64,000 nt of DNA, from assembly GCA_017623655.1 (NCBI GenBank), contig JAGAON010000009.1, positions 310,001-374,000 of the forward strand. The letters run 5' to 3'. The stretch's first letter is position 1. Every line of letters starts with the position of its first letter. Source of the stretch: Prevotella sp. (GTDB lineage Bacteria; Bacteroidota; Bacteroidia; Bacteroidales; Bacteroidaceae). The translations under genes were made by a program, and so were the position numbers. Below, one piece after another: positions 1-64,000 of the stretch. Under the pieces are notes generated by a model that saw nothing but the letters and a program-made list of their open reading frames with translations, was not told the origin of the DNA and searched no databases.

Positions 1-45
1 CCAACGCTTACCAAGAGATATTTGCGTAACAAGAAAGACATATAG
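1..45 (+). CDS. C-terminal end of an upstream gene (partial)
   Basis: Frame 1 reads fourteen codons (ending in the residues LRNKKDI) and then a TAG at 43-45, followed six bases later by a hairpin. This fits the tail of a gene that begins left of the window. The basic tail gives no family clue. From the gene order downstream it is probably another polysaccharide-locus gene, such as a polymerase, flippase or glycosyltransferase, but that is inference only. Confidence 0.4.
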   Translation, partial: PTLTKRYLRNKKDI

Positions 46-50
46 ACAAC

Positions 51-83
51 GCCTCCATTACCGTGTTATTGTGTAATGGAGGC
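51..83 (+). terminator. Hairpin after the upstream partial gene
   Basis: GCCTCCATTA (51-60) pairs perfectly with TAATGGAGGC (74-83) across a 13-base loop. No strong T-run follows, so this is either a weak intrinsic terminator or an RNA-stabilising 3' hairpin. Confidence 0.5.
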
Positions 84-182
84 ATTATCTGTATATTACA
101 ATTCTCGCCATATTAATACTTAAAAACTAAATGCAAGCACTCGATATTATGAGACTGTAATACCACATTTTCATATAATGTA

Positions 183-214
183 CTTGCGCAATCAGAAACT
201 TTTTGCTATCTTTG
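183..214 (+). promoter_or_regulatory. Bacteroidales-type promoter for the polysaccharide genes
   Basis: TATCTTTG at 207-214 matches the -7 consensus TAnnTTTG, and a CTTG at 183-186 lies 20 bases upstream as a -33 element. The transcript would have a leader of about 85 bases before the ATG at 307. A promoter here implies that the genes from 307 can be transcribed separately from the gene ending at 45. Confidence 0.6.
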
Positions 215-306
215 CATCCATAACCTATACAAAAATGTAGCAAACCTGCGGTAGAGACACTTAGAACCGACCTCGTCCGTCAACAAATTTACACTATTGC
301 CAAAAT

Positions 307-1488
307 ATGAACATTCTCTTCCTGTCACAATACTATCCGGGCAACTTATCAGAACAATGCTTCAAAATTTCCAAGATAGGACTGAATTGGGCATCACACA
401 ATCTGAACACCGCCATCATCAGAGGATTTAACGCTAATGACATAAAACCAAGAATCATAAACATACCTCCCATGGGCTCATTCCCCGCGTTTGCAAAGTC
501 CACTGTCGTTCCCGGATACAGCAACGGAAACGTAACAAGCCTGCCGTATCATAACATTGCATACTTCAAACGACTTGAAATAAGACGCAAAACGCTTGCC
601 GCCATCAGGAAATGGGATGGTCAGAATAAAGGAGAAAAGGTTATTCTGTTATACAATTTCAACTTCTCGCATATCATTCCACAATTAAAGAAGGAATTTC
701 CCACTATCAAAATAATACTTCTTGTAACCGATTTACCGGAGTACATAGATACAAATCGGACATTACTCACAAGGATAAACGACATTATCTCTCCGCAAAC
801 CCGGAACAAACTGTGTCTGGATGGTGTTGACGGTTACATACTACTCGCGCAAGCCATGACCGAGAGACTTCCGATGAAAGGAAAGCCTTGGCTGCTGATG
901 GAAGGTATCTACAACGACGAGACATCGCCGGAACATGTAGAAAAAGACAAGAACAAAGTTATAATGTACACAGGTAATCTCGGTGAACGTTATGGCATAC
1001 GTACTCTGCTCGAGGCTTTTACACATATTACATCACCGGAATACCGCTTGTGGATACGGGGAAATGGAGGATTGGAACACCTTGTCTGTCAATATGCAGA
1101 AAAAGACTCAAGAATAAAGATTATCGGCAAAAAGAACCGGACGGAACTGATGAGACTGCAACAGGCCGCCACCGTCATGGTAAATCCAGTGCTTGAGGAT
1201 GAAGAGTTCACACCATATTTCTTTCCTTCTAAGACATTGGAATACATGGCATCCGGTACTCCCACTTTAATGTCGCGCCTCAGATGCCTGCCAAAAGAAT
1301 ATGATGAACACCTGTTCTATTTCAATGACAATAGCGCAAGAGGAATAGCACAACGCATAATGGAGATATGCAATATGCCGGAGAATGTTCTCGCTGACTT
1401 CGGGAGACAGGCTTCATCGTTTATCATCGAGAACAAATCTCCCCAAAAACAGATACAAAGGGTAATACAATTTATAGAAGAGCTATAA
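307..1488 (+). CDS. GT4-type (GT-B fold) glycosyltransferase
   Basis: A 393-residue protein, normal length for family 4 glycosyltransferases. The N-terminal half starts with the MNILFLSQYYPG strand-loop typical of the acceptor-side Rossmann domain. The C-terminal half carries MYTGNLGERYGI and the FFPSKTLEYMASGTP segment, which corresponds to the nucleotide-sugar-binding EX7E region. It should add one sugar to a lipid-linked polysaccharide intermediate at the inner membrane face. It is the first gene after the promoter at 183-214 and lies 4 bases upstream of the acetyltransferase gene, so it is the head of a co-transcribed set. Donor and acceptor sugars cannot be read from the sequence. Confidence 0.88.
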   Translation: MNILFLSQYYPGNLSEQCFKISKIGLNWASHNLNTAIIRGFNANDIKPRIINIPPMGSFPAFAKSTVVPGYSNGNVTSLPYHNIAYFKRLEIRRKTLAAIRKWDGQNKGEKVILLYNFNFSHIIPQLKKEFPTIKIILLVTDLPEYIDTNRTLLTRINDIISPQTRNKLCLDGVDGYILLAQAMTERLPMKGKPWLLMEGIYNDETSPEHVEKDKNKVIMYTGNLGERYGIRTLLEAFTHITSPEYRLWIRGNGGLEHLVCQYAEKDSRIKIIGKKNRTELMRLQQAATVMVNPVLEDEEFTPYFFPSKTLEYMASGTPTLMSRLRCLPKEYDEHLFYFNDNSARGIAQRIMEICNMPENVLADFGRQASSFIIENKSPQKQIQRVIQFIEEL

Positions 1489-1492
1489 AGGT

Positions 1493-2116
1493 ATGAATCA
1501 GAAGCTACTATACAAGATATACAGGATATTCTATGAAATAATCCCTACATACATAAACTGCAAACGCAGCGGTATGCGGTTTGACTCATCATGGAATGTC
1601 ATCGGGCGGCCACGCATCATAAAACGCGCATGGTACGACCGGATACTCAGGAAAAAATATGGAGGAAGGATAGAAATAGGAAGAAGATTCCACTGCAACA
1701 ACACCGTAGTCTCCAACTCCATCGGCCTAATACAACCATGCGTATTCAGCATTCTGCAAGACGGCGGAATACTGAAAATAGGTGACAACGTGGGCATATC
1801 CGGCAGCACCATAAATGCTACCCTGTCCGTCACAATAGACGATAATGTTCTCATCGGCTCCGGCTGCATAATCACGGATACCGACTCCCACCCCCTTGAC
1901 TACGAGGCACGTATTCATAACGACATGAAACAAACAAAGTCGGCACCTATACACATTTGCGAAGGGGCGTTTATCGGTGCAAGAGCCATCATACTCAAAG
2001 GGGTAACAATAGGCCGGCACGCAATAGTCGGGGCTGGTTCAGTAGTTACAAAGGATGTGCCGGACTATTGCATTGCGAACGGCAATCCTGCCACCATTAA
2101 CAAGAAATCCCACTGA
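1493..2116 (+). CDS. Hexapeptide-repeat O-acetyltransferase
   Basis: A 207-residue protein of the left-handed beta-helix (LbetaH) acyltransferase family. Its C-terminal two-thirds shows imperfect [LIV]-G-x4 repeats (IGDNVGISGSTI, IGSGCIITDTDSHPLD, IGARAIILKGVTIGRHAIVGAGSVV), including the DTDSHPLD stretch common in maltose/galactoside-type O-acetyltransferases. It probably uses acetyl-CoA to acetylate a sugar of the polysaccharide made by this locus. It lies 4 bases after the GT4 gene and 12 bases before the GT2 gene, consistent with one transcript. Some family members are serine acetyltransferases, which is less likely in this context. Confidence 0.87.
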   Translation: MNQKLLYKIYRIFYEIIPTYINCKRSGMRFDSSWNVIGRPRIIKRAWYDRILRKKYGGRIEIGRRFHCNNTVVSNSIGLIQPCVFSILQDGGILKIGDNVGISGSTINATLSVTIDDNVLIGSGCIITDTDSHPLDYEARIHNDMKQTKSAPIHICEGAFIGARAIILKGVTIGRHAIVGAGSVVTKDVPDYCIANGNPATINKKSH

Positions 2117-2128
2117 TTATCATAAAAA

Positions 2129-3028
2129 ATGGATAATATCGCTGTTATCATAACCTGCTTCAACCGCAAGAATTATACGCTGAAAGCCTTGCAGTCACTG
2201 TTCTATGCAGAAGAACACTATAACAGACACAACACTGGCGGAATCACTGTCAAAGTTTTTCTCACCGATGACGGATGTACTGACGGTACGGCAGATGCCA
2301 TACTCTCGACATTTGCCGATAAAGACATCACCATACTGCAAGGTGACGGCTCGCTCTATTGGGCCGGCGGAATGCGCATGGCATGGAATGCCGCCCTCGC
2401 ACAACAACGCAAGTGGGACTTCTTCCTGCTGATGAACGATGACACCCTGTTAAACCTGGAGGCTTTTAGCGAACTGATGGCCACGCACCATTTCGCTTTG
2501 AAAGAACACGGCAAAGCCGGCATTTACTCCGGTGTCTGTTCCAGCAGCGACGGTAAAGAAATAACTTACGGAGGCAAGAAATACAGTAAGCCGCTGATAG
2601 GCAGGTCATACACCATGCACCCAAATGGAACGCCACAGCCATGCCGGATGACAAACGCCAACATTCTGTTGGTCTCACATGAAGTGACGGAAACGATAGG
2701 TATCTTCGACAAAGCATACACACACAGCTGCGCCGACTGGGCATACGGCATCGAAGCCAGTAAGGCGGGTTTCCCCGTATATATTACCGCTCATATATGC
2801 GGGAAGTGCGACAATGACCACGACACGGAAAAGGCGGAAAAGGAGAAAATCATTGCAATGAGCATAGACGAGAGAAAGGCATTCTTCCGCCACCCCCTTC
2901 GCTCCACCAGCGACATAATGACCTTTATGCGCAGATACCAAAAGGCTAAATTCATACTGCTACTCATAGCCCGCTTCCTGAATATCTATATGCCCAAAAC
3001 ATATTATTGCCTGTGCAAACTCAGATAA
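2129..3028 (+). CDS. GT2 (GT-A fold) glycosyltransferase
   Basis: A 299-residue family 2 glycosyltransferase. It opens with VIITCFNRKN, followed by FLTDDGCTDGT and the metal-binding region FLLMNDDTLL (a DxD equivalent, NDD, near residue 110). GSLYWAGGMRMAWNAAL is typical of a subgroup related to rhamnosyltransferases. It has a C-terminal hydrophobic, basic stretch rather than a clear membrane anchor. It is the third gene of the first transcript and is followed by a strong terminator at 3049-3090, so the aldolase gene at 3406 belongs to a separate transcription unit or to read-through. Confidence 0.88.
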   Translation: MDNIAVIITCFNRKNYTLKALQSLFYAEEHYNRHNTGGITVKVFLTDDGCTDGTADAILSTFADKDITILQGDGSLYWAGGMRMAWNAALAQQRKWDFFLLMNDDTLLNLEAFSELMATHHFALKEHGKAGIYSGVCSSSDGKEITYGGKKYSKPLIGRSYTMHPNGTPQPCRMTNANILLVSHEVTETIGIFDKAYTHSCADWAYGIEASKAGFPVYITAHICGKCDNDHDTEKAEKEKIIAMSIDERKAFFRHPLRSTSDIMTFMRRYQKAKFILLLIARFLNIYMPKTYYCLCKLR

Positions 3029-3048
3029 AAAAACATAACAGTGACATG

Positions 3049-3090
3049 AAAAATCCCCGCCATTACTTTTGGTAATGGCGGGGATTTTTG
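3049..3090 (+). terminator. Strong intrinsic terminator
   Basis: An 18-base perfect stem (3049-3066 with 3072-3089) has a five-base loop and ends in GGGGATTTTTG. The left arm begins with five A, so it may also act leftwards. It closes the GT4-acetyltransferase-GT2 transcript. Confidence 0.85.
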
Positions 3091-3140
3091 TTCTCCGGAG
3101 TACACTCACAATCAAAAAGTACTGCCTTGTTCTTATCCCG

Positions 3141-3177
3141 CAAACCATCTGATACTCAACAATAAACGAAACCGGAC
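3141..3177. repeat. Conserved flank next to palindrome array A
   Basis: About 37 bases immediately left of array A resemble the bases left of arrays B (13552-13589) and F (42612-42650). The shared pattern is roughly AACCaYTTGatAaYCAaCGGtAAA, in the same position relative to the array. It is more diverged here than in B. Confidence 0.4.
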
Positions 3178-3262
3178 GTAATTTGCATCTGATTACCATG
3201 TAAACAGCACCTGATTACGATGCAATTTGCACCTAACCACACGGTAAACAGCACCCTTTTGC
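3178..3262. repeat. Palindrome array A (4 units, 85 bp)
   Basis: Four 19-bp units at 3178-3196, 3200-3218, 3222-3240 and 3244-3262, separated by 3-base spacers cat, gat, acg. The family consensus unit is GTAATCAGCACCTGATTAC. Unit 3 is the most degenerate, and the last unit ends in the outer variant CAGCACCCTTTTGC. It lies in the 377-base gap between 3028 and 3406, after the terminator. The rest of that gap shows no gene. Confidence 0.9.
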
Positions 3263-3405
3263 AAGACGGCCCGATGCCGGCATGCCAGCATTGGACTCAC
3301 GTTTTAATAACATTGGAGCTGGCATCATACAATAAAATAAAAATGTGCACGTTTATAAATATATTACATTCAAAACAAACAAAGGAAAAGGCCGCCTAAT
3401 ATAGC

Positions 3406-4239
3406 ATGAATCTTAAATTAATGTATATAACAAACAATCCGTCTGTCGCACTGATAGCAGAAAAATATGGCACGGATTGGATTTTTGTTGACCTTGAGAC
3501 GAGAGGCAAAGAGGAACGCCAGAAAGGCATGAACACGGTGAAGTCACAACACACCATAGCCGACGTGAAAGCCGTAAAGGATGTTCTCACGTCATCAGGA
3601 CTCTTGGTTCGCATTAACCCCATATATGAGGGGACACAAGACGAGGTTGACGCCGTAATCAGCAACGGGGCGGACATCATCATGCTGCCCATGTGGAAGT
3701 CCGCGGCAGATGTACGCACGTTCCTGTCCTGCGTCAACGGCAGATGCAAAACCATGCTGTTGCTGGAAACGCGTGAGGCTTACGAGTGTCTTGACGAGGT
3801 ACTGGCCATCAGCGGCATAGACAGCATACACATAGGGCTCAACGACCTGCACCTCAGCTATGGGCAGACATTCATGTTTGAACCATTGGCAAACGGCATG
3901 GTGGAAGACATCTGCACACGCATCAAGGCCGCGGGGATACCATACGGTTTCGGCGGCATAGCAAGGATAGGTGAGGGTACACTACCCGCAGAGCGGATAG
4001 TGATGGAACACTTCCGTCTCGGCTCAACTCAGGTAATCCTTTCACGGAGTTTCTGTGACGTGGCTTCATGCAAAGATGTCAACGAAGTGGAAGATGTATT
4101 CATGAAGAACATGAAGAAACTGCGTGGCTTCGAGGCTTCCATGGAATCTACGACTGACGAGGCATACGACACCAACAAGGCAGAAGTGGCAAAGAAGGTT
4201 GCGGAGATTGTCAACATTATCAAAAGCAAGCAAGAATGA
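3406..4239 (+). CDS. HpcH/HpaI-family aldolase
   Basis: A 277-residue protein of the HpcH/HpaI (class II pyruvate aldolase, citrate-lyase-like) TIM-barrel family. The residues expected in HpaI active sites are present: His49 (KSQHT), Arg69 (VRI), metal ligands Glu121 (LLLETREA) and Asp147 (IGLND). The family adds or removes pyruvate-like donors from aldehydes, giving 4-hydroxy-2-oxo acids. The gene overlaps the PLP decarboxylase gene by four bases (ATGA), so the two are translationally coupled. An aminotransferase lies further down the same strand. Its product is probably a precursor for a polysaccharide decoration (inference). A catabolic role is possible but is not supported by any neighbour. 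Confidence 0.85.
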   Translation: MNLKLMYITNNPSVALIAEKYGTDWIFVDLETRGKEERQKGMNTVKSQHTIADVKAVKDVLTSSGLLVRINPIYEGTQDEVDAVISNGADIIMLPMWKSAADVRTFLSCVNGRCKTMLLLETREAYECLDEVLAISGIDSIHIGLNDLHLSYGQTFMFEPLANGMVEDICTRIKAAGIPYGFGGIARIGEGTLPAERIVMEHFRLGSTQVILSRSFCDVASCKDVNEVEDVFMKNMKKLRGFEASMESTTDEAYDTNKAEVAKKVAEIVNIIKSKQE

Positions 4240-5447
4240 AGATTAGTCCGTCCATTATAAAAGAATTGAGGAAAGACTACGGTGAGGCTTTCTATCTATT
4301 GGACTCCGAGCAGTTCAGCAAGAACTTCGCTGAACTGAAAAAGGAGTTTTCGGCCATATACCCTAACTTCAACATCGCATACTCTTACAAGACCAACTAC
4401 ACGCCCAAGCTATGCAAAATAGTCGATGAATCGGGCGGTTATGCCGAAGTCGTTTCGGAAATGGAGCTGGAGATTGCCCGAAGGATAGGCGTGAAGCCTG
4501 AAAGGATAATATGGAACGGCCCTATAAAGACCCCCGCTATCGCAGAAGCATTCCTCCTCGCCGGCGGAACGGTGAATATTGATTCCGCCGAGGAGGCAGC
4601 TTTTATTATGGATTTGGCGGCACACCATAAGGACAAGACACTGAGCGTGGGCATCCGCTGCAACTACGATGTAGGCGACGGTGTGGTGTCACGCTTCGGT
4701 TTCGACACAAACGGACATGACTTCATGGAGGCGGTGACGTTAGCCACCACTACGCCCAACATCAAGTTCAGGAGTTTGCAATGCCACTTTGCCAAAAGGC
4801 AGATAGAATACTGGCCGGCAAGAGCCAAGGGTATGGTCGCCCTCATAGACAGCTTGGGTATCATACCGGAAAGGATAGACATAGGTGGAGGATTGTTCGG
4901 CAAGATGGACGACTCACTGAAAGCGCAGTTCGCTTCTGAAATACCGGACTATGCCGCTTACGCCAAAGCTGCGGCGACAGTCTTCGCAGACTATTTCAAA
5001 GACCATGACGTTAAGCCCGAACTGCTGATAGAACCCGGTTCCGCCATAGTGGGCGACTGCATGAAATTCATCGGGACAGTAAAAACAATAAAATGCGTAA
5101 GAGGCAAGGCCATAGTCTCCGTACTTGGCAGCCAGAAGAACATCAGCATGAGCGGAGTGAACCCGCCGCTTAAGATTATCCCCATGGGGGGACACCGGAA
5201 GGAATATACTGACGCCGACCTCGTTGGCTTTACCTGCATTGAAAACGATGTACTGTACCACGGTTACAACGGCAGCCTTGCACATGGAGACGCTGTTGTC
5301 ATAAGTAACTGCGGGTCATATTCACTGGTTATGAAACCGCCATTCATCCTTCCCAACTTCCCCGTGATAGACATCTGCGGAGAAAAGGTTGAGGTAATAA
5401 AAAGAGGCGAAACCTTTGATGATTTGTTCCACACGTTCAACTTTTAG
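4236..5447 (+). CDS. Fold-type III PLP-dependent decarboxylase (LysA/ODC-like)
   Basis: A 403-residue protein of the alanine racemase/ornithine-diaminopimelate decarboxylase superfamily. Seen: the PLP lysine Lys52 in YSYKTNY, the DIGGGL phosphate-binding loop near residue 218, EPGSAIVGD near residue 268, and CIEND near residue 330, at the position of the catalytic CxESxD motif. It is clearly different from the lysA gene at 40187, so it is not the housekeeping enzyme. It should decarboxylate a D- or L-amino acid. Coupled by ATGA overlap to the HpaI aldolase and followed 4 bases later by a sugar transferase gene, it probably acts on an aldolase/aminotransferase-derived amino acid. The substrate is unknown. 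Confidence 0.83.
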   Translation: MKISPSIIKELRKDYGEAFYLLDSEQFSKNFAELKKEFSAIYPNFNIAYSYKTNYTPKLCKIVDESGGYAEVVSEMELEIARRIGVKPERIIWNGPIKTPAIAEAFLLAGGTVNIDSAEEAAFIMDLAAHHKDKTLSVGIRCNYDVGDGVVSRFGFDTNGHDFMEAVTLATTTPNIKFRSLQCHFAKRQIEYWPARAKGMVALIDSLGIIPERIDIGGGLFGKMDDSLKAQFASEIPDYAAYAKAAATVFADYFKDHDVKPELLIEPGSAIVGDCMKFIGTVKTIKCVRGKAIVSVLGSQKNISMSGVNPPLKIIPMGGHRKEYTDADLVGFTCIENDVLYHGYNGSLAHGDAVVISNCGSYSLVMKPPFILPNFPVIDICGEKVEVIKRGETFDDLFHTFNF

Positions 5448-5451
5448 GGAT

Positions 5452-6132
5452 ATGTATAAGGTCAACCTGTTCTTAAAACGAGTTTTCGACATAGTCTCAT
5501 GCCTGTGCGCGGTAATCCTGCTGATACCGGTATGGATTATAGTTGCCATCGCCATAAAATTAGACTCCAAAGGACCTGTATTCTTCAAACAGGACAGGCG
5601 CACAAAAGACGGGCGCATCTTCCGGATGTTAAAATTCCGCTCCATGGTGACTGGCGCAGAGCAGACCGGCACCGGGCTTTTCTCATACGACAATGACCCC
5701 CGGGTAACGAGAGTCGGGGCGTTTCTGCGCCGCACAAGTATCGATGAATTTCCGCAATTCTTCAACGTTCTGAAAGGTGACATATCGGTAGTGGGACCAC
5801 GGCCATGCGTATCTTACGAATTGGGAGACTTTGACACCCTCAACAAGAAATTCAAAAAACGCTTCCAAGTGAAAGGAGGCATCACCGGACTGGCACAATG
5901 CAAGGGACGCAACGAGAACTCATGGGCGGAAAAAGCCACGCTGGACGGCGAATATGTTGATTTATTCAAAAAAGAAGGTGTATGGATTGACATAAAGATA
6001 CTATGGTGGTCACTCGCCAAGGTATTTCAAAATTCCAATATCAATGAACAGATAAAGGAGGGATGCACTGCTGACGAATCGGCCGAACTATCGGATGAAG
6101 AGGTAAAACGCATTGCCCACATTCCCGACTAA
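5452..6132 (+). CDS. Monotopic phosphoglycosyltransferase (bacterial sugar transferase)
   Basis: A 226-residue protein with the layout of small PglC/WcaJ-C-terminal-type priming enzymes. A re-entrant hydrophobic helix lies at residues 8-36, then FFKQDRR, KFRSM, and the catalytic Asp-Glu dyad D98-E99 in TSIDEFPQ, followed by VVGPRP. It transfers a sugar phosphate to undecaprenyl phosphate to start repeat-unit assembly. The ATG at 5452 was chosen because it precedes the membrane helix directly and does not overlap the decarboxylase gene; an upstream in-frame Met at 5416 would. A second enzyme of the same superfamily is encoded at 9820. Confidence 0.9.
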   Translation: MYKVNLFLKRVFDIVSCLCAVILLIPVWIIVAIAIKLDSKGPVFFKQDRRTKDGRIFRMLKFRSMVTGAEQTGTGLFSYDNDPRVTRVGAFLRRTSIDEFPQFFNVLKGDISVVGPRPCVSYELGDFDTLNKKFKKRFQVKGGITGLAQCKGRNENSWAEKATLDGEYVDLFKKEGVWIDIKILWWSLAKVFQNSNINEQIKEGCTADESAELSDEEVKRIAHIPD

Positions 6133-6164
6133 TTTACGATAAGAACAACAAGACTCCTGTAATT

Positions 6165-7094
6165 ATGAAATATGATGTAGCTAACAGAGTCATCTGGCTA
6201 AAAGGCCAAATATTGAATGTTAACGATGCCAGAATAAACGTGCTGTCTCCAACGTCGCAGTTTGGGCTGAACGTATTTGAAGGAATCCCCGGTTACTGGA
6301 ACGAAGAAGAGCAGCAGCTGTACATGTTCCGCCTGAACGACCATTACGACCGTCTGCTACGCTCCGCAAAGCTTCTGCAATTAGACTGCACATACACGAA
6401 AGAAGATTTCAAGAAAGCCCTTATAGACACAGTAAAGGCCAATGAATATTACGAAAACATATCTGTGCGCCAGACGCTTTTTGTGGATGGTTTTGGTTCA
6501 TGGGGTTCAGAAAGCCCTGTGGAAATGTTCGTTGCACCTATCCCACGCGGTAAGACCAGCGCAGAATACAATAAGAAAGGGTTGAACTGTTGCGTAACCT
6601 CATGGAGAAGAATAAGCGACGACAACCTGTCACCGCGCGTAAAGTGCGGAGCAAACTACATAAACAGCCGCGTGGGACAGCGTGAGGCACTGCGCAATGG
6701 CTATGACACCTGCATATTCCTCAACAGGGACGGGAAAGTGGCGGAAGGCCCGGGAAGTTGTTTCTTCATGGTGAAGGACAACACACTGGTTACTCCGCAG
6801 CTAACAGACAGTGTGCTGGAAAGCATTACACGTGACACTATCATCCGTCTGGCAAAAGAAGAATTGGGATTAGAGGTAAAGGAACGAACCATTGACCGCA
6901 CGGAACTGTATCTGGCCGATGAAGCATTCCTCTGTGGCTCTGCTATGGAGATAACACCGATTTACACCATAGACCGCTACAAAGTGGGAACAGGAGAACA
7001 GGGAAAGGTGACAAAGGAATTACATCTCACTTATCTTGACTGTGTAAGGGGGAAGCTGGGAAGCAAAAAGGAATGGCTGACGGTCGTATATTGA
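6165..7094 (+). CDS. Class IV (branched-chain-like) aminotransferase
   Basis: A 309-residue fold-type IV PLP enzyme. The PLP lysine is Lys160 in PRVKCGANYIN, and EGPGSCFF near residue 195 and FLCGSAMEITPI near residue 255 are characteristic of the BCAT/D-amino-acid transaminase/aminodeoxychorismate lyase group. It lies 32 bases after a sugar transferase gene and just before a glycosyltransferase gene, so a general amino-acid biosynthesis role is less likely than a dedicated one. It may aminate the 2-oxo acid made by the HpaI-like aldolase (inference). A housekeeping branched-chain aminotransferase that sits here by chance cannot be excluded. Confidence 0.82.
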   Translation: MKYDVANRVIWLKGQILNVNDARINVLSPTSQFGLNVFEGIPGYWNEEEQQLYMFRLNDHYDRLLRSAKLLQLDCTYTKEDFKKALIDTVKANEYYENISVRQTLFVDGFGSWGSESPVEMFVAPIPRGKTSAEYNKKGLNCCVTSWRRISDDNLSPRVKCGANYINSRVGQREALRNGYDTCIFLNRDGKVAEGPGSCFFMVKDNTLVTPQLTDSVLESITRDTIIRLAKEELGLEVKERTIDRTELYLADEAFLCGSAMEITPIYTIDRYKVGTGEQGKVTKELHLTYLDCVRGKLGSKKEWLTVVY

Positions 7095-7099
7095 ATATC

Positions 7100-7867
7100 A
7101 TGACACAGTATAACAACAGGACGGTCTCGGTGATAATACCGGTATATAACGCAGCACGATTCATAGGAGCGACGTTAGAATCTGTACTCAACCAATCTTA
7201 CAAAGATATAGAAGTTGTTTTGGTTGACGACTGTTCTGCGGACGATTCCGCGAAAATCATTGCGGAGTATTCCAACAGGCATCCCTATATAATCTACCAC
7301 AGACTTAAAAAGAACGAGGGAGCTGCGGTGGCACGCAATACCGCCCTGCATCTTGCCGGCGGACGGTATGTGGCTTTTCTTGACAGTGACGACCTGTGGT
7401 GCAGTGACAAGATAGAGAAGCAGTTGGCATTCATGGACGAGAAAGATGCCGCCATGAGCTGCACTGCCATGGACACGATGGACGAAAATGGGAACCACCT
7501 CGGTGCGGTAAGGAGGGTAAAGGATATTATAGAATACGATTTCCTGCTCCACAACACGATGATTGCCACCTCCACAGTGATAATAGACCGCAACAAAACG
7601 GGCAATTTCACAATGCCGCTACGCCGTGGCGGACAGGACTATGCCACATGGTTGATGCTGATGCGCAACGGTTCTGTGTTCTATGGACTTGACGAGGTGC
7701 TGACACATTACCGCATCTTGGCAGGTTCGCTGTCATCAAACAAATATAAAAGTGTAAGGCAGGTATGGCAGATACAGACGCAGGACGAGAACATTCCACG
7801 GTTATCGGCAGCCATTAACGTATGTTTCTTCATTGCCAACGCTTTTGCCAAGCATTTCCTGAAATAA
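7100..7867 (+). CDS. GT2 glycosyltransferase
   Basis: A 255-residue family 2 glycosyltransferase. Seen: VSVIIPVYNAARFI at the N-terminus, VVLVDDCSADDS, and FLDSDDLW (the DxD metal motif near residue 90), followed by GGQDYATWLMLMRNG, the usual acceptor-side ED/QDY region. The ATG at 7100 starts right before the first beta strand. An in-frame Met at 7073 would overlap the aminotransferase gene and add a tail without homology. The protein should add a sugar to the lipid-linked repeat unit at the cytoplasmic membrane. Confidence 0.88.
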   Translation: MTQYNNRTVSVIIPVYNAARFIGATLESVLNQSYKDIEVVLVDDCSADDSAKIIAEYSNRHPYIIYHRLKKNEGAAVARNTALHLAGGRYVAFLDSDDLWCSDKIEKQLAFMDEKDAAMSCTAMDTMDENGNHLGAVRRVKDIIEYDFLLHNTMIATSTVIIDRNKTGNFTMPLRRGGQDYATWLMLMRNGSVFYGLDEVLTHYRILAGSLSSNKYKSVRQVWQIQTQDENIPRLSAAINVCFFIANAFAKHFLK

Positions 7868-7906
7868 GAATATAGCATCTATCTTAAAAATAGATTGTTC
7901 ATAATA

Positions 7907-9823
7907 ATGAAATTCATACATAAACTCATACACTGGTACTTCAGCAAGGATGCACTGCCTTATTGGTGTATCCTTACGGTGGACTGTGCCATACTGCTGT
8001 TCTTTTTCTTTTTCGGATATTATTGCGTCCTTGGCGGCAACGGCGTCGTAAACTACTTCTGGCCAAAGTTCTTCTCGTTGTCAGTGTGCATGGTGTTCTT
8101 CCTTATTGGATTCAAGACATTCCACACTTACTCCAACATCGTACGTTACTCTTCATTCATAGACCTTTACAACGTGGCTTTGGCAAACCTTGTCGGCTCC
8201 GCCTGCGTGCTGTTGGTGCGTATTATTTTCTTTGAACAGGATAACGTAATATTCCCCGGCCTGCGGGTCACGCTGTTCACTTTCTGTTTTGGAACACTTG
8301 CCATGTGGGGATGGCGCGTGCTGGTAAAGACACTGTTCGACATAGGCAACCTTAACGGCAATACGAAATACATATATATATATGGAACAAAGTCCGGCGG
8401 TGTTGGCCTTGCAAAAAGCCTGCGGAACCAAAGACCCGCCAAGTATATGCTCAAAGGATTCGTGTCTCCTGACAAGGAGATACAGCATCGATTCCTCATG
8501 GGCGTACCGGTTTTTCCTTCTGACATAAGGCTTGTGCCACGTATGCTGGACAACAATATCAAGGCATTGATGGTATCTCCGCTCATCACGGAGGAATTCC
8601 GTAACAACCAAAGGCTCATAAGCGACCTTACGGATGCCGGCATAAAGATATACATGATGCCTGAAGCTCAAGAATGGGATGGAACATCGGAGATAGACCA
8701 CAGGCAAATGCTGCACCGTGTTGAGATTGAAGACTTGCTGCCGCGTGAACAGATAGACATCGACATGGAGGCGGTAGGCAATCTCTTGCGCGACCAAAGC
8801 ATTCTTATAACAGGTGCGGCAGGCAGTATCGGCAATGAGATGGTCAAGCAGATAGCTACCTTCCATCCAAAGAAGATGATCCTGATAGACCAGGCGGAAA
8901 CCCCGATGCACAATACAAGGCTGATGATGGCGCAATCTTTTCCAAACGTTGAGTGCTCTACCATCGTGACAAGCATTACCAACAAGACACGCATGGAGAG
9001 GATATTCAGCAAACACCATCCGGATTATGTGTTCCATGCCGCAGCCTACAAGCATGTACCGATGATGGAGGACAACCCCGCCGAGGCAGTAATGAACAAT
9101 GTCTATGGCACCCGTGTCATTGCGGACCTTGCCGTGAAATATAACACAAAGAAGTTCGTGATGATTTCTACCGACAAGGCTGTCAACCCGACCAACGTCA
9201 TGGGGTGTTCCAAAAGAATATGCGAGATTTATACCCAGTCCCTCAATGCCGCAATAAAGGCAGGCGAGGTAAAGGGAACCACACAGTTCGTCACGACCCG
9301 GTTCGGCAACGTTCTCGGTTCCAATGGCTCCGTGATACCAATCTTCCGCGAGCAGATACGCAACGGCGGCCCTATAACCGTGACACATCCGGACATCATA
9401 CGCTTCTTCATGCTCATTTCAGAAGCCTGCAAGTTAGTGTTGCAAGCCGGCACATTCGGCAACGGAGGTGAAATCTTTGTATTTGACATGGGCAAGCCCG
9501 TACGCATAGCAGACCTTGCAAAACGCATGATAGCATTGTCAAACGCCAAGGACATCGAGATAAAATATACAGGACTGCGCGAAGGCGAGAAACTATTTGA
9601 AGAAGTGTTGAGCGAAGCAGAGAAGACGCTGCCCACCGCGCATCCGAAGATTCATGTCGCAATGGTGAGAGAATATCCTTACAAGGAGGCTTTACGCAAT
9701 GAAGAACGCCTATGCGAAGTATGCAAGACCTACGACAACATGGAAATTGTAAAAGTAATGAAAGAGATTGTTCCAGAATACATCAGCAACAACTCTGTGT
9801 ATAGCCAATTAGACAAAATATGA
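7907..9823 (+). CDS. PglF/WbpM/CapD-type membrane nucleotide-sugar dehydratase
   Basis: A 638-residue protein. The N-terminal 150 residues contain four predicted membrane helices, then a first Rossmann-like region, then a short-chain dehydrogenase domain with TGAAGSIG from residue 302. The catalytic STDK (421-424) replaces the YxxxK of ordinary SDR enzymes, as is typical of the UDP-GlcNAc 4,6-dehydratase group. It should make UDP-2-acetamido-2,6-dideoxy-4-keto-hexose, the precursor of bacillosamine, fucosamine or quinovosamine. The ATG at 7907 is preferred over a TTG at 7895. It overlaps the next gene by four bases, coupling it to the priming transferase that would use its product. Confidence 0.92.
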   Translation: MKFIHKLIHWYFSKDALPYWCILTVDCAILLFFFFFGYYCVLGGNGVVNYFWPKFFSLSVCMVFFLIGFKTFHTYSNIVRYSSFIDLYNVALANLVGSACVLLVRIIFFEQDNVIFPGLRVTLFTFCFGTLAMWGWRVLVKTLFDIGNLNGNTKYIYIYGTKSGGVGLAKSLRNQRPAKYMLKGFVSPDKEIQHRFLMGVPVFPSDIRLVPRMLDNNIKALMVSPLITEEFRNNQRLISDLTDAGIKIYMMPEAQEWDGTSEIDHRQMLHRVEIEDLLPREQIDIDMEAVGNLLRDQSILITGAAGSIGNEMVKQIATFHPKKMILIDQAETPMHNTRLMMAQSFPNVECSTIVTSITNKTRMERIFSKHHPDYVFHAAAYKHVPMMEDNPAEAVMNNVYGTRVIADLAVKYNTKKFVMISTDKAVNPTNVMGCSKRICEIYTQSLNAAIKAGEVKGTTQFVTTRFGNVLGSNGSVIPIFREQIRNGGPITVTHPDIIRFFMLISEACKLVLQAGTFGNGGEIFVFDMGKPVRIADLAKRMIALSNAKDIEIKYTGLREGEKLFEEVLSEAEKTLPTAHPKIHVAMVREYPYKEALRNEERLCEVCKTYDNMEIVKVMKEIVPEYISNNSVYSQLDKI

Positions 9824-10395
9824 TTAAAAGAGCCATCGACATAATATTATCCTCTCTTTCATTGATAATATGCAGTCCGCTGCTACTGTGCATCTTTATA
9901 GGTCTTCGCCTTACGTCAAAAGATTCCGCAATATTTTCCCAAGAACGTATAGGACGCGGCGGCAAACCTTTCATGATACTGAAATTCCGCACAATGATTG
10001 TTGACAGCGAAAAGGACAGCATACCCCAGCTTACAGACATTGACGACGAAAGGCTTACAACATTCGGCCGTTTCCTTCGCGCCCATCACCTTGACGAGTT
10101 GCCGCAATTATGGAACGTATTACGTGGAGATATGTCCCTCATCGGTTACCGTCCGGAAAGAAAATTCTTTATAGACCAGATAATGGAACACGACCCACGT
10201 TACAGCCTGTTATACCGGATACAACCGGGCGTAACCAGCTACGCCACGCTGTATAACGGCTATACCGACACGATGGAGAAGATGTTGAAACGACTGGAGC
10301 TTGACCTTTACTATCTTGAGAACCATTCTTTCTGGATGGACGCAAAGATTCTATGGCTCACGTTCTGCAATATCATCAGGGGAAAGAAGTTCTAA
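9820..10395 (+). CDS. Second monotopic phosphoglycosyltransferase
   Basis: A 191-residue bacterial sugar transferase with a hydrophobic helix at residues 5-31, FSQERIG, LKFRTM and the catalytic pair D92-E93 in HLDELPQ, then LIGYRPE. It is distinct in sequence from the enzyme at 5452, which has a longer C-terminal tail. Because it is coupled to the dehydratase gene it is the best candidate for the step that loads the dehydratase-derived sugar on undecaprenyl phosphate. It is the last gene of the polysaccharide locus; the next gene is on the other strand. Confidence 0.9.
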   Translation: MIKRAIDIILSSLSLIICSPLLLCIFIGLRLTSKDSAIFSQERIGRGGKPFMILKFRTMIVDSEKDSIPQLTDIDDERLTTFGRFLRAHHLDELPQLWNVLRGDMSLIGYRPERKFFIDQIMEHDPRYSLLYRIQPGVTSYATLYNGYTDTMEKMLKRLELDLYYLENHSFWMDAKILWLTFCNIIRGKKF

Positions 10396-10514
10396 CTCCG
10401 AAGTTAGGAGGTAGTAGTTGTTTGGGGTAGAAGGTCACGCCAGTAAAACAGACAACACCCCTACGGCCTTCAACCCATAACTTCCCAACCTAACACCAAC
10501 AACCTTCCAACCAT

Positions 10515-10557
10515 AGAAAAAACCGCACTTTGGGTTTCACAGCCCTCAGTGCGGTTT
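10515..10557 (-). terminator. Terminator of the malate dehydrogenase gene
   Basis: Arms AAACCGCACT (10520-10529) and AGTGCGGTTT (10548-10557) form a 10-bp stem. Read on the minus strand it is followed by TTTTTTC. On the plus strand it ends in GGTTTGTTG, so it may also weakly stop the polysaccharide transcript arriving from the left. Confidence 0.75.
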
Positions 10558-10587
10558 GTTGTTTGTTGGGTAACGTAGGATTTCCTC

Positions 10588-11580
10588 TTAGAGGTTAGGA
10601 TTGATTTCCTTCCACTTGCTGATTTCCGGAACGATGTTGAGCGTAACAAGCTCGTCACGCATCTTGCAGAGATGCTCGTATGAAGCGTCCAGCTTCGCGT
10701 TCTCCTCCGCTGTTCCCTGCGGCACAGTGTAGTGGCATCCGTCCTTGTCTATGGTCGTGTCCATAGCCATCATGATGTGGTCATACTTGTCTGTCTTCAC
10801 GTATGTGCCGGCAGGCCAAGCGAAAGGCTCGCCACCCATTGCGGAGCGAATCATCTCCACAGAGAGGTATGAAGGGCTCTGGAAAGAAGAACGTCCGCGG
10901 AGCTTGATGATAGCGCTGCCACCCTGTATCACGGCAGTCTTCATAGCCTCCCACTCTTCCGTCGGGAACTCATCCGTACCGATGATGTCCGTAAGGTTAC
11001 GGTCACCAACCTTCACCTTTGAACCGAACACAGCCATCTGCTCACCGTGTCCGCCGAAGGTGCGGCAACCGGTCACAAGACTCTGCTGCACGTTGAACTT
11101 CTTTGCGAGGGCAGACTGCAAACGTGTTGAGTCAAGGCCTGCGAGTGTCGTAACCTGACTTGGCTTCAAGCCGGAATAAAGAAGCGTAACAAGGCCGGTA
11201 AGGTCTGCCGGGTTGAAGATAATAACCACGTGCTTCACGTCCGGGCAGTACTTCTTGATGTTAAGGCCAAGCTCCTCGGCAATCTTACAGTTGCCCGCAA
11301 GCAGATCCTCACGTGTCATGCCCTCCTTACGTGGAGCGCCACCGGAAGAGATTATATACTTGGCGTTGGTGAAAGCCTCGGCAACGTCCGTTGTAGCCGT
11401 AATCTTAACATCGCCGAATCCACACTGACGCATTTCCTCAGCAACGCCTTCCGGTGAGAAAACGTCATAGAGACAAATCTCACTTGTCAAACCCATCATC
11501 AGAGCCGACTGTACCATGTTAGAACCAATCATACCGGCTGCGCCGACGATAGTCAGTTTCTCATTTGTCAAAAATGCCAT
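10588..11580 (-). CDS. mdh: Malate dehydrogenase
   Basis: A 330-residue lactate/malate dehydrogenase-family protein. Seen: the NAD-binding loop VGAAGMIGSN near residue 12, SGGAPRKEGMTREDLL (substrate-binding Arg loop), IIFNPAD, GLDSTRLQSALA and the catalytic His in TFGGHGEQM. It interconverts malate and oxaloacetate, here probably in the reductive arm leading to fumarate, succinate and propionate typical of Bacteroidales. It is monocistronic, with its own promoter in the 161-base divergent region shared with the peptidase gene. Confidence 0.92.
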   Translation of the reverse strand: MAFLTNEKLTIVGAAGMIGSNMVQSALMMGLTSEICLYDVFSPEGVAEEMRQCGFGDVKITATTDVAEAFTNAKYIISSGGAPRKEGMTREDLLAGNCKIAEELGLNIKKYCPDVKHVVIIFNPADLTGLVTLLYSGLKPSQVTTLAGLDSTRLQSALAKKFNVQQSLVTGCRTFGGHGEQMAVFGSKVKVGDRNLTDIIGTDEFPTEEWEAMKTAVIQGGSAIIKLRGRSSFQSPSYLSVEMIRSAMGGEPFAWPAGTYVKTDKYDHIMMAMDTTIDKDGCHYTVPQGTAEENAKLDASYEHLCKMRDELVTLNIVPEISKWKEINPNL

Positions 11581-11634
11581 AATTCCAATTAAAAGTTAAT
11601 GTATTATTATCCTTGTCTTGTTTTTAATCCAATG

Positions 11635-11642
11635 CAAAATTA
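11635..11642 (-). promoter_or_regulatory. -7 element of the mdh promoter
   Basis: CAAAATTA on the plus strand reads TAATTTTG on the minus strand, matching TAnnTTTG. A weaker TTTC lies 20 bases upstream. The transcript would start about 50 bases before the mdh start codon. Confidence 0.55.
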
Positions 11643-11681
11643 GCAAAAAATGTGGTAATACCGAAATTATTTTGCATTTCT

Positions 11682-11713
11682 TTTGTCTCTATACCAAAAT
11701 TGAAGTAACTTTG
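11682..11713 (+). promoter_or_regulatory. Promoter of the Xaa-Pro peptidase gene
   Basis: TTTG at 11682-11685, 20 bases, then TAACTTTG at 11706-11713. This is a full match to the Bacteroidetes -33/-7 consensus, 28 bases before the ATG. Confidence 0.75.
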
Positions 11714-11741
11714 TAAAGTCTATCTTGCAAAATACATCGAC

Positions 11742-13520
11742 ATGAACAACATTACCCAACGTTTAGAGCGTCTGAGGCATGAGATGCGCGCAGAGAGCAT
11801 CGATGTCATCATATTCCCGGGCACAGACCCGCACAACAGCGAATATCCCGCCCCGCACTGGCAGGCGAGACAGTGGCTCAGCGGCTTCACCGGTTCTGCC
11901 GGCACCGTTGCCGTCACACTCACGGAAGCCGCGCTGTGGACCGACTCCCGCTATTTCCTGCAAGCGTCACAGCAACTGGAAGGCACGGGAATCACGCTAA
12001 TGAAGGAGGGACTTGCCGGCACGCCAACCGTCATCCAGTGGATTTCGCAAAAGCTGTCAGCCTACGGCGGCACAGACGTTGCCGTTGACGGCATGGTGAT
12101 GAGCTATGCAGAGGTCACGGCAATGCAGAGGGAGCTGCGAAAACTCGGCGGCATCACCGTGCGCACCAACTACGACGCCATGCGTATGTTATGGAAAGAC
12201 AGGCCGGCAATACCCCACGGCGAGATACGCATCCACCCAATGGAGTATGCCGGAGAGAGCGTTGCCGACAAGATAGCGAGGATAAGGGAGGTCATGCGCA
12301 AGCGGCGTTGCCAAGCCCACATCACCACAGACCTCATGAACATAGCGTGGACAATGAACCTGCGCGGCTGCGACGTGGCATATACACCCATCTTCGTCGC
12401 GTTCCTATATATAAGCGATACCGAAGTACACCTTTTCGCCAACGGCGACAGCATGACGGAAGAAGCCGCCGCACAGATGCGCCTTGCGGGAGTAAGCGTA
12501 CATCCCTACGGCGGTTTCAAGGCCTTTCTGGAAAGGCACAAGGAGGAGAGGATACTGTGCGACAGCAATGCCACCTGCTTTTCCCTGTACAACATCATCG
12601 CCGCCAACGCCGTTGACGGCGCATCACCCGTCACCGCCATGAAAGCGATAAAGAACCCGGCGGAGACAGAGGGCTTCCGCCAAGCCATGCTGCGTGACGG
12701 CGCGGCCATGGTAAGATTCCTGCGATGGCTGAAGCCCGCCGTTGAAGCCGGAGGGCAGACGGAGACAAGCGTCAGCCAGAAACTGGCGGAGATACGCTCC
12801 GCCCACCCTATGTTCCGCGACCTGTCGTTCAGCACCATTGCCGGCTACAACGCCCACAGCGCCATCGTACACTATTCGGCAACGGCGGAATCCGATGCAG
12901 AACTGAGGCCGGAGGGGCTGATACTGATAGACAGCGGGGCGCAATATGCCGACGGCACCACCGACATCACCCGCACCATAGCCCTCGGGTCGCTGACAGA
13001 CAGCATGCGCAGGGCTTACACACTGGTGCTGAAAGCCAACATTGCCCTTGCCACGCTGCAATTCCCCGACGGCACAACGGGAACGCAGATTGACGCCATT
13101 GCCCGCAGCGTAATGTGGCGTGAGGGCATGAACTACCTCCATGGCACCGGACATGGCGTAGGCGCGCACCTCGCGGTGCATGAGGATCCCCACTCCATCC
13201 GCATGGACTGGAACCCTACGCCGCTTCATGCCGGCATGACAGTGACGGACGAACCCGGCCTGTACGTGGAGGGACAGTTCGGCATACGCACGGAGAACAC
13301 CATGCTGATCATACCCGGCGACGAAACGCCTTTCGGCAGATTCCTGCGCATGGAGCCGCTGACCCTCTGCCCCATCGACACCACGCCCATAGTGTGGGAC
13401 ATGATGACAACGGAGGAAAAGGAATGGCTGCGCAACTACCACAAACGGGTTGTCAAGGCATTGCTGCCGCTGTTGGACGATGAGGAGGACAGGAAATGGC
13501 TGGTGCAGTATGACGAATGA
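11742..13520 (+). CDS. Xaa-Pro aminopeptidase (M24B)
   Basis: A 592-residue peptidase with two creatinase-like N-terminal domains (about residues 1-310) and a C-terminal pita-bread domain. All five metal ligands of the dinuclear centre are visible: Asp397 and Asp408 (DSGAQYADGTTDITRT), His471 (GTGHGVG), Glu504 (TDEPGLY) and Glu518 (IRTEN). It removes N-terminal residues before proline. The length matches the larger eukaryote-like aminopeptidase P form common in Bacteroidetes rather than the 440-residue PepP. No signal peptide is seen, so it is cytoplasmic. It is a single-gene unit with its own promoter; array B follows. Confidence 0.93.
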   Translation: MNNITQRLERLRHEMRAESIDVIIFPGTDPHNSEYPAPHWQARQWLSGFTGSAGTVAVTLTEAALWTDSRYFLQASQQLEGTGITLMKEGLAGTPTVIQWISQKLSAYGGTDVAVDGMVMSYAEVTAMQRELRKLGGITVRTNYDAMRMLWKDRPAIPHGEIRIHPMEYAGESVADKIARIREVMRKRRCQAHITTDLMNIAWTMNLRGCDVAYTPIFVAFLYISDTEVHLFANGDSMTEEAAAQMRLAGVSVHPYGGFKAFLERHKEERILCDSNATCFSLYNIIAANAVDGASPVTAMKAIKNPAETEGFRQAMLRDGAAMVRFLRWLKPAVEAGGQTETSVSQKLAEIRSAHPMFRDLSFSTIAGYNAHSAIVHYSATAESDAELRPEGLILIDSGAQYADGTTDITRTIALGSLTDSMRRAYTLVLKANIALATLQFPDGTTGTQIDAIARSVMWREGMNYLHGTGHGVGAHLAVHEDPHSIRMDWNPTPLHAGMTVTDEPGLYVEGQFGIRTENTMLIIPGDETPFGRFLRMEPLTLCPIDTTPIVWDMMTTEEKEWLRNYHKRVVKALLPLLDDEEDRKWLVQYDE

Positions 13521-13551
13521 CGCCTGCCCGGCAAAGTTCCGCAGACCGGTT

Positions 13552-13589
13552 CATAACCACTTGATAACCAACGGCAAAAAGATACGGTT
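13552..13589. repeat. Conserved flank next to array B
   Basis: Contains CATAACCACTTGATAACC, close to CATAACCGCTTGGCAATC beside array F (from 42612) and to bases beside array A. All three start 37-39 bases before the first palindrome unit. Confidence 0.5.
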
Positions 13590-13674
13590 ATAATCAGCAC
13601 CTGATTACCTCGCAAACAGCACCTGATTACATTGTGATCAGCACCTGATTGCACGGTAATCAGCACCCTTTTAC
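13590..13674. repeat. Palindrome array B (4 units, 85 bp)
   Basis: Units at 13590-13608, 13612-13630, 13634-13652 and 13656-13674 with spacers ctc, att, acg. Units 1-3 carry the CAGCACCTGATT core and unit 4 ends with the outer variant CAGCACCCTTTTAC. The array lies between the peptidase gene and the GH43-like gene, both on the plus strand. Confidence 0.95.
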
Positions 13675-13738
13675 AAACGAAGCCCGTACCGTTCATATAA
13701 AGACCACTAACTGACTATAAAACAAAACCCCAAAAGAA

Positions 13739-15070
13739 ATGAGACTTAAACCAACATTTATCCTGCTTGGCATACTGACCTCGGTGGTTGTGTATGCGCA
13801 GAGCAACAAGACAAACGCGGCAAAAGCCATCGTCAGCGGCGTTACATGGTACGACCAGGACAACAAGCCCGTAAGTGCCCACGGTGCCAACATCATATAC
13901 GATGGCGGCAGATACTATATGTTTGGCGAATACAAGACCGACTCGGCCAACGTGTTTACGGGGTTCAGCTGTTACAGCAGCGACAACCTTACGGACTGGA
14001 AATTCGAGAGCATCGCCTTCTCCCGGCAGCAGGACGGACGCATGGGACCCAACCGTGTGGGCGAACGTCCGAAGGTGTTGAAATGTCCCAAGACGGGAGA
14101 ATACATCATGCTGATGCACACGGACAACCTTGCTTACAAAGACCCGTGCACCTGTTACGCCACAAGCAAGTCCGTCTCCGGGCCATACGTGTTCCAAGGA
14201 CCTATACTGTACAAAGGTGAACCCGTCAAGAAATGGGACATAGGATCGTTTGTTGACGATGACGGACTCGCCTACCTGTTGGTGCATCACGGCGGAATAT
14301 ACAGGCTGTCCCCCGATTTCCACTCACTCGATTCCTGCATGATGAGCGGTCTGAAAGGTGCCGGCGAGAGCCCCGCAATGATGAAGAAGGACGGCGTATA
14401 TTACTGGATGTCCTCCCACACCACTTCGTGGGAGCGCAACGACAATATGTACTGGACATCAAAATCGCTTTCGGGGCCATGGGAATACAAAGGCGAGTTC
14501 TGCCCCAAAGGCACGCTGACATGGAACAGCCAGTGTTCGTTCATCCTGCCCTTAAACAACGGCACATACTTGTATATGGGCGACCGCTGGTCGTTTCCGC
14601 GCCAACGCAGTGCCGCCACCTACGTATGGCAGCCGCTTACGGTGAAGGACGGGATTGTCGGCATACCGGAATATTATGAGGCATGGAATCCGGAGACAGG
14701 CAAAAAGGTCGGGATTGAAGGCCGCTCCATCGGAAAACGGTGGGCGTCATCAACCGTCGGCGACTGCTTTACCATTTCTTTCAAAGGAGAAAGGGTAGCC
14801 GTACTCGGCAATACCGACGAAAACAGCGGCTATGCCGACGTCACCATCCGCAACCGCAAGGGACGCGAAGTGTTCGCCGGAACCGTTGACTTTTACAGCA
14901 AAGCACTTTCATCGGGCATACGGTTCATATCGCCGGCACTGCCGAAAGGCAAATATACAATGGAGGTACGCGTGGCCGACATGAAGCCAAACTGGACGGA
15001 CAAGAAACGCATACTGTATGGCAGCAAGGGCTATAAGGTGGAGATAACGGATGTTGTCTGCATGGAATAA
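13739..15070 (+). CDS. Secreted GH43-like glycosidase
   Basis: A 443-residue protein with a signal peptide (residues 1-20, ending VVYAQ). The five-bladed beta-propeller of clan GH-F is suggested by AHGANIIYDGGRYYMFGEYK, followed by DIGSFVDDDGLAYLL and GAGESPAMMKKDGVYYWMSS. This resembles the GH43 subfamilies that contain galactan exo-beta-1,3-galactosidases. The last 120 residues look like a beta-sandwich carbohydrate-binding or ligand domain. It should act in the periplasm or at the surface on side-chain sugars of plant or host glycans; the substrate is uncertain. It is followed after 53 bases by the nitroreductase gene. Confidence 0.75.
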   Translation: MRLKPTFILLGILTSVVVYAQSNKTNAAKAIVSGVTWYDQDNKPVSAHGANIIYDGGRYYMFGEYKTDSANVFTGFSCYSSDNLTDWKFESIAFSRQQDGRMGPNRVGERPKVLKCPKTGEYIMLMHTDNLAYKDPCTCYATSKSVSGPYVFQGPILYKGEPVKKWDIGSFVDDDGLAYLLVHHGGIYRLSPDFHSLDSCMMSGLKGAGESPAMMKKDGVYYWMSSHTTSWERNDNMYWTSKSLSGPWEYKGEFCPKGTLTWNSQCSFILPLNNGTYLYMGDRWSFPRQRSAATYVWQPLTVKDGIVGIPEYYEAWNPETGKKVGIEGRSIGKRWASSTVGDCFTISFKGERVAVLGNTDENSGYADVTIRNRKGREVFAGTVDFYSKALSSGIRFISPALPKGKYTMEVRVADMKPNWTDKKRILYGSKGYKVEITDVVCME

Positions 15071-15123
15071 CTTTATGACACATCATTAAACAAGCTACAT
15101 ACCAATAACAAAAGAATCATCCT

Positions 15124-15807
15124 ATGAAAAGACTTATCATCGCCTCCATGCTCTTCACGGCGTCATACGCCTCCGCACAAGGCCAAACCCGTTCCGCCAC
15201 CACGGAAATAACCAAGAGTTCCTCACTGTACTCCCTGCCCTCACCGGAGGTAAACGGGCACTCCACCTCAGTAACAGAGGCACTGCGCACACGCCACTCC
15301 GTGCGCAGTTTCAGCAGCACACCCTTGACGGACCAACAGCTGAGCAACCTCTGTTGGGCTGCGTTCGGCATGACACGCGACAACAACCACCGCACGGCAC
15401 CAACCGCCATGAACCGTCAGGAGATACGCCTATTCGTGTTCAACGCAACAGGTGTCTATGAGTACATGGCCAAAGACAACCTGCTCGACAAGCTGGCAGA
15501 CGGCGACAAGCGCAGCCTTGTGGCCGGCGAGGAAGGCAGACGGCAGGCTTTTGTGCTCGACGCGCCGGTGTCGTTGGTGCTGGTCATTGACTTCGACATA
15601 TTCGGAAAGAAAGACAAACAGGCCATGATGATGGGCTGTGTGGATGCGGGCAACGTGTCGGAAAACATCAACCTCTATTGCCAGTCGGTAGGCCTCGCGA
15701 CCGTACCACGCGCCACGATGGACACGGAAGGCATACGCAAACTGCTCGGTCTCAACGAAAACCAGCTCCCGATAATCAATAATCCCGTGGGTATTGAGAA
15801 AAAATAA
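15124..15807 (+). CDS. Exported nitroreductase-family flavoprotein
   Basis: A 227-residue protein: an N-terminal signal peptide (about residues 1-19), then a nitroreductase fold with RHSVRSFSSTPLTDQQLSNLCWAAFG (FMN phosphate-binding Arg-Ser region) and a C-terminal GLATVPRATMD segment. Similar SagB/nitroreductase-like proteins with signal peptides occur in Bacteroidetes. It would bind FMN and reduce a nitro, quinone or other acceptor. Export of a folded FMN protein is unusual and no Tat motif is visible, so the flavin would have to be loaded outside the cytoplasm. The physiological substrate is unknown. Confidence 0.8.
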   Translation: MKRLIIASMLFTASYASAQGQTRSATTEITKSSSLYSLPSPEVNGHSTSVTEALRTRHSVRSFSSTPLTDQQLSNLCWAAFGMTRDNNHRTAPTAMNRQEIRLFVFNATGVYEYMAKDNLLDKLADGDKRSLVAGEEGRRQAFVLDAPVSLVLVIDFDIFGKKDKQAMMMGCVDAGNVSENINLYCQSVGLATVPRATMDTEGIRKLLGLNENQLPIINNPVGIEKK

Positions 15808-15862
15808 TATGCTGTTAACAAGCATTTCATTTGATTAATGCAAGTTAAAAACAAAAGAAAGA

Positions 15863-15894
15863 TTTGGCCGTTAGGCAGAAACTTTATAATTTTA
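15863..15894 (+). promoter_or_regulatory. Probable promoter of the EF-G2-like gene
   Basis: TTTG at 15863-15866, a 20-base spacer and TAATTTTA at 15887-15894 (one mismatch to TAnnTTTG). It leaves a leader of about 90 bases before the ATG at 15988, room for regulation. The weak -7 would fit an activator-dependent promoter (inference). Confidence 0.5.
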
Positions 15895-15987
15895 CAACGC
15901 TTAGTTAACCATACCACGCAAGCAAAACGCATTGCAAAACGGCATTAAGCGACTATACCTAAATAACAACACCTAACCTTTTATTTT

Positions 15988-18141
15988 ATGCCTATGCGAG
16001 TTTACCAGACCAATGAGATAAAGAACATCGCCCTGCTTGGCAACGATGGTTCAGGAAAGACCACGCTTACAGAGTCTCTCTTGTTTGAAGCCGGCATCAT
16101 AAACCGCCGCGGACGTATAACGCAGAAGAACACGGTAAGCGACTATTTCCCCGTAGAACAGGAATACGGATATTCCGTTTTCTCAACCGTCTATCACGTT
16201 GAATGGAACGGCAAGAAACTGAACATCATAGACTGTCCCGGCTCTGATGACTTCGTCGGCGCGGCATTGACCGCCCTTGAGGTGACGGACACGGCGGTAC
16301 TGCTTATCAATGGCCAGTACGGACCGGAGGTTGGAACGCAGAATCACTTCCGATATACAGAGAAATTAAAGAAACCTGTCATCTTCCTCGTCAACCAGTT
16401 GGACGCGGAAAAGTGCGACTACGCCACGACAATAGAGCGTCTGACTGACATCTACGGCCAGAAAGTGGTGCAGGTGCAGTACCCGATTAATGAAGGGCCG
16501 GGCTTCAACGCCCTCATAGACGTGTTGCTCATGAAGAAGTATTCATGGGGACCGGAAGGCGGAGCACCTACCATCGAGGACATACCGGAGACGGAAAAGG
16601 CGAAGGCGCAGGAGCTGCACAAGGCATTGGTAGAAGCCGCCGCCGAGAACGACGAGACCCTGATGGAGAAGTTCTTTGAGACAGAAGCACTGACAGAAGA
16701 CGAACTTCGCGAAGGAATCCGCAAGGGACTGATAACACGTAGCATCTTCCCCGTCTTCTGCGTATGTGCAGGCAAGGATATGGGTGTGCGCCGGCTGATG
16801 GAGTTCTTGGGCAATGTCGTACCGTTTGTAGATGAGATGCCGAAGGTACACAACACCCGCGGTGAAGAGATAGCGGTCAACACAGACGGTCAACAGTCGC
16901 TGTACTTCTTCAAGACTGGCGTAGAGCCGCACATAGGCGAGGTGCAGTACTTCAAGGTTATGAGCGGAAGCGTAAAGCCGGGAGATGACCTTACCAACGC
17001 CGACCGCGGCTCGCGGGAACGTCTCGGGCAGATATTCGTAATGGCGGGAGCTAACCGCATTCCCGTGGATCAGCTCAACGCCGGAGACATTGGATGCACG
17101 GTGAAACTGAAAGACGTGAAGACCGGCAACACGCTCAACGGCAAGGACTGCGACAACCGCTTTGACTTCATCAAGTATCCGAACCCGAAATACTCGCGGG
17201 CAATAAAGGCCGTGAAGGAGAGTGACACCGAAAAGATGATGACCGCGCTGACAAGAATGCGGCAGGAAGACCCGACATGGCTTGTGGAACAGAGCAAGGA
17301 ACTGCGCCAGACCATCGTGAGGGGACAGGGAGAATTTCATCTTCGCACGCTGAAATGGCGCTTGGAGAACATCGACAAAATACAGATCGAGTTCCAAGAG
17401 CCGCGCATACCATACCGTGAGACCATCACCAAGAGCGCAAGCGCGGAGTACCGGCACAAGAAACAGTCAGGCGGCGCAGGACAGTTCGGTGAGGTTCACC
17501 TCATAGTAGAGCCATACGCCGACGGTATGCCGGACCCGACCACATACAAGGTAAACGGTCAGGAGTGCAAGCTCAACGTCAAGGGACGCGAAGAGATAGA
17601 CCTTGAATGGGGCGGAAAGCTCGTCTTCATCAACACCGTCGTAGGCGGAGCGATAGACACACGCTTCATGCCGGCCATACTGAAAGGCGTGATGGAGAAG
17701 ATGGAACGCGGCCCGCTGACCGGCTCTTACGCAAGAGACGTGCGGGTAATAGTATATGACGGCAAGATGCACCCGGTTGACAGCAACGAGCTTTCGTTCA
17801 TGCTGGCGGCGAGAAACGCATTCAGCGAAGCCTTCCGCAACGCCGCTCCGAAGATACTTGAGCCGATATACGACCTCGAAGTATATGTTCCCGCCGAGCT
17901 TACAGGCGACGTGATGAGCGACCTTCAAGGGCGGCGCGCGCTCATAATGGGCATGGACATGGAGAACGGCTACCAGAAATTGCAGGCCAAGATACCGCTG
18001 AAAGAACTGTCAAACTACTCCATCGCCCTCAGCTCGCTAACAGGCGGAAGAGCGTCTTTCACCACTAAATTCGCCTCATACGAGCTGATGCCGAACGAAC
18101 TGCAACAGGCGCTCATACAGGAACACAGCAACGAAGAGTGA
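15988..18141 (+). CDS. fusA2: EF-G paralogue of the GTPase-deficient EF-G2 type
   Basis: A 717-residue protein collinear with elongation factor G (domains I-V). The P-loop is GNDGSGKTT (18-26). The G3 motif is DCPGSDD instead of DTPGHVD, so the catalytic His is Ser86. G4 is NQLD (136-139) instead of NKxD, and the switch I region lacks the RGITI sequence. Domains IV and V are intact (QSGGAGQFGEVHL, GPLTGSYARDVRVIVYDG, MPNELQQALI). Bacteroides EF-G2 is known to support translocation without GTP hydrolysis and to be induced by carbon limitation; the same role is inferred here. It is monocistronic with its own promoter and is not next to rpsL/rpsG, unlike canonical fusA. Confidence 0.88.
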   Translation: MPMRVYQTNEIKNIALLGNDGSGKTTLTESLLFEAGIINRRGRITQKNTVSDYFPVEQEYGYSVFSTVYHVEWNGKKLNIIDCPGSDDFVGAALTALEVTDTAVLLINGQYGPEVGTQNHFRYTEKLKKPVIFLVNQLDAEKCDYATTIERLTDIYGQKVVQVQYPINEGPGFNALIDVLLMKKYSWGPEGGAPTIEDIPETEKAKAQELHKALVEAAAENDETLMEKFFETEALTEDELREGIRKGLITRSIFPVFCVCAGKDMGVRRLMEFLGNVVPFVDEMPKVHNTRGEEIAVNTDGQQSLYFFKTGVEPHIGEVQYFKVMSGSVKPGDDLTNADRGSRERLGQIFVMAGANRIPVDQLNAGDIGCTVKLKDVKTGNTLNGKDCDNRFDFIKYPNPKYSRAIKAVKESDTEKMMTALTRMRQEDPTWLVEQSKELRQTIVRGQGEFHLRTLKWRLENIDKIQIEFQEPRIPYRETITKSASAEYRHKKQSGGAGQFGEVHLIVEPYADGMPDPTTYKVNGQECKLNVKGREEIDLEWGGKLVFINTVVGGAIDTRFMPAILKGVMEKMERGPLTGSYARDVRVIVYDGKMHPVDSNELSFMLAARNAFSEAFRNAAPKILEPIYDLEVYVPAELTGDVMSDLQGRRALIMGMDMENGYQKLQAKIPLKELSNYSIALSSLTGGRASFTTKFASYELMPNELQQALIQEHSNEE

Positions 18142-18148
18142 TTCCTGC

Positions 18149-18307
18149 ATGACATCCAAGCAGAAAGACATAAACATTAAGGAATTATATTTTATACAAC
18201 AGATTAAGATAAACGACAAACATATAATTAACGGCAAACTTATATCGAGTGAAGTTTGCGTCCAATATGAGGGACACCGGGTTATAAGGGCAAACGACCG
18301 GCAGTGA
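18149..18307 (+). CDS. Possible 52-residue small protein
   Basis: An ATG 7 bases after the EF-G2 stop opens a 52-codon frame (starting MTSKQKDINIKELYF) that ends before the terminator at 18363. It is lysine- and isoleucine-rich with AT-rich codons unlike the neighbouring genes, so it may be chance or a recently acquired reading frame. No family was recognised. Its only support is position between a gene and that gene's terminator. Confidence 0.25.
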   Translation: MTSKQKDINIKELYFIQQIKINDKHIINGKLISSEVCVQYEGHRVIRANDRQ

Positions 18308-18362
18308 TGCTCATCCACGCCTAATATCCATCCCATCACGATTGGAATTGATACACATCATT

Positions 18363-18397
18363 CATAGGTGCGGTGTGAATCGCGCCTATGTTTTTTG
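18363..18397 (+). terminator. Intrinsic terminator downstream of EF-G2
   Basis: CATAGGTGCG (18363-18372) pairs with CGCGCCTATG (18381-18390) and is followed by six T. It ends the EF-G2 transcript and any small gene behind it. Confidence 0.85.
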
Positions 18398-18446
18398 TTT
18401 ATACAAGGTTTGCCCCATCCCTAAACGGGGAAGTACAGCCCGTTTT

Positions 18447-18553
18447 ACAAAAGGGTGCTGATTACAGTGTAAACAGGTGCTGATTACAATGCAAACAGGT
18501 GCTGATTACAATGCAAACAGGTGCTGATTGCGTTGCAATCAGCACCTGTTTGT
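18447..18553. repeat. Palindrome array C (5 units, 107 bp)
   Basis: Units at 18447-18465, 18469-18487, 18491-18509, 18513-18531 and 18535-18553 with spacers agt, aat, aat, gtt. It is the only five-unit array. Units 2-4 are nearly identical (CAGGTGCTGATT core), which suggests unit duplication. It lies between convergent genes and is followed 14 bases later by the composite REP-like element. Confidence 0.95.
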
Positions 18554-18567
18554 TTTGTCACCCGATA

Positions 18568-18661
18568 GTAGGCACGGCATCTTGCCGTGCAAGCGTCTTT
18601 TCTACACGCTTCCCTTGGCATAGACACTATCGTTTGTTGCACGGCAAGATGCCGTGCCTAC
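18568..18661. repeat. REP-like inverted pair, family R1 (copy 1)
   Basis: A 25-base arm at 18568-18592 (GTAGGCACGGCATC...) and its perfect reverse complement at 18637-18661. Each arm is itself a hairpin (GCACGGCA/TGCCGTGC). A degenerate copy is at 55647-55740. In both copies an R2 element follows about 50 bases later with a similar linker (TGTCATTTAATT), so R1+R2 form one composite element of about 225 bp. Confidence 0.85.
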
Positions 18662-18710
18662 TGTCGCAATCCGCTCTGTTTTACCGTGTCATGTCATTTA
18701 ATTAACGTAT

Positions 18711-18791
18711 GTAGAGACGATGTAATACATCGTCTCTACATCTTTGCTACCCGTCATTGTTTACAGAGACGATGTGGTACATCGTCTCTAC
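18711..18791. repeat. REP-like element, family R2 (copy 1)
   Basis: Two hairpins, 18711-18739 and 18763-18791, each of the form GAGACGATGTnnTACATCGTCTC. The first is a perfect 29-base palindrome. Related copies are at 26700-26781 and 55790-55870, and a degenerate half is at 34717-34742. Such paired hairpins resemble REP/BIME sequences moved by RAYT transposases, but no RAYT gene is in this window. Confidence 0.85.
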
Positions 18792-18830
18792 AAGCGGGCA
18801 ATAATTAATGCCTGAGAAGAAAACGCAAAG

Positions 18831-21222
18831 TCAGAACGTCACGAACAGCGACTCGTTTCCGGCAAATTTCATCACGAAAGAGCCGTCGGAAGCGGCTTTC
18901 AGGGTTTCCTTCCTGCCTGTGGCCGTATTCCAAACCGTCACTTTCCTCGGCGCTTCCGCAAACCTTACAGCGCACTCTACGGGCTTTTCCTCCTTGTTGG
19001 CAAGGAAGAACATATCCATCTTCCGGCCTTTATACACGAACTTCCTATGCGTATGCACAACGTCATCCGAGGTCAGCGTGACTTCCCTCCGCACCGTTTC
19101 CCCTGTGCGTAATATGGGGATTCCGGCCGCAGAGAGTCCTTCAAGCGCCTTGGCCGATGCCTTGGAAACAAACGCCCCGTCGGCAACTATCACGGCCTTG
19201 TAGGTGTTGCGTATATAATCGGTACGTGTTTGCAGCGCGTCACCGGTGCATACGTCCCAGTCCAAGCCGCCAATGCCCGCAGGCAGGCGGTGCGCAAGCG
19301 TTTTCACCGGGACATCATCGCCCCAATATATCAGCACGTCCGGAGCGGCCTCTCCCTGCCTTAGCATCACCATACTGCGCGCCGCAGCCTCCCACACGGG
19401 CTTCATCATCTCCCACTTGGGATTGGAACGGTTCACCGCATACTCACGCCCGGCCACGTATGGAGCCGTGGGATGCTGCTCCGGGATGTGCGGCGTGGCG
19501 CAGATAACCATCTCCTGCGCTCCGAACGCAAAGGCTATGTCAGCCACACGCTTCAAGTCCGCCGGGTTATCCTTATACTCCGCATCGGTCATGGCCTCTG
19601 CCGACGCCACCGGCTTGCCGTAGAGATGCGCGGCGGAAGAACAGTCCTTTATGTCGAACGCACCGTCTTTCTGATAAGCCCAGAACTCCCCCTGCGGCCT
19701 GTCAACCGCTTTCTTGACAGCCACGGCGTCGCCTACTATGCAGAGTGCGTTGCCTATGGCCTGCGCCGTGAACCTTATACCGTTTTCGGCGGCACGTCTT
19801 TGGAATGTGCCGTAGTAATTGTCCGCCACGCAATCGCTGACAGTCATGCGGTAATCATACAGCACCTGCTCCGTCTTTTCCTTCGATTCAACTATATAAC
19901 CGGCCAAGACAGGCAGGTAAGGCCTCACGTCATAGCCTCTGCGGGCCTTAAATTCAGAAAACATCAGCGGTGTCCAGTTCTGCGAACCGCTCTCGTGCGA
20001 GTCCATGGTCACGCCCGCCACATTATTTATACCGTCCGCCCTAAGACTGTCAAGGATAACCTGCATATAGCTGTCCCAATGCAGTTGCGCCGCCGCTTTT
20101 GACAGTTTGTCACACTCATAGCCCAACAAATTGGTGCGCCCGTGCTTGGACTTGCCGCCGGTCAGAACCGCCGCAAAGCGCATTATGCGCCACTTGCCCT
20201 CAGGCAGAGTGCACTGTAACGTGCCGTTATTCACGTAACCGGTCACGTCAACGATGTCGTCCAGTGCGACAACCTCCCGTTTTTCATAGTCCGGCGTGGC
20301 GTCCCCCTCCCTGAAATCGGAGTGAAGCGCGGAGAGTTCCTCCCACCTGTCCATCTTGGCCGCACCTCCGACAGACCACGATTTCAAGGTGTCCGTACCG
20401 GCATACTTCACTCTCCAGTACTTTCCCGCGTCCGCTTTGAACGCGTTTGTGCGTACGGAATACCCGCCAAGGGATGCGTACATCGGTTTCAGCGTCACTA
20501 TGTCACGCCACAGCACGCTGTCATCACTTGCCTGCAACACGCCCAGATCAGGCCTTTCAACAAAGCCATAGCCTTGGAAACCGGTCTCGCCGTCATGCAA
20601 AGGCCGCTGCATTGCGCCGTTCTTACCTTTTCCCGACGCCTTGTAAGAGGCCGTAATATGGCGCATCATGCCGTCTTCCCGGCATCGCACGGCCATAAAC
20701 GCGATGTCATCCACATAGCCATCCCTGCCCTTTATGTCAGGAACGGCGATACGTACAGGCGCTGCTCCGTCAGACATCACCACGCATTCGGCAGACGACA
20801 CGCGCTGCATGGCATATCGGGGGGTAATCCACCGTCCTCCGGCAACATAGCCATTGGATATGTTCAGTTCAAAAGTCAGACCGGCATTCCCCCGCTTCTC
20901 TCGCAGCAAGTTTGACGTGACGCCACCACTCCGGAGAGAAACCGGCTTCCGCACCATTGGCTTCCGGGTTACGGGAATGATTCTGGTCATAATACACCAC
21001 ACCGCCGAATCCGGCATCCTTCAACGCTTTCACATCGGCCTTTATGCCCTCGTCCGTCGTTCTCTCATACCCGAAGAACCACCAAGTCTTCATCCTGTAA
21101 TCGGCGGTAGGGCTTTTCCACAGCGCGTCAAGGCTCTGGGCACATACGGGAAAGGCAGAGAAAGAGGCGGACAACACAGCTAATGCCACGCCGGCCAGTT
21201 TTGTTTTCGCAGTAAAAATCAT
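18831..21222 (-). pseudogene. GH106-like alpha-L-rhamnosidase, frameshifted
   Basis: One gene of about 796 codons is split by a +1 shift. The N-terminal piece (start 21222) has a signal peptide ending near VCAQS and the family segments TWWFFGYERTTDEGIKADVKAL and SPEWWRHVKLAAREAG. It then runs into a stop in the original frame. The continuation resumes in the next frame with AGLTFELNISNGY and GGRWITPRYAMQRV, the usual next segment of GH106 proteins. The shift maps to a run of five C at 20889-20893 (five G on the coding strand); four would restore the frame. Family members cleave terminal rhamnose from pectins or glycoproteins. The rest of the frame is uninterrupted to 18831, so the lesion is recent, a sequencing error or a phase-variable tract. 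Confidence 0.75.
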
Positions 21223-21332
21223 ATCAAAAAGATGTATTAACTTATTCTGTTTCAGTATAACAACATACCGTTTGTTTTATTGTGTGCACATTATTTTATT
21301 GCACCGCAAAGCAAAAAAAAGAGGGGAAAACG

Positions 21333-21362
21333 TTGTTTTTCGCATTTTATTTTGTAACTTTG
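21333..21362 (+). promoter_or_regulatory. Promoter of the carboxylase operon
   Basis: TTG at 21333-21335, a 19-base spacer and TAACTTTG at 21355-21362. Transcription would begin just before the riboswitch, leaving a leader of about 270 bases before the first start codon. Confidence 0.75.
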
Positions 21363-21369
21363 CACCGCA

Positions 21370-21590
21370 ATTTGCATTTGGTTCTCAATACCGCAACAGT
21401 ATGCGGCATACGAGCTAAGACGGGAACGCAGTGTGATTCTGCGACATTACCCGATGCTGTGAGTCCATTTTGAGGTAAGCAAACATTGTCACTGTCCCTG
21501 CGCAAGAGACTTTTTGCTCTTGCCCCAAAGGGGTGGGAAGACACGCTTTCCTTAGGATTAAGTCAGAAGACCTGCCATCTGCAAGATACA
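21370..21590 (+). promoter_or_regulatory. Cobalamin (B12) riboswitch
   Basis: The 5' conserved core reads GCTAAGACGGGAACGCAGTG at 21414-21433, followed by the ATTCTGCG stem partner and CCCGATGCTGTGAG at 21450-21463. The invariant 3' block AGTCAGAAGACCTGCC is at 21561-21576. These are the hallmark elements of the adenosylcobalamin/cobalamin riboswitch class in the correct order and spacing, with a variable domain in between. It starts right after a promoter and ends about 65 bases before the biotin carboxylase ATG. Family members normally lower expression when B12 is present. Exact ends are approximate. Confidence 0.9.
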
Positions 21591-21642
21591 AAAGAGTGTC
21601 TGCGGGACTATGGGCGCTCGGGAAAACAAAACACATACATAC

Positions 21643-23157
21643 ATGATTAGAAAAATCTTGGTTGCTAATCGTGGCGAGATAGCAATACGCGTAATGCGTA
21701 GCTGCTATGAAATGGGCATACACTCCGTAGCCGTTTACAGCACGGCCGACCGTATGTCACGCCATGTGCTATTTGCCAATGAGGCGGAATGTATAGGCGG
21801 TGCTGCCGGCAGCGACAGCTACCTGAACATCGACCACATCATCGCCGCCGCACGCAAACACAACGTTGACGCCATCCACCCGGGCTACGGATTCCTCTCA
21901 GAGAATGCGGAGTTCGCGCGAAGATGCGAGGAAGAGGGCTTCATCTTTATCGGACCACGCCCCGAAACGATGGAGGAGATGGGCGATAAGATAAGTGCCC
22001 GCCGCAAGATGAAGGAGGCAGGAGTGCCCGTTGTGCCCGGTACAGAAGAGCCGTTGGCATCTGTCGAAGAGGCAGTGAAGGTGGCAAAGGAAATCGGTTT
22101 CCCCGTGATGCTGAAAGCGTCGATGGGCGGTGGCGGCAAGGGTATGCGCCTGATAAACAGCGAAGAGGAAGTGGCGGAGATGTATAACGCTGCAAAGAAC
22201 GAGGCTATGGCAGGCTTCGGCGACGACACTGTCTATATAGAGAAGTTCGTGGAAGAGCCGCATCACATAGAATTTCAGGTTCTTGGCGACAAGCATGGCA
22301 ACGTGGTACACCTCTTTGACCGCGAATGTTCCGTGCAGCGAAGGCACCAGAAGGTGGTGGAAGAGTCCCCGTCACCGTTCATTGACTATAACCTCCGTAT
22401 GGAAATGGGCGCAAAAGCCGTAGCGGCGGCAAAGGCCGTAGGCTATGTCGGGGCAGGAACGATAGAGTTTCTCGTTGACAAATACCACCATTTCTACTTC
22501 CTTGAAATGAACACGCGACTGCAAGTGGAGCACCCGATAACCGAGGAAGTGGTGGGAGTTGACCTTGTCAAGGAGCAGATTCGCATCGCCGCAGGTTACC
22601 CGTTGCACTTCAAGCAGGAGGAACTGAGGCAGCACGGGCACGCGATAGAGTGCCGTATATGCGCGGAAGACGCCGAACACAACTTCATGCCGTCACCCGG
22701 TGTGATAACGCAGTTGACCGAACCGCACGGCATTGGCACGCGCATCGACTCGTACGTGTATGAAGGTTACGAGATTCCCGTGCACTATGACCCGATGATA
22801 GGCAAGCTGATAGTCTGGGCAACTACACGCGAATACGCCATAGAACGTATGCGCCGGGTACTGTATGAATATAAAATCACCGGCCTTACGACCAACATCC
22901 GCTATCTGAGACGCATCATGGACGTGCCGGATTTCAAGAACGGAGACTACAATACGTACTTCATCGAGCGCAACGAGGAATGGATGCGCCCGCGTTCCGG
23001 CTTCAAGAACGACTCCGAACAGATGGCAGTCATAGCGGCATATATAGACTATCTCATGAACATCGAGGAGAACCAGCCTGACACTGCGGCCTACAACAGC
23101 TCCGCAATCAACCGCTGGAGGTCCTTCGGATTGCAGAAAGGCGTACTGAGAGTGTAG
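21643..23157 (+). CDS. Biotin carboxylase subunit of an acyl-CoA carboxylase
   Basis: A 504-residue ATP-grasp biotin carboxylase. Seen: ILVANRGEIAIRVMRSCYEMG at the N-terminus, HPGYGFLSENAEFA, the glycine-rich ATP loop MGGGGKGMR near residue 165, ERDCSVQRRHQK-type sequence (here DRECSVQRRHQKVVEE) and EMNTRLQVEHPITE with the catalytic Arg. It carboxylates biotin on the carrier protein using bicarbonate and ATP. The ATG at 21643 fits the family start; an upstream in-frame Met at 21610 lies between riboswitch and gene. It is first in a three-gene operon. The ATP-dependent subunit argues for a carboxylase rather than a sodium-pump decarboxylase. Confidence 0.93.
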   Translation: MIRKILVANRGEIAIRVMRSCYEMGIHSVAVYSTADRMSRHVLFANEAECIGGAAGSDSYLNIDHIIAAARKHNVDAIHPGYGFLSENAEFARRCEEEGFIFIGPRPETMEEMGDKISARRKMKEAGVPVVPGTEEPLASVEEAVKVAKEIGFPVMLKASMGGGGKGMRLINSEEEVAEMYNAAKNEAMAGFGDDTVYIEKFVEEPHHIEFQVLGDKHGNVVHLFDRECSVQRRHQKVVEESPSPFIDYNLRMEMGAKAVAAAKAVGYVGAGTIEFLVDKYHHFYFLEMNTRLQVEHPITEEVVGVDLVKEQIRIAAGYPLHFKQEELRQHGHAIECRICAEDAEHNFMPSPGVITQLTEPHGIGTRIDSYVYEGYEIPVHYDPMIGKLIVWATTREYAIERMRRVLYEYKITGLTTNIRYLRRIMDVPDFKNGDYNTYFIERNEEWMRPRSGFKNDSEQMAVIAAYIDYLMNIEENQPDTAAYNSSAINRWRSFGLQKGVLRV

Positions 23158-23177
23158 CATTCAAGACAGGAAAGACA

Positions 23178-23696
23178 ATGGAAATACAGATAGGAAACAA
23201 GATACAACAGGTCACTTTGCTGTCAAAAGACGGCAACAACGTGAGCATTGACATCGACGGAGAGGTCTATAACGTGGATGTGGCGATGCTGCAAAACGGG
23301 ATATACTCCATCATCTACGGCGGCAACTCCTACAAAGCCGAGCTTACAAAGGGCGAGGGAGGGAAGCATTATACGGCCAACGTTAACTACTCCACATACC
23401 AGATAGACATGCTTGACTCGCAAGCCAAGTACATGAGAATGCGCAAGAAGAAGGGCAACGCCGTGCAGGCGGACACCATAACGGTGCCGATGCCATGCAA
23501 GATAGTGAAGGTTTACGTGAAGGCAGGAGACAAGGTAAAGGCCGGAGACACGCTCTTCACCATGGAGGCGATGAAGATGCAGTCCAACTACAAGGTCGCT
23601 TCCGACTGCAAGATAAAGGAGGTTCTGATACAAGACGGTGACACCATGAAGGCAAACGACCTTGTGATGAAACTGGAAATGGCCTCAGAGAACTAA
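23178..23696 (+). CDS. Biotin carboxyl carrier protein
   Basis: A 172-residue protein with an N-terminal beta-rich region and a C-terminal biotinyl/lipoyl domain. The biotinylated lysine is about residue 133 in MEAMKM. PMPCKIVKVYVKAGDKVKAGDT is the typical domain entry. It shuttles carboxybiotin between the subunits encoded on each side. It lies 20 bases after the biotin carboxylase gene and 16 bases before the carboxyltransferase gene. The N-terminal part is longer than in AccB and resembles the carrier of propionyl-CoA carboxylase/methylmalonyl-CoA decarboxylase complexes. Confidence 0.92.
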   Translation: MEIQIGNKIQQVTLLSKDGNNVSIDIDGEVYNVDVAMLQNGIYSIIYGGNSYKAELTKGEGGKHYTANVNYSTYQIDMLDSQAKYMRMRKKKGNAVQADTITVPMPCKIVKVYVKAGDKVKAGDTLFTMEAMKMQSNYKVASDCKIKEVLIQDGDTMKANDLVMKLEMASEN

Positions 23697-23712
23697 GAAA
23701 AACGACACGATT

Positions 23713-25149
23713 ATGAAACTGACAGCAAGAGAAAGAATAGACACCTTACTCGACAAAGGGACGTTTGTGGAGCTGGACAAGCACGTAATGCACCGCTGCA
23801 CGGACTTCGGAATGGACAAGAAGCGCATAGAAGGCGACGGCGTCATCTCCGGTTACGGCAAGATTGACGGCAGAATCGTGTTCGTCTATGCCTTTGACTT
23901 CAGCGTACTGGGAGGCTCGCTGAGTGCCGCCAACGCACAGAAGATAGCCAAAGTGCAGGACATGGCACTGAAAAACGGCGCGCCGATAATAGGCCTCAAC
24001 GACTCCGGCGGCGCAAGAATACAGGAGGGAGTGGAGTCACTCACCGGCTTTGCGCACATTTTCCGCCGCAACGTCATGGCCTCCGGAGTGATTCCGCAGA
24101 TCTCCGCCATCATGGGTCCCTGCGCCGGCGGCTCATGTTACTCGCCCGCCTTGACGGACTTTATACTCATGGTCAAGGAGCAAAGCCAGATGTTTGTCAC
24201 CGGCCCTAACGTGGTAAAGGCCGTGACCAACGAGGACGTGGATAAGGAAACGTTAGGCGGAGCAGTGACACACAACAGCGTCAGCGGCGTCAGCCACTTC
24301 ATCTGCGACAACGATGAGGAGACGCTCATGACCATAAGGGAACTTATCGGCTTCATACCTTCAAACAACATGGAGGACGCCCCCATACACCCCGTGACGG
24401 ATGAGGTCAACCGCGTGTGCCATGAACTTGACGAAGTGGTGCCCGTTGACCCCAATATGCCATACGACATCCACGACATTATCGAGCCGATATGCGACCA
24501 GCAGTATTTCTTTGAGGTGCAGCCGGATTTCGCGAAGAACATAGTCATCGGCTTCGGACGAATGGCCGGCCGCACCGTCGGCTTCGTTGCAAACCAGCCA
24601 AACTACCTTGCCGGCTCGCTGGACATCGACGGTTCTGACAAGGCCGCACGCTTCATACGCTTCTGCGACTGCTTCAACATCCCGCTGATTGCCGTAGAAG
24701 ACGTGCCGGGCTTCCTGCCGGGAGTGCAGCAAGAGCACAACGGCATCATACGCCACGGTGCGAAAATCGTATATGCCTTTGCCGAGGCTACCGTGCCGAA
24801 GGTTACGCTCATCACGCGAAAGGCTTACGGCGGCGCATACATCGTGATGAACTCAAAGTGCATCGGGGCAGACATCAACCTTGCATACCCTACCGCCGAA
24901 ATCGCGGTAATGGGTGCGGAGGGAGCCTGCAACATACTTTACCGCAAGGCGACACCGGAAGAACGTGCAGAGCGCACAAAGGAATACCGCGAGAAATTCG
25001 CCAATCCTATGCCGGCGGCGCAACTGGGTTACATTGACGAAATCATCTCTCCGTGCGACACACGCATACGCCTGATACAGGCATTGGAGATGTGCCGGAA
25101 CAAGAACCAGAGCAATCCGCCGAAGAAACACGGCAATATGCCGCTGTAA
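23713..25149 (+). CDS. Carboxyltransferase subunit (propionyl-CoA carboxylase/MmdA type)
   Basis: A 478-residue carboxyltransferase with two crotonase-like halves. Seen: FDFSVLGGSLSAANAQKIAKV, GLNDSGGARIQEGVESL, GPCAGGSCYSPALTDF (oxyanion region, N-half), then VEDVPGFLPGVQQEHNGIIRHGAKI and RKAYGGAYIVM (C-half). It is shorter than the usual 510-520 of PccB. It moves the carboxyl group between biotin and an acyl-CoA, most likely propionyl-CoA/methylmalonyl-CoA, which links the operon to the B12-dependent methylmalonyl-CoA mutase pathway and to the upstream riboswitch. Acetyl-CoA specificity is not excluded. It is the last gene before a strong terminator. Confidence 0.9.
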   Translation: MKLTARERIDTLLDKGTFVELDKHVMHRCTDFGMDKKRIEGDGVISGYGKIDGRIVFVYAFDFSVLGGSLSAANAQKIAKVQDMALKNGAPIIGLNDSGGARIQEGVESLTGFAHIFRRNVMASGVIPQISAIMGPCAGGSCYSPALTDFILMVKEQSQMFVTGPNVVKAVTNEDVDKETLGGAVTHNSVSGVSHFICDNDEETLMTIRELIGFIPSNNMEDAPIHPVTDEVNRVCHELDEVVPVDPNMPYDIHDIIEPICDQQYFFEVQPDFAKNIVIGFGRMAGRTVGFVANQPNYLAGSLDIDGSDKAARFIRFCDCFNIPLIAVEDVPGFLPGVQQEHNGIIRHGAKIVYAFAEATVPKVTLITRKAYGGAYIVMNSKCIGADINLAYPTAEIAVMGAEGACNILYRKATPEERAERTKEYREKFANPMPAAQLGYIDEIISPCDTRIRLIQALEMCRNKNQSNPPKKHGNMPL

Positions 25150-25197
25150 CAGGCAAACGAAAACACATAAATTGTATTGTAATATTTTACTTTTCAA

Positions 25198-25238
25198 GGG
25201 CGTGCCGACTGCGAAGTCTGCACGCCCTGTCTTTTTTC
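25198..25238 (+). terminator. Terminator of the carboxylase operon
   Basis: GGGCGTGC (25198-25205) and GCACGCCC (25220-25227) with a short inner stem GACT/AGTC, followed by TGTCTTTTTT. A clear intrinsic terminator. Confidence 0.88.
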
Positions 25239-25342
25239 CCGCCGCTGCCATCCACACGGACACGGGCGTGCAAACCGGTGAAGAGATGATGCAAGAGAGG
25301 CTGAATATGCGTGAAGAAAAAGGCGGACTGTAAAGCCCCGCT

Positions 25343-25427
25343 GCAATCAGCACCTGATTACGACATAAACAGCACCTGATTACACAGTGATTTGGTGCTG
25401 ATTATCATGTAATCAGCACCCTTTTGT
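25343..25427. repeat. Palindrome array D (4 units, 85 bp)
   Basis: Units at 25343-25361, 25365-25383, 25387-25405 and 25409-25427 with spacers gac, aca, cat. Unit 3 is inverted in its core (GGTGCTGATTAT) relative to units 1, 2 and 4, showing that each unit can flip independently. It sits between the convergent carboxylase operon and the lipoprotein gene. Confidence 0.93.
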
Positions 25428-25506
25428 TTCAGGCGTCAACATCATGCCCGGCGCAGAGTACTGATATTCTCTGGGGATATGCCGTATGCAGGGCCGGAAA
25501 CGGCAA

Positions 25507-25550
25507 CAAAAAGAGAGCGTACCCCAAGCCCGCCGGCCGTTGATACGCTC
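25507..25550 (-). terminator. Terminator of the lipoprotein gene
   Basis: GAGCGTA (25515-25521) pairs with TACGCTC (25544-25550). On the minus strand it is followed by TCTTTTTG. The GC-rich inner part can extend the stem. Confidence 0.65.
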
Positions 25551-25577
25551 CCGATTCTTGTTGTTATGGTTTGATTT

Positions 25578-26399
25578 TTATTTCCTTACATAAACCATCA
25601 GCTTTGAGGCATAGTCCAAAACCTCCGGGTCGTTATATGCGCCCATGTTCTGAGGCTTCACCACGCACGCCCACTTGTCAACGTCTCCCTTGAATTTTCC
25701 GAAAGCGTTTACATAAGCCTTCGGCTCGCGGTTGAACGTGATGTATGAGTTGTCAAGGCTTTCCTTGATTTGCTCACGTGTCAGGCTGTTGTCCTCGTCA
25801 ATCCTGAAATAGTTCTTGATTTCGAAGGTTATGCCGTCCTTGTAGTATTTGCGTATGGCTTTCAGGGCGGTGCTGTTGATGCCTACGGTAGATACCTCGA
25901 TGCCGTTTTCCCTGTATCTGATGGTGAGTGTGATTTTCTGGCCGCCCACTGTGTTTGACACTTCCTCCACGTCCTCCTTGTATTTGAAGTCTTTATGGGT
26001 CTTTACAATCATCATGTCGTCCTGCTGACAGTAATACTTCACGTCGATAGGCATGAAGACCGTCACGTCAGTGGTGTCGCGCACATGAATGGAGAGGTGT
26101 GACTCTTTCCAGTCGCCGTCCTCCTTGGCGTCATTCAGGGCAAGGTTCACCTCTACGGAGCCGCCCAGTTCGCTTATCTCTACGGGAGTGTTGTCAACCA
26201 GAACGATGTTCTCGTCCAACGGCTTTGTGATGTCCTGACCGTTTGACGTGAAGAGGACAACAGGCTTCTGCTGCGGTGTAAGTTCCACGACGGCAGGCTC
26301 CTGTGCTGTCTGCACGTCATTGCCGGTATCGTCACTTGAACATGATGTCATGCCAAACGCAAGGGCAAATGCCGCAAAATAAAATAAGTTCTTTTTCAT
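25578..26399 (-). CDS. Bacteroidales lipoprotein of unknown function
   Basis: A 273-residue protein with a signal peptidase II motif: hydrophobic residues 4-16, then GMTSC with the lipid-anchored Cys at residue 20. The following SSDDTGND is acidic, like the lipoprotein surface-export signal of Bacteroidetes, so outer-leaflet exposure is likely (inference). The rest is a soluble, Glu/Lys/Asp-rich, beta-leaning domain with no motif recognised; it ends with DPEVLDYASKLMVYVRK. It is a single-gene unit with its own promoter and terminator. Large similar families exist in gut Bacteroidales without an assigned role. Confidence 0.8.
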   Translation of the reverse strand: MKKNLFYFAAFALAFGMTSCSSDDTGNDVQTAQEPAVVELTPQQKPVVLFTSNGQDITKPLDENIVLVDNTPVEISELGGSVEVNLALNDAKEDGDWKESHLSIHVRDTTDVTVFMPIDVKYYCQQDDMMIVKTHKDFKYKEDVEEVSNTVGGQKITLTIRYRENGIEVSTVGINSTALKAIRKYYKDGITFEIKNYFRIDEDNSLTREQIKESLDNSYITFNREPKAYVNAFGKFKGDVDKWACVVKPQNMGAYNDPEVLDYASKLMVYVRK

Positions 26400-26553
26400 C
26401 TTGATGATTAAGTTTTGATAAATATGTGAATAATAACTGTTTCCGCTCTTGCCTTTTTGATATGTATGCGGGCGTTTTCCGTACAGTATGTTATCGTAAA
26501 AAGAATCTGTGCATATCTGCCAAACGCATTCTTAACACTGTAATTCTGATGTG

Positions 26554-26561
26554 CAAAAGTA
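26554..26561 (-). promoter_or_regulatory. -7 element of the lipoprotein gene promoter
   Basis: CAAAAGTA on the plus strand reads TACTTTTG on the minus strand (TAnnTTTG). The leader would be about 150 bases long. Confidence 0.6.
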
Positions 26562-26699
26562 CCTTTTTCTATTTGATTATGAAAGAAAAACGCGCAGAAA
26601 AGCCTCCCCTCATCATAAAGTTCTGCACTTTACCCCCCCGACTGACATATTGGAGCGGCGGGTGTTGTCATGACAATGCCCGGAACGGGCTGCCGCAAT

Positions 26700-26781
26700 G
26701 TAGAGACGATGTAGTACATCGTCTCCGTTCCTGCATCACCAAACCTTTGTGTATTGAGACGATGTGATACATCATCTCTAC
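26700..26781. repeat. REP-like element, family R2 (copy 2)
   Basis: Two hairpins with the cores GATGTAGTACATC and GATGTGATACATC flanked by GAGACG-type arms, as at 18711. The left flank here differs (two short palindromes at 26665-26690) and there is no R1 partner. The remaining bases of the 530-base gap 26400-26929 show only this element, the lipoprotein promoter and the Maf terminator. Confidence 0.8.
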
Positions 26782-26858
26782 ATTTCTGCTGCGAAGTGCC
26801 TACTTAAGTGTTACTGTTGAAAGTTCAATGTAACTTCTATTCCGCTACCAACAAGATA

Positions 26859-26904
26859 CAAAAAACATCGTTCCCGCATCACAATCATGATGCGGGAACG
26901 ATGT
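26859..26904 (-). terminator. Terminator of the Maf gene
   Basis: Perfect 17-base arms at 26865-26881 and 26888-26904 with a six-base loop. The plus-strand A-run at 26859-26865 is the U-run for the leftward transcript. Confidence 0.88.
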
Positions 26905-26929
26905 ATATATACCTTATATATAATGTGTC

Positions 26930-27490
26930 TTACATTTGTTTTAGCTCCTCGTATATCCTTTGCACGGGCAGCCCCATGACGTTATAGTAGCTGCCGCTGA
27001 TGCCTGTGATGCCGATATAGCCTATCCATTCCTGTATTCCGTATGCTCCGGCCTTGTCCAGAGGATGGTATCGGCGTATGTAATGCCATATCTCCTCATC
27101 GGAGAGGGACTTGAACGTCACGTCGGTACGTACCGAGAAGTGCCGTTGCGCAGTGGCCGTGGTGAGGCATACGCCTGTATAGACCTGATGCGTATGCCCG
27201 CTCAGCTCGCGTAACATACGGTAGGCATCCTGCTCGTCGGCGGGTTTTCCCATGATGTCGTTACCGAGTACCACCACGGTGTCGGCCGTAAGCACGATGT
27301 TGTCGGTGCCGACAAGGCTTCCGCGGTACGGCTCCGCCTTCTTTACGGAGATGTATTCCGCTATCTCACAGGCGGGAAGCGTGTCCGGATAAGACTCGTC
27401 TATGCCTTGTATCACAAGCACCTTGAACGGTATTCCCAGTCCTTCAAGGAGTTCCTTGCGGCGGGGGGAGTTGGAACTTAATATCAACAT
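26930..27490 (-). CDS. maf: Maf-family nucleotide pyrophosphatase
   Basis: A 186-residue Maf protein starting MLILSSNSPRRKELLEGLGI, with the hallmark SxSPRR. Later come DTVV (ADTVVVLGNDIMGKP), SGHTHQVYTGVCL and DKAGAYGIQ. These enzymes hydrolyse dTTP/UTP or modified nucleotides to monophosphates and have been linked to division arrest. The start at 27490 was chosen over an in-frame Met at 27610 because the extra 40 residues would be translated from a GC-rich hairpin repeat. It may be transcribed with the malic enzyme gene upstream, across that repeat. Confidence 0.92.
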   Translation of the reverse strand: MLILSSNSPRRKELLEGLGIPFKVLVIQGIDESYPDTLPACEIAEYISVKKAEPYRGSLVGTDNIVLTADTVVVLGNDIMGKPADEQDAYRMLRELSGHTHQVYTGVCLTTATAQRHFSVRTDVTFKSLSDEEIWHYIRRYHPLDKAGAYGIQEWIGYIGITGISGSYYNVMGLPVQRIYEELKQM

Positions 27491-27497
27491 AGCAAAA

Positions 27498-27680
27498 GCC
27501 CCCTCCCCGTCCCTCCCCGAGGGGAGGGTGAAGAGATGGGGGATATTTAGTGTTTCTTGGATTTGGCCTTTACCCGTCAAGCGGTCTTTGCCGCTTGAAC
27601 ACCCCGGCAAGTTCCTCTACTTGCCGGCCGTTTGTGGTGTCTCCCCACCCTCCCCCACGGGGAGGGACGGGGTGGGGGCA
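27498..27680. repeat. GC-rich inverted repeat element with internal hairpins
   Basis: A left arm of about 45 bases (27498-27543, CCCCTCCCCGTCCCTCCCCG...) is matched in reverse complement by a right arm at about 27637-27680, with a few mismatches. Between them are two short hairpins (CAAGCGG/CCGCTTG and CCGGCAAGT/ACTTGCCGG). It fills the whole gap between the malic enzyme stop and the Maf start, so the polycistronic RNA would carry it. It resembles a REP doublet or small MITE. Confidence 0.8.
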
Positions 27681-29966
27681 TTACTTCTTCTTCAGTTTCT
27701 CAACGTAGGCGTCAATCACCGCCACTGCCGTGATATTGACAACGTCACGCACGCTGGCGTCGAAGTCGGTGAAGTGGACAGGCTTGTTGAGACCCATCTG
27801 GATAGGACCGATGACCTCTGTCTCCGGAGAGAACTGCTGAATCAGCTTGTATGCGGAGTTGGCGGCTGCAAGATCGGTGAAGACCATGGAGTTGACAACC
27901 TCGTTGTGCAGACGGAGGAACGGATATTTCTCGTCGCGGCGCTCGTGGTCAAGAGCGAGATCGACGCTCATCTCTCCGTCTATCTTAAGGTCGGGATATT
28001 CCTCCTGCATCTCTTTCACCACCTCAGACATAAGGCGTGGCGAGCCAGTCTTGTCAACACCGAAGTTGGAGTAGGAAATCATGGCTATCTTAGGCTCGTC
28101 GTTGAAGAAGCGGATGGTGTCGGCCGTAAGGCGCGCTATGTCCTTCAACGTCTCCTTGTCAGGCGACGGATTGACCAGAGTGTCGGCTATGTAGTATGTC
28201 CCTCGCTTTGAGTTGAGGATGTGGACAGTGCCGAAGTGCTGGTACTCCGGGCGTATGCCGATAATCTCCTTGGCGGCCTTGATGGTGTTGGAGAACTTCG
28301 TATATACGCCGGTAATGAACGCATCGGCGTCTCCTGCCTCCACCATCATCATGCCAAAGTAGTTGCGCTCGAACATCTTGTCGTTGGCTTCCTCGAAGTT
28401 GTAGCCCTCGCGGCAACGCTTGTCGGCAAGATACTTGGCGTAGCGTTCGCGTCTTTCACGCTCGCGGTCGTGGCGGAGGTTGACGATTTCCACGCCTTCA
28501 AGGTTCAGGTCCAGTTCCTGCGCCTTCTTCTCTATTATCTCTTCATTGCCGAGAAGGATAGGTTGGCAGAGGCCTTCTTCCTTTGCCTGCACGGCAGCCT
28601 TTATCATTGTGGGGTGCAATCCCTCCGCGAACACCACGCGCTGTGGGTGCTTACGGGCCGTCTCATACAGTTTCTGCGTGACGCTTGTCTCGTGTCCCAT
28701 GCGCAGACGGAGCGTGCGTTTGTACTCTTCCCAGTCCGTAATCTCCTTGCGTGCCACGCCACTCTCGATGGCAGCCTTTGCCACTGCCGCCGAGACTTCT
28801 GTTATAAGGCGCGGGTCAACGGGCTTCGGAATGAAGTAAGCGGGACCGAATGAGAGGTTGTTGACCTTATATACTTGGTTGACAACGTCAGGGATAGGCT
28901 GCTTTGCGAGGTCGGCGATGGCGTGAACGGCGGCAAGTTTCATCTCTTCGTTTATCGCTTTGGCGCTGACATCAAGCGCACCGCGGAAGATGTAGGGGAA
29001 ACCTATGACGTTGTTGATTTGGTTCGGATAGTCGGAACGGCCTGTTGACATAAGCACATCGGGCCTGCTGGCCATGGCGTCCTCGTAAGAAATCTCCGGA
29101 ACCGGATTGGCAAGGGCGAACACTATGGGCTGGTCGGCCATCGAACGGATCATGTCCTTGGTAACAACATTACCCTTTGACAGTCCGAGGAACACGTCTG
29201 CGCCTTTCATTGCCTCCTCAAGCGTGTGGACATCACGGCGGTCTGTGGCAAAGAACTTCTTTTGTTCCGTCAGGTTGGGGCGGTCAGAAGTGATTACACC
29301 CTTTGAGTCGAGCATGAGAATGTTCTCTCTTTTCGCTCCGAGTGCAACGTACAGCTTGGTGCAGGAGATAGCCGCAGCACCGGCGCCGTTGACCACAATC
29401 TTTACGTTCTCTATCTTCTTGCCGTTCACTTGCAGGGCGTTGACGAGGCCGGCAGATGATATTATGGCCGTGCCATGCTGGTCATCGTGCATCACCGGAA
29501 TGTCAAGCGTCTTCTTCAAGCGGTCCTCTATGTAGAAGCACTCAGGCGCTTTGATGTCCTCAAGGTTTATTCCTCCGAAGGTGGGAGCAATCTTTTCCAC
29601 CGCCTCGCAGAACTTTTCAGGGTCTTTTTCGGCCACTTCTATATCGAAAACGTCAATGCCTCCGTATATCTTGAACAGCAGTCCCTTTCCTTCCATCACC
29701 GGTTTGCCTGACATTGCGCCTATGTCGCCGAGGCCAAGCACCGCCGTGCCGTTTGAGATGACGGCCACAAGGTTGCCTTTGTCCGTGTATTTGTAAACGT
29801 TGTCGGGATTGTCCTGTATTTCAAGACATGGGAAAGCTACACCCGGTGAGTATGCAAGACTGAGATCAGTTTGCGTGTGGTAAGGCTTGGTTGGCATCAC
29901 CTCGATTTTTCCGGGGCGGCCGTTTTTGTGGTATTCAAGGGCCGCTTCTTTTGTAATAGTTGCCAT
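27681..29966 (-). CDS. maeB: NADP-dependent malic enzyme with phosphotransacetylase-like domain
   Basis: A 761-residue MaeB-type fusion. Residues 1-165 are the malic enzyme N-domain (AYSPGVAFPCLEI, DDQHGTAIIS). Residues 165-410 form the NAD(P) domain (VVNGAGAAAISCTKLYVALGA). Residues 430-761 are a phosphate acetyltransferase-like domain (VFAEGLHPTMIKAA near its start) that in characterised homologues is regulatory and binds acetyl-CoA rather than catalysing. It decarboxylates malate to pyruvate and produces NADPH. It lies 60 bases downstream of radA on the same strand, with no clear promoter between them, so read-through from radA is likely. Confidence 0.93.
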   Translation of the reverse strand: MATITKEAALEYHKNGRPGKIEVMPTKPYHTQTDLSLAYSPGVAFPCLEIQDNPDNVYKYTDKGNLVAVISNGTAVLGLGDIGAMSGKPVMEGKGLLFKIYGGIDVFDIEVAEKDPEKFCEAVEKIAPTFGGINLEDIKAPECFYIEDRLKKTLDIPVMHDDQHGTAIISSAGLVNALQVNGKKIENVKIVVNGAGAAAISCTKLYVALGAKRENILMLDSKGVITSDRPNLTEQKKFFATDRRDVHTLEEAMKGADVFLGLSKGNVVTKDMIRSMADQPIVFALANPVPEISYEDAMASRPDVLMSTGRSDYPNQINNVIGFPYIFRGALDVSAKAINEEMKLAAVHAIADLAKQPIPDVVNQVYKVNNLSFGPAYFIPKPVDPRLITEVSAAVAKAAIESGVARKEITDWEEYKRTLRLRMGHETSVTQKLYETARKHPQRVVFAEGLHPTMIKAAVQAKEEGLCQPILLGNEEIIEKKAQELDLNLEGVEIVNLRHDRERERRERYAKYLADKRCREGYNFEEANDKMFERNYFGMMMVEAGDADAFITGVYTKFSNTIKAAKEIIGIRPEYQHFGTVHILNSKRGTYYIADTLVNPSPDKETLKDIARLTADTIRFFNDEPKIAMISYSNFGVDKTGSPRLMSEVVKEMQEEYPDLKIDGEMSVDLALDHERRDEKYPFLRLHNEVVNSMVFTDLAAANSAYKLIQQFSPETEVIGPIQMGLNKPVHFTDFDASVRDVVNITAVAVIDAYVEKLKKK

Positions 29967-30026
29967 AAGAGTTTGTAATATTATGTTTGTTTTGTCTGTT
30001 TGTCGTTTATCCTGCTTCGTAAATGT

Positions 30027-31460
30027 TTATCCGAATAGTTCTCTGATAGCCTCTTCCACCTTTCTTGCGGTATGCAGCTTGATGGCATATTGCTTGCCTT
30101 TCAGTGCGTTGACGTTGCGTTTCGGGATTATTATGTCACTGAATCCGAGTTTCTCCGCTTCCTGAATACGTTGTTCTATGCGGCTTACCGGCCTCACTTC
30201 GCCGCTCAATCCCACCTCACCGCACATACACCAGCCCCCGTCTATGGGCATATCGAGGTTGCTGGATATGACGGCCGCTATGACACTCAAATCCATTGCC
30301 ATGTCAGTTACCTTCAAACCACCGGCTATATTGAGGAAGACATCCTTCTGCATGAGTTTGAATCCCACTCTCTTCTCAAGCACGGCCAATAGCATATTGA
30401 GCCTCCTTTGGTCAAAACCTGTGGCTGATCGCTGCGGAGTACCATACGCCGCAGATGACACCAGAGCCTGTGTCTCCACGAGAAAAGGCCTCATTCCCTC
30501 CACGGCGGCACTTATCGCTATGCCGCTCATGCCCTCCCTGTCGTCGCCAAGCAACAGTTCCGACGGGTTGATGACCGGTCGCAGGCCGTTCTGAAGCATC
30601 TCGTATATACCCAATTCAGCAGTTGAGCCGAAACGGTTTTTAGCACTTCGCAGTATGCGGTATATGCCTTGGCGGTCTCCTTCGAACTGAATCACCGCGT
30701 CAACGATATGCTCCAGTATCTTAGGTCCGGCTATTGTCCCCTCTTTCGTAATGTGACCGATGAGTATTACGGGCACTCCGCTGGCCTTGGCGAATCTCAA
30801 CAGCGCGGAAGCACATTCCCTTATCTGCGTGATGCTGCCCGGAGCTGAATCTACGGTCTCCGTCTCCATGGTCTGTATGGAGTCAACTATGATAAGTTCC
30901 GGTGCGCACTCCCTTATCTGGTCGAACACCTTTTCGATGGAAGTCTCGCACAATATCAGCACTTTGTCGTTCCTTGCGCCCTCTATTCTGTCCGCCCTCA
31001 TGCGCAGCTGGTGGGCACTTTCCTCTCCGCTTACATACAGAACCTCCGTCGGTTCCATCCTCATTATGGTCTGAAGGGTCAGCGTACTCTTGCCTATTCC
31101 CGGGTCTCCGCCCAGCAACACGATGCTTCCCGGCACCAGTCCTCCACCCAATACGCGGTTCAGCTCGCTGTCATTCATGTCCATCCGCGGCTCATTCTTT
31201 GTGGAAATGTCACCCAGCCGCAACGCTCCACCCCGTGTATTGCCGCGTGTACTGCTTGCTATTCCGCCGCCCATGGCACCGGTCCGTCTTGCGACAGACA
31301 CCTCTTTGGCCGCCGCCCTTGCGCTTTGCTGTCCGCTGTCACCGGCTATCCGTATCTCGCGAAACGTGTTCCACTGGTTGCAGGAGGGGCACTTCCCGAT
31401 CCATTTGGCCGACTCCTGTCCGCAGTTGTCACATACGTATGCCGTTTTATCCTTTGCCAT
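30027..31460 (-). CDS. radA: DNA repair protein RadA
   Basis: A 477-residue protein. The N-terminal four-Cys zinc finger is CDNC and CPSC (residues 9-27). The RecA-like ATPase has the Walker A loop GGDPGIGKST, and the RadA-specific KNRFG motif (SAKNRFGST) follows. A C-terminal Lon-like domain contains MSGIAISAAVEGMRPFLVE and GEVGLSGEVRPV. It is a branch-migration factor for recombination intermediates. Its promoter, TAACTTTG on the minus strand at 31487-31480, lies 20 bases upstream. Confidence 0.95.
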   Translation of the reverse strand: MAKDKTAYVCDNCGQESAKWIGKCPSCNQWNTFREIRIAGDSGQQSARAAAKEVSVARRTGAMGGGIASSTRGNTRGGALRLGDISTKNEPRMDMNDSELNRVLGGGLVPGSIVLLGGDPGIGKSTLTLQTIMRMEPTEVLYVSGEESAHQLRMRADRIEGARNDKVLILCETSIEKVFDQIRECAPELIIVDSIQTMETETVDSAPGSITQIRECASALLRFAKASGVPVILIGHITKEGTIAGPKILEHIVDAVIQFEGDRQGIYRILRSAKNRFGSTAELGIYEMLQNGLRPVINPSELLLGDDREGMSGIAISAAVEGMRPFLVETQALVSSAAYGTPQRSATGFDQRRLNMLLAVLEKRVGFKLMQKDVFLNIAGGLKVTDMAMDLSVIAAVISSNLDMPIDGGWCMCGEVGLSGEVRPVSRIEQRIQEAEKLGFSDIIIPKRNVNALKGKQYAIKLHTARKVEEAIRELFG

Positions 31461-31479
31461 AGTTCATGAATATACGTTG

Positions 31480-31487
31480 CAAAGTTA
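31480..31487 (-). promoter_or_regulatory. -7 element of the radA promoter
   Basis: CAAAGTTA on the plus strand reads TAACTTTG on the minus strand. The leader is short, about 13-20 bases. Confidence 0.7.
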
Positions 31488-31582
31488 CTAATTTTTATTT
31501 GTATAGAGAAACAAACCATGGAAAAAGTCCGATTTTTTGGTTAAAATACGTTGTGCCTTAGCTCCATATCACCATTATTTAT

Positions 31583-31590
31583 TAACTTTG
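31583..31590 (+). promoter_or_regulatory. -7 element for the binding-protein/TPR pair
   Basis: TAACTTTG, with the start codon of the next gene only 8 bases downstream, so the mRNA would be almost leaderless. No convincing -33 element is seen. Confidence 0.6.
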
Positions 31591-31597
31591 CGGTCAA

Positions 31598-32398
31598 ATG
31601 AAAAGTATTCTTTACAGCATTATATGCCTGCTGCTTTCCCCGCTGTTCCTTTGCTGTCAGAGCGAGGAGGAGGCCCGTCGCCTGTCCAAGGCGGAGCGTT
31701 TGCGTCTTTGGCGGGAAGACTCCGCCGCGCTGAAGATAGGCGTTCTGCCAACGGAAGACTGTCTTCCGATAATCGTCGCCAAGGAGTTACGGTTGTATGA
31801 CACGCTTGGCGTGAGCGTACACCTGCGCCGTTACAGAGCCATGAGCGAGTGCCGGTTTGCCTTGGAACACTCGATGGTGGAGGGAGCGGTCATCGATTCC
31901 ACCCTGATGGCCACGCTTAATACCGGCGAGGCATGGCTGCAAAACGGCCTTTCCACCGGGATGACGTGGCAATTCCTTACCGCCAAGAAGGCGAGGATAA
32001 GCCGACTGGAACAGCTTAGCGACAAGATTATAGCGGCGGACAGCCATGGCGAGTCCCGCCGTCTGGCCGAATCGGCCATCGATTCGCTGCTGAAAAAGAA
32101 CCAGTTGGTGTTCATTGTCCAAGTGGAAGACCTTGACATACGTCTCGATATGCTCAATTCCGGCAATGTTGACGCCGCTCTCCTGCCGGAACCGTTCGCC
32201 ACCAAGGCCCGGAAACACGGCGCAAAGGTGATAGACCGGGTGCGTTCAAGACCCGCCGGCGTGCTGGCCATGAGGACAAAAGCCATGCAGGACACGGCGA
32301 GAAAGCGCCAGTACGGGCTTTTTCTCAAAGCGGTAGCCATAGCAAAGGACTCCATCCGGCAGTATGGCACAAAACATTACACAAAGTATCTGGAATGA
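31598..32398 (+). CDS. Periplasmic binding-protein-like protein (possible lipoprotein)
   Basis: A 266-residue protein with a hydrophobic N-terminus ending in LFLCCQSEEE, which could be an atypical lipobox (Cys19/20) or an ordinary signal peptide. The mature part resembles the NMT1/ABC-substrate-binding fold: KIGVLPTEDCLPIIVAKEL at the start, SMVEGAVIDSTLMA, AADSHGESRRLAESAIDSLL and GNVDAALLPEPFATKA. No permease or ATPase gene is adjacent. It overlaps the following TPR gene by four bases (ATGA), which suggests a joint function. The ligand is unknown. Confidence 0.7.
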   Translation: MKSILYSIICLLLSPLFLCCQSEEEARRLSKAERLRLWREDSAALKIGVLPTEDCLPIIVAKELRLYDTLGVSVHLRRYRAMSECRFALEHSMVEGAVIDSTLMATLNTGEAWLQNGLSTGMTWQFLTAKKARISRLEQLSDKIIAADSHGESRRLAESAIDSLLKKNQLVFIVQVEDLDIRLDMLNSGNVDAALLPEPFATKARKHGAKVIDRVRSRPAGVLAMRTKAMQDTARKRQYGLFLKAVAIAKDSIRQYGTKHYTKYLE

Positions 32399-34551
32399 TT
32401 ACGGAACTGTTGAATAAAGGTCATGTCTCAAAGGCGTTGGCGGAACTGCGTAAACGCTCCGCCTCTTATCCGGGCGAAGGCTTCGGCGACCGTCTTGACG
32501 CGTTGCAGACAGAGTTCAAATACATGAGTGATTTCATGCTGCAAGGCTACAAGGACGAGAAGCGTGCGTCGCTGTTTCAGGAGTTGTTGCAACGCATTGC
32601 CGACCTCGACTATGACCTTCAAGTGCGGGAGACGCTTTGCGAGAACCCGTATCTCCAAGGTATTGTCAAGACACTTCGCGCTACCGACCGCTCGGCGGAG
32701 AGCCTTCAGGACATGATTCTTGCGCCATTGACTCCGCAAGAACATTACAAGAACCTCTCCACCTGTTTCCTGTCGTTGCTCACGTCAGGCCATTGGCGGC
32801 AAAAACAAGCCGACGAGTGGAGCGCGTTCATATCCTCTCCAAAGACCAATCCCATCGATGCCGCCACGCTGACGGCGGCCGTTACGCTGTCGGCAATATA
32901 CCATTACTCTTACTACAAAGCCCTGTGCCTCGCCAACATATACGTGTTGTGCGAGCGTGAAGAGGTGCGCCAGCGCGCTTTTGTGGGCTGTCTGCTCGCC
33001 GTCAGCGAGGCGGACGAGCCGCAAGACGGGCGATTTTCCACATTACTCAACATCCTCCTCGCCGACGAGGAAGACCGCAAATCGCTCATAGAAACACAGG
33101 TACAGATGGCGGCGTGCGCCAATGCCGAGGCCGACAGCACCGAAATCAACCGCAATATCATGCCCGGCCTTCTGCGCAACCAGCCCTTCCGCTTCACCAA
33201 AGACGGCATAGTGGAGAAAGAAGAGGAGAACGACTGCATCAATCTTGATGCCGACGAGCGCAGGATGGAGGCTGTGGCGGAAGGTGTGAACAAGATGATT
33301 CAGATGCAGAAAAACGGCTCTGACGTCTTTTTCGGCGGTTTCCGCCAGATGAAACGCTTTCCGTTCTTTTACCAGATAGCCAACTGGCTCATGCCGTTTG
33401 ACATCAACCACCCCGACATAGGGCGTGAAGTCAAGTCGTTACAGGGCAGTGAATTTGTAGGTAAGGTCACCGAGCGCGGGCCTTTCTGCAACTCCGACAA
33501 ATACTCGTTCGTCATCGCCATGGCCGGCGTCATGGGGCAGCTGCCGGAGGATATGCGCAAGATGATGGAGGAAGGCGAGGTCGGGCCGCTCGGAATGCAG
33601 GACACGTCATACGCCACACCCTCACCTTCCCTGCTGCGCTTGCAGTATCTTCAGGACCTTTACCGCTTCTTCCGCCTCAGTCCGTTAGGCTCATCGCTGC
33701 GCAACCCCTTTGTCCATGTGCCGCAATACCGCCTTTGGACCGTAACCGGCGACAGCCTGTCCGACGCTGACCGCAAGACGATTTTCAACCTGATGCTGCG
33801 TGACGCGAGTCTTTGGGACAGTCCGGCGGACTCCGGCGGCGAGCCGTCAACGGCCTCATCCGCGGCCATTCATCCGGCCGACCTCATCCTTTCCGGTTTT
33901 GAAAACAAGGAGGGCTTCGACTATCTGTCGTGTCATGCCGGCTGCATGATGCGCCGCAAGCGTTACAAGGAGGCCATTGACGCATACTCCAAGTGTCTGC
34001 TTTCCAAACCGGAAGACCCCGTACTGATGCGCGGCATGGCGCGAGCCTGCTACGGCGGGGGCGAATATGCCAAGGCGGCGTTCTACTTCGACGCCCTGCA
34101 CACGCTCTTCCCCAAGCGCATCTCGTATGTGCTGAACTACTCGATGGCCATGGTCATGGACGGAGCGGCGGACAGTGTTGTGAACGAGATGTACAAGCTC
34201 GAATACGAGAATCCTGACAACGCCATGGTGAAGAACACCCTCGGCTGGGTGCTGTTGCACGCCCGCAAGGCGGAGCAGGCTCTTTCCGTCTATGAAAAAC
34301 TGACGGATTCAAAGACCGCAAACGGCGACTTCGCCGTTACGCTAAACGCCTTCTACGCCTGCCTCGCCAACGAAAAGGCGGAGCAGGGAGTGGAGATGCT
34401 CAGGCAATACTGTGACGGTCTTGACGCCGGACAGCACAAGGCGTTCCCCGATATGCTTGCCGACGCGATGGAGGAGGACGCGCATCTGCTTGAAATATAC
34501 GGCGTATGCCGTGCGGAGAAGGGCATTATATTATCGCAGTTTGATTATTAA
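32395..34551 (+). CDS. Large TPR-containing protein of unknown function
   Basis: A 718-residue cytoplasmic protein without signal peptide. The first 500 residues are helix-rich with no motif recognised. Residues about 520-700 contain tetratricopeptide-like repeats (KRYKEAIDAYSKCLLSKPEDPVLMRGMARACYGGGEYAKAAFYFDAL, read in pieces; NTLGWVLLHARKAEQALSVYEKL). It was probably designed for protein-protein contact. Translational coupling to the binding-protein-like gene is the only context. Similar two-gene arrangements are known to me only as hypothetical proteins of Bacteroidales. Confidence 0.65.
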   Translation: MITELLNKGHVSKALAELRKRSASYPGEGFGDRLDALQTEFKYMSDFMLQGYKDEKRASLFQELLQRIADLDYDLQVRETLCENPYLQGIVKTLRATDRSAESLQDMILAPLTPQEHYKNLSTCFLSLLTSGHWRQKQADEWSAFISSPKTNPIDAATLTAAVTLSAIYHYSYYKALCLANIYVLCEREEVRQRAFVGCLLAVSEADEPQDGRFSTLLNILLADEEDRKSLIETQVQMAACANAEADSTEINRNIMPGLLRNQPFRFTKDGIVEKEEENDCINLDADERRMEAVAEGVNKMIQMQKNGSDVFFGGFRQMKRFPFFYQIANWLMPFDINHPDIGREVKSLQGSEFVGKVTERGPFCNSDKYSFVIAMAGVMGQLPEDMRKMMEEGEVGPLGMQDTSYATPSPSLLRLQYLQDLYRFFRLSPLGSSLRNPFVHVPQYRLWTVTGDSLSDADRKTIFNLMLRDASLWDSPADSGGEPSTASSAAIHPADLILSGFENKEGFDYLSCHAGCMMRRKRYKEAIDAYSKCLLSKPEDPVLMRGMARACYGGGEYAKAAFYFDALHTLFPKRISYVLNYSMAMVMDGAADSVVNEMYKLEYENPDNAMVKNTLGWVLLHARKAEQALSVYEKLTDSKTANGDFAVTLNAFYACLANEKAEQGVEMLRQYCDGLDAGQHKAFPDMLADAMEEDAHLLEIYGVCRAEKGIILSQFDY

Positions 34552-34716
34552 CGTAATCCGATTTCCATTTCCTGTGCCGATTTTGTAGTGCAAGCCATTT
34601 TATTGTCCGTTTGTGGATGGCGTACAAAATAAATCCGACGAACCCCGAAGGGGTTTACCGCCAGTTATTTCGTTTTTTATACATAGCCTCCGCACACGAA
34701 AACAGGCGGCTGCCAT

Positions 34717-34742
34717 GAGACAATGTCCCGCATCGTCTCTGC
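34717..34742. repeat. Degenerate half of REP-like family R2
   Basis: GAGACAATGTCCCGCATCGTCTC aligns with the second hairpin of the R2 elements, and the bases after it (GCAAACGGACGGAC) align with those after copy 3 at 55870. The rest of the 34552-34914 gap holds a short GGGG/CCCC hairpin near 34640, a terminator and the his promoter. Confidence 0.55.
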
Positions 34743-34801
34743 AAACGGACGGACATACGGCAAACGGAGACGGTATGATAATGGTACGGTCTGTACTTAT
34801 C

Positions 34802-34848
34802 AAATGTCACAAAAACAGCAGTTTTTTGTGACATTTTGCTTTTTTTAT
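34802..34848 (+). terminator. Terminator upstream of the his genes
   Basis: AAATGTCACAAAAA pairs with TTTTTTGTGACATTT (34822-34836) and is followed by TGCTTTTTTT. It ends the binding-protein/TPR transcript and insulates the his promoter just downstream. Confidence 0.85.
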
Positions 34849-34855
34849 CCCATAA

Positions 34856-34887
34856 TTTGGCGTTGTCGAAAAAACTTAGTAACTTTG
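34856..34887 (+). promoter_or_regulatory. Promoter of the his operon
   Basis: TTTG at 34856-34859, a 20-base spacer and TAACTTTG at 34880-34887. The leader before hisH is only about 20 bases, so there is no room for a histidine-codon attenuator. Confidence 0.8.
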
Positions 34888-34914
34888 CACCTTATTAAAA
34901 GACCAAACCATTCA

Positions 34915-35559
34915 ATGAAAGTTTCAATCGTCAAATATAATGCCGGCAACATCTTCAGCGTCATCAACGCCGTGAAACGCATGGGGATAGAGCCGTTGTG
35001 GACTGACAATCCGGAAGAACTCATGTCGTCGGACAGGGTCATTTTCCCCGGACAGGGCGAGGCTCGCAGTGCGATGGAGTATCTGCGCGGGCGCAATCTC
35101 GACCGGGTGATAGCCGACTTACGGCAGCCTGTGCTCGGCATCTGCGTCGGCCAGCAGCTGCTGTGCAGCCACAGCGAGGAGGGAGACACCGACTGCATAG
35201 GCGTGTTCCCCATACAGGTAAGGCGTTTTCAGCCCAACGTGCATGAGGAGAAAGTGCCATGCATGGGGTGGAACTCGCTGGACTTGCGTTTGTCTGACAG
35301 CGGCAATGTGATGCGGACGGCAGACAATGTAAGCCCGTTGTTCGCTGGATTGGGAAAGGAAGACTATGTGTATTTCGTGCATTCGTACTACTGCGAGATG
35401 TGCGACAACACCATAGCCACCGCCGACTACATACTGCCATACAGCGCGGCGTTGCAGAAAGACAACTTCTTCGCCACCCAGTTCCATCCGGAAAAGAGCG
35501 GAGAGGTGGGACGAAAGATACTGCATAACTTCCTCAGTCAGGGCTTTGCCGGGTTTTAG
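34915..35559 (+). CDS. hisH: Imidazole glycerol phosphate synthase, glutaminase subunit
   Basis: A 214-residue class I glutamine amidotransferase. The nucleophile is Cys77 in LGICVGQQLL. The catalytic His-Glu pair lies in FHPEKSG near residue 197. It releases ammonia from glutamine for HisF. The ATG at 34915 is used: a Met 64 codons upstream would put the start ahead of the promoter and translate a terminator hairpin. It is the first gene of a his cluster lacking hisG, hisD, hisC and hisB. Confidence 0.95.
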   Translation: MKVSIVKYNAGNIFSVINAVKRMGIEPLWTDNPEELMSSDRVIFPGQGEARSAMEYLRGRNLDRVIADLRQPVLGICVGQQLLCSHSEEGDTDCIGVFPIQVRRFQPNVHEEKVPCMGWNSLDLRLSDSGNVMRTADNVSPLFAGLGKEDYVYFVHSYYCEMCDNTIATADYILPYSAALQKDNFFATQFHPEKSGEVGRKILHNFLSQGFAGF

Positions 35560-35665
35560 GTTGTAGGGCTCAGATTGACAGGTCACATCGCCAGTGACCG
35601 CATCCTGTTCCAACCCGAAAGACCTTTGCCCCAAAACCTTCAACCATCAAAACCTCAAAGAGAAA

Positions 35666-36394
35666 ATGATAGAACTCATACCGGCCATAGACCTCATCGA
35701 AGGCAAATGCGTGCGCCTTACGAAAGGCGACTATGACAGCAAGAAAATCTACAACGAAGACCCCGTGGCGCAAGCCAAGGAGTTCGAGGCTCTCGGCTTC
35801 AAGCGCCTGCATATCGTTGACCTTGACGGCGCGAAGAGCAAGCATATAGTGAATGACGCGGTGCTGAAAGCCGTGACCGACGCCACAAGCCTCACCGTTG
35901 ATTTCGGCGGAGGCATAAAGACCGAGACGGACATACGCAAGGCTTTCGACGCGGGAGCGGCGATGGTGACCGTAGGTTCGGTGGCGGTGACACAGCCGGA
36001 GATGTTCCTCTCCTGGCTCGACACGTTCGGTGCGGAGCGCATAATACTCGGCGCCGACGTGAGAAACGGCAAGATTAGCATCAACGGATGGAAGGAAGAT
36101 TCCGCCGAAGACCTGCTGCCGTTCCTCAAGACATACATCGACCGCGGAGTAAGAAACGTACTCTGCACGGAGATTTCCAAAGACGGCACGCTGGCGGGAC
36201 CTGCCATTGGCCTCTACGAACGCATCATGGCGGAATATCCGGAGATACACCTCATAGCCTCGGGCGGCGTGTCATGCACGGCGGACATCATGGCTCTGGA
36301 CAGGAAGAACATACCGGCCGTAGTGTTCGGAAAGGCATACTACGAGGGGCGCATCGACCCGGCGGAATTGAAAGACAACCGTATGCTCCCGTAA
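35666..36394 (+). CDS. hisA: ProFAR isomerase
   Basis: A 242-residue (beta-alpha)8 barrel. The catalytic Asp9 is in ELIPAIDLI, with the phosphate-binding repeats DFGGGIKTETDI and IASGGVS, and ISKDGTLAGP (second catalytic region). It converts ProFAR to PRFAR, the substrate of HisHF. The start at 35666 was chosen because the barrel's first strand begins there. Its stop codon TAA (36392-36394) lies inside the first unit of palindrome array E. Confidence 0.95.
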   Translation: MIELIPAIDLIEGKCVRLTKGDYDSKKIYNEDPVAQAKEFEALGFKRLHIVDLDGAKSKHIVNDAVLKAVTDATSLTVDFGGGIKTETDIRKAFDAGAAMVTVGSVAVTQPEMFLSWLDTFGAERIILGADVRNGKISINGWKEDSAEDLLPFLKTYIDRGVRNVLCTEISKDGTLAGPAIGLYERIMAEYPEIHLIASGGVSCTADIMALDRKNIPAVVFGKAYYEGRIDPAELKDNRMLP

Positions 36395-36475
36395 AAGGGT
36401 GCTGATTACCATGTAAAAGAGGCCTGATTACACTGTAATCAGGTGCTGATTGCAAGGTGAAAGGGTGCTGATTGC
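36391..36475. repeat. Palindrome array E (4 units, 85 bp), inside the his operon
   Basis: Units at 36391-36409, 36413-36431, 36435-36453 and 36457-36475 with spacers cat, act, aag. Unit 2 has the rarer core GAGGCCTG. It overlaps the last codons of hisA and lies between hisA and hisF, so unlike the others it is within an operon and will be transcribed. Confidence 0.95.
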
Positions 36476-36577
36476 AACGACTTGCATAACAAGCTGGAAA
36501 ACAAAGGCTTTCAGATACCATGAATGTCGGGAGTCTCTCAGAACTTATAACCCACAACTCAAAACTAAAAAAGAAAC

Positions 36578-37333
36578 GTGTTAGCAAAACGAATCATACC
36601 ATGCCTTGACGTGAAAAACGGCGAGACGGTGAAAGGCACCAACTTCGTCAACCTGCGTTCAGCCGGCGATCCTGTCGAACTCGGACGCGCATACAGCGAG
36701 GCCGGAGCCGATGAGCTGGTGTATCTTGACATCACCGCCTCACACGAGGGGCGCAAGACATTCACCGACATGGTGACGCGCGTGGCGAGGGAGATAAACA
36801 TACCCTTCACCGTCGGCGGCGGAATAAACGCCATAGAGGACGTTGAGCGTATGCTGGCGGCGGGTGCCGACAAGGTGAGCGTCAACAGCGCCGCACTGAG
36901 AAGGCCGGAGTTCATAGACGAGATAGCCTCACACTTCGGGTCGCAGGTGTGCGTGTGCGCCATAGACGCGCGCATGGACGACGACGGATGGCACTGTTAC
37001 GTGAACGGAGGACGTGTACGCGTGGAGCGCACGCTGCTCGACTGGGCAAAGGAAGTGGCAGACCGTGGAGCGGGAGAGATACTCTTCACCTCCATGAACC
37101 ATGACGGCGTGAAGCGGGGATTCGCCAATGAGGCGCTGGCAATGCTGTCAGACGCGCTGCCGATACCAGTCATTGCCAGTGGCGGAGCGGGCAGTAAGGA
37201 GCATTTCCGTGACGTGTTCACCGCGGGCAAGGCCGATGCCGCCCTCGCGGCCTCTGTGTTCCACTTCGGCGAGATACCCGTGCCGGAACTGAAAAAGTGG
37301 CTCAGGGAGGAAGGCGTGACAGTGAGAATATGA
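36578..37333 (+). CDS. hisF: Imidazole glycerol phosphate synthase, cyclase subunit
   Basis: A 251-residue barrel starting with a GTG codon. Catalytic Asp11 lies in [11 protein letters not shown] and the second Asp in CAIDARM (near residue 130). [16 protein letters not shown] and [12 protein letters not shown] are the phosphate sites. It makes IGP and AICAR from PRFAR with ammonia from HisH. It is separated from hisA by 183 bases that hold array E, and it overlaps the hisI start by three bases. Confidence 0.95.
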
Positions 37334-37674
37334 TAACCATCAACCCAAAAACCAAGAAGGAAATGAACATAGATTTCAAGAAAGGCGACGGACTTGTGCC
37401 GGCGATAATACAGGATGCGGTGACGAAGAACGTGCTGATGCTCGGCTATATGAACGAGGAGTCATTGGCAAAGACAATGGAAACAAAGAAGGTGACGTTC
37501 TGGAGCCGCTCGCGTAACACCTTGTGGACTAAGGGAGAGACAAGCGGAAACTTCCTTGACCTCATCGACATAAAGGTGGACTGCGACAATGACACCCTGC
37601 TGGTGAAGGTGCATCCGCACGGTCCCGTATGCCATACGGGAACAGATACCTGCTGGGGAGAGGAGAACAAGTAA
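37330..37674 (+). CDS. hisI: Phosphoribosyl-AMP cyclohydrolase
   Basis: A 114-residue HisI. Seen: [37 protein letters not shown], and the zinc/magnesium sites DCDNDTLL and [15 protein letters not shown]. The start at 37330 overlaps the hisF stop (ATGA). An internal Met at 37363 is the alternative. It is a stand-alone enzyme, whereas many Bacteroidetes carry a HisIE fusion; the pyrophosphatase half is encoded separately 22 bases downstream. Confidence 0.93.
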
Positions 37675-37696
37675 CGAATAAACATAAAACAGAATA

Positions 37697-38017
37697 ATGG
37701 AAATGGAAGAGAAAAATCCGCTTTTGTTCCTTAGCGAACTGCAAGACTTTATCGAGAAACGCCATGAGGAAATGCCGGAAGGCAGCTATACCACATCACT
37801 TTTCAAGGACGGACTGAACCGTATGGCGCAGAAAGTGGGCGAGGAAGCGCTCGAACTGGTGATAGAAGCCTGCAACGGAACGGACGAGAGAATGATTTAT
37901 GAGGGGTCGGATATGCTTTATCACCTCATAGTACTGCTCACATCCAAGGGGCTGCGCATAGAGGATATGGCGAGAGAGTTGCAGGAACGCCATAACCCGG
38001 GATGGCACAAGCATTAA
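37697..38017 (+). CDS. hisE: Phosphoribosyl-ATP pyrophosphatase
   Basis: A 106-residue all-helical MazG-like HisE. The metal-binding motif is KVGEEALELVIEA followed by EGSDMLYHLIVLL. It converts PR-ATP to PR-AMP, the step before HisI. It directly follows hisI, in the order of the domains in the fused form. It is probably the last his gene of this transcript; ftsE follows after 23 bases. Confidence 0.93.
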   Translation: MEMEEKNPLLFLSELQDFIEKRHEEMPEGSYTTSLFKDGLNRMAQKVGEEALELVIEACNGTDERMIYEGSDMLYHLIVLLTSKGLRIEDMARELQERHNPGWHKH

Positions 38018-38040
38018 GATAACAACCAAAAGACTGCATC

Positions 38041-38727
38041 ATGCTGATAGACTACAAAAACGTTACGGTGAGCCACGATGACGGTGATGTGGTGCTCAGC
38101 GGCGTGAACTTTCATGCCGCCGAGGGGGAGTTCATATATATAATAGGTAAGGTAGGCTCCGGGAAAAGCTCGTTGTTGCGCACCATCTACGGCGAACTGG
38201 AAATAGACGAGGCGGACAAGGCCGCCGTTTTCGGCAGGGACATGATGAAACTGCGCCGCAAGGAGGTGCAGATGCTGCGCCGGGAACTCGGCATAATATT
38301 CCAGGACTTCAAGCTGCTTACGGACCGCTCGGTAAGAAACAATCTCGAATTTGTGCTTAAAGCGACGGGATGGAAGAACAAGGCCGAGAGGGAACAGCGC
38401 ATTGCTGAGGTTCTGAAAGATGTCAGGATGGAGGGAATGGAAGACAAAATGCCGCACGAACTGTCGGGAGGCGAACAGCAACGCATAGCCATCGCACGCT
38501 CATTGCTCAACTCTCCGAAGGTGATTCTGGCCGATGAGCCGACGGGAAACCTTGACCCTGAAACGGCGGACTGCATCATGGGACTGTTCAGGGACATCTC
38601 AGCCACGGGGACGGCAGTGGTCGTTACGACGCACAACATGGCCATGCTGGGCAAGTTTCAGGGCGTAGTGTATCAGTGTAAGGACGGAAAACTGACGGAA
38701 GTAACCGCAGATTACGCCGAAAAGTGA
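38041..38727 (+). CDS. ftsE: Cell division ATP-binding protein FtsE
   Basis: A 228-residue ABC ATPase. Walker A is GKVGSGKSS near residue 38, the Q-loop is IIFQDFKLL, the signature is LSGGEQQRIAIARSLL and Walker B is VILADEPTGNLDPE. The FxLL(T/P)xRSVxxN segment is typical of FtsE. It normally works with the membrane protein FtsX to activate peptidoglycan hydrolases at the septum. No ftsX gene is adjacent, which is common in Bacteroidetes. It appears to be carried on the his-lysC transcript, probably by chance of gene order. Confidence 0.9.
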   Translation: MLIDYKNVTVSHDDGDVVLSGVNFHAAEGEFIYIIGKVGSGKSSLLRTIYGELEIDEADKAAVFGRDMMKLRRKEVQMLRRELGIIFQDFKLLTDRSVRNNLEFVLKATGWKNKAEREQRIAEVLKDVRMEGMEDKMPHELSGGEQQRIAIARSLLNSPKVILADEPTGNLDPETADCIMGLFRDISATGTAVVVTTHNMAMLGKFQGVVYQCKDGKLTEVTADYAEK

Positions 38728-38782
38728 CACCCCTCGCACATATAATAAAAGGTAAAAAGAAAACAACAAAAATACAACAGCA

Positions 38783-40099
38783 ATGAAAGTAATGAAATTT
38801 GGCGGCACTTCCGTAGGCTCTCCGGAGCGTATGCAGGATGTCGCAAAGCTCGTAACAAGGTCAGGAGAGCCTACATTCGTCGTGCTTTCCGCAATGTCCG
38901 GCACCACAAACTCACTGGTTGAGATATCCGATTACCTCTACAAGAAGAACCCGGAAGGCGCACAGGAGGTTATCAATGCGCTGGAAAAGAAGTACATGGG
39001 CCACGTGGAGAAGCTCTATTCAACGGAGGAAATGAAGCAAAAGACGGCGGATTTCCTTAAAAAGGAGTTTGAATATCTGCGTTCTTTCACCAAGGACACG
39101 TTCACTTCATTCGAGGAAAAGATTGTGGTGGCGCAGGGAGAGGTCATGTCCACCAACATGGTTACCAACTACCTCAACGAACAGGGAGTGAAGACCGTAC
39201 TGCTCGATGCGCTCGACTTCATGCGTACCGACAAGAACGCGGAGCCTGACCTCACCTACATCAAGGAGCATCTGGCGGAAGTTATGAAGGCCAACGAGGG
39301 CTACCAGATATACATAACACAGGGATTCGTGTGCAGAAATGCATACGATGAGGTTGACAACCTGCAACGCGGAGGTTCCGACTACACCGCTTCCCTGATA
39401 GGAGCAGCCATGATGGCCGACGAGATTCAGATATGGACGGACATCGACGGAATGCACAATAACGACCCGAGAATCGTTGATCACACCGATGCTGTGCACC
39501 AGCTGAACTTCGAGGAGGCCGCTGAACTGGCCTACTTCGGTGCAAAGATTCTGCATCCCACATGCGTGCAACCGGCTAAGTACGCAGGCATTCCGGTGAG
39601 AATAAAGAACACTATGGACCCGGATGCGGACGGTACGGTAATCGACAACGTGCTGGTGCGCGGCAAGATAAAGGCCGTTGCAGCAAAGGACAACATCACC
39701 GCGATTAAGATTAAGTCGTCACGTATGCTGCTCGCGACAGGCTTCCTGCGCAAGGTTTTCGAGATATTCGAGACCTATAACACGCCGATTGACATGATAA
39801 CGACTTCCGAGGTGGGTGTAAGTGTAAGCATAGACAAGGACACACACCTTACGAAAATCATGGATGAGCTTAAGAAATACGGCACGGTAACGGTGGATAC
39901 GGATATGTGTATCATCTGTGTCGTGGGCGACCTGGATTGGAGTAACGTCGGCTTTGAGACACTCGTGACGGAGGCTATGGCCAACATTCCGGTACGCATG
40001 ATTTCCTACGGCGGCTCAAACTACAACATCTCGTTCCTCATCCGTGAGGCGGACAAGAAGAGAGCGTTGCAGAATCTTTCCGCAAAACTGTTCAACTGA
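38783..40099 (+). CDS. lysC: Aspartate kinase
   Basis: A 438-residue monofunctional aspartokinase. Seen: VMKFGGTSVGSPERM (ATP site) at the N-terminus, QRGGSDYTASLIGAA, DIDGMHNNDPRI, then two C-terminal ACT domains (about 300-438) with the region ITTSEVGVSVSIDK that binds the lysine effector in homologues. It makes aspartyl phosphate, the first step to lysine, threonine and methionine. With lysA directly downstream it is probably the lysine-sensitive isozyme (inference). Confidence 0.94.
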   Translation: MKVMKFGGTSVGSPERMQDVAKLVTRSGEPTFVVLSAMSGTTNSLVEISDYLYKKNPEGAQEVINALEKKYMGHVEKLYSTEEMKQKTADFLKKEFEYLRSFTKDTFTSFEEKIVVAQGEVMSTNMVTNYLNEQGVKTVLLDALDFMRTDKNAEPDLTYIKEHLAEVMKANEGYQIYITQGFVCRNAYDEVDNLQRGGSDYTASLIGAAMMADEIQIWTDIDGMHNNDPRIVDHTDAVHQLNFEEAAELAYFGAKILHPTCVQPAKYAGIPVRIKNTMDPDADGTVIDNVLVRGKIKAVAAKDNITAIKIKSSRMLLATGFLRKVFEIFETYNTPIDMITTSEVGVSVSIDKDTHLTKIMDELKKYGTVTVDTDMCIICVVGDLDWSNVGFETLVTEAMANIPVRMISYGGSNYNISFLIREADKKRALQNLSAKLFN

Positions 40100-40105
40100 T
40101 AACGT

Positions 40106-40146
40106 GACACCTCTGCCTTTACCCTATGGTATAAGGCAGAGGTGTC
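40106..40146 (+). terminator. Long perfect hairpin between lysC and lysA
   Basis: Nearly perfect 18-base arms meet at a 4-base loop (CTAT); the arms contain CACCTCTGCCTT and its complement. No T-run follows, so it is not a classic terminator. It may reduce read-through into lysA or protect the 3' end of the upstream transcript. Confidence 0.55.
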
Positions 40147-40186
40147 GCGCAAATACACAAACAACACAAATAATAAGATACAGAAC

Positions 40187-41329
40187 ATGGCTTTCCCGAT
40201 AGAGAAATTCAAAGATATTGAGACGCCTTTCTATTACTATGACAAGGCGTTGCTGTGCAAGACCCTTGACACTATCAAGGCGGAACTGGCGCAACACCCG
40301 GACTATCACCTGCACTATGCGATAAAGGCAAACGCCAACATCGACGTGCTCCGTGAGATACAGAAGGCCGGTTTCGGCGTAGATTGCGTGAGCGGAGGCG
40401 AGATACAGCAGGCTCTTGACGCCGGATTCGACGCCGGCAAGATTGTCTATGCAGGAGTAGGCAAGGGAGACTGGGAGATAAACCTCGGCCTTGACGCCGG
40501 CATCTTCTGCTTCAACGTGGAGTCACTTGAAGAGTTGGAGATAATAAACGAGCTTGCAGGAGCAAAGAAGAAGGTAGCGAAAGTATGCTTCCGGATAAAC
40601 CCTAACGTCGGCGCCCACACTCATGCCAACATCACTACGGGCTTGTCTGAAAACAAGTTCGGCATTGCCATGGAGGACATGGAGACCGCAATACAAGCGG
40701 CTTTGAGGCTGGACAACATCGAGTTCATCGGCCTTCACTTCCATATCGGCTCGCAGATATTGGAGATGGGGGACTTCGAGGCGCTGGCGGCACGCATCAA
40801 CGAACTGCAAGACCGTCTGGAGGAGCAGGGCGTAACGATGCAGGTCATCAACGTGGGAGGAGGTCTCGGCATTGCATACGATGACCCAGACGGAAAGCCT
40901 GTGCCTAACTTCAAGGCGTATTTCGACACATACGCCAGGAACATCAGCCTGCGCAAGGGGCAGCAGATGCACTTCGAACTTGGACGTGCGGTAGTGGGTC
41001 AGATGGGTTCGCTTATCACCCGCGTGCTGTATGTGAAGCAGGCCCACGTCAAGAAGTTCGTGATTGTCGATGCAGGAATGAGCGACTTGATACGTCCGGC
41101 ACTGTATGACGCGCACCATGAGATACAGAACCTCACCGGCACAGGGGCAGAGGAGACATACGACGTGGTTGGTCCGATATGCGAATCGAGCGATGTGTTC
41201 GGCAAGGGAGAGACACTTCCCGCCTGCCGTCGCGGCGACATAATGGCCATTCGTTCCGCCGGAGCGTATGGAGAGATAATGGCTTGCAGGTACAACTGCC
41301 GCAAATTGCCGAAGGGTTACCTGTTCTGA
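40187..41329 (+). CDS. lysA: Diaminopimelate decarboxylase
   Basis: A 380-residue fold III PLP enzyme. The PLP lysine is Lys47 in YAIKANAN, followed by HIGSQI, NVGGGLGI, ELGRAVV and the catalytic CESSD motif (GPICESSDVFGKGE). It converts meso-diaminopimelate to lysine. The start at 40187 was chosen because it fits the family; an in-frame Met at 40142 lies in the hairpin. It serves the same pathway as lysC, 87 bases upstream. Confidence 0.94.
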   Translation: MAFPIEKFKDIETPFYYYDKALLCKTLDTIKAELAQHPDYHLHYAIKANANIDVLREIQKAGFGVDCVSGGEIQQALDAGFDAGKIVYAGVGKGDWEINLGLDAGIFCFNVESLEELEIINELAGAKKKVAKVCFRINPNVGAHTHANITTGLSENKFGIAMEDMETAIQAALRLDNIEFIGLHFHIGSQILEMGDFEALAARINELQDRLEEQGVTMQVINVGGGLGIAYDDPDGKPVPNFKAYFDTYARNISLRKGQQMHFELGRAVVGQMGSLITRVLYVKQAHVKKFVIVDAGMSDLIRPALYDAHHEIQNLTGTGAEETYDVVGPICESSDVFGKGETLPACRRGDIMAIRSAGAYGEIMACRYNCRKLPKGYLF

Positions 41330-41337
41330 CTTTAATT

Positions 41338-41410
41338 TATAATGTAAAATCTATAATTTATAATTAGCCGATTATAAATTATACATGCTCAATTATACAT
41401 TAAAAAGACT
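41338..41410. repeat. AT-rich spacer repeat (copy 1)
   Basis: Consists of overlapping ATTTATAAT/ATTATAAAT words in both orientations (for example TATAATTTATAATTA). A related block is at 44040-44120. Similar low-complexity spacers are common in Bacteroidetes. It includes the ATG at 41385 of the following frame, which is a reason to prefer the later start. Confidence 0.5.
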
Positions 41411-41414
41411 GCTA

Positions 41415-42569
41415 ATGTCATTGCATTTAATAATATACGCAGCGGGGTTGCTGGTGCTTGCACTGGCAGCTCCGCTGTTTTCGCCTTTTTTCAGGAAGGT
41501 AAGGGAGGAGGAAACCGCGGCTGATGACGCTTCATATCCAGCGGTCTTGCCTCCGGTTTCGGTAGTGCTGACGGCTCATGACAGTTCCTACCATTTGGCA
41601 AAGGTACTGCCTAAGCTGCTGGAACAGCAATATCCGGGAGACTTTCAGGTCATCGTCGTCATTGACAAAAGCGACAGCGAGTCCGAGGATGTGCTCAAGC
41701 GGCACGGGGAAAACCAACACCTTTACTACACGATGCTGCCTGAAACGTCACGTTATCTCAGCCGCAAGAAACTCGGGATAACGCTCGGCATACGTGCCGC
41801 CAAGCACGATTGGGTGCTGGTGACGGACGTCCACAGCGTTCCGTCTTCGGAAAATTGGCTCGCAAACATGACCCGCCACTGTTCCGACGAGGCGAACATG
41901 GTGCTCGGACTGTCGCTGTACGGCGATGACACCCCGGCCTATTTCCGTTACGAACAACTGCGCACCATGCTCTATTACCTGCGTATGGCGCAGCAGGACA
42001 CGGCTTTCTGCACTAACCAGTCGGTCGTAATGCTACGTAAAAGCGAGTTCTTCGCGGAGAACGGGTTTCGGGGCAATCTGGAATTTGCCCGCGCCGAGTT
42101 TGAATTTCTGGTCAACAAATTCGCGGGAAAAGGCACCTGCGCTTTGGCGATAGAACCGGAAGCGAGGATGACGGCCATGAAACCGTCAGACAAACGGTGG
42201 CGCATGAGGCGGCTGTTTGCCATCGACGCTTTCCGCAGCCTGCGGCGTTCTTTCCGTTTCAAGATGCTGTTCCGCACGGACTTGGCCGTGATGCACGCTT
42301 TTAATCTGCTTACATTGGCAACCGTTGTCATGGCGGCCTTCATGCTCCCGGCTTCTGACGGCATGGTGCTGATGGCCTCGGCGGTATTGTCATGGATAAT
42401 ATCCAACGTGGAAAGATACATCATCTATCGTCCGGCATTGCGCTATTACCGTTGCGTAAGCCCCGCCATGGCTATTATGACGGACTGGACCATCTCGCTG
42501 CGCAACATGATACTGCGTGTCAGATACGCCTTTTCCGACAAGAATGACTTTATAACCCACAAGCTGTAA
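41415..42569 (+). CDS. Membrane-anchored GT2 glycosyltransferase
   Basis: A 384-residue protein (394 if the ATG at 41385 is used). An N-terminal hydrophobic helix (MSLHLIIYAAGLLVLALAAPLF) precedes the GT-A domain with VSVVLTAHDSSYHLAKVL, IVVIDKSDSES and WVLVTDVHSVPSS (DxH in place of DxD). Two further hydrophobic segments follow near the C-terminus. This is the architecture of processive or lipid-sugar GT2 enzymes. The DVH motif is slightly unusual but occurs in the family. Its acceptor is unknown; the next gene is also glycosyltransferase-like. Confidence 0.85.
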   Translation: MSLHLIIYAAGLLVLALAAPLFSPFFRKVREEETAADDASYPAVLPPVSVVLTAHDSSYHLAKVLPKLLEQQYPGDFQVIVVIDKSDSESEDVLKRHGENQHLYYTMLPETSRYLSRKKLGITLGIRAAKHDWVLVTDVHSVPSSENWLANMTRHCSDEANMVLGLSLYGDDTPAYFRYEQLRTMLYYLRMAQQDTAFCTNQSVVMLRKSEFFAENGFRGNLEFARAEFEFLVNKFAGKGTCALAIEPEARMTAMKPSDKRWRMRRLFAIDAFRSLRRSFRFKMLFRTDLAVMHAFNLLTLATVVMAAFMLPASDGMVLMASAVLSWIISNVERYIIYRPALRYYRCVSPAMAIMTDWTISLRNMILRVRYAFSDKNDFITHKL

Positions 42570-42611
42570 CCATCTTTTTACATGACAGCAGACGGAAAAC
42601 CGTAAGCCGTC

Positions 42612-42650
42612 CCATAACCGCTTGGCAATCAGCGGTAAAGAAACACAAAC
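42612..42650. repeat. Conserved flank next to array F
   Basis: CATAACCGCTTGGCAATCAG... matches the flank of array B in about two-thirds of positions and lies at the same distance from the first unit. Confidence 0.5.
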
Positions 42651-42735
42651 GCAATCAGCACCTGATTACCTCGCAATCAGGTGCTGATTACAGTGTAAAC
42701 AGGCCTCTTTCACGATGCAATCAGCACCCTTTTAC
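42651..42735. repeat. Palindrome array F (4 units, 85 bp)
   Basis: Units at 42651-42669, 42673-42691, 42695-42713 and 42717-42735 with spacers ctc, agt, gat. It mixes all core types: CAC, GTG, GCC and CAC in order. It sits in the 306-base gap between the two glycosyltransferase-like genes. After it come only the promoter near 42845 and AT-rich bases. Confidence 0.95.
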
Positions 42736-42844
42736 CTGAGCGGCCGTTACCGGTTCTTTCCGGAAGGTATATTTTAATCGCGGGGAGGTATGTTTTTTTT
42801 GTTATTTTTCTGTGTCAGATGACTGTTTGTTGGATATTATTTAT

Positions 42845-42852
42845 TAACTTTG
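42845..42852 (+). promoter_or_regulatory. -7 element for the glycosyltransferase-like gene
   Basis: TAACTTTG, 24 bases before the TTG start. No well-spaced -33 is seen, although TTTG occurs at 42826. Confidence 0.55.
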
Positions 42853-42875
42853 CAGAAGAATAACAAAGCGTAAAA

Positions 42876-44033
42876 TTGCGTATAGTCCACTACATATCAG
42901 ATTTCACAAGCGCGGCAGGAGGGATGGCTTCCGCCGTCCGCATGATGATGTTCTCCACCGCAAAGGTGGCGGAAAACCATCTCCTGACGGTCGTTCCCCT
43001 CTCCGATGACTATGCCGGAGCACTTGCGGAGCAGTTTGGCATCAAGGTACATTACCTGCATCTCAAGAATGGCGGCAACCCGCTGAACGCACTGTCCGCC
43101 TTTGTTGACATCAACGCCAAGCTCAAGGAACTGCGCCCTGACATCGTGTATGCGCACGGAACATGGGACTGGCGCGCCGCTGCGGTAGAGCGAACGGCGC
43201 GCAGACAGCGTATCGTCACGCTGGTATCGCCACACCGCGGACTGTCGCAAGAACTCATCGGCATAGATTTCTGGAAGAAGAAACTGCCGCGGCTCATAGC
43301 CTTCCAAGTATGGACGGTACGCAACTGCACCGCCGTCATAGCCATGAACGACAAGGAACGGGACGACATAATGCAGCTCGGACTAAGAAAGCGCATAGAG
43401 GTTCTGCCCTCCGTACCCAAGGAAAACGAAAGCATGGAAGTCATGCGGACGGCACTTATGACGGTTTACCGCAAGGCTCTTGACTCCACATACACCGTGG
43501 GACTGACACAGAAGGAACGTGATGTCGTCCGCATGGCGGTGCGCTCCTTCATTGCTGACGATGACATGGCGGCGGAAAAACCGGACACGGGCGGCGTGTC
43601 ATACCGCAGAATATTCTTTCATGCCTATGATGAAGACGTGACGGAGATGTTCGTTGAGGGCTGCAAGAAGATGAACCTGCCCGTTCCCCCGCCGTTGAAC
43701 GTGGCGGAAGTGCCGCGGTATAAGAATCCGAAAGCGAAGGCATTGGGCGCACTGAGGGATGCCCCAGTGAAGACAAAAACACCCGGACTGCCGGCGGACA
43801 AGACCGCCGAGCGGGATGCGGTAATGCTGATAAGCAAGGCGAAAGCCGTTACCCTGCCCCGCCTTACGCTGCGGCATTACGCGGAACTTTACGACATATT
43901 CCGCCACTCAGACTTTGACGAGGACATGGTGGCGGCGGAATTGAAGCGTATGCACCTGCTTGGCTTCACAAGAAAGCTGCAGAAACACCTTGCGGAGATG
44001 TTCGGATTGAAGCGGGGATACGACATCCTGTGA
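42876..44033 (+). CDS. GT-B half-domain protein with novel C-terminal region
   Basis: A 385-residue protein starting at a TTG codon 24 bases after a promoter element. Residues 1-170 look like the N-terminal acceptor domain of a GT4 glycosyltransferase (RIVHYISDFTSAAGGMASAV, PDIVYAHGTWDWRAAAVE). After LPSVPKENES, the donor-binding domain expected in GT4 enzymes is missing. It is replaced by about 190 residues rich in Lys, Asp and Met, with a low-complexity linker and no EX7E motif. It may be a non-catalytic sugar-binding or regulatory protein. The TTG start keeps the conserved first strand; the first internal Met would delete it. Confidence 0.65.
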   Translation: MRIVHYISDFTSAAGGMASAVRMMMFSTAKVAENHLLTVVPLSDDYAGALAEQFGIKVHYLHLKNGGNPLNALSAFVDINAKLKELRPDIVYAHGTWDWRAAAVERTARRQRIVTLVSPHRGLSQELIGIDFWKKKLPRLIAFQVWTVRNCTAVIAMNDKERDDIMQLGLRKRIEVLPSVPKENESMEVMRTALMTVYRKALDSTYTVGLTQKERDVVRMAVRSFIADDDMAAEKPDTGGVSYRRIFFHAYDEDVTEMFVEGCKKMNLPVPPPLNVAEVPRYKNPKAKALGALRDAPVKTKTPGLPADKTAERDAVMLISKAKAVTLPRLTLRHYAELYDIFRHSDFDEDMVAAELKRMHLLGFTRKLQKHLAEMFGLKRGYDIL

Positions 44034-44039
44034 CGTGTA

Positions 44040-44120
44040 TTAATGTATAATGTCCAATTTATAATGTATAAATTTGCGGCGCTCAGGCTTCCACATCTTA
44101 CATTATAAATTATAAATTAA
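44040..44120. repeat. AT-rich spacer repeat (copy 2)
   Basis: ATGTATAATGT, TTATAATGTATAAAT and TTACATTATAAATTATAAATTA flank a GC-rich middle. It is related to 41338-41410 and forms the whole gap before fbp. Confidence 0.5.
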
Positions 44121-44127
44121 ATAGTTT

Positions 44128-46116
44128 ATGCCTAACAAAAAATATGACATAGAGCGCGATATGCAGTATCTTCAGCTGCTCGCCAAGTCGTTTCCAAACG
44201 TTCCGGCAGCGTCAACGGAGATAATAAACCTGTCCGCTATACTTAACCTCCCCAAGGGAACGGAGCACTTTCTCGCCGACATACACGGCGAGCATGAGGC
44301 GTTCATACACGTGCTGAAGAACGCTTCGGGCCGCATAAAGCTGAAAGTTGACGAGATATTCGGCGAGTATCTGCCCGCACAGGCAAAGAAAGAACTGTGC
44401 ACTCTCATCTATTATCCGGAGCGAAAGCTGGAGCTTGTCAAGGCAAACACGGAGGACTTGCAGGAATGGTACTGCATGATACTGCACCAGCTGGTGCGTG
44501 TCTTCCGTGAGGTCAGCTCAAAATACACACGCTCGAAGATACGCAAAAGCCTGCCTGACGAGTTCAGTTACATCCTTGAGGAACTGCTGCACGAACGTCC
44601 GGAGGAGGCAGACAAGGCCGCATACGTGAACGTTATCATAAACACCATCATATCAACAGGCAGCGCCGACGACTTCATCACGGCCATGGCAAACGTCATA
44701 CAGCGCCTCGCCATAGACCAGCTGCATATCCTCGGCGACGTGTATGACCGCGGTCCGGGGGCGCATATCATCATGGACAAGCTCGCGAACTACCACTCTT
44801 GGGACATACAGTGGGGCAACCACGATATGCTTTGGATGGGAGCCTGCGCGGGAAATGACGCCTGCATCTGCAACGTCATACGCCTTTCGCTGCGCTATGC
44901 CAACCTCCTGACGCTGGAAGACGGTTACGGTATCAACCTGATGCCGCTCGCGACATTCGCGATGGAGACCTACGGGGACGACCCCTGCGACGCTTTCGTG
45001 CCGCGACTCAATGCTGATGACAAGAGCCGCTTTGACCAAAAGACGATACGTCTGATGACAATGATGCACAAGGCAATATCAGTATTGCAGTTCAAGGCGG
45101 AGGCTCAGATCTTCAAACGCAACCCTTCGTGGAAGATGGAGAACCGCTGTATGCTGGAAACCATTGACTTCCGGACCGGGATGTGCCGCCTTGAGGGTAA
45201 GGAATACAAGATGCTTGACATGAATTTCCCTACCGTTTCCCCCGAATCCCCCAATGAATTTACCCCGGAAGAGGCCATGCTGATGGAGAAACTGCGCCAT
45301 TCTTTCCGCGTGTCGGAGAAGCTGCACAGCCACATACGCACCATGCTCACACACGGATGTATGTACGCCATCTACAACAACAACCTGCTTTTCCACGCTT
45401 CCGTGCCGCTGAATGAGGACGGAACGCTGAAAAGCGTGGAGCTGATGCCGGGCGTATTCCTCTCCGGACACCTGCTGATGAAGCGCACGGGAATGCTGGT
45501 CCGTTCGGCGTTCCAGAATGATACCACTCCGGAAGAGAAGACTTATGCGCGCGACTACTTCCTTTATCTGTGGTGCGGCAAGGACTCCTGCCTGTTCGAC
45601 AAGGCCAAGATGGCCACCTTTGAGCGTTATTTCCTTGCCGACAAGGAGACGCACGTCGAGCCGAAGGGCGCTTTCTTCCGCCTCAGGGACAAGGAAGAGA
45701 CCGCCGACACCATACTGGACGCTTTCGGAGTGACGGGAGATAACAGGCATATCATAAACGGTCACGTGCCGGTTCATGTCGCAAGCGGCGAGAGTCCCAT
45801 ACGGGCCAACGGGAAACTGATGGTCATCGACGGCGGGTTTGCGGAGCCTTATCACAAGGAGACGGGCATAGCCGGATATACACTGGTATATCACAGCCGT
45901 GAGTTCGAGCTGGTTCAGCATGAGCCTTTCACCAATGTTGAGGATGCGGTGCGCGAGGGACGCGACATAAAATCGAATATGCAGATAGTCGAAAACATAG
46001 GCCGCAGGATGCTGGTGGCCGACACCGACCGCGGAAAAGAGTTGCAGGCGCAGATAGAAGACCTGCATGAACTGCTCTATGCGTACAGGCATGGCTTTAT
46101 AAAGGAGGTGAAATGA
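44128..46116 (+). CDS. fbp: Fructose-1,6-bisphosphatase class III
   Basis: A 662-residue enzyme of the Firmicutes/Bacteroidetes class III family (calcineurin-like metallophosphatase), unrelated to class I FBPase. Metal-binding motifs seen: LADIHGEHEAF, LGDVYDRGP, QWGNHDMLWMG and NGHVPVHVASGESP. It hydrolyses fructose-1,6-bisphosphate in gluconeogenesis. The length matches the family. It overlaps the following small membrane protein gene by four bases. Confidence 0.95.
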   Translation: MPNKKYDIERDMQYLQLLAKSFPNVPAASTEIINLSAILNLPKGTEHFLADIHGEHEAFIHVLKNASGRIKLKVDEIFGEYLPAQAKKELCTLIYYPERKLELVKANTEDLQEWYCMILHQLVRVFREVSSKYTRSKIRKSLPDEFSYILEELLHERPEEADKAAYVNVIINTIISTGSADDFITAMANVIQRLAIDQLHILGDVYDRGPGAHIIMDKLANYHSWDIQWGNHDMLWMGACAGNDACICNVIRLSLRYANLLTLEDGYGINLMPLATFAMETYGDDPCDAFVPRLNADDKSRFDQKTIRLMTMMHKAISVLQFKAEAQIFKRNPSWKMENRCMLETIDFRTGMCRLEGKEYKMLDMNFPTVSPESPNEFTPEEAMLMEKLRHSFRVSEKLHSHIRTMLTHGCMYAIYNNNLLFHASVPLNEDGTLKSVELMPGVFLSGHLLMKRTGMLVRSAFQNDTTPEEKTYARDYFLYLWCGKDSCLFDKAKMATFERYFLADKETHVEPKGAFFRLRDKEETADTILDAFGVTGDNRHIINGHVPVHVASGESPIRANGKLMVIDGGFAEPYHKETGIAGYTLVYHSREFELVQHEPFTNVEDAVREGRDIKSNMQIVENIGRRMLVADTDRGKELQAQIEDLHELLYAYRHGFIKEVK

Positions 46117-46505
46117 TGATGGACAAGCATAATGTTTCCTACCACAGTATGGTGGCAATGCCGCCGATTATGACCCTGGTGCTGTGGCTGTTGACTGGTT
46201 TTCCCGATGCTGCGGAGCAGACTATGGGCACGTATTATGTGCAGTTGGTCATGACAGTCATCACCCTTGCCGCCGTGCCCCTGCTGTTGAAATACGTCAG
46301 CAGGGAGCGTTGCGGAGCGCAATACAAAACTCTATGCCGTATGCGCATGGGTGTATTGGAGGCCATATCGGTGGCGAATATGGTACTGTATTTTCTGTTT
46401 TGCTCCACGCCGGCCTTCTTTTACCTCGGCGTAATCTCATGGCTGGCAATGTTCTTTGCCTATCCACAAAACACGAAAGACGACAATGATTCTCTCGCCT
46501 CTTGA
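46113..46505 (+). CDS. Small four-helix membrane protein
   Basis: A 130-residue hydrophobic protein with about four predicted helices (around residues 17-33, 42-62, 83-100 and 103-118) and a charged tail ending NTKDDNDSLAS. No family recognised. It is coupled to fbp by ATGA overlap and overlaps the acetyltransferase gene by 20 bases, so all three are co-transcribed. A metabolic link to FBPase is not evident. Confidence 0.75.
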   Translation: MMMDKHNVSYHSMVAMPPIMTLVLWLLTGFPDAAEQTMGTYYVQLVMTVITLAAVPLLLKYVSRERCGAQYKTLCRMRMGVLEAISVANMVLYFLFCSTPAFFYLGVISWLAMFFAYPQNTKDDNDSLAS

Positions 46506-47004
46506 ACCCGAAGACCTCGAACTGCTCTATACCATAGAGAACGATCCGACTCTTTGGAGCGTCGGCAGTGCCAACGTGCCGTACAGCCGCTATGCGCTGA
46601 GGGACTATATAGCCACACAGCGGCATGACATCTTCGCCGACAAGCAGGTGCGCCTCGTGGCAAGAGTGGAGGAAGACGCTGCCGCCGCACAACCGGCAAA
46701 GGCGGTGGGGTTGGTCGATTTGTTCAACTTCTCGCCGGAACATCTGCGTGCAGAAGCGGGACTTGCCATATTGCAGGCGGAGCGTGGCAAGGGATATGGC
46801 AGGCAGGCGTTGCGTCTTCTGACGGAATACGCCCGCCGTGTGCTACGCCTTCACTCCATATACGCAGTGGTGGCGGAAGACAATGCGGCTTCGCTCGCCC
46901 TGTTCCGTGCCGCCGGATTTACATACGAGCAACGGCTGAAAGACTGGATTTCACGCCCTGACGGCGCATGGAGCGATGCCGTATTCCTGCAAATGACGCT
47001 GTAA
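46486..47004 (+). CDS. GNAT-family N-acetyltransferase
   Basis: A 172-residue GNAT of the RimJ/SpeG-like type: LEPEDLELLYTIENDPTLW at the N-terminus, VGLVDLFNFSPEHLRAEAGLAI, the acetyl-CoA loop ERGKGYGRQAL and AVVAEDNAASLALFRAAGF. The substrate may be an amine such as spermidine or a protein N-terminus; the sequence does not decide. The ATG at 46486 was chosen over 46456 because the fold begins there. It is the last gene before a convergent region. Confidence 0.9.
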   Translation: MILSPLEPEDLELLYTIENDPTLWSVGSANVPYSRYALRDYIATQRHDIFADKQVRLVARVEEDAAAAQPAKAVGLVDLFNFSPEHLRAEAGLAILQAERGKGYGRQALRLLTEYARRVLRLHSIYAVVAEDNAASLALFRAAGFTYEQRLKDWISRPDGAWSDAVFLQMTL

Positions 47005-47043
47005 GACGACCGGCATGGAACAGGGGTTGCCGTAAGGCTTGTC

Positions 47044-47128
47044 ACAATCAGGTGCTAATAACATTGCAATCAGGTGCTGATTACCATATAATCAGCACCT
47101 GATTGCAATATGATTAGCACCCTTTTAC
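47044..47128. repeat. Palindrome array G (4 units, 85 bp)
   Basis: Units at 47044-47062, 47066-47084, 47088-47106 and 47110-47128 with spacers att, cat, aat. Units 1-2 have the GTG core and units 3-4 the CAC core, so the array is nearly symmetric about its middle. It lies between convergent genes. Confidence 0.95.
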
Positions 47129-47162
47129 AATGGCATTTGTAACACATTGAATCGCAACGTCT

Positions 47163-47259
47163 TGTAGGGACGCACCTTAGTGCGTCCTAATCGCCCCAGT
47201 TCCCGCATTGGCGGATATGTCTTCCCGTATTTTCGGACGTACCAAGGTGCGTCCCTACA
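47163..47259. repeat. REP-like inverted pair, family R3 (copy 1)
   Basis: TGTAGGGACGCACCTTAGTG at the left (47163-47187 with continuation) and its reverse complement with two differences at 47235-47259. Each arm can form its own hairpin (GGACGCAC/GTGCGTCC). Copy 2 is at 61677-61751. This type of GTAGGGACGCAC sequence is widespread in bacterial intergenic regions. Confidence 0.85.
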
Positions 47260-47352
47260 AAGAAGCGGTTTGCAATCTTTGTATCGGGAGACGAACCATA
47301 AATGAGACAATACATCACACATCCCCTACATTTCGGCGGCCTTTGATAACGG

Positions 47353-47408
47353 AAATCCCGCGTTGTTGACAATGCAGTACCTTCTGCACCGTCAACAACG
47401 CGGGATTT
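47353..47408 (-). terminator. Perfect 18-bp hairpin after the GH43 gene
   Basis: AAATCCCGCGTTGTTGAC (47353-47370) and its exact complement at 47391-47408 with a 20-base loop. It lies 18 bases after the stop of the leftward GH43 gene. No T-run is present on the minus strand; it may act as a bidirectional stop with the ATTTATCTTTTG on the plus side. Confidence 0.65.
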
Positions 47409-47426
47409 ATCTTTTGTCCGTTACGT

Positions 47427-49142
47427 TCACTTGTCTATGCGGAACCAGTCAACATCGACCCATCCGCGCACTTTCTTGCCTGCCGGTTCAGCCGCACAGA
47501 TGCCGACCTTGGCACCTATCCACTTGCCCTGACGCATGGTGAAAGGCTCGCCGCAAGGCGTGAACTTCTTGCCGTCCTTTGAGTAGGAGAACGTGACACG
47601 GGCCTCATGCTTGTTCTCGCCGCTCTTGGTCTGGCCGCCGATGTATTCCACTTTCAGGCGCATATACAGCTGGCAGTGGATGGAAGGCTGGTAGTCAACC
47701 TTGTCAACGGCTGTCGGCGGAAGCGTGGCCAGCACCTTTATGTCTTCCGGCTTGCCCTTGTCGGCCTGCTTGCAGGTAATCTGTTGCAGTTCGAACTTGT
47801 CGCCCACGCGGCGCAATACGATAGAGGAGTAGTCCATACCCATCACTATCAGGCCGCCATACTGCTGCTCGTCCTTCGCGGTAACGGTCAGCTTCGTTGT
47901 GGCGGTGAAATTGTCCGCCGGTGTCTTCTGCAACAACAGGTTGCCTGCTTCCCAAAGGTTCTTGAAGCCTTCGCTCTGCCTGTGGCAGAACACACGGTAG
48001 TAACCGTAAGGCGTAGGCATACCGAACGTCTGGTCATAATTGGCGTGCCACTGCCACTGCTTGCCCAAAACGGGAGTGTTGAACTCGTCACTCTCCACGG
48101 GGTTGTTTATCGGGTATGTCTTGCCCACGTTCGGTTTCTTGTACGTCAGCACCGGTTGGCCGCTGTATTTCTCCGTCTTTCCGTAAGCCTTGACACCTTG
48201 CTTCTCGCCCATCACAGGCCAGTTGTCCTTCCATGTCACCGGTTCCAGCCATACAACACGGCCGTATGCCTCCTTGTCCTGGAAGTGCATGAACCAGTCT
48301 TCGCCCGAGTTCAGGTGAATCCAACCGCCTTGGTGAGGACCGTTCACGTTGGTAGTGCCTCGCGCAAGCACCGTCTTGCTCTCATAAGGGCCGAACGGTG
48401 ACTTGGAGCGCATGGCCAGCTGATGGCCTACGGGCACACCGCCCGCCGGGCACATTATCCAGTACCATCCGTCACGTTTGTAGAACTTCGGGCCTTCCGC
48501 AGTGCGGTCGTTGGTGCCATTGCCGTCAAACACTATCACGGGGTCGCCTATCGCCTCCATGCCGTCGGCAGACATCTCACGCACGGTAAGCACGGAATTG
48601 AACTGGCAACGTGAGTTGGCCCAACCGTTTACGAGGTAACATCTGCCGTCATCATCCCACAACGGGGTGGTGTCTATCATGCCCTTGCCGGATATGACGC
48701 ACTTGGGTGCGGTCCATTCGCCTGCCGGGTCCTTTGCCGTAACAACGAACACGCCGAGGTCAGGGTCGCCCCAATATATATAATAGGTGGCGTTGTACTT
48801 GTTGTAACGTATGGATGGTGCCCACACGCCGTTGCCGTGTTGCGCCACGGCGTAACGCTCTTCCGGCAGTAACTTCTTGATAGCGTGTCCCACTATCTCC
48901 CAGTTTACAAGGTCCTTGGAATGGAGTATCGGCAGACCGGGAATGCAGTTGAAGGAGGAGGCAGTGAGATAGAAGTCCTCACCGCTTGCGCCTACACACA
49001 CGTCAGGGTCGGAATAGTCCGCGTTTATCACCGGGTTAGTGAATGTTCCGTCGCCATTGTCCGGACACCAAACCTTTGATTTGTACTGTGCAGACAGCGC
49101 CAAAGGCACTGCAAGCAGCAAGGTAAGGATTGTTTTCTTCAT
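47427..49142 (-). CDS. GH43 beta-xylosidase/arabinofuranosidase
   Basis: A 571-residue secreted enzyme: signal peptide residues 1-18 (LALSAQ), five-bladed propeller to about residue 330, then a C-terminal beta-sandwich of the beta-xylosidase type. The three GH43 acidic residues are present: Asp45 in ADYSDPDV (base), Asp157 in IDTTPLWDDDG (pKa modulator) and Glu216 in TAEGPKFY (acid). It should release xylose or arabinose from xylan or arabinoxylan oligosaccharides in the periplasm. Its start overlaps the stop of the ATP-grasp gene by four bases, an odd operon partner for a glycosidase. Confidence 0.9.
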   Translation of the reverse strand: MKKTILTLLLAVPLALSAQYKSKVWCPDNGDGTFTNPVINADYSDPDVCVGASGEDFYLTASSFNCIPGLPILHSKDLVNWEIVGHAIKKLLPEERYAVAQHGNGVWAPSIRYNKYNATYYIYWGDPDLGVFVVTAKDPAGEWTAPKCVISGKGMIDTTPLWDDDGRCYLVNGWANSRCQFNSVLTVREMSADGMEAIGDPVIVFDGNGTNDRTAEGPKFYKRDGWYWIMCPAGGVPVGHQLAMRSKSPFGPYESKTVLARGTTNVNGPHQGGWIHLNSGEDWFMHFQDKEAYGRVVWLEPVTWKDNWPVMGEKQGVKAYGKTEKYSGQPVLTYKKPNVGKTYPINNPVESDEFNTPVLGKQWQWHANYDQTFGMPTPYGYYRVFCHRQSEGFKNLWEAGNLLLQKTPADNFTATTKLTVTAKDEQQYGGLIVMGMDYSSIVLRRVGDKFELQQITCKQADKGKPEDIKVLATLPPTAVDKVDYQPSIHCQLYMRLKVEYIGGQTKSGENKHEARVTFSYSKDGKKFTPCGEPFTMRQGKWIGAKVGICAAEPAGKKVRGWVDVDWFRIDK

Positions 49143-50218
49143 AAATTGTCGTCAGTTATAGTTATGTTATATGATTTATTCTCAAATGTTATGCCCATGG
49201 TTCCCGTGTGTCCGCGGCTTGACAAGGCCAGTGCCACGTGCCCCATGGTGCGTCTCAGGTTTATCTCCACGCACGGATTGAGCAGGAATCCCGTGCCCTC
49301 CGCGCCGTCATCGCCTTCCGTTATCATCATGTCAACGCCCAACGGCCCTGTATATGCGCCGCCAATACGGTCTGAAAGGAAGTTCTCTATCTTCTCCGTG
49401 ACACCGTCAAGCAGCGTCAAGGGCAGGTACCGCCCTATCATAGTGCGCTTTTCTTCCTCGGAGGCAAGCACGTTTCCGGTGTATGTCCCGCCGGAAGTGG
49501 TGAACAGGGAGAGCCCTGTGGCACTGACGGTGGCGTCTTCTTCCGCCATGAACTCGACGGCAAAGTCCGCCACCTTGCGGCATCTCACCTCCGCCACAAC
49601 GCTTTGCTGCTGGCTGATGACACGCTGAATCCAATGCGAGTCGTTGTCGGTCAGGGTACCGTTGCCGATATACCGCACTCCCCTTCCGCTGCAACTCCAC
49701 GGTGCCTTGACCACTGTCTCCCTGTGTTTGGCAAGAAACCGCAGCACGTCATCGTATGTATTGCACACACAGGACAGCCCCGTAACGCCATGTTCTGCAC
49801 CCAATGCTGCAAGCAACTCTACCGCCAGACTGCGGTTTGAAAGGCTGCGGATGGTGTCGAGCGCATCCGTTGACGGCATTGTCTCCGCCGGAACGCCGGC
49901 TTTAAGCAGTGTCTTTCTGACGGTCTTATCCCATCCCCACGGGATGACCGCAACGTCCTTTCCGCAGGCAAGGAGGCGTTTTATCGTGTCCAGCGTGGCA
50001 AACTCCACTGCGGAACGATGCCGCAAGCCAAGTCCGCGCCATGCTTTCTCCGCCGCAACAGCGTCCTCCACCATCACTATATCGCCGTCTTCCGCCCACA
50101 AGGCGGGCAGGAATGACAAGTCGGAACGCAGCTGTCGGGCTGCCCGTGGCGGCGTAAAGCCCTCCAAGTCGGCCGCAAGAGCATGCTCATGTTCAGGGTT
50201 AAAGATATGGATTGTCAC
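49139..50218 (-). CDS. Uncharacterised ATP-grasp-like protein
   Basis: A 359-residue cytoplasmic protein starting MTIHIFNPEHEHALAAD. ATP-grasp features: VVKAPWSCSGRGVRYI near residue 170 (Lys plus flexible glycine loop), EVRCRKVADFAVEFM, GPLGVDMMI, and NPCVEINLRRTMGHVAL near residue 320, which matches the ENxR metal/phosphate motif. The family would ligate an amine or thiol to a carboxylate. Its substrate is unknown. It overlaps coaW upstream and the GH43 gene downstream by four bases each, so it is tightly coupled. A CoA-related or peptide-ligase role is speculation. Confidence 0.72.
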   Translation of the reverse strand: MTIHIFNPEHEHALAADLEGFTPPRAARQLRSDLSFLPALWAEDGDIVMVEDAVAAEKAWRGLGLRHRSAVEFATLDTIKRLLACGKDVAVIPWGWDKTVRKTLLKAGVPAETMPSTDALDTIRSLSNRSLAVELLAALGAEHGVTGLSCVCNTYDDVLRFLAKHRETVVKAPWSCSGRGVRYIGNGTLTDNDSHWIQRVISQQQSVVAEVRCRKVADFAVEFMAEEDATVSATGLSLFTTSGGTYTGNVLASEEEKRTMIGRYLPLTLLDGVTEKIENFLSDRIGGAYTGPLGVDMMITEGDDGAEGTGFLLNPCVEINLRRTMGHVALALSSRGHTGTMGITFENKSYNITITDDNL

Positions 50219-51050
50219 CTTTTCAACAGCTGTGGGGTTGCTTTCAGTGCCGCTCCTATCGCCGTACAGAACTCCGAATGCTTGGGGATTATAAAGCGAA
50301 CGCCATACAATGGTTCGAGAGAGTCAAACACCTGACGCGTCTGCGGAATCTTGGTCAGGTTGCCAATCATCACAAACTCCTTGAAGTTGTTGGCCTTGCT
50401 GGCCAGCACTGTGGCCGACCCTATGGTCTGAACAACCGTCCACACCAGCCCGAGGGCTATGTCTTCCGGCGATGCAAGGTTCGTAACGTTGCCGAAAAGC
50501 GACGCGGTGGTATCCAAAGGGAGCCCCGGCAGCGGGTTGATGCTTATGTCCCCGATGTTGAGATTGATGTTGGCAAGGTTTCCCTTTGCCGCCATCTTTG
50601 ATATCTGTTCCACGTCACTGGTGCCGAGAAGGAGCTGTGACAGGCCGATAAGCGTGCCCCCTCCCATTCCGAGACCGCCGAGATGCTTCACCTCTTCGCC
50701 GCGTACCTCGATGAGAGTGGTGCCCGTTCCCATGGAGACCACAATCAGATTGTCCAGTCCGCTGCCGTATTGCGCACCGATAGCGTCGGCCTCGAACTCC
50801 CCGACCCGCTCCGTCGGAAGGCCGTAAATGCACTTATCTACATACTCGGCACCTACTCCCGCCAGCATCACCTGCCCTATATCGGCAAGGCTTATGCCGT
50901 TGTCGTAAAGGTATTTGCCAAACGCTCCGTACAGCGAAGTGACCGGATCCATGGCCTTTATGCGTGTCGGCGCAATCACTTCACCGGCCTTTACGCCCAC
51001 GATTTTCGTCGTACTGGTGCCTACGTCTATTCCTATTACTATCTTATCCA

Positions 51051-51051
<1 letters not shown>
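50215..51051 (-). CDS. coaW: Type II pantothenate kinase
   Basis: A 278-residue ASKHA-fold kinase like staphylococcal CoaW. Seen: IGIDVGTSTTKIVGV (phosphate-1), VSMGTGTTLIEV (phosphate-2), LGGLGMGGGTLIGL and a C-terminal adenosine motif (SEFCTAIGAALKA). It phosphorylates pantothenate, the first step of CoA synthesis. It begins with GTG, whose first G is the last base of the ligA stop (TAGTG), so expression depends on ligA translation. Confidence 0.92.
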
Positions 51052-53129
<2,078 letters not shown>

Positions 53130-53193
53130 CTATTTTTTATGAGATACACCGCACTTAACACCCGATTTTCTTCCCAGATAATGAAAAAAGCGT

Positions 53194-53201
53194 TACCTTT
53201 G
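53194..53201 (+). promoter_or_regulatory. -7 element of the trmD promoter
   Basis: TACCTTTG, with TTTC about 20 bases upstream; 27 bases before the trmD ATG. It is arranged divergently from the ligA promoter. Confidence 0.65.
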
Positions 53202-53228
53202 CACCATAATTAACTCAAAATTACACCT

Positions 53229-53906
53229 ATGCGAATAGACATCATCACCGTTTTGCCGGAAATGTTGGAAGGTTTCTTCAACGAATCCATACTTGCCCGC
53301 GCCCAGAAGAAGGGTCTTGCGGAGATACATCTGCACAATCTGCGCGACTACACGCTCGACAAATGGAAGCGTGTGGATGACTATCCCTACGGCGGTTTCG
53401 CGGGGATGGTGATGCAGTGCGAACCCATCGACCGCTGCATCTCGGCCTTGAAGGCGGAACGGGACTACGACGAAGTAATCTACACCTCACCCGACGGAGA
53501 GAAGTTCGACCAGCATATAGCCAACGACCTGTCGCTGAAAGGGAACATCATCATCCTCTGCGGCCACTACAAGGGCATCGACCAGCGTGTGCGCGACCAT
53601 CTCATCACGCGGGAGATAAGCATCGGCGACTTCGTGCTTACGGGCGGAGAACTGGCCGCGGCGGTAATGACCGACGCGATAGTGCGCGTGATACCCGGCG
53701 TGATAGGCGACGAGCAAAGCGCACTGTCGGACTGTTTTCAGGACGACCTGCTTTCCGCTCCCATCTACACCCGCCCCGCGGAATACAAGGGATGGCGTGT
53801 GCCGGACATACTGCTGTCAGGCCATGAGGCGAAGATAAAGGAGTGGGAGATGGAGCAGGCCATGGAGCGCACAAGGCGTTTGCGCCCCGACCTTTTGGAC
53901 AAATAA
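53229..53906 (+). CDS. trmD: tRNA (guanine-N1)-methyltransferase
   Basis: A 225-residue SPOUT methyltransferase: [47 protein letters not shown], the SAM-binding trefoil knot [30 protein letters not shown] (read as consecutive short motifs) and the catalytic Asp within [13 protein letters not shown]. It methylates G37 of tRNAs with a G at position 36 and prevents +1 frameshifting. It is monocistronic here, not in the usual rpsP-rimM-trmD-rplS order. Confidence 0.95.
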
Positions 53907-53941
53907 AACCCGTCGCCACGGCACGGCTGTTTGCCTGCATT

Positions 53942-54026
53942 GTAAAAGGGTGCTGATTACCGTATAATCAGCACCCTTTTACAATGTAATCAGCACCTGT
54001 TCGCACGGTAATCAGCACCCTTTCAG
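53942..54026. repeat. Palindrome array H (4 units, 85 bp)
   Basis: Units at 53942-53960, 53964-53982, 53986-54004 and 54008-54026 with spacers cgt, aat, acg. The last unit ends in CAGCACCCTTTCAG and overlaps the 3' end of the leftward ATPase gene: its TGA stop (54012-54014 on the plus strand) and last residues are read from the unit. Confidence 0.95.
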
Positions 54027-55313
54027 AAAGTAAGTGGATGCGGCATATAGCGGGATGTTTGTCATCCACCCCTGTTCCCGGTAGTCTGACATGGAAAAAC
54101 GCAGGCCGTGCATACCCTGATGCGCCGCCACAAAGGTTGACAACGACTTTGAACGCAGGTTCTCTTCCGCCTTTGCCTCAATGGGAACAATGTTGCTGCC
54201 ATGCTGAATCAGGAAGTCAATCTCCAGCTTCGCTTCGTTGCTGAAATAAAAAACAGATGTATTGTATGCGGCAACCAACTGGCTCATCATGTAGTTTTCG
54301 GTAAATGCTCCTTTCGCTTCCCCCATGCCATTGTTTGCCACAAGCATTATTTCAGGCGGCGTCTCGCTCATGGCACCCAGCAGACCGCAATCAAGCAGGA
54401 ACAGTTTGAAGCTCGAAATATCGGCATAAAACTTCAAGGGCATCTTGGGGGTAGTAACTCTTTCTGACTTATATACCAGTCCTGCGTCTATCAACCACTG
54501 TATGGCGACCTCGAAATCTTTTGCCCGTCCCCCGGGTTTTGCGACACCATAGATGAACTTCTTGTTCTCCTTTACCAGTTGTGAAGGCATGGACTGCCAC
54601 ACCATATTAATGCGGTTGGCCTCGCTTGTCGGCACATGCTTTGACATATCTTTCCGGTAAGTGTAGAGAATGTTGTCCTGTATTTCCCTTACCTTGTTGG
54701 CATCGTTGGTTTCAATGAACCCCTGTACCGCTTCGGGCATACCTCCGACGAAATAATATTCGCGCAGACACTTGATGTATTCCGTTCTCAACAGCCTTAT
54801 GGTGTCCCAGTCTTTGCTCCTCAATATATCTGCCATCTGCCTTTGCCCTTTGGCCAACAGGAACTCATCGTAGGTCATTGGGTAGATATTCAGTATGTCA
54901 ACCTTGCCTACGGGGAACGATTCGCCCTTGTGCATGGCTATGCCGAGCAACGAGCCTGCAACGGCGACATGATATTGCGGAGCGTTCTCGCAAAAGTATT
55001 TCAAGGCCGACAAGCCCCTTTTCGACTCCTGAATCTCGTCTAATATAATCAATGTCTTCCCCGCTTCGATAGACTGTCGCGTTATAGCCCCTATTGCCAA
55101 GACTATGCGTTGTATGTTGTAGTCCTGCGTGAACAGGTCTTTTGCCATCTCATTGTCATCGCAGTTGATGTAAGCCACGTTGGAGAACTCCTGCTCGCCG
55201 AAGCGTTTAAGGATATAAGTCTTGCCTACTTGGCGTGCTCCGGCCAGCACAAGCGGCTTGCGATGCTCTTTGTTCTTCCATGCTTTGAGCTGTTCTAAAA
55301 TGTTTCTATACAT
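54012..55313 (-). CDS. AAA ATPase with DUF4143 domain
   Basis: A 433-residue protein of the AAA_14/DUF4143 family. Walker A is LAGARQVGKTY (Lys31), Walker B is LIILDEIQES near residue 98 and the sensor-like AVAGSLLGI follows. A winged-helix region lies near residues 220-290 and a C-terminal DUF4143 nuclease-like domain near 320-433 (EIDFLIQHGSNIVPIEAK, a PD-(D/E)XK-like ExK). These are abundant accessory genes in Bacteroidetes with unclear function. The stop codon and last residues (LKGC) come from array H, so the C-terminus may have been trimmed or extended by the array's arrival. Confidence 0.88.
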   Translation of the reverse strand: MYRNILEQLKAWKNKEHRKPLVLAGARQVGKTYILKRFGEQEFSNVAYINCDDNEMAKDLFTQDYNIQRIVLAIGAITRQSIEAGKTLIILDEIQESKRGLSALKYFCENAPQYHVAVAGSLLGIAMHKGESFPVGKVDILNIYPMTYDEFLLAKGQRQMADILRSKDWDTIRLLRTEYIKCLREYYFVGGMPEAVQGFIETNDANKVREIQDNILYTYRKDMSKHVPTSEANRINMVWQSMPSQLVKENKKFIYGVAKPGGRAKDFEVAIQWLIDAGLVYKSERVTTPKMPLKFYADISSFKLFLLDCGLLGAMSETPPEIMLVANNGMGEAKGAFTENYMMSQLVAAYNTSVFYFSNEAKLEIDFLIQHGSNIVPIEAKAEENLRSKSLSTFVAAHQGMHGLRFSMSDYREQGWMTNIPLYAASTYFLKGC

Positions 55314-55348
55314 CTGGTTTCTATGTTGTTTCTGTTACTTTCCGATTG

Positions 55349-55380
55349 CAAAGATACACTTTTCCTACCGAACTTGCAAG
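55349..55380 (-). promoter_or_regulatory. Promoter of the AAA ATPase gene
   Basis: CAAAGATA at 55349-55356 (minus strand TATCTTTG) and a minus-strand TTG 20 bases upstream (plus CAA at 55377-55379). The first of three 19-bp repeats (55355-55373) fills the spacer between the two elements. Confidence 0.7.
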
Positions 55381-55439
55381 AAAAAATTACACTTTTCCTA
55401 CCGAACTTTATATAAAAAGCAACATTTTTCCTACCGAAC
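55355..55439. repeat. Three 19-bp direct repeats, 33-bp period, at the ATPase promoter
   Basis: Copies at 55355-55373, 55388-55406 and 55421-55439. The common sequence is ACTTTTCCTACCGAAC; copy 3 differs by two or three bases. The period is exactly 33 bp, three helical turns, so all three face the same side. The first copy overlaps the -7 element. They look like operator sites for an autoregulator, possibly the ATPase's own winged helix (inference). Confidence 0.85.
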
Positions 55440-55589
55440 ATACATCATTACGACATAAAGACGGTAGGCTATAAGGCGGATTTAGGGCTACTTTCCCGCA
55501 TCCATGAGCCCCTTGTCCGCATCAGACCGGCAGTTAACCGGATGTTTAGAAGTCCGTTATTTCATGCTGTTTCTACATTCTCCCGAAAG

Positions 55590-55625
55590 CCGTTTGTAAT
55601 CAGTTGATACCCAATGGGTAAAAAG
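55590..55625. repeat. Possible orphan copy of the array flank
   Basis: GTAATCAGTTGATACCC and AATGGGTAAAAAGTA resemble the flank seen beside arrays A, B and F, but no array follows; an R1 element starts at 55647. The rest of 55440-55589 shows no recognisable element or gene. Confidence 0.3.
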
Positions 55626-55646
55626 TATGATTGTACACCCCGATAG

Positions 55647-55740
55647 CAGGCATTGCATCTTGTCGTACAACTATCTCTTCTTCAATGTATTCTTTGTTAT
55701 TACCTCCCTTGTCCGTTGTGCGGCAGAACGCCGTGCCTAC
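55647..55740. repeat. REP-like inverted pair, family R1 (copy 2, degenerate)
   Basis: Left arm 55647-55672 (GCAGGCATTGCATC...) and right arm 55715-55740 (GTTGTGCGGCAGAACGCCGTG...) align with copy 1 at 18568-18661 with several mismatches. It is followed by the same linker and an R2 element, showing that R1+R2 travel or arose together. Confidence 0.7.
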
Positions 55741-55789
55741 TGGCGCCATCTATACCGGTTTATTGTGTCCTGTCATTTAATTGGCGTAT

Positions 55790-55870
55790 GTAGAGACGAT
55801 GTATTACATCGTCTCCGCAACCGAATCATGCCGCATTATTTTTTGAGGCGATGTGGTACATCGTCTCTAC
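55790..55870. repeat. REP-like element, family R2 (copy 3)
   Basis: Hairpins with cores GATGTATTACATC and GATGTGGTACATC and GAGACG-type arms. It is the same size as copy 1 (81 bases). It lies 40 bases after the stop of the leftward GH2 gene. Confidence 0.8.
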
Positions 55871-55909
55871 AAGCGGACAGACGGACAATGCCCTTCGTCC
55901 GGATATTGC

Positions 55910-58279
55910 CTATCGGCATTTTATCCCTATGCTCCGGGTGAGCGATTTGCCGTCGATGTCGGCGGTAACATTTACCGCGGCCTTACCGCTTTTGCCGTTA
56001 TTGCGCACGACAGCCAAGGCACGTCCGTGCCAAACACGGTGCGTATTGTCATAATAAGGGTCGGTATCCTTTATGTCGGCGTTGCCGAGTCCGATGAGAG
56101 TGACATTCCCCGTAGTGGCGACAGAGAGACGGTTGTCGGCCACAGGCACAAGGTTTCCGTCGGCATCCACGCATTCTATCGTGACAAACGACAGGTCCTG
56201 ACCGTCGGCGGAGATGACGCTACGGTCGGCGGTGAGGCGTATGCCGGCCACTTTACCCGCCGTTTTCAGTTCCGCCGTCTCCCTTACCGCACCGTTTTCC
56301 ACACCCTCGGCACGCAACACACCGGGCATATAGGGCAGCGAGAAGGAAGCCATCATCTTTTCAGCGGGTGCCTCGCCCACAAGTTTGCCGTTGAGATACA
56401 GGCGCACAAGCGGGTAACGCGAGCAGACCTCCACGGTTATCGGCTTGCCCTCATGCCCCGACCAGTTCCAGCATTCGAACGTGGGATGCGTGCCCCACAG
56501 GGTTGTCTTGATGTTTCCCCTGTACCCTTCCGGCTCGCGCACGGCCATGAACAGCCTCTCGCCGTTGTCGTTCCAAAGCATGGAACGGTAATGGCCTATC
56601 GGTTTCCGCAAGCCGGTCAGATCGATGTCACCGCAATATGCGGCGTGCCACGGATAGAGAGGACGGCTGTAATGCTCGCCCGGCACATCGCCATCGTAAT
56701 ACCAACGCCCTATGCCCGACTCGCCAAGGTAGTCTATGGCGGTCCATACAAAGTCGCCGATGACGTAGGAATGGTCGCGCGTCATGACGTAGTTGTCCCA
56801 CGCGTCACGCGGATATGACTCCGTCTGCATCATCACCCTTTCGGGAACACGTCCGTGATCACCCTCCGCCTTGTGAATCATGTAGTTGTAACCGACGATG
56901 TCATGCTCCGCCGCCAGCGGGTCATAGATTTCCCAGTCACTGTCCCAAGCGGCAAGAGCCTGCGTTACCGGCCGCGAGGAATCGATGCGGCGGCACACCG
57001 TAGCCAGCATGGCCGCATCCTTGACGGCCTGTGGTTTCTTGCGTTCTATAATCTCATTGCCTATGCTCCAGCAGAAGATGGAAGGATGGTTGACGTCCCG
57101 CTTCACCATGCGGGCAACGTCATCCTCCGCCCATTTGTTGAACAACAGGTGATAATCGTGCCTGTTCTTACTGTCGCGCCAGCCGTCAAAAGCCTCGTCT
57201 ATGACCAAAAGTCCAAGGCGGTCACAGGCGTCGAGGAATGCCTCGGAGGGCGGATTGTGCGATGTACGCACGGCGTTGAAGCCGGCATCTTTAAGCATTT
57301 CCGCCTTGCGATACTCCGCACGGTCATACGCCGCGGCACCGATTATGCCGTTATCGTGGTGCACACAGCCGCCGTTGAGCACCATCCGCTTTCCGTTCAG
57401 GCGGAAACCGTCGGCGGCGGAGTATGAGATTGTGCGGAAACCGAACGTCTGTTCCACCTCGTCAAGCACCTTTCCCTTTTCCCTTACGGTTATCTTGGCG
57501 GTGTAAAGACGCGGACTATCCACGCTCCACGGTGCGGCATCGGGCACACGCAGCGTCATGTTCACCTTCCCGGATGCCTGCGGAGACAGCGTTATCGCCT
57601 CCGTCTTGGCCGCTCCTTCCACCTCAGCTGTTACTTGCAGGGCGCGGGTTCCGGCGGAAACATTATCCACTTCCACCTCAATCCTTGCGGTATTGAGGTC
57701 GGGTGTCTGTATGCCCACACCCCAGTCGGCCACCTTTACATCGGCGGTCTCTATCAGCCAGACGTTGCGGTAGATGCCGGAACCGGAATACCAACGGCAG
57801 TTTTTCTGCCGGGAGTTATCCACCTTGACCACTATTTCGTTGTCCCCCTTTATTATATAAGGTGTAATATCCACGAAGAAGGAGGAGGAGCCGTAAGGGT
57901 GTCCGCCGGCGTTCCGGCCGTTGACAATGACCTGTGACCGCTCATAGACGCCCTCAAAATACAGTTTATATATCTTGTCCTCCGCTTTCTTTGCCACATT
58001 CAGCGTCTTGCGGTATATGCCATAGCCGCCGGGAAGATAGCCGCCGTCGTTGCCGGGAGCGGCGTTGCGGTCGAAAGGTTGCGATATGCTCCAGTCGTGG
58101 GGCAGGCATACCGGCCGCCAGTCATCGGCGGGACTTGCGGCATTGGCAAACCGTGCGCTGTCGGCAAGGAGGAAGTTCCAGCCGTCGTTAAACAGTGTCT
58201 TGCGTCCGACGGCATGGCTTTGGCAGACCGTTGCGGAAATGATGACAGCGGACAGAGCCATCTTGAAAATCGCATTCAT
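55910..58279 (-). CDS. Secreted GH2 beta-galactosidase-like enzyme
   Basis: A 789-residue family 2 glycoside hydrolase with a signal peptide (residues 1-23). It has a sugar-binding jelly roll (about 25-190, YGIYRKTLN, GVYERSQVIVNGRNAGGHPYG), an Ig-like domain, a TIM barrel (about 300-600) and C-terminal Ig-like domains. The acid/base is Glu409 in SIGNEI and the nucleophile Glu487 in QTESYP. It probably releases terminal beta-galactose or a related sugar from glycans in the periplasm. It has a single-gene arrangement and lies 69 bases downstream of the GtrA gene on the same strand. Confidence 0.9.
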   Translation of the reverse strand: MNAIFKMALSAVIISATVCQSHAVGRKTLFNDGWNFLLADSARFANAASPADDWRPVCLPHDWSISQPFDRNAAPGNDGGYLPGGYGIYRKTLNVAKKAEDKIYKLYFEGVYERSQVIVNGRNAGGHPYGSSSFFVDITPYIIKGDNEIVVKVDNSRQKNCRWYSGSGIYRNVWLIETADVKVADWGVGIQTPDLNTARIEVEVDNVSAGTRALQVTAEVEGAAKTEAITLSPQASGKVNMTLRVPDAAPWSVDSPRLYTAKITVREKGKVLDEVEQTFGFRTISYSAADGFRLNGKRMVLNGGCVHHDNGIIGAAAYDRAEYRKAEMLKDAGFNAVRTSHNPPSEAFLDACDRLGLLVIDEAFDGWRDSKNRHDYHLLFNKWAEDDVARMVKRDVNHPSIFCWSIGNEIIERKKPQAVKDAAMLATVCRRIDSSRPVTQALAAWDSDWEIYDPLAAEHDIVGYNYMIHKAEGDHGRVPERVMMQTESYPRDAWDNYVMTRDHSYVIGDFVWTAIDYLGESGIGRWYYDGDVPGEHYSRPLYPWHAAYCGDIDLTGLRKPIGHYRSMLWNDNGERLFMAVREPEGYRGNIKTTLWGTHPTFECWNWSGHEGKPITVEVCSRYPLVRLYLNGKLVGEAPAEKMMASFSLPYMPGVLRAEGVENGAVRETAELKTAGKVAGIRLTADRSVISADGQDLSFVTIECVDADGNLVPVADNRLSVATTGNVTLIGLGNADIKDTDPYYDNTHRVWHGRALAVVRNNGKSGKAAVNVTADIDGKSLTRSIGIKCR

Positions 58280-58348
58280 AGTGTATTCAGGTTTTAGTTG
58301 TTTACTGTTCGTTGGCTTGTCATAAGTTTGACGCCGCCTCCGCAGGCG

Positions 58349-58798
58349 TTACCGTTTCCGGAACACCACCTTCAATATGGCGAACTGCACAAGCATCGCT
58401 ATACCCATCACGACGAAAGGAGCGACAAGACGGTGCACGCCAAGGCGGAGACACAGTGCGAAGAGGACTATGTGAAGCAGGAAATTGACGGCGTGACTGC
58501 CTGAGAAGCCGATGAAACGGCGCAGCGTAGGCGAGGCGCGGAAGGTGAAGACGCAGGTGAAATAGAAGTTCACGGCGAAGCTGACGACGTAACCTATGGC
58601 GTAGGCCGTGCTTGTGGCGGTGTCACGCGAGGCCACCTTATTTATAATGTCGATGTAGTTGTCTATGGCAATGAGCAACAACAGATACACGCCATAGTGC
58701 ACAGCGGCGGACAAACAGCCGTTGATAATGAAGCGGACGAACTGCGCCTTGCCTGCATCTCCGTCCTTTATACGGGTAATCTTTTGCTTTAACGACAT
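58349..58798 (-). CDS. GtrA-family membrane protein
   Basis: A 149-residue protein with four predicted helices: FIINGCLSAAVHYGVYLLLL, AYAIGYVVSFAVNFYFTCVFTF, HAVNFLLHIVLFALCLRL and VAPFVVMGIAMLVQFAILKVVF. The GYVVSFAVNF motif is typical. GtrA-like proteins are thought to flip or position polyprenyl-linked sugars for cell-surface glycosylation. No cognate glycosyltransferase is adjacent. Confidence 0.88.
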   Translation of the reverse strand: MSLKQKITRIKDGDAGKAQFVRFIINGCLSAAVHYGVYLLLLIAIDNYIDIINKVASRDTATSTAYAIGYVVSFAVNFYFTCVFTFRASPTLRRFIGFSGSHAVNFLLHIVLFALCLRLGVHRLVAPFVVMGIAMLVQFAILKVVFRKR

Positions 58799-58830
58799 AA
58801 GTACGGTATGGCTTTTTATGTTTCAGGATT

Positions 58831-58861
58831 CAAAGGTACACACTTTTTCCGACATGACAAA
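58831..58861 (-). promoter_or_regulatory. Promoter of the GtrA gene
   Basis: Plus-strand CAAAGGTA (58831-58838) is TACCTTTG on the minus strand, with TTTG 19 bases upstream (plus CAAA 58858-58861). Confidence 0.65.
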
Positions 58862-58890
58862 GGGGAAAGGCGGATAAACTGCAAAAAAGA

Positions 58891-59030
58891 AGTTAACGGG
58901 AGTTACAGCTATGCTGTGGAGTTTGCAGGGGATTAACGGACAAATGTTCTTTCACTGACATTCCGGCTATCCTCCGTTAACTTCATACGGCATAAGCCGC
59001 ACAACTCCCTTTAACTCCACGTAACTTCCA
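58891..59030. repeat. AACTCC/GTTAAC-rich inverted repeat region
   Basis: AGTTAACGGGAGTTAC (58891-58906) and GATTAACGGA (58931-58940) are mirrored by TCCGTTAACTT (58973-58983) and by the 10-bp-phased words AACTCCC, AACTCCA, AACTTCC (59003-59029). It looks like a decayed hairpin cluster and has no coding potential. It occupies the middle of the 485-base divergent gap. Confidence 0.45.
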
Positions 59031-59061
59031 TATTCTGTCACTCCCTCTACCCCGTCACTCC

Positions 59062-59146
59062 GCAAAAGGGTGCTGATTACCTTGTAAAAGAGGCCTGATT
59101 GCAGTGTAATCAGCACCTGTTTACAGTGTAATCAGCACCCTTTTAC
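59062..59146. repeat. Palindrome array I (4 units, 85 bp)
   Basis: Units at 59062-59080, 59084-59102, 59106-59124 and 59128-59146 with spacers ctt, agt, agt. It is the only array located between divergent genes, ending 43 bases before the Pho-box-like sites of the response regulator promoter. Confidence 0.95.
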
Positions 59147-59188
59147 TTTGCGGCTGAAAAACAGGCGTAAAAAGGGAGAGAACGGATT

Positions 59189-59244
59189 GTAACAAAATTT
59201 TAACTTGTATAATTTGCGCATGATAATTGTTTTGCATACCTTTG
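59189..59244 (+). promoter_or_regulatory. Pho-box-like sites and promoter of the two-component operon
   Basis: GTAACA at 59189-59194 and TTAACT at 59200-59205 are spaced by exactly 11 bases, as in PhoB/PhoP-type direct-repeat boxes. A -33 TTTG (59213-59216), a 20-base spacer and -7 TACCTTTG (59237-59244) follow. Autoregulation by the downstream response regulator is inferred. Confidence 0.6.
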
Positions 59245-59283
59245 CCGGTATATTTATCGACAATCCCAAAACTTTCAGACGAT

Positions 59284-59979
59284 ATGAAGATACTTGTGGT
59301 AGATGACGAACAGGACCTTTGCGAGATTTTGCAGTACAACCTTGAGACGGAGGGGTACGAGGTGGATACGGCCAACTCGGCTGAAGAGGCGATGCAAATG
59401 CAGCTGACGGACTATTCCCTGCTGCTGCTCGACATAATGATGGGCGAGATGTCCGGCTTCCAGATGGCGCGACGGTTGAAGGAAAGGCCGGAGACGGCAC
59501 GCATACCCATAATATTCATCACGGCACTGGACAACGAGGACAACATAGTAAAGGGGCTGAACATAGGGGCGGACGACTATATCGCCAAGCCTATCAGCAT
59601 AAAGGAACTGAAAGCCCGGGTGTCGGCGGTGCTGAGAAGGGTATGTGGCGACAAGGGGAAAGACACTGCCGCCGAAGAGGACGACAGCGGGATTGTGGAG
59701 TACAAGACGCTGCGCGTCAACACGGTTTCAAAGACCGCGACGCTTGACAACGTGAAGGTGGCGCTGACAAAGCTGGAGTTTGAACTGTTGCTGCTTTTCC
59801 TCAGAAAGCCCAACAAGGTGTTCACACGCGAGGAACTGCTCAAACGTTGCTGGCCAAGTGACGCCTACGTGCTTGACAGGACGGTCGATGTGAACATCAC
59901 ACGGCTGCGGAAGAAGATAGGTATTTACGGCAAACAGATAAAGACACGGTTCGGTTATGGCTATACATTTGAAGAGTAA
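59284..59979 (+). CDS. OmpR/PhoB-family response regulator
   Basis: A 231-residue regulator. The receiver domain (1-120) has the acidic pocket VVDDEQ, the phospho-acceptor Asp50 in LLLLDIMMG and Lys in AKPIS near residue 102. A winged-helix DNA-binding domain (about 135-231) includes TKLEFELLLLFLRKPNKVFTREELL and YGYTFEE. The ATG at 59284 starts the receiver exactly; an in-frame Met at 59227 would precede the promoter's -7 element. It overlaps the kinase gene by 23 bases. The PhoB-like layout and upstream 11-bp-spaced boxes suggest a phosphate-type regulon, not proven. Confidence 0.92.
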   Translation: MKILVVDDEQDLCEILQYNLETEGYEVDTANSAEEAMQMQLTDYSLLLLDIMMGEMSGFQMARRLKERPETARIPIIFITALDNEDNIVKGLNIGADDYIAKPISIKELKARVSAVLRRVCGDKGKDTAAEEDDSGIVEYKTLRVNTVSKTATLDNVKVALTKLEFELLLLFLRKPNKVFTREELLKRCWPSDAYVLDRTVDVNITRLRKKIGIYGKQIKTRFGYGYTFEE

Positions 59980-61417
59980 GTCCTTCCAATACAACCTGCT
60001 GTTCAGCATAGGCGGCATATTCGTGACATTCGCCGTGTGCTTCGGAGTGTATCAGTTCAAGCGCGAGAACGAGTACAAGATAGACATCATGCACTCGCGT
60101 TTGCAGATGTATAACTATGAACTGGAGCAATCCTTGGGAGACTCCATAGGGAGTCACGACGCCTTCATGCGCTACATGAACCGTCACAGCATGAAAGGAG
60201 TGCGCACAACCGTTATCGACGGCAGCGGGAAAGTAATCCTCGACAGTCATCAGGAGGATGTAAGCGACATGGAAAACCATCTGCAACGCAAGGAGATACG
60301 GCAAGCCCTGAGGCACGGCAACGGCTATGACATCAAGCGAACGTCACTACATACGCACGAGACTTATTTCTATTCTGCCACCGCCATGCCGAAAACAGCC
60401 GGCCATAAGGACGGTATCGTGATACGCTCAGCCGTGCCTTACTCGGCGGAGATAACGCAATCGCTGCAAGCCGACAACTCATACATCTATTTCACGGCCG
60501 CACTGACCGTCCTGCTCGGACTGGTGTTGTACTACAACACGTCACGCATAGGCAAACACATACGTTACCTTTACGAGTTCGCAGTGAAGGCCGAGGAGGG
60601 CGATACGCTTGACCATGAACTGGAAAGACAGCTGCCCGATGACGAACTGGGGGAAATATCGCACACCATAATAGCCCTGTACTGGAAACTGCGGCACTCG
60701 GAAGAAGAGAGAGTACGCCTCAAACAGCAACTGACACAGAATGCGGCGCATGAGCTGAAGACGCCTACCGCCAGCATACACGGCTACTTGGAAAGCATAC
60801 TTGCGAACCCGGATATGCCGCAGGAGAAACGGCAGCACTTTCTCGAAAGGTGCTATGCGCAGAGCGAACGTATGTCAAAGCTGTTGCAGGACATGGCCAC
60901 CCTGACCAAACTTGACGAGAAAGACGTGTCCGTGGAGCAACGGAAACTGGACGATGTGGTGGTGGATGTGCGGACAATCATCGACAACGTGCTGGAAGAT
61001 ACCGCCCTGCAACTGGCGGAAAAAGGCATCACGCCACATCTTGAAGTGCCTGAACCGACGCTTGTTCCGGGGGATGCCGGCCTGCTTTACAGCCTGTTCC
61101 GTAACATCGTTGACAACACAATAGCATACGCACAGGGGGCGGACACGCTGAAAATAATATGCAGGCAGGTGGAAAACGGGGGCGGACAGTACTACGAATT
61201 TACCGTAAGCGACAACGGTGTGGGCGTTGACCCTGTTCATCTGACACGCATATTCGAACGCTTTTACAGGATAGACAAGGGGCGTTCACGCAAACTTGGA
61301 GGCACGGGACTGGGTCTTGCCATAGTGAAAAACGCCGCCATGGCGCATCATGGCACGGCAAGGGCGGAGACAACACCGGGCGGCGGGCTTACAATCATAT
61401 TCACTTTACACAGATGA
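59957..61417 (+). CDS. Membrane sensor histidine kinase (PhoR-like)
   Basis: A 486-residue kinase: first membrane helix about 13-32, an extracytoplasmic region to about 172, second helix about 174-193, a HAMP-like linker, HisKA with His265 in NAAHELKTP, then HATPase with VRNI-like N box (FRNIVDNTIAYAQ), SDNGVGVD (G1), ERFYRID (F) and GGTGLGLAIVKN (G2). It phosphorylates the regulator encoded just upstream. The large periplasmic part suggests that it senses an extracytoplasmic signal or interacts with a membrane partner. Confidence 0.92.
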   Translation: MAIHLKSKSFQYNLLFSIGGIFVTFAVCFGVYQFKRENEYKIDIMHSRLQMYNYELEQSLGDSIGSHDAFMRYMNRHSMKGVRTTVIDGSGKVILDSHQEDVSDMENHLQRKEIRQALRHGNGYDIKRTSLHTHETYFYSATAMPKTAGHKDGIVIRSAVPYSAEITQSLQADNSYIYFTAALTVLLGLVLYYNTSRIGKHIRYLYEFAVKAEEGDTLDHELERQLPDDELGEISHTIIALYWKLRHSEEERVRLKQQLTQNAAHELKTPTASIHGYLESILANPDMPQEKRQHFLERCYAQSERMSKLLQDMATLTKLDEKDVSVEQRKLDDVVVDVRTIIDNVLEDTALQLAEKGITPHLEVPEPTLVPGDAGLLYSLFRNIVDNTIAYAQGADTLKIICRQVENGGGQYYEFTVSDNGVGVDPVHLTRIFERFYRIDKGRSRKLGGTGLGLAIVKNAAMAHHGTARAETTPGGGLTIIFTLHR

Positions 61418-61426
61418 AACAATTTC

Positions 61427-61471
61427 TTAACAGCGGAGTAACCATTCTGTAACAATAGAACCGTATCTTTG
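61427..61471 (+). promoter_or_regulatory. Three Pho-box-like repeats and promoter of the small membrane peptide gene
   Basis: TTAACA (61427-61432), GTAACC (61438-61443) and GTAACA (61449-61454) repeat every 11 bases. A -7 TATCTTTG lies at 61464-61471 and there is no -33 element, so the boxes occupy the activator position. The same motif and period occur upstream of the response regulator gene at 59189. Confidence 0.65.
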
Positions 61472-61507
61472 CAACAGAAGAATTAATAATTAAAAGATAC
61501 GACAGTT

Positions 61508-61615
61508 ATGGACATGAAGAAAGCATTAAGAATACAGAGAGTTTACAACAACGTGAGGATTGCGCTGCTGGCGGCCATGCTTCTGGCTATGTTTCTGGCC
61601 CTCGGCACACAGTAA
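61508..61615 (+). CDS. 35-residue single-helix membrane peptide
   Basis: ATG at 61508 opens a 35-codon frame starting MDMKKALRIQRVYNN and continuing with a hydrophobic helix (VRIALLAAMLLAMFLALGTQ) to a TAA. A basic amphipathic N-terminus and one transmembrane segment make it a plausible membrane microprotein. Support comes from its own TAnnTTTG promoter with three 11-bp-spaced boxes, from the good GC-rich codon use and from its place right after the kinase gene. It could modulate the kinase or a transporter. No homologue is known to me. Confidence 0.6.
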   Translation: MDMKKALRIQRVYNNVRIALLAAMLLAMFLALGTQ

Positions 61616-61676
61616 GCGGCGGAGATTGCACGGCAAACGCACATCATCCTCGGCATTCTATGTGGCAACCGCCATT

Positions 61677-61751
61677 TGTAGGGACGTACCTTGGTGCGTC
61701 CGTGAGACCGCAAGTTCGCCTTATTCGGACGCACCAAGGTGCGTCCCTACA
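61677..61751. repeat. REP-like inverted pair, family R3 (copy 2)
   Basis: Left arm 61677-61701 and right arm 61727-61751 are reverse complements with one difference (TGTAGGGACGTACCTTGGTG against its partner). The loop is shorter than in copy 1 (25 against 47 bases). Confidence 0.85.
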
Positions 61752-61837
61752 TACATTACAGCGTTTTTGTTGCATGAAAAACGGCAATGACACGTACCCC
61801 GTAACCTCCGCCTTGGCAGGGATTTCCGCCGCAAAAG

Positions 61838-61869
61838 TTTGTGGATTCCAAATAATCATTGTACTTTTG
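61838..61869 (+). promoter_or_regulatory. Promoter of the BadF-type kinase gene
   Basis: TTTG at 61838-61841, a 20-base spacer and TACTTTTG at 61862-61869; 31 bases before the ATG. Confidence 0.75.
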
Positions 61870-61900
61870 CACCCAGAAACAATAACTGAGGACAAACGAC

Positions 61901-62719
61901 ATGACACTCACTGCGGACGGCGGAAGCACCAAAACGACTTGGAAAACAGAGGGGAACGGCTGTAAAAGGCTGTTCCGCACGCAAGGACTGAATCCTTTTC
62001 ACCAGACGGAAGAGGAAATATTGCGCATCATCAACGATGAATTGCTACGGCAAGAGGGCTTTCCCGACGCTGCAACCGTGAGCACCATACGCTTCTATGG
62101 GGCCGGATGCACACGGGAAAAGGCACCCGTACTGTGCGGGATATTGCGTGATGTGTTCCCCAATGCGCAAGAAACGGAAGTGGGAAGTGACATCCTCGGT
62201 GCGGCGAAAGCATTGTTCGGAGACAGCGAAGGCATTGCGTGCATACTCGGGACAGGCGCAAATTCGTGTCTGTATGATGGCAAGAAGATTGTAGCCAACG
62301 TCTCCCCCATGGGCTATATACTCGGAGACGAGGGCAGCGGAGCGGTTCTCGGCAGGACGTTCCTGAACCGTTTATACAAGGGCGGACACCCGGATATGGC
62401 GGAAACGTTTGAAAAAGAAACGGGACTGACACCGGCCGAAGTCATCGAGAGCGTATATCGCCGCCCCACCCCAAACCGTTTTCTCGCGTCACTGGCACCG
62501 TTTATCAAGCGGCATATTGGCGAACCGTGGGTGGAGGAGATGGTAATCGGGTGTTTCAGGGAGTTCTTCCGGCACAACATATCCCACTACGCACGCCCCG
62601 ACCTGCCGTGTTCTTTCGTAGGCGGCATAGCCGTTAACTTTGAGAAGCAGCTGCGCATGGCGGCAAAGGAGGAGGGGTTCCTCATCGGAAAGCTGATGCA
62701 GGAGCCATTGGTCATATAG
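61901..62719 (+). CDS. BadF/BadG-type ATPase, N-acetylglucosamine kinase-like
   Basis: A 272-residue ASKHA-fold protein: LTADGGSTKTTW (phosphate-1), FYGAGCTREK, EVGSDILGAAKALFG, CILGTGANSCLYDG (phosphate-2) and GYILGDEGSGAVLG, which is characteristic of the GlcNAc kinase-like BadF group. It likely phosphorylates an amino sugar such as GlcNAc, perhaps in cell-wall or glycan salvage. Single gene, own promoter and a shared terminator at its end. Confidence 0.88.
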   Translation: MTLTADGGSTKTTWKTEGNGCKRLFRTQGLNPFHQTEEEILRIINDELLRQEGFPDAATVSTIRFYGAGCTREKAPVLCGILRDVFPNAQETEVGSDILGAAKALFGDSEGIACILGTGANSCLYDGKKIVANVSPMGYILGDEGSGAVLGRTFLNRLYKGGHPDMAETFEKETGLTPAEVIESVYRRPTPNRFLASLAPFIKRHIGEPWVEEMVIGCFREFFRHNISHYARPDLPCSFVGGIAVNFEKQLRMAAKEEGFLIGKLMQEPLVI

Positions 62720-62722
62720 GAA

Positions 62723-62758
62723 ACAGGCCGGAATCAACGTATGTTGGTTCCGGCCTGT
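62723..62758. terminator. Bidirectional hairpin between convergent genes
   Basis: ACAGGCCGGAATCAAC pairs with GTTGGTTCCGGCCTGT (one mismatch, loop GTAT). It separates the BadF-type kinase gene from the leftward lipoprotein gene; no long T-run on either side. Confidence 0.6.
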
Positions 62759-62785
62759 ATGTATGTCTTGGTTGCAATAAACCTA

Positions 62786-63328
62786 TTATTCCACCTCCAT
62801 TCCCTCGTATCTTTCCGCGCTTGTGGCACCGAAGTTACTCAGTTTCATCACCACATAGTAGAACTCCTCGTTGCTGTCGTCCGGCGAACCCACACTGACT
62901 ATGAAGCGGAGGTTGTTGCCTTCCGCCTTGTCGAGGTTCATCCCAAGCAGCACACCGTGCTCCTTGAACTGCGAAGGAAGTATCGGCGAGAAGTTTTCCT
63001 TGGTAAAAGTCTTCTGGAAAAACACCGTACCGTCGGCACGAAACACGGACAACTGTATGTTATTGTCATGGTATTTCCTGCCGTGGTTCTCCACAACAGG
63101 CAGCGAATTGTCCGTCGCACGCACTATACTGTACGAATATTCCGCTCCACCTATCCACGTAACGGAACCGTTACGCTCGTCACGCTCCATCCGTCCCGGC
63201 TCGCTCTGCGGCTTCGCCACGACCTTTTCGACGATGATGTCCTCCTCCGTCTTCTTGCTTTCCTTACATGAAAGGAAAGAGACAGACAGGGAAACGGCGA
63301 GAATTGTTATGTAGAAGACGCTTTTCAC
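62786..63328 (-). CDS. DUF4738-type lipoprotein
   Basis: A 180-residue lipoprotein: signal residues 1-20 with the lipobox SFLSC (Cys21), then KESKKTEEDIIVEK, a charged linker. The C-terminal part (from about residue 50) contains the WIGGAEYSYSIVR and FFQKTFTKENFSPILP segments I associate with DUF4738. Function unknown. It directly abuts the TPR gene upstream (0 bases), so they are co-transcribed. Confidence 0.75.
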   Translation of the reverse strand: MKSVFYITILAVSLSVSFLSCKESKKTEEDIIVEKVVAKPQSEPGRMERDERNGSVTWIGGAEYSYSIVRATDNSLPVVENHGRKYHDNNIQLSVFRADGTVFFQKTFTKENFSPILPSQFKEHGVLLGMNLDKAEGNNLRFIVSVGSPDDSNEEFYYVVMKLSNFGATSAERYEGMEVE

Positions 63329-64000
63329 TTACTTTGTCGTGCGCTCGATATACTTGTCAATGTCGTATGCCGCACTGCTGTTGACATACTTGGCCTTTAC
63401 ATCTTTATATATGGCGAGGGCGTCTTCCGTCTTGCCTTGGCTCTCCAACAGACGGGCAGCCTGTATGAGGAACGTCGGGGAGAGGCTGTTGTTGACACCC
63501 TCCGCAGACTCTGAATCAGCCATCTTGGCTGCCTTTTCCAGCGTGCTGACAGCCTTGTCAATATCACCGGTATTAGCCAGTGCGTTTCCAAGTGCAGCCG
63601 TTGCGGCGGGGCTTATCATGGCATCGCCGCATGAAGAGAACCCGTCAAGATGCTTGACGGCCTCCTGCCACTTGCCAAGGTTCGCATAGCACAGTCCGGC
63701 ATACAGTTCGGCGAGGTTCGCGGCGTCCGTGCCGCCGTAGTTATCAGCCACGGCAAGGAATCCCTCCTGTGTCTTGTCACCGTTGAGAGCCTTCTGATAG
63801 TCTCCCTGTCCGAAAGCCTCCTGCGCCTTGGCGAGAGCCGTTGACGCCTTGTCCTCACGCGGAGCGGAGAAAAAAGAGGTGTAAATCACATAGCCGGAGA
63901 CAGCGATAACGACAGCTGCCACAGCAATAAGAATCTGTTTGCGATACTTCAAGAAGAACGCTTCCTGACTGTTAAGGCTCTGCTCCTGTACGGCAGCCGC
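63329..64000 (-). CDS. Membrane-anchored TPR protein (5' end beyond the window)
   Basis: The frame stays open to base 64000 and reads AAAVQEQSLNSQEAFFLKYR before the transmembrane helix (QILIAVAAVVIAVSGYVIY), so the start lies right of the window. A TTG at 63952 is unlikely to be the real start. After the helix come tetratricopeptide-like repeats (EAFGQGDYQKALNGD, ELYAGLCYANLGKWQEAVKHLDGF, AARLLESQGKTEDALAIYKDV). The layout resembles YfgM-like proteins, which act as periplasmic chaperone partners near SecYEG. About 224 residues are visible. Confidence 0.8.
   Translation of the reverse strand, partial: AAAVQEQSLNSQEAFFLKYRKQILIAVAAVVIAVSGYVIYTSFFSAPREDKASTALAKAQEAFGQGDYQKALNGDKTQEGFLAVADNYGGTDAANLAELYAGLCYANLGKWQEAVKHLDGFSSCGDAMISPAATAALGNALANTGDIDKAVSTLEKAAKMADSESAEGVNNSLSPTFLIQAARLLESQGKTEDALAIYKDVKAKYVNSSAAYDIDKYIERTTK

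Follow-up and report, generated by a model that had tools for sequence, protein, structure and literature searches.

A 64,000-nucleotide stretch of a Prevotella sp. genome (hereafter the window) carries nine short arrays of palindromic units belonging to a larger intergenic family, whose letters differ between species while its geometry is kept. A layout common to related species but written in different letters points to an as yet undescribed system, perhaps one with a part in chromosome organisation.

All nine arrays stand exactly where an earlier note on this DNA had placed them, and its account of their build was also right: 19-bp units with a 3-bp centre, separated by 3-bp spacers, four of them (85 bp) in eight arrays and five (107 bp) in one. 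Its list of centres needs amending: CAC and GTG predominate, GGC and GCC are rarer, and CAT also occurs (array 1). Array 1 (3178..3262; four units, like all the others except array 3) lies in a tandem gap, with a family-2 glycosyltransferase gene before it and an HpcH/HpaI aldolase gene after it, and array 2 (13590..13674) in another tandem gap, about 70 bp past an M24 peptidase gene. The five-unit array 3 (18447..18553) occupies the convergent gap between the elongation factor G2 and alpha-L-rhamnosidase genes, and its orthologous array in the nearest relative (G021) has four units. Array 4 (25343..25427) follows an mmdA-like carboxyltransferase gene in a convergent gap, and array 5 (36391..36475), which has an orthologous array in G021 (L251:14033-14117), starts just inside the end of ORF 35594-36394, a histidine-biosynthesis gene. 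Array 6 (42651..42735) is found in a tandem gap between glycosyltransferase genes, and array 7 (47044..47128) in a convergent gap between acetyltransferase and GH43 genes. Array 8 (53942..54026) has a tRNA m1G methyltransferase gene on one side and on the other overlaps the end of a convergent AAA/DUF4143 ORF; beside the same methyltransferase gene G021 also has an array (L250:4836-4920), at a rearrangement joint. Finally, array 9 (59062..59146), between a GtrA-like gene and a response regulator, sits in the sole divergent gap among the nine, and is 92% identical to an array at L137:18100-18184 with different flanks. The G021 places orthologous to arrays 6 and 9 hold no array.

Some arrays are accompanied by a flanking module. 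By eye, one was recognised on the plus strand at 47139..47166, 11-38 bp beyond the end of array 7 (GTAAC..TTGn5CAA..TTGTA), and a second type (TTGn5CAA..GTTA) on the minus strand at 13552..13579 (array 2) and 42613..42640 (array 6), with a possible degenerate example, seen by eye only, on the minus strand at 3140..3167 (array 1). Position-locked modules occur in 41 of 108 flanks in the source genome (control mean 0.57), and are rarer in G021 (7 of 63 flanks; control mean 0.32). A stem formed by the outer flanks was also considered, as some of them look complementary by eye, yet their pairing does not exceed that of shuffled flanks.

The source genome (G000) is a 1.93-Mb Bacteroidales draft, 60% complete, of which 464 kb were examined (the window plus 400 kb). 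Both strands of the window hold 36 matches to the unit consensus at up to three mismatches, whereas 100 shuffles yielded 0.06 on average and never more than 2. A matrix search of the 464 kb found 59 arrays, about one per 8 kb, and none in 164 kb of shuffled sequence. Spacer and step are constant throughout, whereas the fixed unit number described for the window holds with some exceptions: filled out to whole units, 51 of the 59 arrays have four, three have five, three have three and two have two, and by raw counts 48 have exactly eight half-sites. Each half-site follows the general form C-NNN-T-Y-R-C and alternates in orientation every 11 bp, the usual number per array being eight here and eight to eleven in a second species. 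Information content is about 0.7-2 bits in the half-site columns, 0.1-0.26 in the middle spacer bases and 0.29-1.21 in the outer ones. The step itself is strict, as the 59 arrays found at 11 bp become 0, 0, 1 and 0 at 9, 10, 12 and 13 bp.

The ends of the arrays are distinctive. An outer half-site of the CCTTTTAC type, proposed earlier as an end mark, is indeed found at one end in 57% and at the other in 80% of 49 arrays, versus 2-24% at inner positions, and this mark is weaker in G021 (39% and 23% versus 0-26%; 31 arrays). The independent flipping of units that had also been proposed applies to the third unit, found both ways (21 versus 15) among 51 four-unit arrays, but not to the end units, which mostly point inward (first unit, 34 inward and 6 outward; last unit, 41 and 3).

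Several relatives have arrays of the same 22-bp geometry (21-bp in G008) built from different words, and when letters are ignored a period of 22 (21 in G008) dominates the 18-27 range in these species. In the second species (G016), whose genome is a single contig, 480 kb contained 38 arrays, counted with a matrix that, like that of G058, was trained on the very sequences then counted; the 11-bp step, the intergenic place and the spacing all recur there. The words of the source genome were found in none of 17 named Bacteroidales genomes, and 80 named Bacteroidales loci gave 29 geometry matches at periods 21-24, a figure from which none was removed although some are plain tandem repeats or double-counted across periods. 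Some matches in G026 and in the AT-rich G010 are open to the same caveat. No match to the geometry came from the 80 kb sampled in G024 or the 60 kb in G045, so the system is possibly not universal in the genus.

Could such arrays be functionless minisatellites born of tandem-repeat slippage? Their unit number does vary (from two to five), and in one orthologous pair the arrays differ in length by exactly two units (44 bp), both end units being retained; unit number can thus change in whole 22-bp steps. Slippage nevertheless seems a highly improbable origin, given the predominance of exactly four units, the alternating orientation with mixed half-site types and the avoidance of close neighbours. 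The step control in the source genome, together with the same geometry in other words elsewhere, bears out the earlier preference for a selected architecture.

Arrays lie mostly at gene ends. With genes called by a home-made hexamer caller and gaps counted if 100 bp or more, arrays occupy 18 of 26 convergent, 34 of 97 tandem and 3 of 26 divergent gaps in the source genome (convergent versus divergent, Fisher 4.5e-5), and 12 of 19, 19 of 73 and 4 of 19 in G021 (Fisher 0.02). The preference is weaker in G016 (13 of 26, 18 of 96 and 6 of 25; Fisher 0.08), and absent from the small G058 sample (two convergent, three tandem and two divergent arrays). These figures bear on another explanation, that the arrays are ordinary operators of one transcription factor regulon, as the pseudo-palindromic units, 19 bp long around a 3-bp centre, resemble dimer operators. 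However, divergent promoter gaps seldom hold arrays, the neighbours in the window are unrelated genes and arrays recur at some one per 8 kb over the 464 kb, so that we consider a single regulon very improbable.

Arrays also keep apart, rarely lying within about 3 kb of each other in the source genome, and this spacing is repeated in one other species. In the former, 2 of 56 neighbour distances fall below 3.4 kb, against a null mean of 16.7 and a least value of 6 in 5000 draws, and ten more spacing nulls all gave P <= 0.0017; the 3.2- and 3.4-kb cut-offs were chosen after the distances were seen, and a range of common cut-offs was run later. At a gap-midpoint cut-off of 3 kb, close pairs number 1 of 46 (9.8 expected, P 0.0003) in the source genome and 0 of 34 (5.2 expected, P 0.0013) in G016. 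Among eligible gaps of the source genome, another array lies within 3 kb in 2 of 43 with an array versus 27 of 50 without (Fisher 1e-7), and a coefficient-of-variation test of the spacing gave P 0.024. For G021, a crude uniform null gave 0 of 15 distances under 3.2 kb versus 8.4 expected, and 3 of 15 at 3.4 kb; a gap-based null gave no significance, with 0 of 4 testable distances (P 0.24). The close pairs that do exist are 243 and 2,393 bp apart in the source genome and 1,957 bp apart in G058.

The gene-end location would also suit RNA elements, such as the hairpin series at 3' ends that the earlier note had proposed, which would terminate transcription or protect the mRNA. Folding of the arrays is indeed more stable on average than that of re-paired controls (-36.7 versus -33.8), though less stable in 18 of 51, and the bases of the inner pair 8-12 match a little more often than chance would give (z 2.4). 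Yet among the variable pairs inside 303 units that pair is the exception, four being below chance (pair 5-15, z -8.1; pair 6-14, z -4.5) and three near it. Halves facing each other across a spacer also pair below chance (pair 4-16, z -4.7), so the pattern reflects the alternation of half-site types, and halves match alike within and across units in G058 (0.750/0.758) and G016 (0.593/0.596). Since complementarity within a unit does not exceed chance, selection does not seem to act on hairpins. Nor is there a clear bias of unit orientation relative to transcription in tandem gaps (55 versus 45; inner units, 21 versus 24). The stem-loop followed by a T-run of intrinsic terminators is not seen either, a T-run following 3 of 118 array ends. 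Separate terminator-like sites occur in 7 of 18 convergent and 7 of 34 tandem gaps that hold an array, against 2 of 8 and 9 of 63, respectively, of those that do not. At the gathering score, Rfam placed no family on the nine arrays, the only hit in the window being a cobalamin riboswitch. The proposed hairpin series is thus not supported, and we judge a role at the RNA level unlikely.

The main rival is a selfish miniature element, similar to a REPIN or a MITE, in which the 85-bp array with inverted end units would be non-autonomous and moved by an enzyme made elsewhere, gene ends would be tolerated insertions, and the spacing would come from target immunity or loss of close pairs. Gains and losses are seen: orthologous loci of the source genome and G021 (50% complete) show the presence/absence differences that the earlier note had proposed to look for. 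That 6 of 9 source-genome arrays with both flanks mapped are also present in G021 speaks for the DNA-level binding reading given below. The array-less places orthologous to 42651 and 59062 show no clean joint, because the intergenic sequence has diverged too far. Some arrays at separate loci are 83/85 or 92-95% identical (null maximum 0.88), most of these pairs differing in both flanks; one flank is alike in the 95% pair and in one 92% pair, and the first 20 bases of one flank in the 83/85 pair. Near-identical arrays between different flanks show that spread, conversion or homogenisation takes in the whole 85 bp at once. A mobile origin would further account for the end-cap half-site type, for units that almost never occur alone (205 strong units within arrays versus 4 lone in the source genome) and for end units that are inverted on average (match 0.751 inverted versus 0.566 direct), although ends resemble each other as much between as within arrays (0.765 versus 0.751; in G021, 0.697 versus 0.711, within the shuffled range). 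No lone end unit was found at up to three mismatches in the 464 kb, the remaining genome being searched by pattern only.

Other observations fit this rival less well. A target-site duplication of at least 4 bp was found in 0 of 51 arrays, and 2-bp and 3-bp matches (7 and 1) are below their shuffled means (9.5 and 3.2). The sole Y1/REP-type transposase found in the 60%-complete source genome sits among other palindromes, and Y1 matches, present in 35 of 60 genomes of the genus, are out of step with arrays, G008 having its own arrays and no Y1 match; an origin as REP/RAYT looks doubtful on these partly incomplete genomes. A three-unit array lies about 0.6 kb from that Y1 gene, which is compatible with chance, as array density alone could give this. 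An exact search of viral_contigs with a degenerate two-half-site-plus-unit pattern returned 0 matches. Gene conversion could also yield near-identical arrays, and it would have to be explained why other species keep the geometry while the words change. The mobile element of the earlier note is thus partly supported, by copying and by presence/absence polymorphism, with no target-site duplication and no partner transposase found; we hold selfish elements to be a serious possibility, if somewhat doubtful.

CRISPR arrays consist of direct repeats with long unique spacers, and the 3-bp spacers and alternating half-sites rule them out here. REPINs are short whole-element copies in dispersed populations, a likeness to our arrays, which differ from them in having four phased units instead of two REP hairpins and no cognate transposase found. 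Among the best matches listed from the literature searched, which lay outside subscription journals and preprints and included PMC4755523, PMC5771137, PMC4596501, PMC2817692 and PMC3733652, we found no description of such phased arrays, and no identity with a catalogued repeat family emerged, PINSR being compared by description only and not by letters (PMC4755523). As far as the text of these papers goes, REP/BIME are high-copy intergenic palindromic units of alternating orientation, located mostly in convergent or same-direction gene gaps (PMC2817692, PMC3733652). Our arrays are like BIME-1 and BIME-2 in all of this, the location being weaker in G016. They differ in lacking the GTAG or CGTC tag that defines one end of a REP palindrome (PMC3733652), as unit ends are mostly GYAA/TTRC and part of the palindrome; in having no compensatory upkeep, whereas REP/BIME palindromes are kept by complementary mutations (PMC2817692); in their strict 11-bp step, usually eight half-sites and neighbours rarely within 3 kb; and in that no tie to a REP transposase was seen, the drafts of G000 (60% complete) and G021 (50%) being incomplete. 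Intergenic place, end units inverted on average, internal repeat units and a Bacteroidales host are shared with MITEs including BrickBuilt of Porphyromonas gingivalis, described as 19 copies with a leader, a tail and 1 to 22.8 direct repeats of 23 nt that have no spacers; the 22-bp period, alternating half-sites, 3-bp spacers, four units in 51 of 59 arrays and absence of target duplication set the arrays apart (PMC4596501). PINSR of the Prevotella intermedia group is likewise a lineage-specific intergenic repeat, with 177 and 184 copies in two strains and about three quarters of the regions common to both, but at 188 bp it is described, in the text available, without terminal inverted repeats or phased architecture (PMC4755523).

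Among the three roles proposed by the earlier note, a binding array for a chromosome-organising protein fits best, as a still unproven candidate. We put at slightly under an even prospect that a cooperative, sequence-specific protein docks on the arrays at the level of DNA; the likeliest job of the arrays would then be a distributed, chromosomal one. The predicted protein would bind cooperatively on one face of the helix, one protomer per turn. Near-identical arrays with different flanks, and their gains and losses, fit a selfish element too, and the exclusion distance also fits target immunity. In their place the arrays resemble BIMEs, and they may do so in role as well, whether in supercoiling or in the folding of the chromosome: BIME-2 are reported to bind DNA gyrase (PMC2817692, PMC3733652), and by analogy the arrays might take up transcription-driven supercoils or anchor chromosome folding. 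More tentatively, a cooperative protein of fast-changing specificity could mark where transcription units end, at intervals of a few to some ten kb, selection keeping geometry, number and spacing and not letters, in which case the arrays would serve as insulators, loop anchors or docking sites for gyrase, of an undescribed kind.

Copying alone is the usual explanation for intergenic repeats scattered over a genome. The arrays described here keep their helical step from species to species as their letters change, and they stay away from one another, as would be expected of an architectural code that spans the genome. If the arrays were instead selfish, the family would stand out for its unusual phasing and for keeping an exclusion distance, and this would offer a first clue to how they move.

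The nine arrays of the window, which start at 3178, 13590, 18447, 25343, 36391, 42651, 47044, 53942 and 59062, lie exactly at the coordinates of the earlier note. The window spans bases 310001-374000 of contig 5 of its draft genome, and its proteins, together with their relatives, indicate Bacteroidales. Across the whole draft of the window's genome, G000 (1,928,956 bases in 9 contigs, estimated as 60% complete), a 30-base pattern composed of a half-site, a spacer and a unit, with up to 3 mismatches allowed, gives 428 forward and 441 reverse matches, and none when the pattern is written backwards. The close reading covers 464 kb of this draft (the window plus 400 kb), in which a weight-matrix search for alternating half-sites at an 11-bp step detected 59 arrays; a shuffled control of 164 kb gave none. 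Four units, the size taken as typical from the window, occur in 51 of the 59 arrays, followed by five units in three arrays, three in three and two in two. The fixed spacing also held, other steps being nearly empty in the same search (0, 0, 1 and 0 arrays at 9, 10, 12 and 13 bp). Strong units number 205 within arrays versus 4 at more than 60 bp from any array. Lone strong-scoring units stand at 188-206 and 63924-63942 of the window, not continued by neighbours at 22 bp, and the former is near TATCTTTGCAT, which we take to be promoter-like.

The commonest half-sites, CTGATTRC, CTGTTTRC and CCTTTTRC, have the form C-NNN-T-T-R-C; TCTTTTRC and CAAATTRC are less common. CCTTTTRC marks the array ends, in line with the end mark suggested from the window. 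Among 303 units, drawn from G000 and from part of its nearest relative G021, a CTGATTRC half is usually paired with another type: units lacking it number 20 versus 57.9 expected, and units with two of them 58 versus 95.9. With this half on the right, the centre is GTG in 80 units and CAC in 17, while with it on the left the centre is CAC in 87 and GTG in 6; the centre tracks the side of the CTGATTRC half, and the unit therefore has a direction. Information content is about 0.7 to 2 bits in half-site columns, 0.29-1.21 in outer spacer bases and 0.10-0.26 in the middle ones. Beyond the array lies a further module (GTAAC..TTGn5CAA..TTGTA or ..GTTA), position-locked in 41 of 108 flanks; control distances give a mean of 0.57. 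Many flanks, such as the one to the right of window position 47128, hold a TGTAGGGACGCACC..GGTGCGTCC palindrome, and TGTAGGGACGC has 43 copies in the 464 kb, 14 of which lie no more than 70 bp from an array, 10 of these 14 at exactly 34 bp.

Among the roles proposed from the window was a series of RNA hairpins. Selection for RNA hairpins or cruciforms predicts matching halves within a unit, and here the halves match below chance at four variable pairs (z -8.1, -4.5, -3.7 and -2.7); three other pairs are indistinct from chance, and the innermost, 8-12, is slightly above it (z 2.4). Halves facing across a spacer act alike (pair 4-16, z -4.7), and since these also mismatch, the pattern reflects alternating half-site types and not hairpin avoidance as such. 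Within-unit matching is no better than across units in two other genomes of the genus, G058 and G016, nor do the end units pair better within an array than between arrays in G000 (0.751 vs 0.765), the values in G021 being 0.711 vs 0.697. Unit direction shows little bias relative to transcription in same-direction gaps (55 vs 45), and a T-run follows just 3 of 118 array ends. On the side of hairpins, RNA folding makes whole arrays more stable on average than re-paired controls (-36.7 vs -33.8). RNA hairpins are apparently not what selection keeps in these arrays.

Along with their rigid phase and prevailing size, the arrays favour a location at gene ends. In G000, 56 of 59 lie within gaps between called genes and three overlap a called gene. 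Arrays occupy 18 of 26 convergent gaps of at least 100 bp, 34 of 97 same-direction gaps and 3 of 26 divergent ones (convergent vs divergent, Fisher 4.5e-5), and the distance to a flanking stop codon is at most 50 bp in 22 of 71 cases, versus 4 of 41 for start codons. The corresponding G021 gaps are 12/19, 19/73 and 4/19 (Fisher 0.02), with 13 of its 51 arrays falling outside called gaps, many of them close to contig ends. The preference is weaker in G016 (convergent 13/26, tandem 18/96, divergent 6/25), where Fisher tests give 0.08 for convergent vs divergent and 0.002 for convergent vs tandem. Elsewhere in the window, a cobalamin riboswitch at 21362-21593 (+) (Rfam RF00174, 75 bits) closely precedes a run of biotin carboxylase / mmdA-type carboxyltransferase genes.

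The arrays also avoid each other, in both G000 and G016. Only 2 of 56 neighbour distances in G000 are below 3.4 kb, whereas random choice among eligible gaps gives a mean of 16.7 and a minimum of 6 in 5000 draws. This cut-off was chosen post hoc on the distances, and cut-offs of 2, 2.5, 3, 3.4 and 4 kb all give P <=0.0023; ten null variants, with a free gap length of 15 to 250 bp and with or without size weighting, all give P <=0.0017. Another array lies within 3 kb of 2 of 43 eligible gaps holding an array, versus 27 of 50 without one (Fisher 1e-7). The coefficient of variation gives a weaker result (P 0.024), because of a few long stretches that are empty. In the two empty stretches of contig 5 that exceed 20 kb, a scan of eight long proteins found TonB receptor or plug, SusD or fasciclin domains in six and no match for the other two; all eight are on one strand. 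In G021, 0 of 15 distances are below 3.2 kb versus 8.4 under uniform placement, a crude null, and three fall at 3.2-3.4 kb; a gap-based null, with only 4 testable distances, gives no significance (P 0.24 for a 3-kb cut-off).

G016 was taken further because its genome is a single contig. In a sample of 480 kb, a matrix made for G016 (mostly CA[AGT][AGT]TTRC) and applied to the very sequence that trained it detects 38 arrays, and none in two shuffles or at steps of 9, 10, 12 or 13. Array size is 8-11 half-sites in 33 of the 38, and 37 lie in gaps. The closest pair starts 3,694 bp apart, with 1 of 34 gap-midpoint distances below 3.4 kb (6.4 expected, P 0.004) and none below 3 kb (5.2 expected, P 0.0013). 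An 88-kb region without arrays (G016:C1:1341932-1430077, L307-L311) carries conjugation genes (TraG, relaxase, PcfJ) plus core genes among 10 proteins scanned.

A serious rival to a chromosomal role is selfish spread with an exclusion distance, and the arrays do turn over and are copied as units. For nine G000 arrays, the flanks on both sides align to a single G021 contig; six of these arrays have a counterpart there and three do not, one of the latter being a weak three-unit call. One orthologous pair shows a length difference of 44 bp, exactly two inner units, and retains the end unit on either side; in two further pairs five units stand against four, and orthologous half-sites, judged by eye, switch among the allowed types. 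Arrays at separate loci are up to 83/85 identical with mostly different flanks, above a null maximum of 0.88, so that the 85-bp array is a unit of copying or gene conversion. One G021 array (L250:4836-4920) sits on a rearrangement joint between two positions that are separated by about 168 kb in G000, and arrays may thus serve as recombination points. No target duplications surround the arrays, which in this are not MITEs in the usual sense.

Between species, the words change and the geometry stays constant. The 30-base pattern is frequent in 3 of 60 genomes of the genus (G000, G021 and G001), a fourth having one three-mismatch hit; by elongation factor G2, the nearest relatives are G021 (98%, from a fragment), G001 (92%) and then G008 (88%). 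A letter-blind search of periods 18 to 27 gave mostly period 22, with 19 matches in 164 kb of G000, 30 in 378 kb of G021, 3 in G001, 7 in G058, 4 in G016, 3 in G044, and 4 in G010 and 7 in G026, where, as in the named loci, counts still include some plain tandem or AT-rich repeats. G008 has 6 matches at period 21. The remaining periods account for 1 match each in G000, G021 and G008 and 4 in G026, and samples of G024, G045, G004 and G053 have none at the search threshold. Two foreign words were searched across 13 genomes. Matches to CGTTTYGC number 420/471 in G058, where the backwards control gives 68/86, and 18/17 in G053, 11/17 in G004 and 2/1 in G044; within this set GTAGAACC at period 21 is confined to G008, with 43/45 matches. 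Among the relatives examined, the closest one to lack the G000 words is G008 (L184-L187, L268), which has at least two other period-21 families, GTAGAACC../AGTTCTGC and GCGGGTGC../GCAACCGC. Named Bacteroidales loci (L082, L071, L061, L053, L052) show 22-bp phased palindrome arrays in still other words, three of them in 22 kb of Prevotella conceptionensis 9403948 (L082).

Unlike REP sequences, the arrays have no GTAG/CGTC tag and no compensatory pairing, and no tie to a REP transposase was seen in these incomplete genomes. A Y1/REP-type transposase gene of G000 (L149:1402-1857, -) stands among GCCCTGAAAGGGC and CCCGGGG palindromes (flanks 1200-1400 and 1860-2400, by eye), apparently a second dispersed palindrome family, with a longer tandem repeat after the gene. 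Lineage-specific intergenic repeats of Bacteroidales are known, chiefly, in the available portions of these sources, PINSR (PMC4755523) and BrickBuilt (PMC4596501), and the accessible part of the literature on intergenic repeats yielded neither phased arrays of inverted half-sites nor an exclusion distance. The arrays may be grouped with dispersed intergenic repeats, with a predicted function; their geometry and spacing could set them further apart. Under the reading of the arrays as protein docking sites, one protein per half-site would bind on one helix face, cooperatively along the array, and the arrays would serve the chromosome, for example by handling supercoils at gene ends, a role that may be likened to that of BIME-2 and gyrase, as far as the available text of PMC2817692 describes it.
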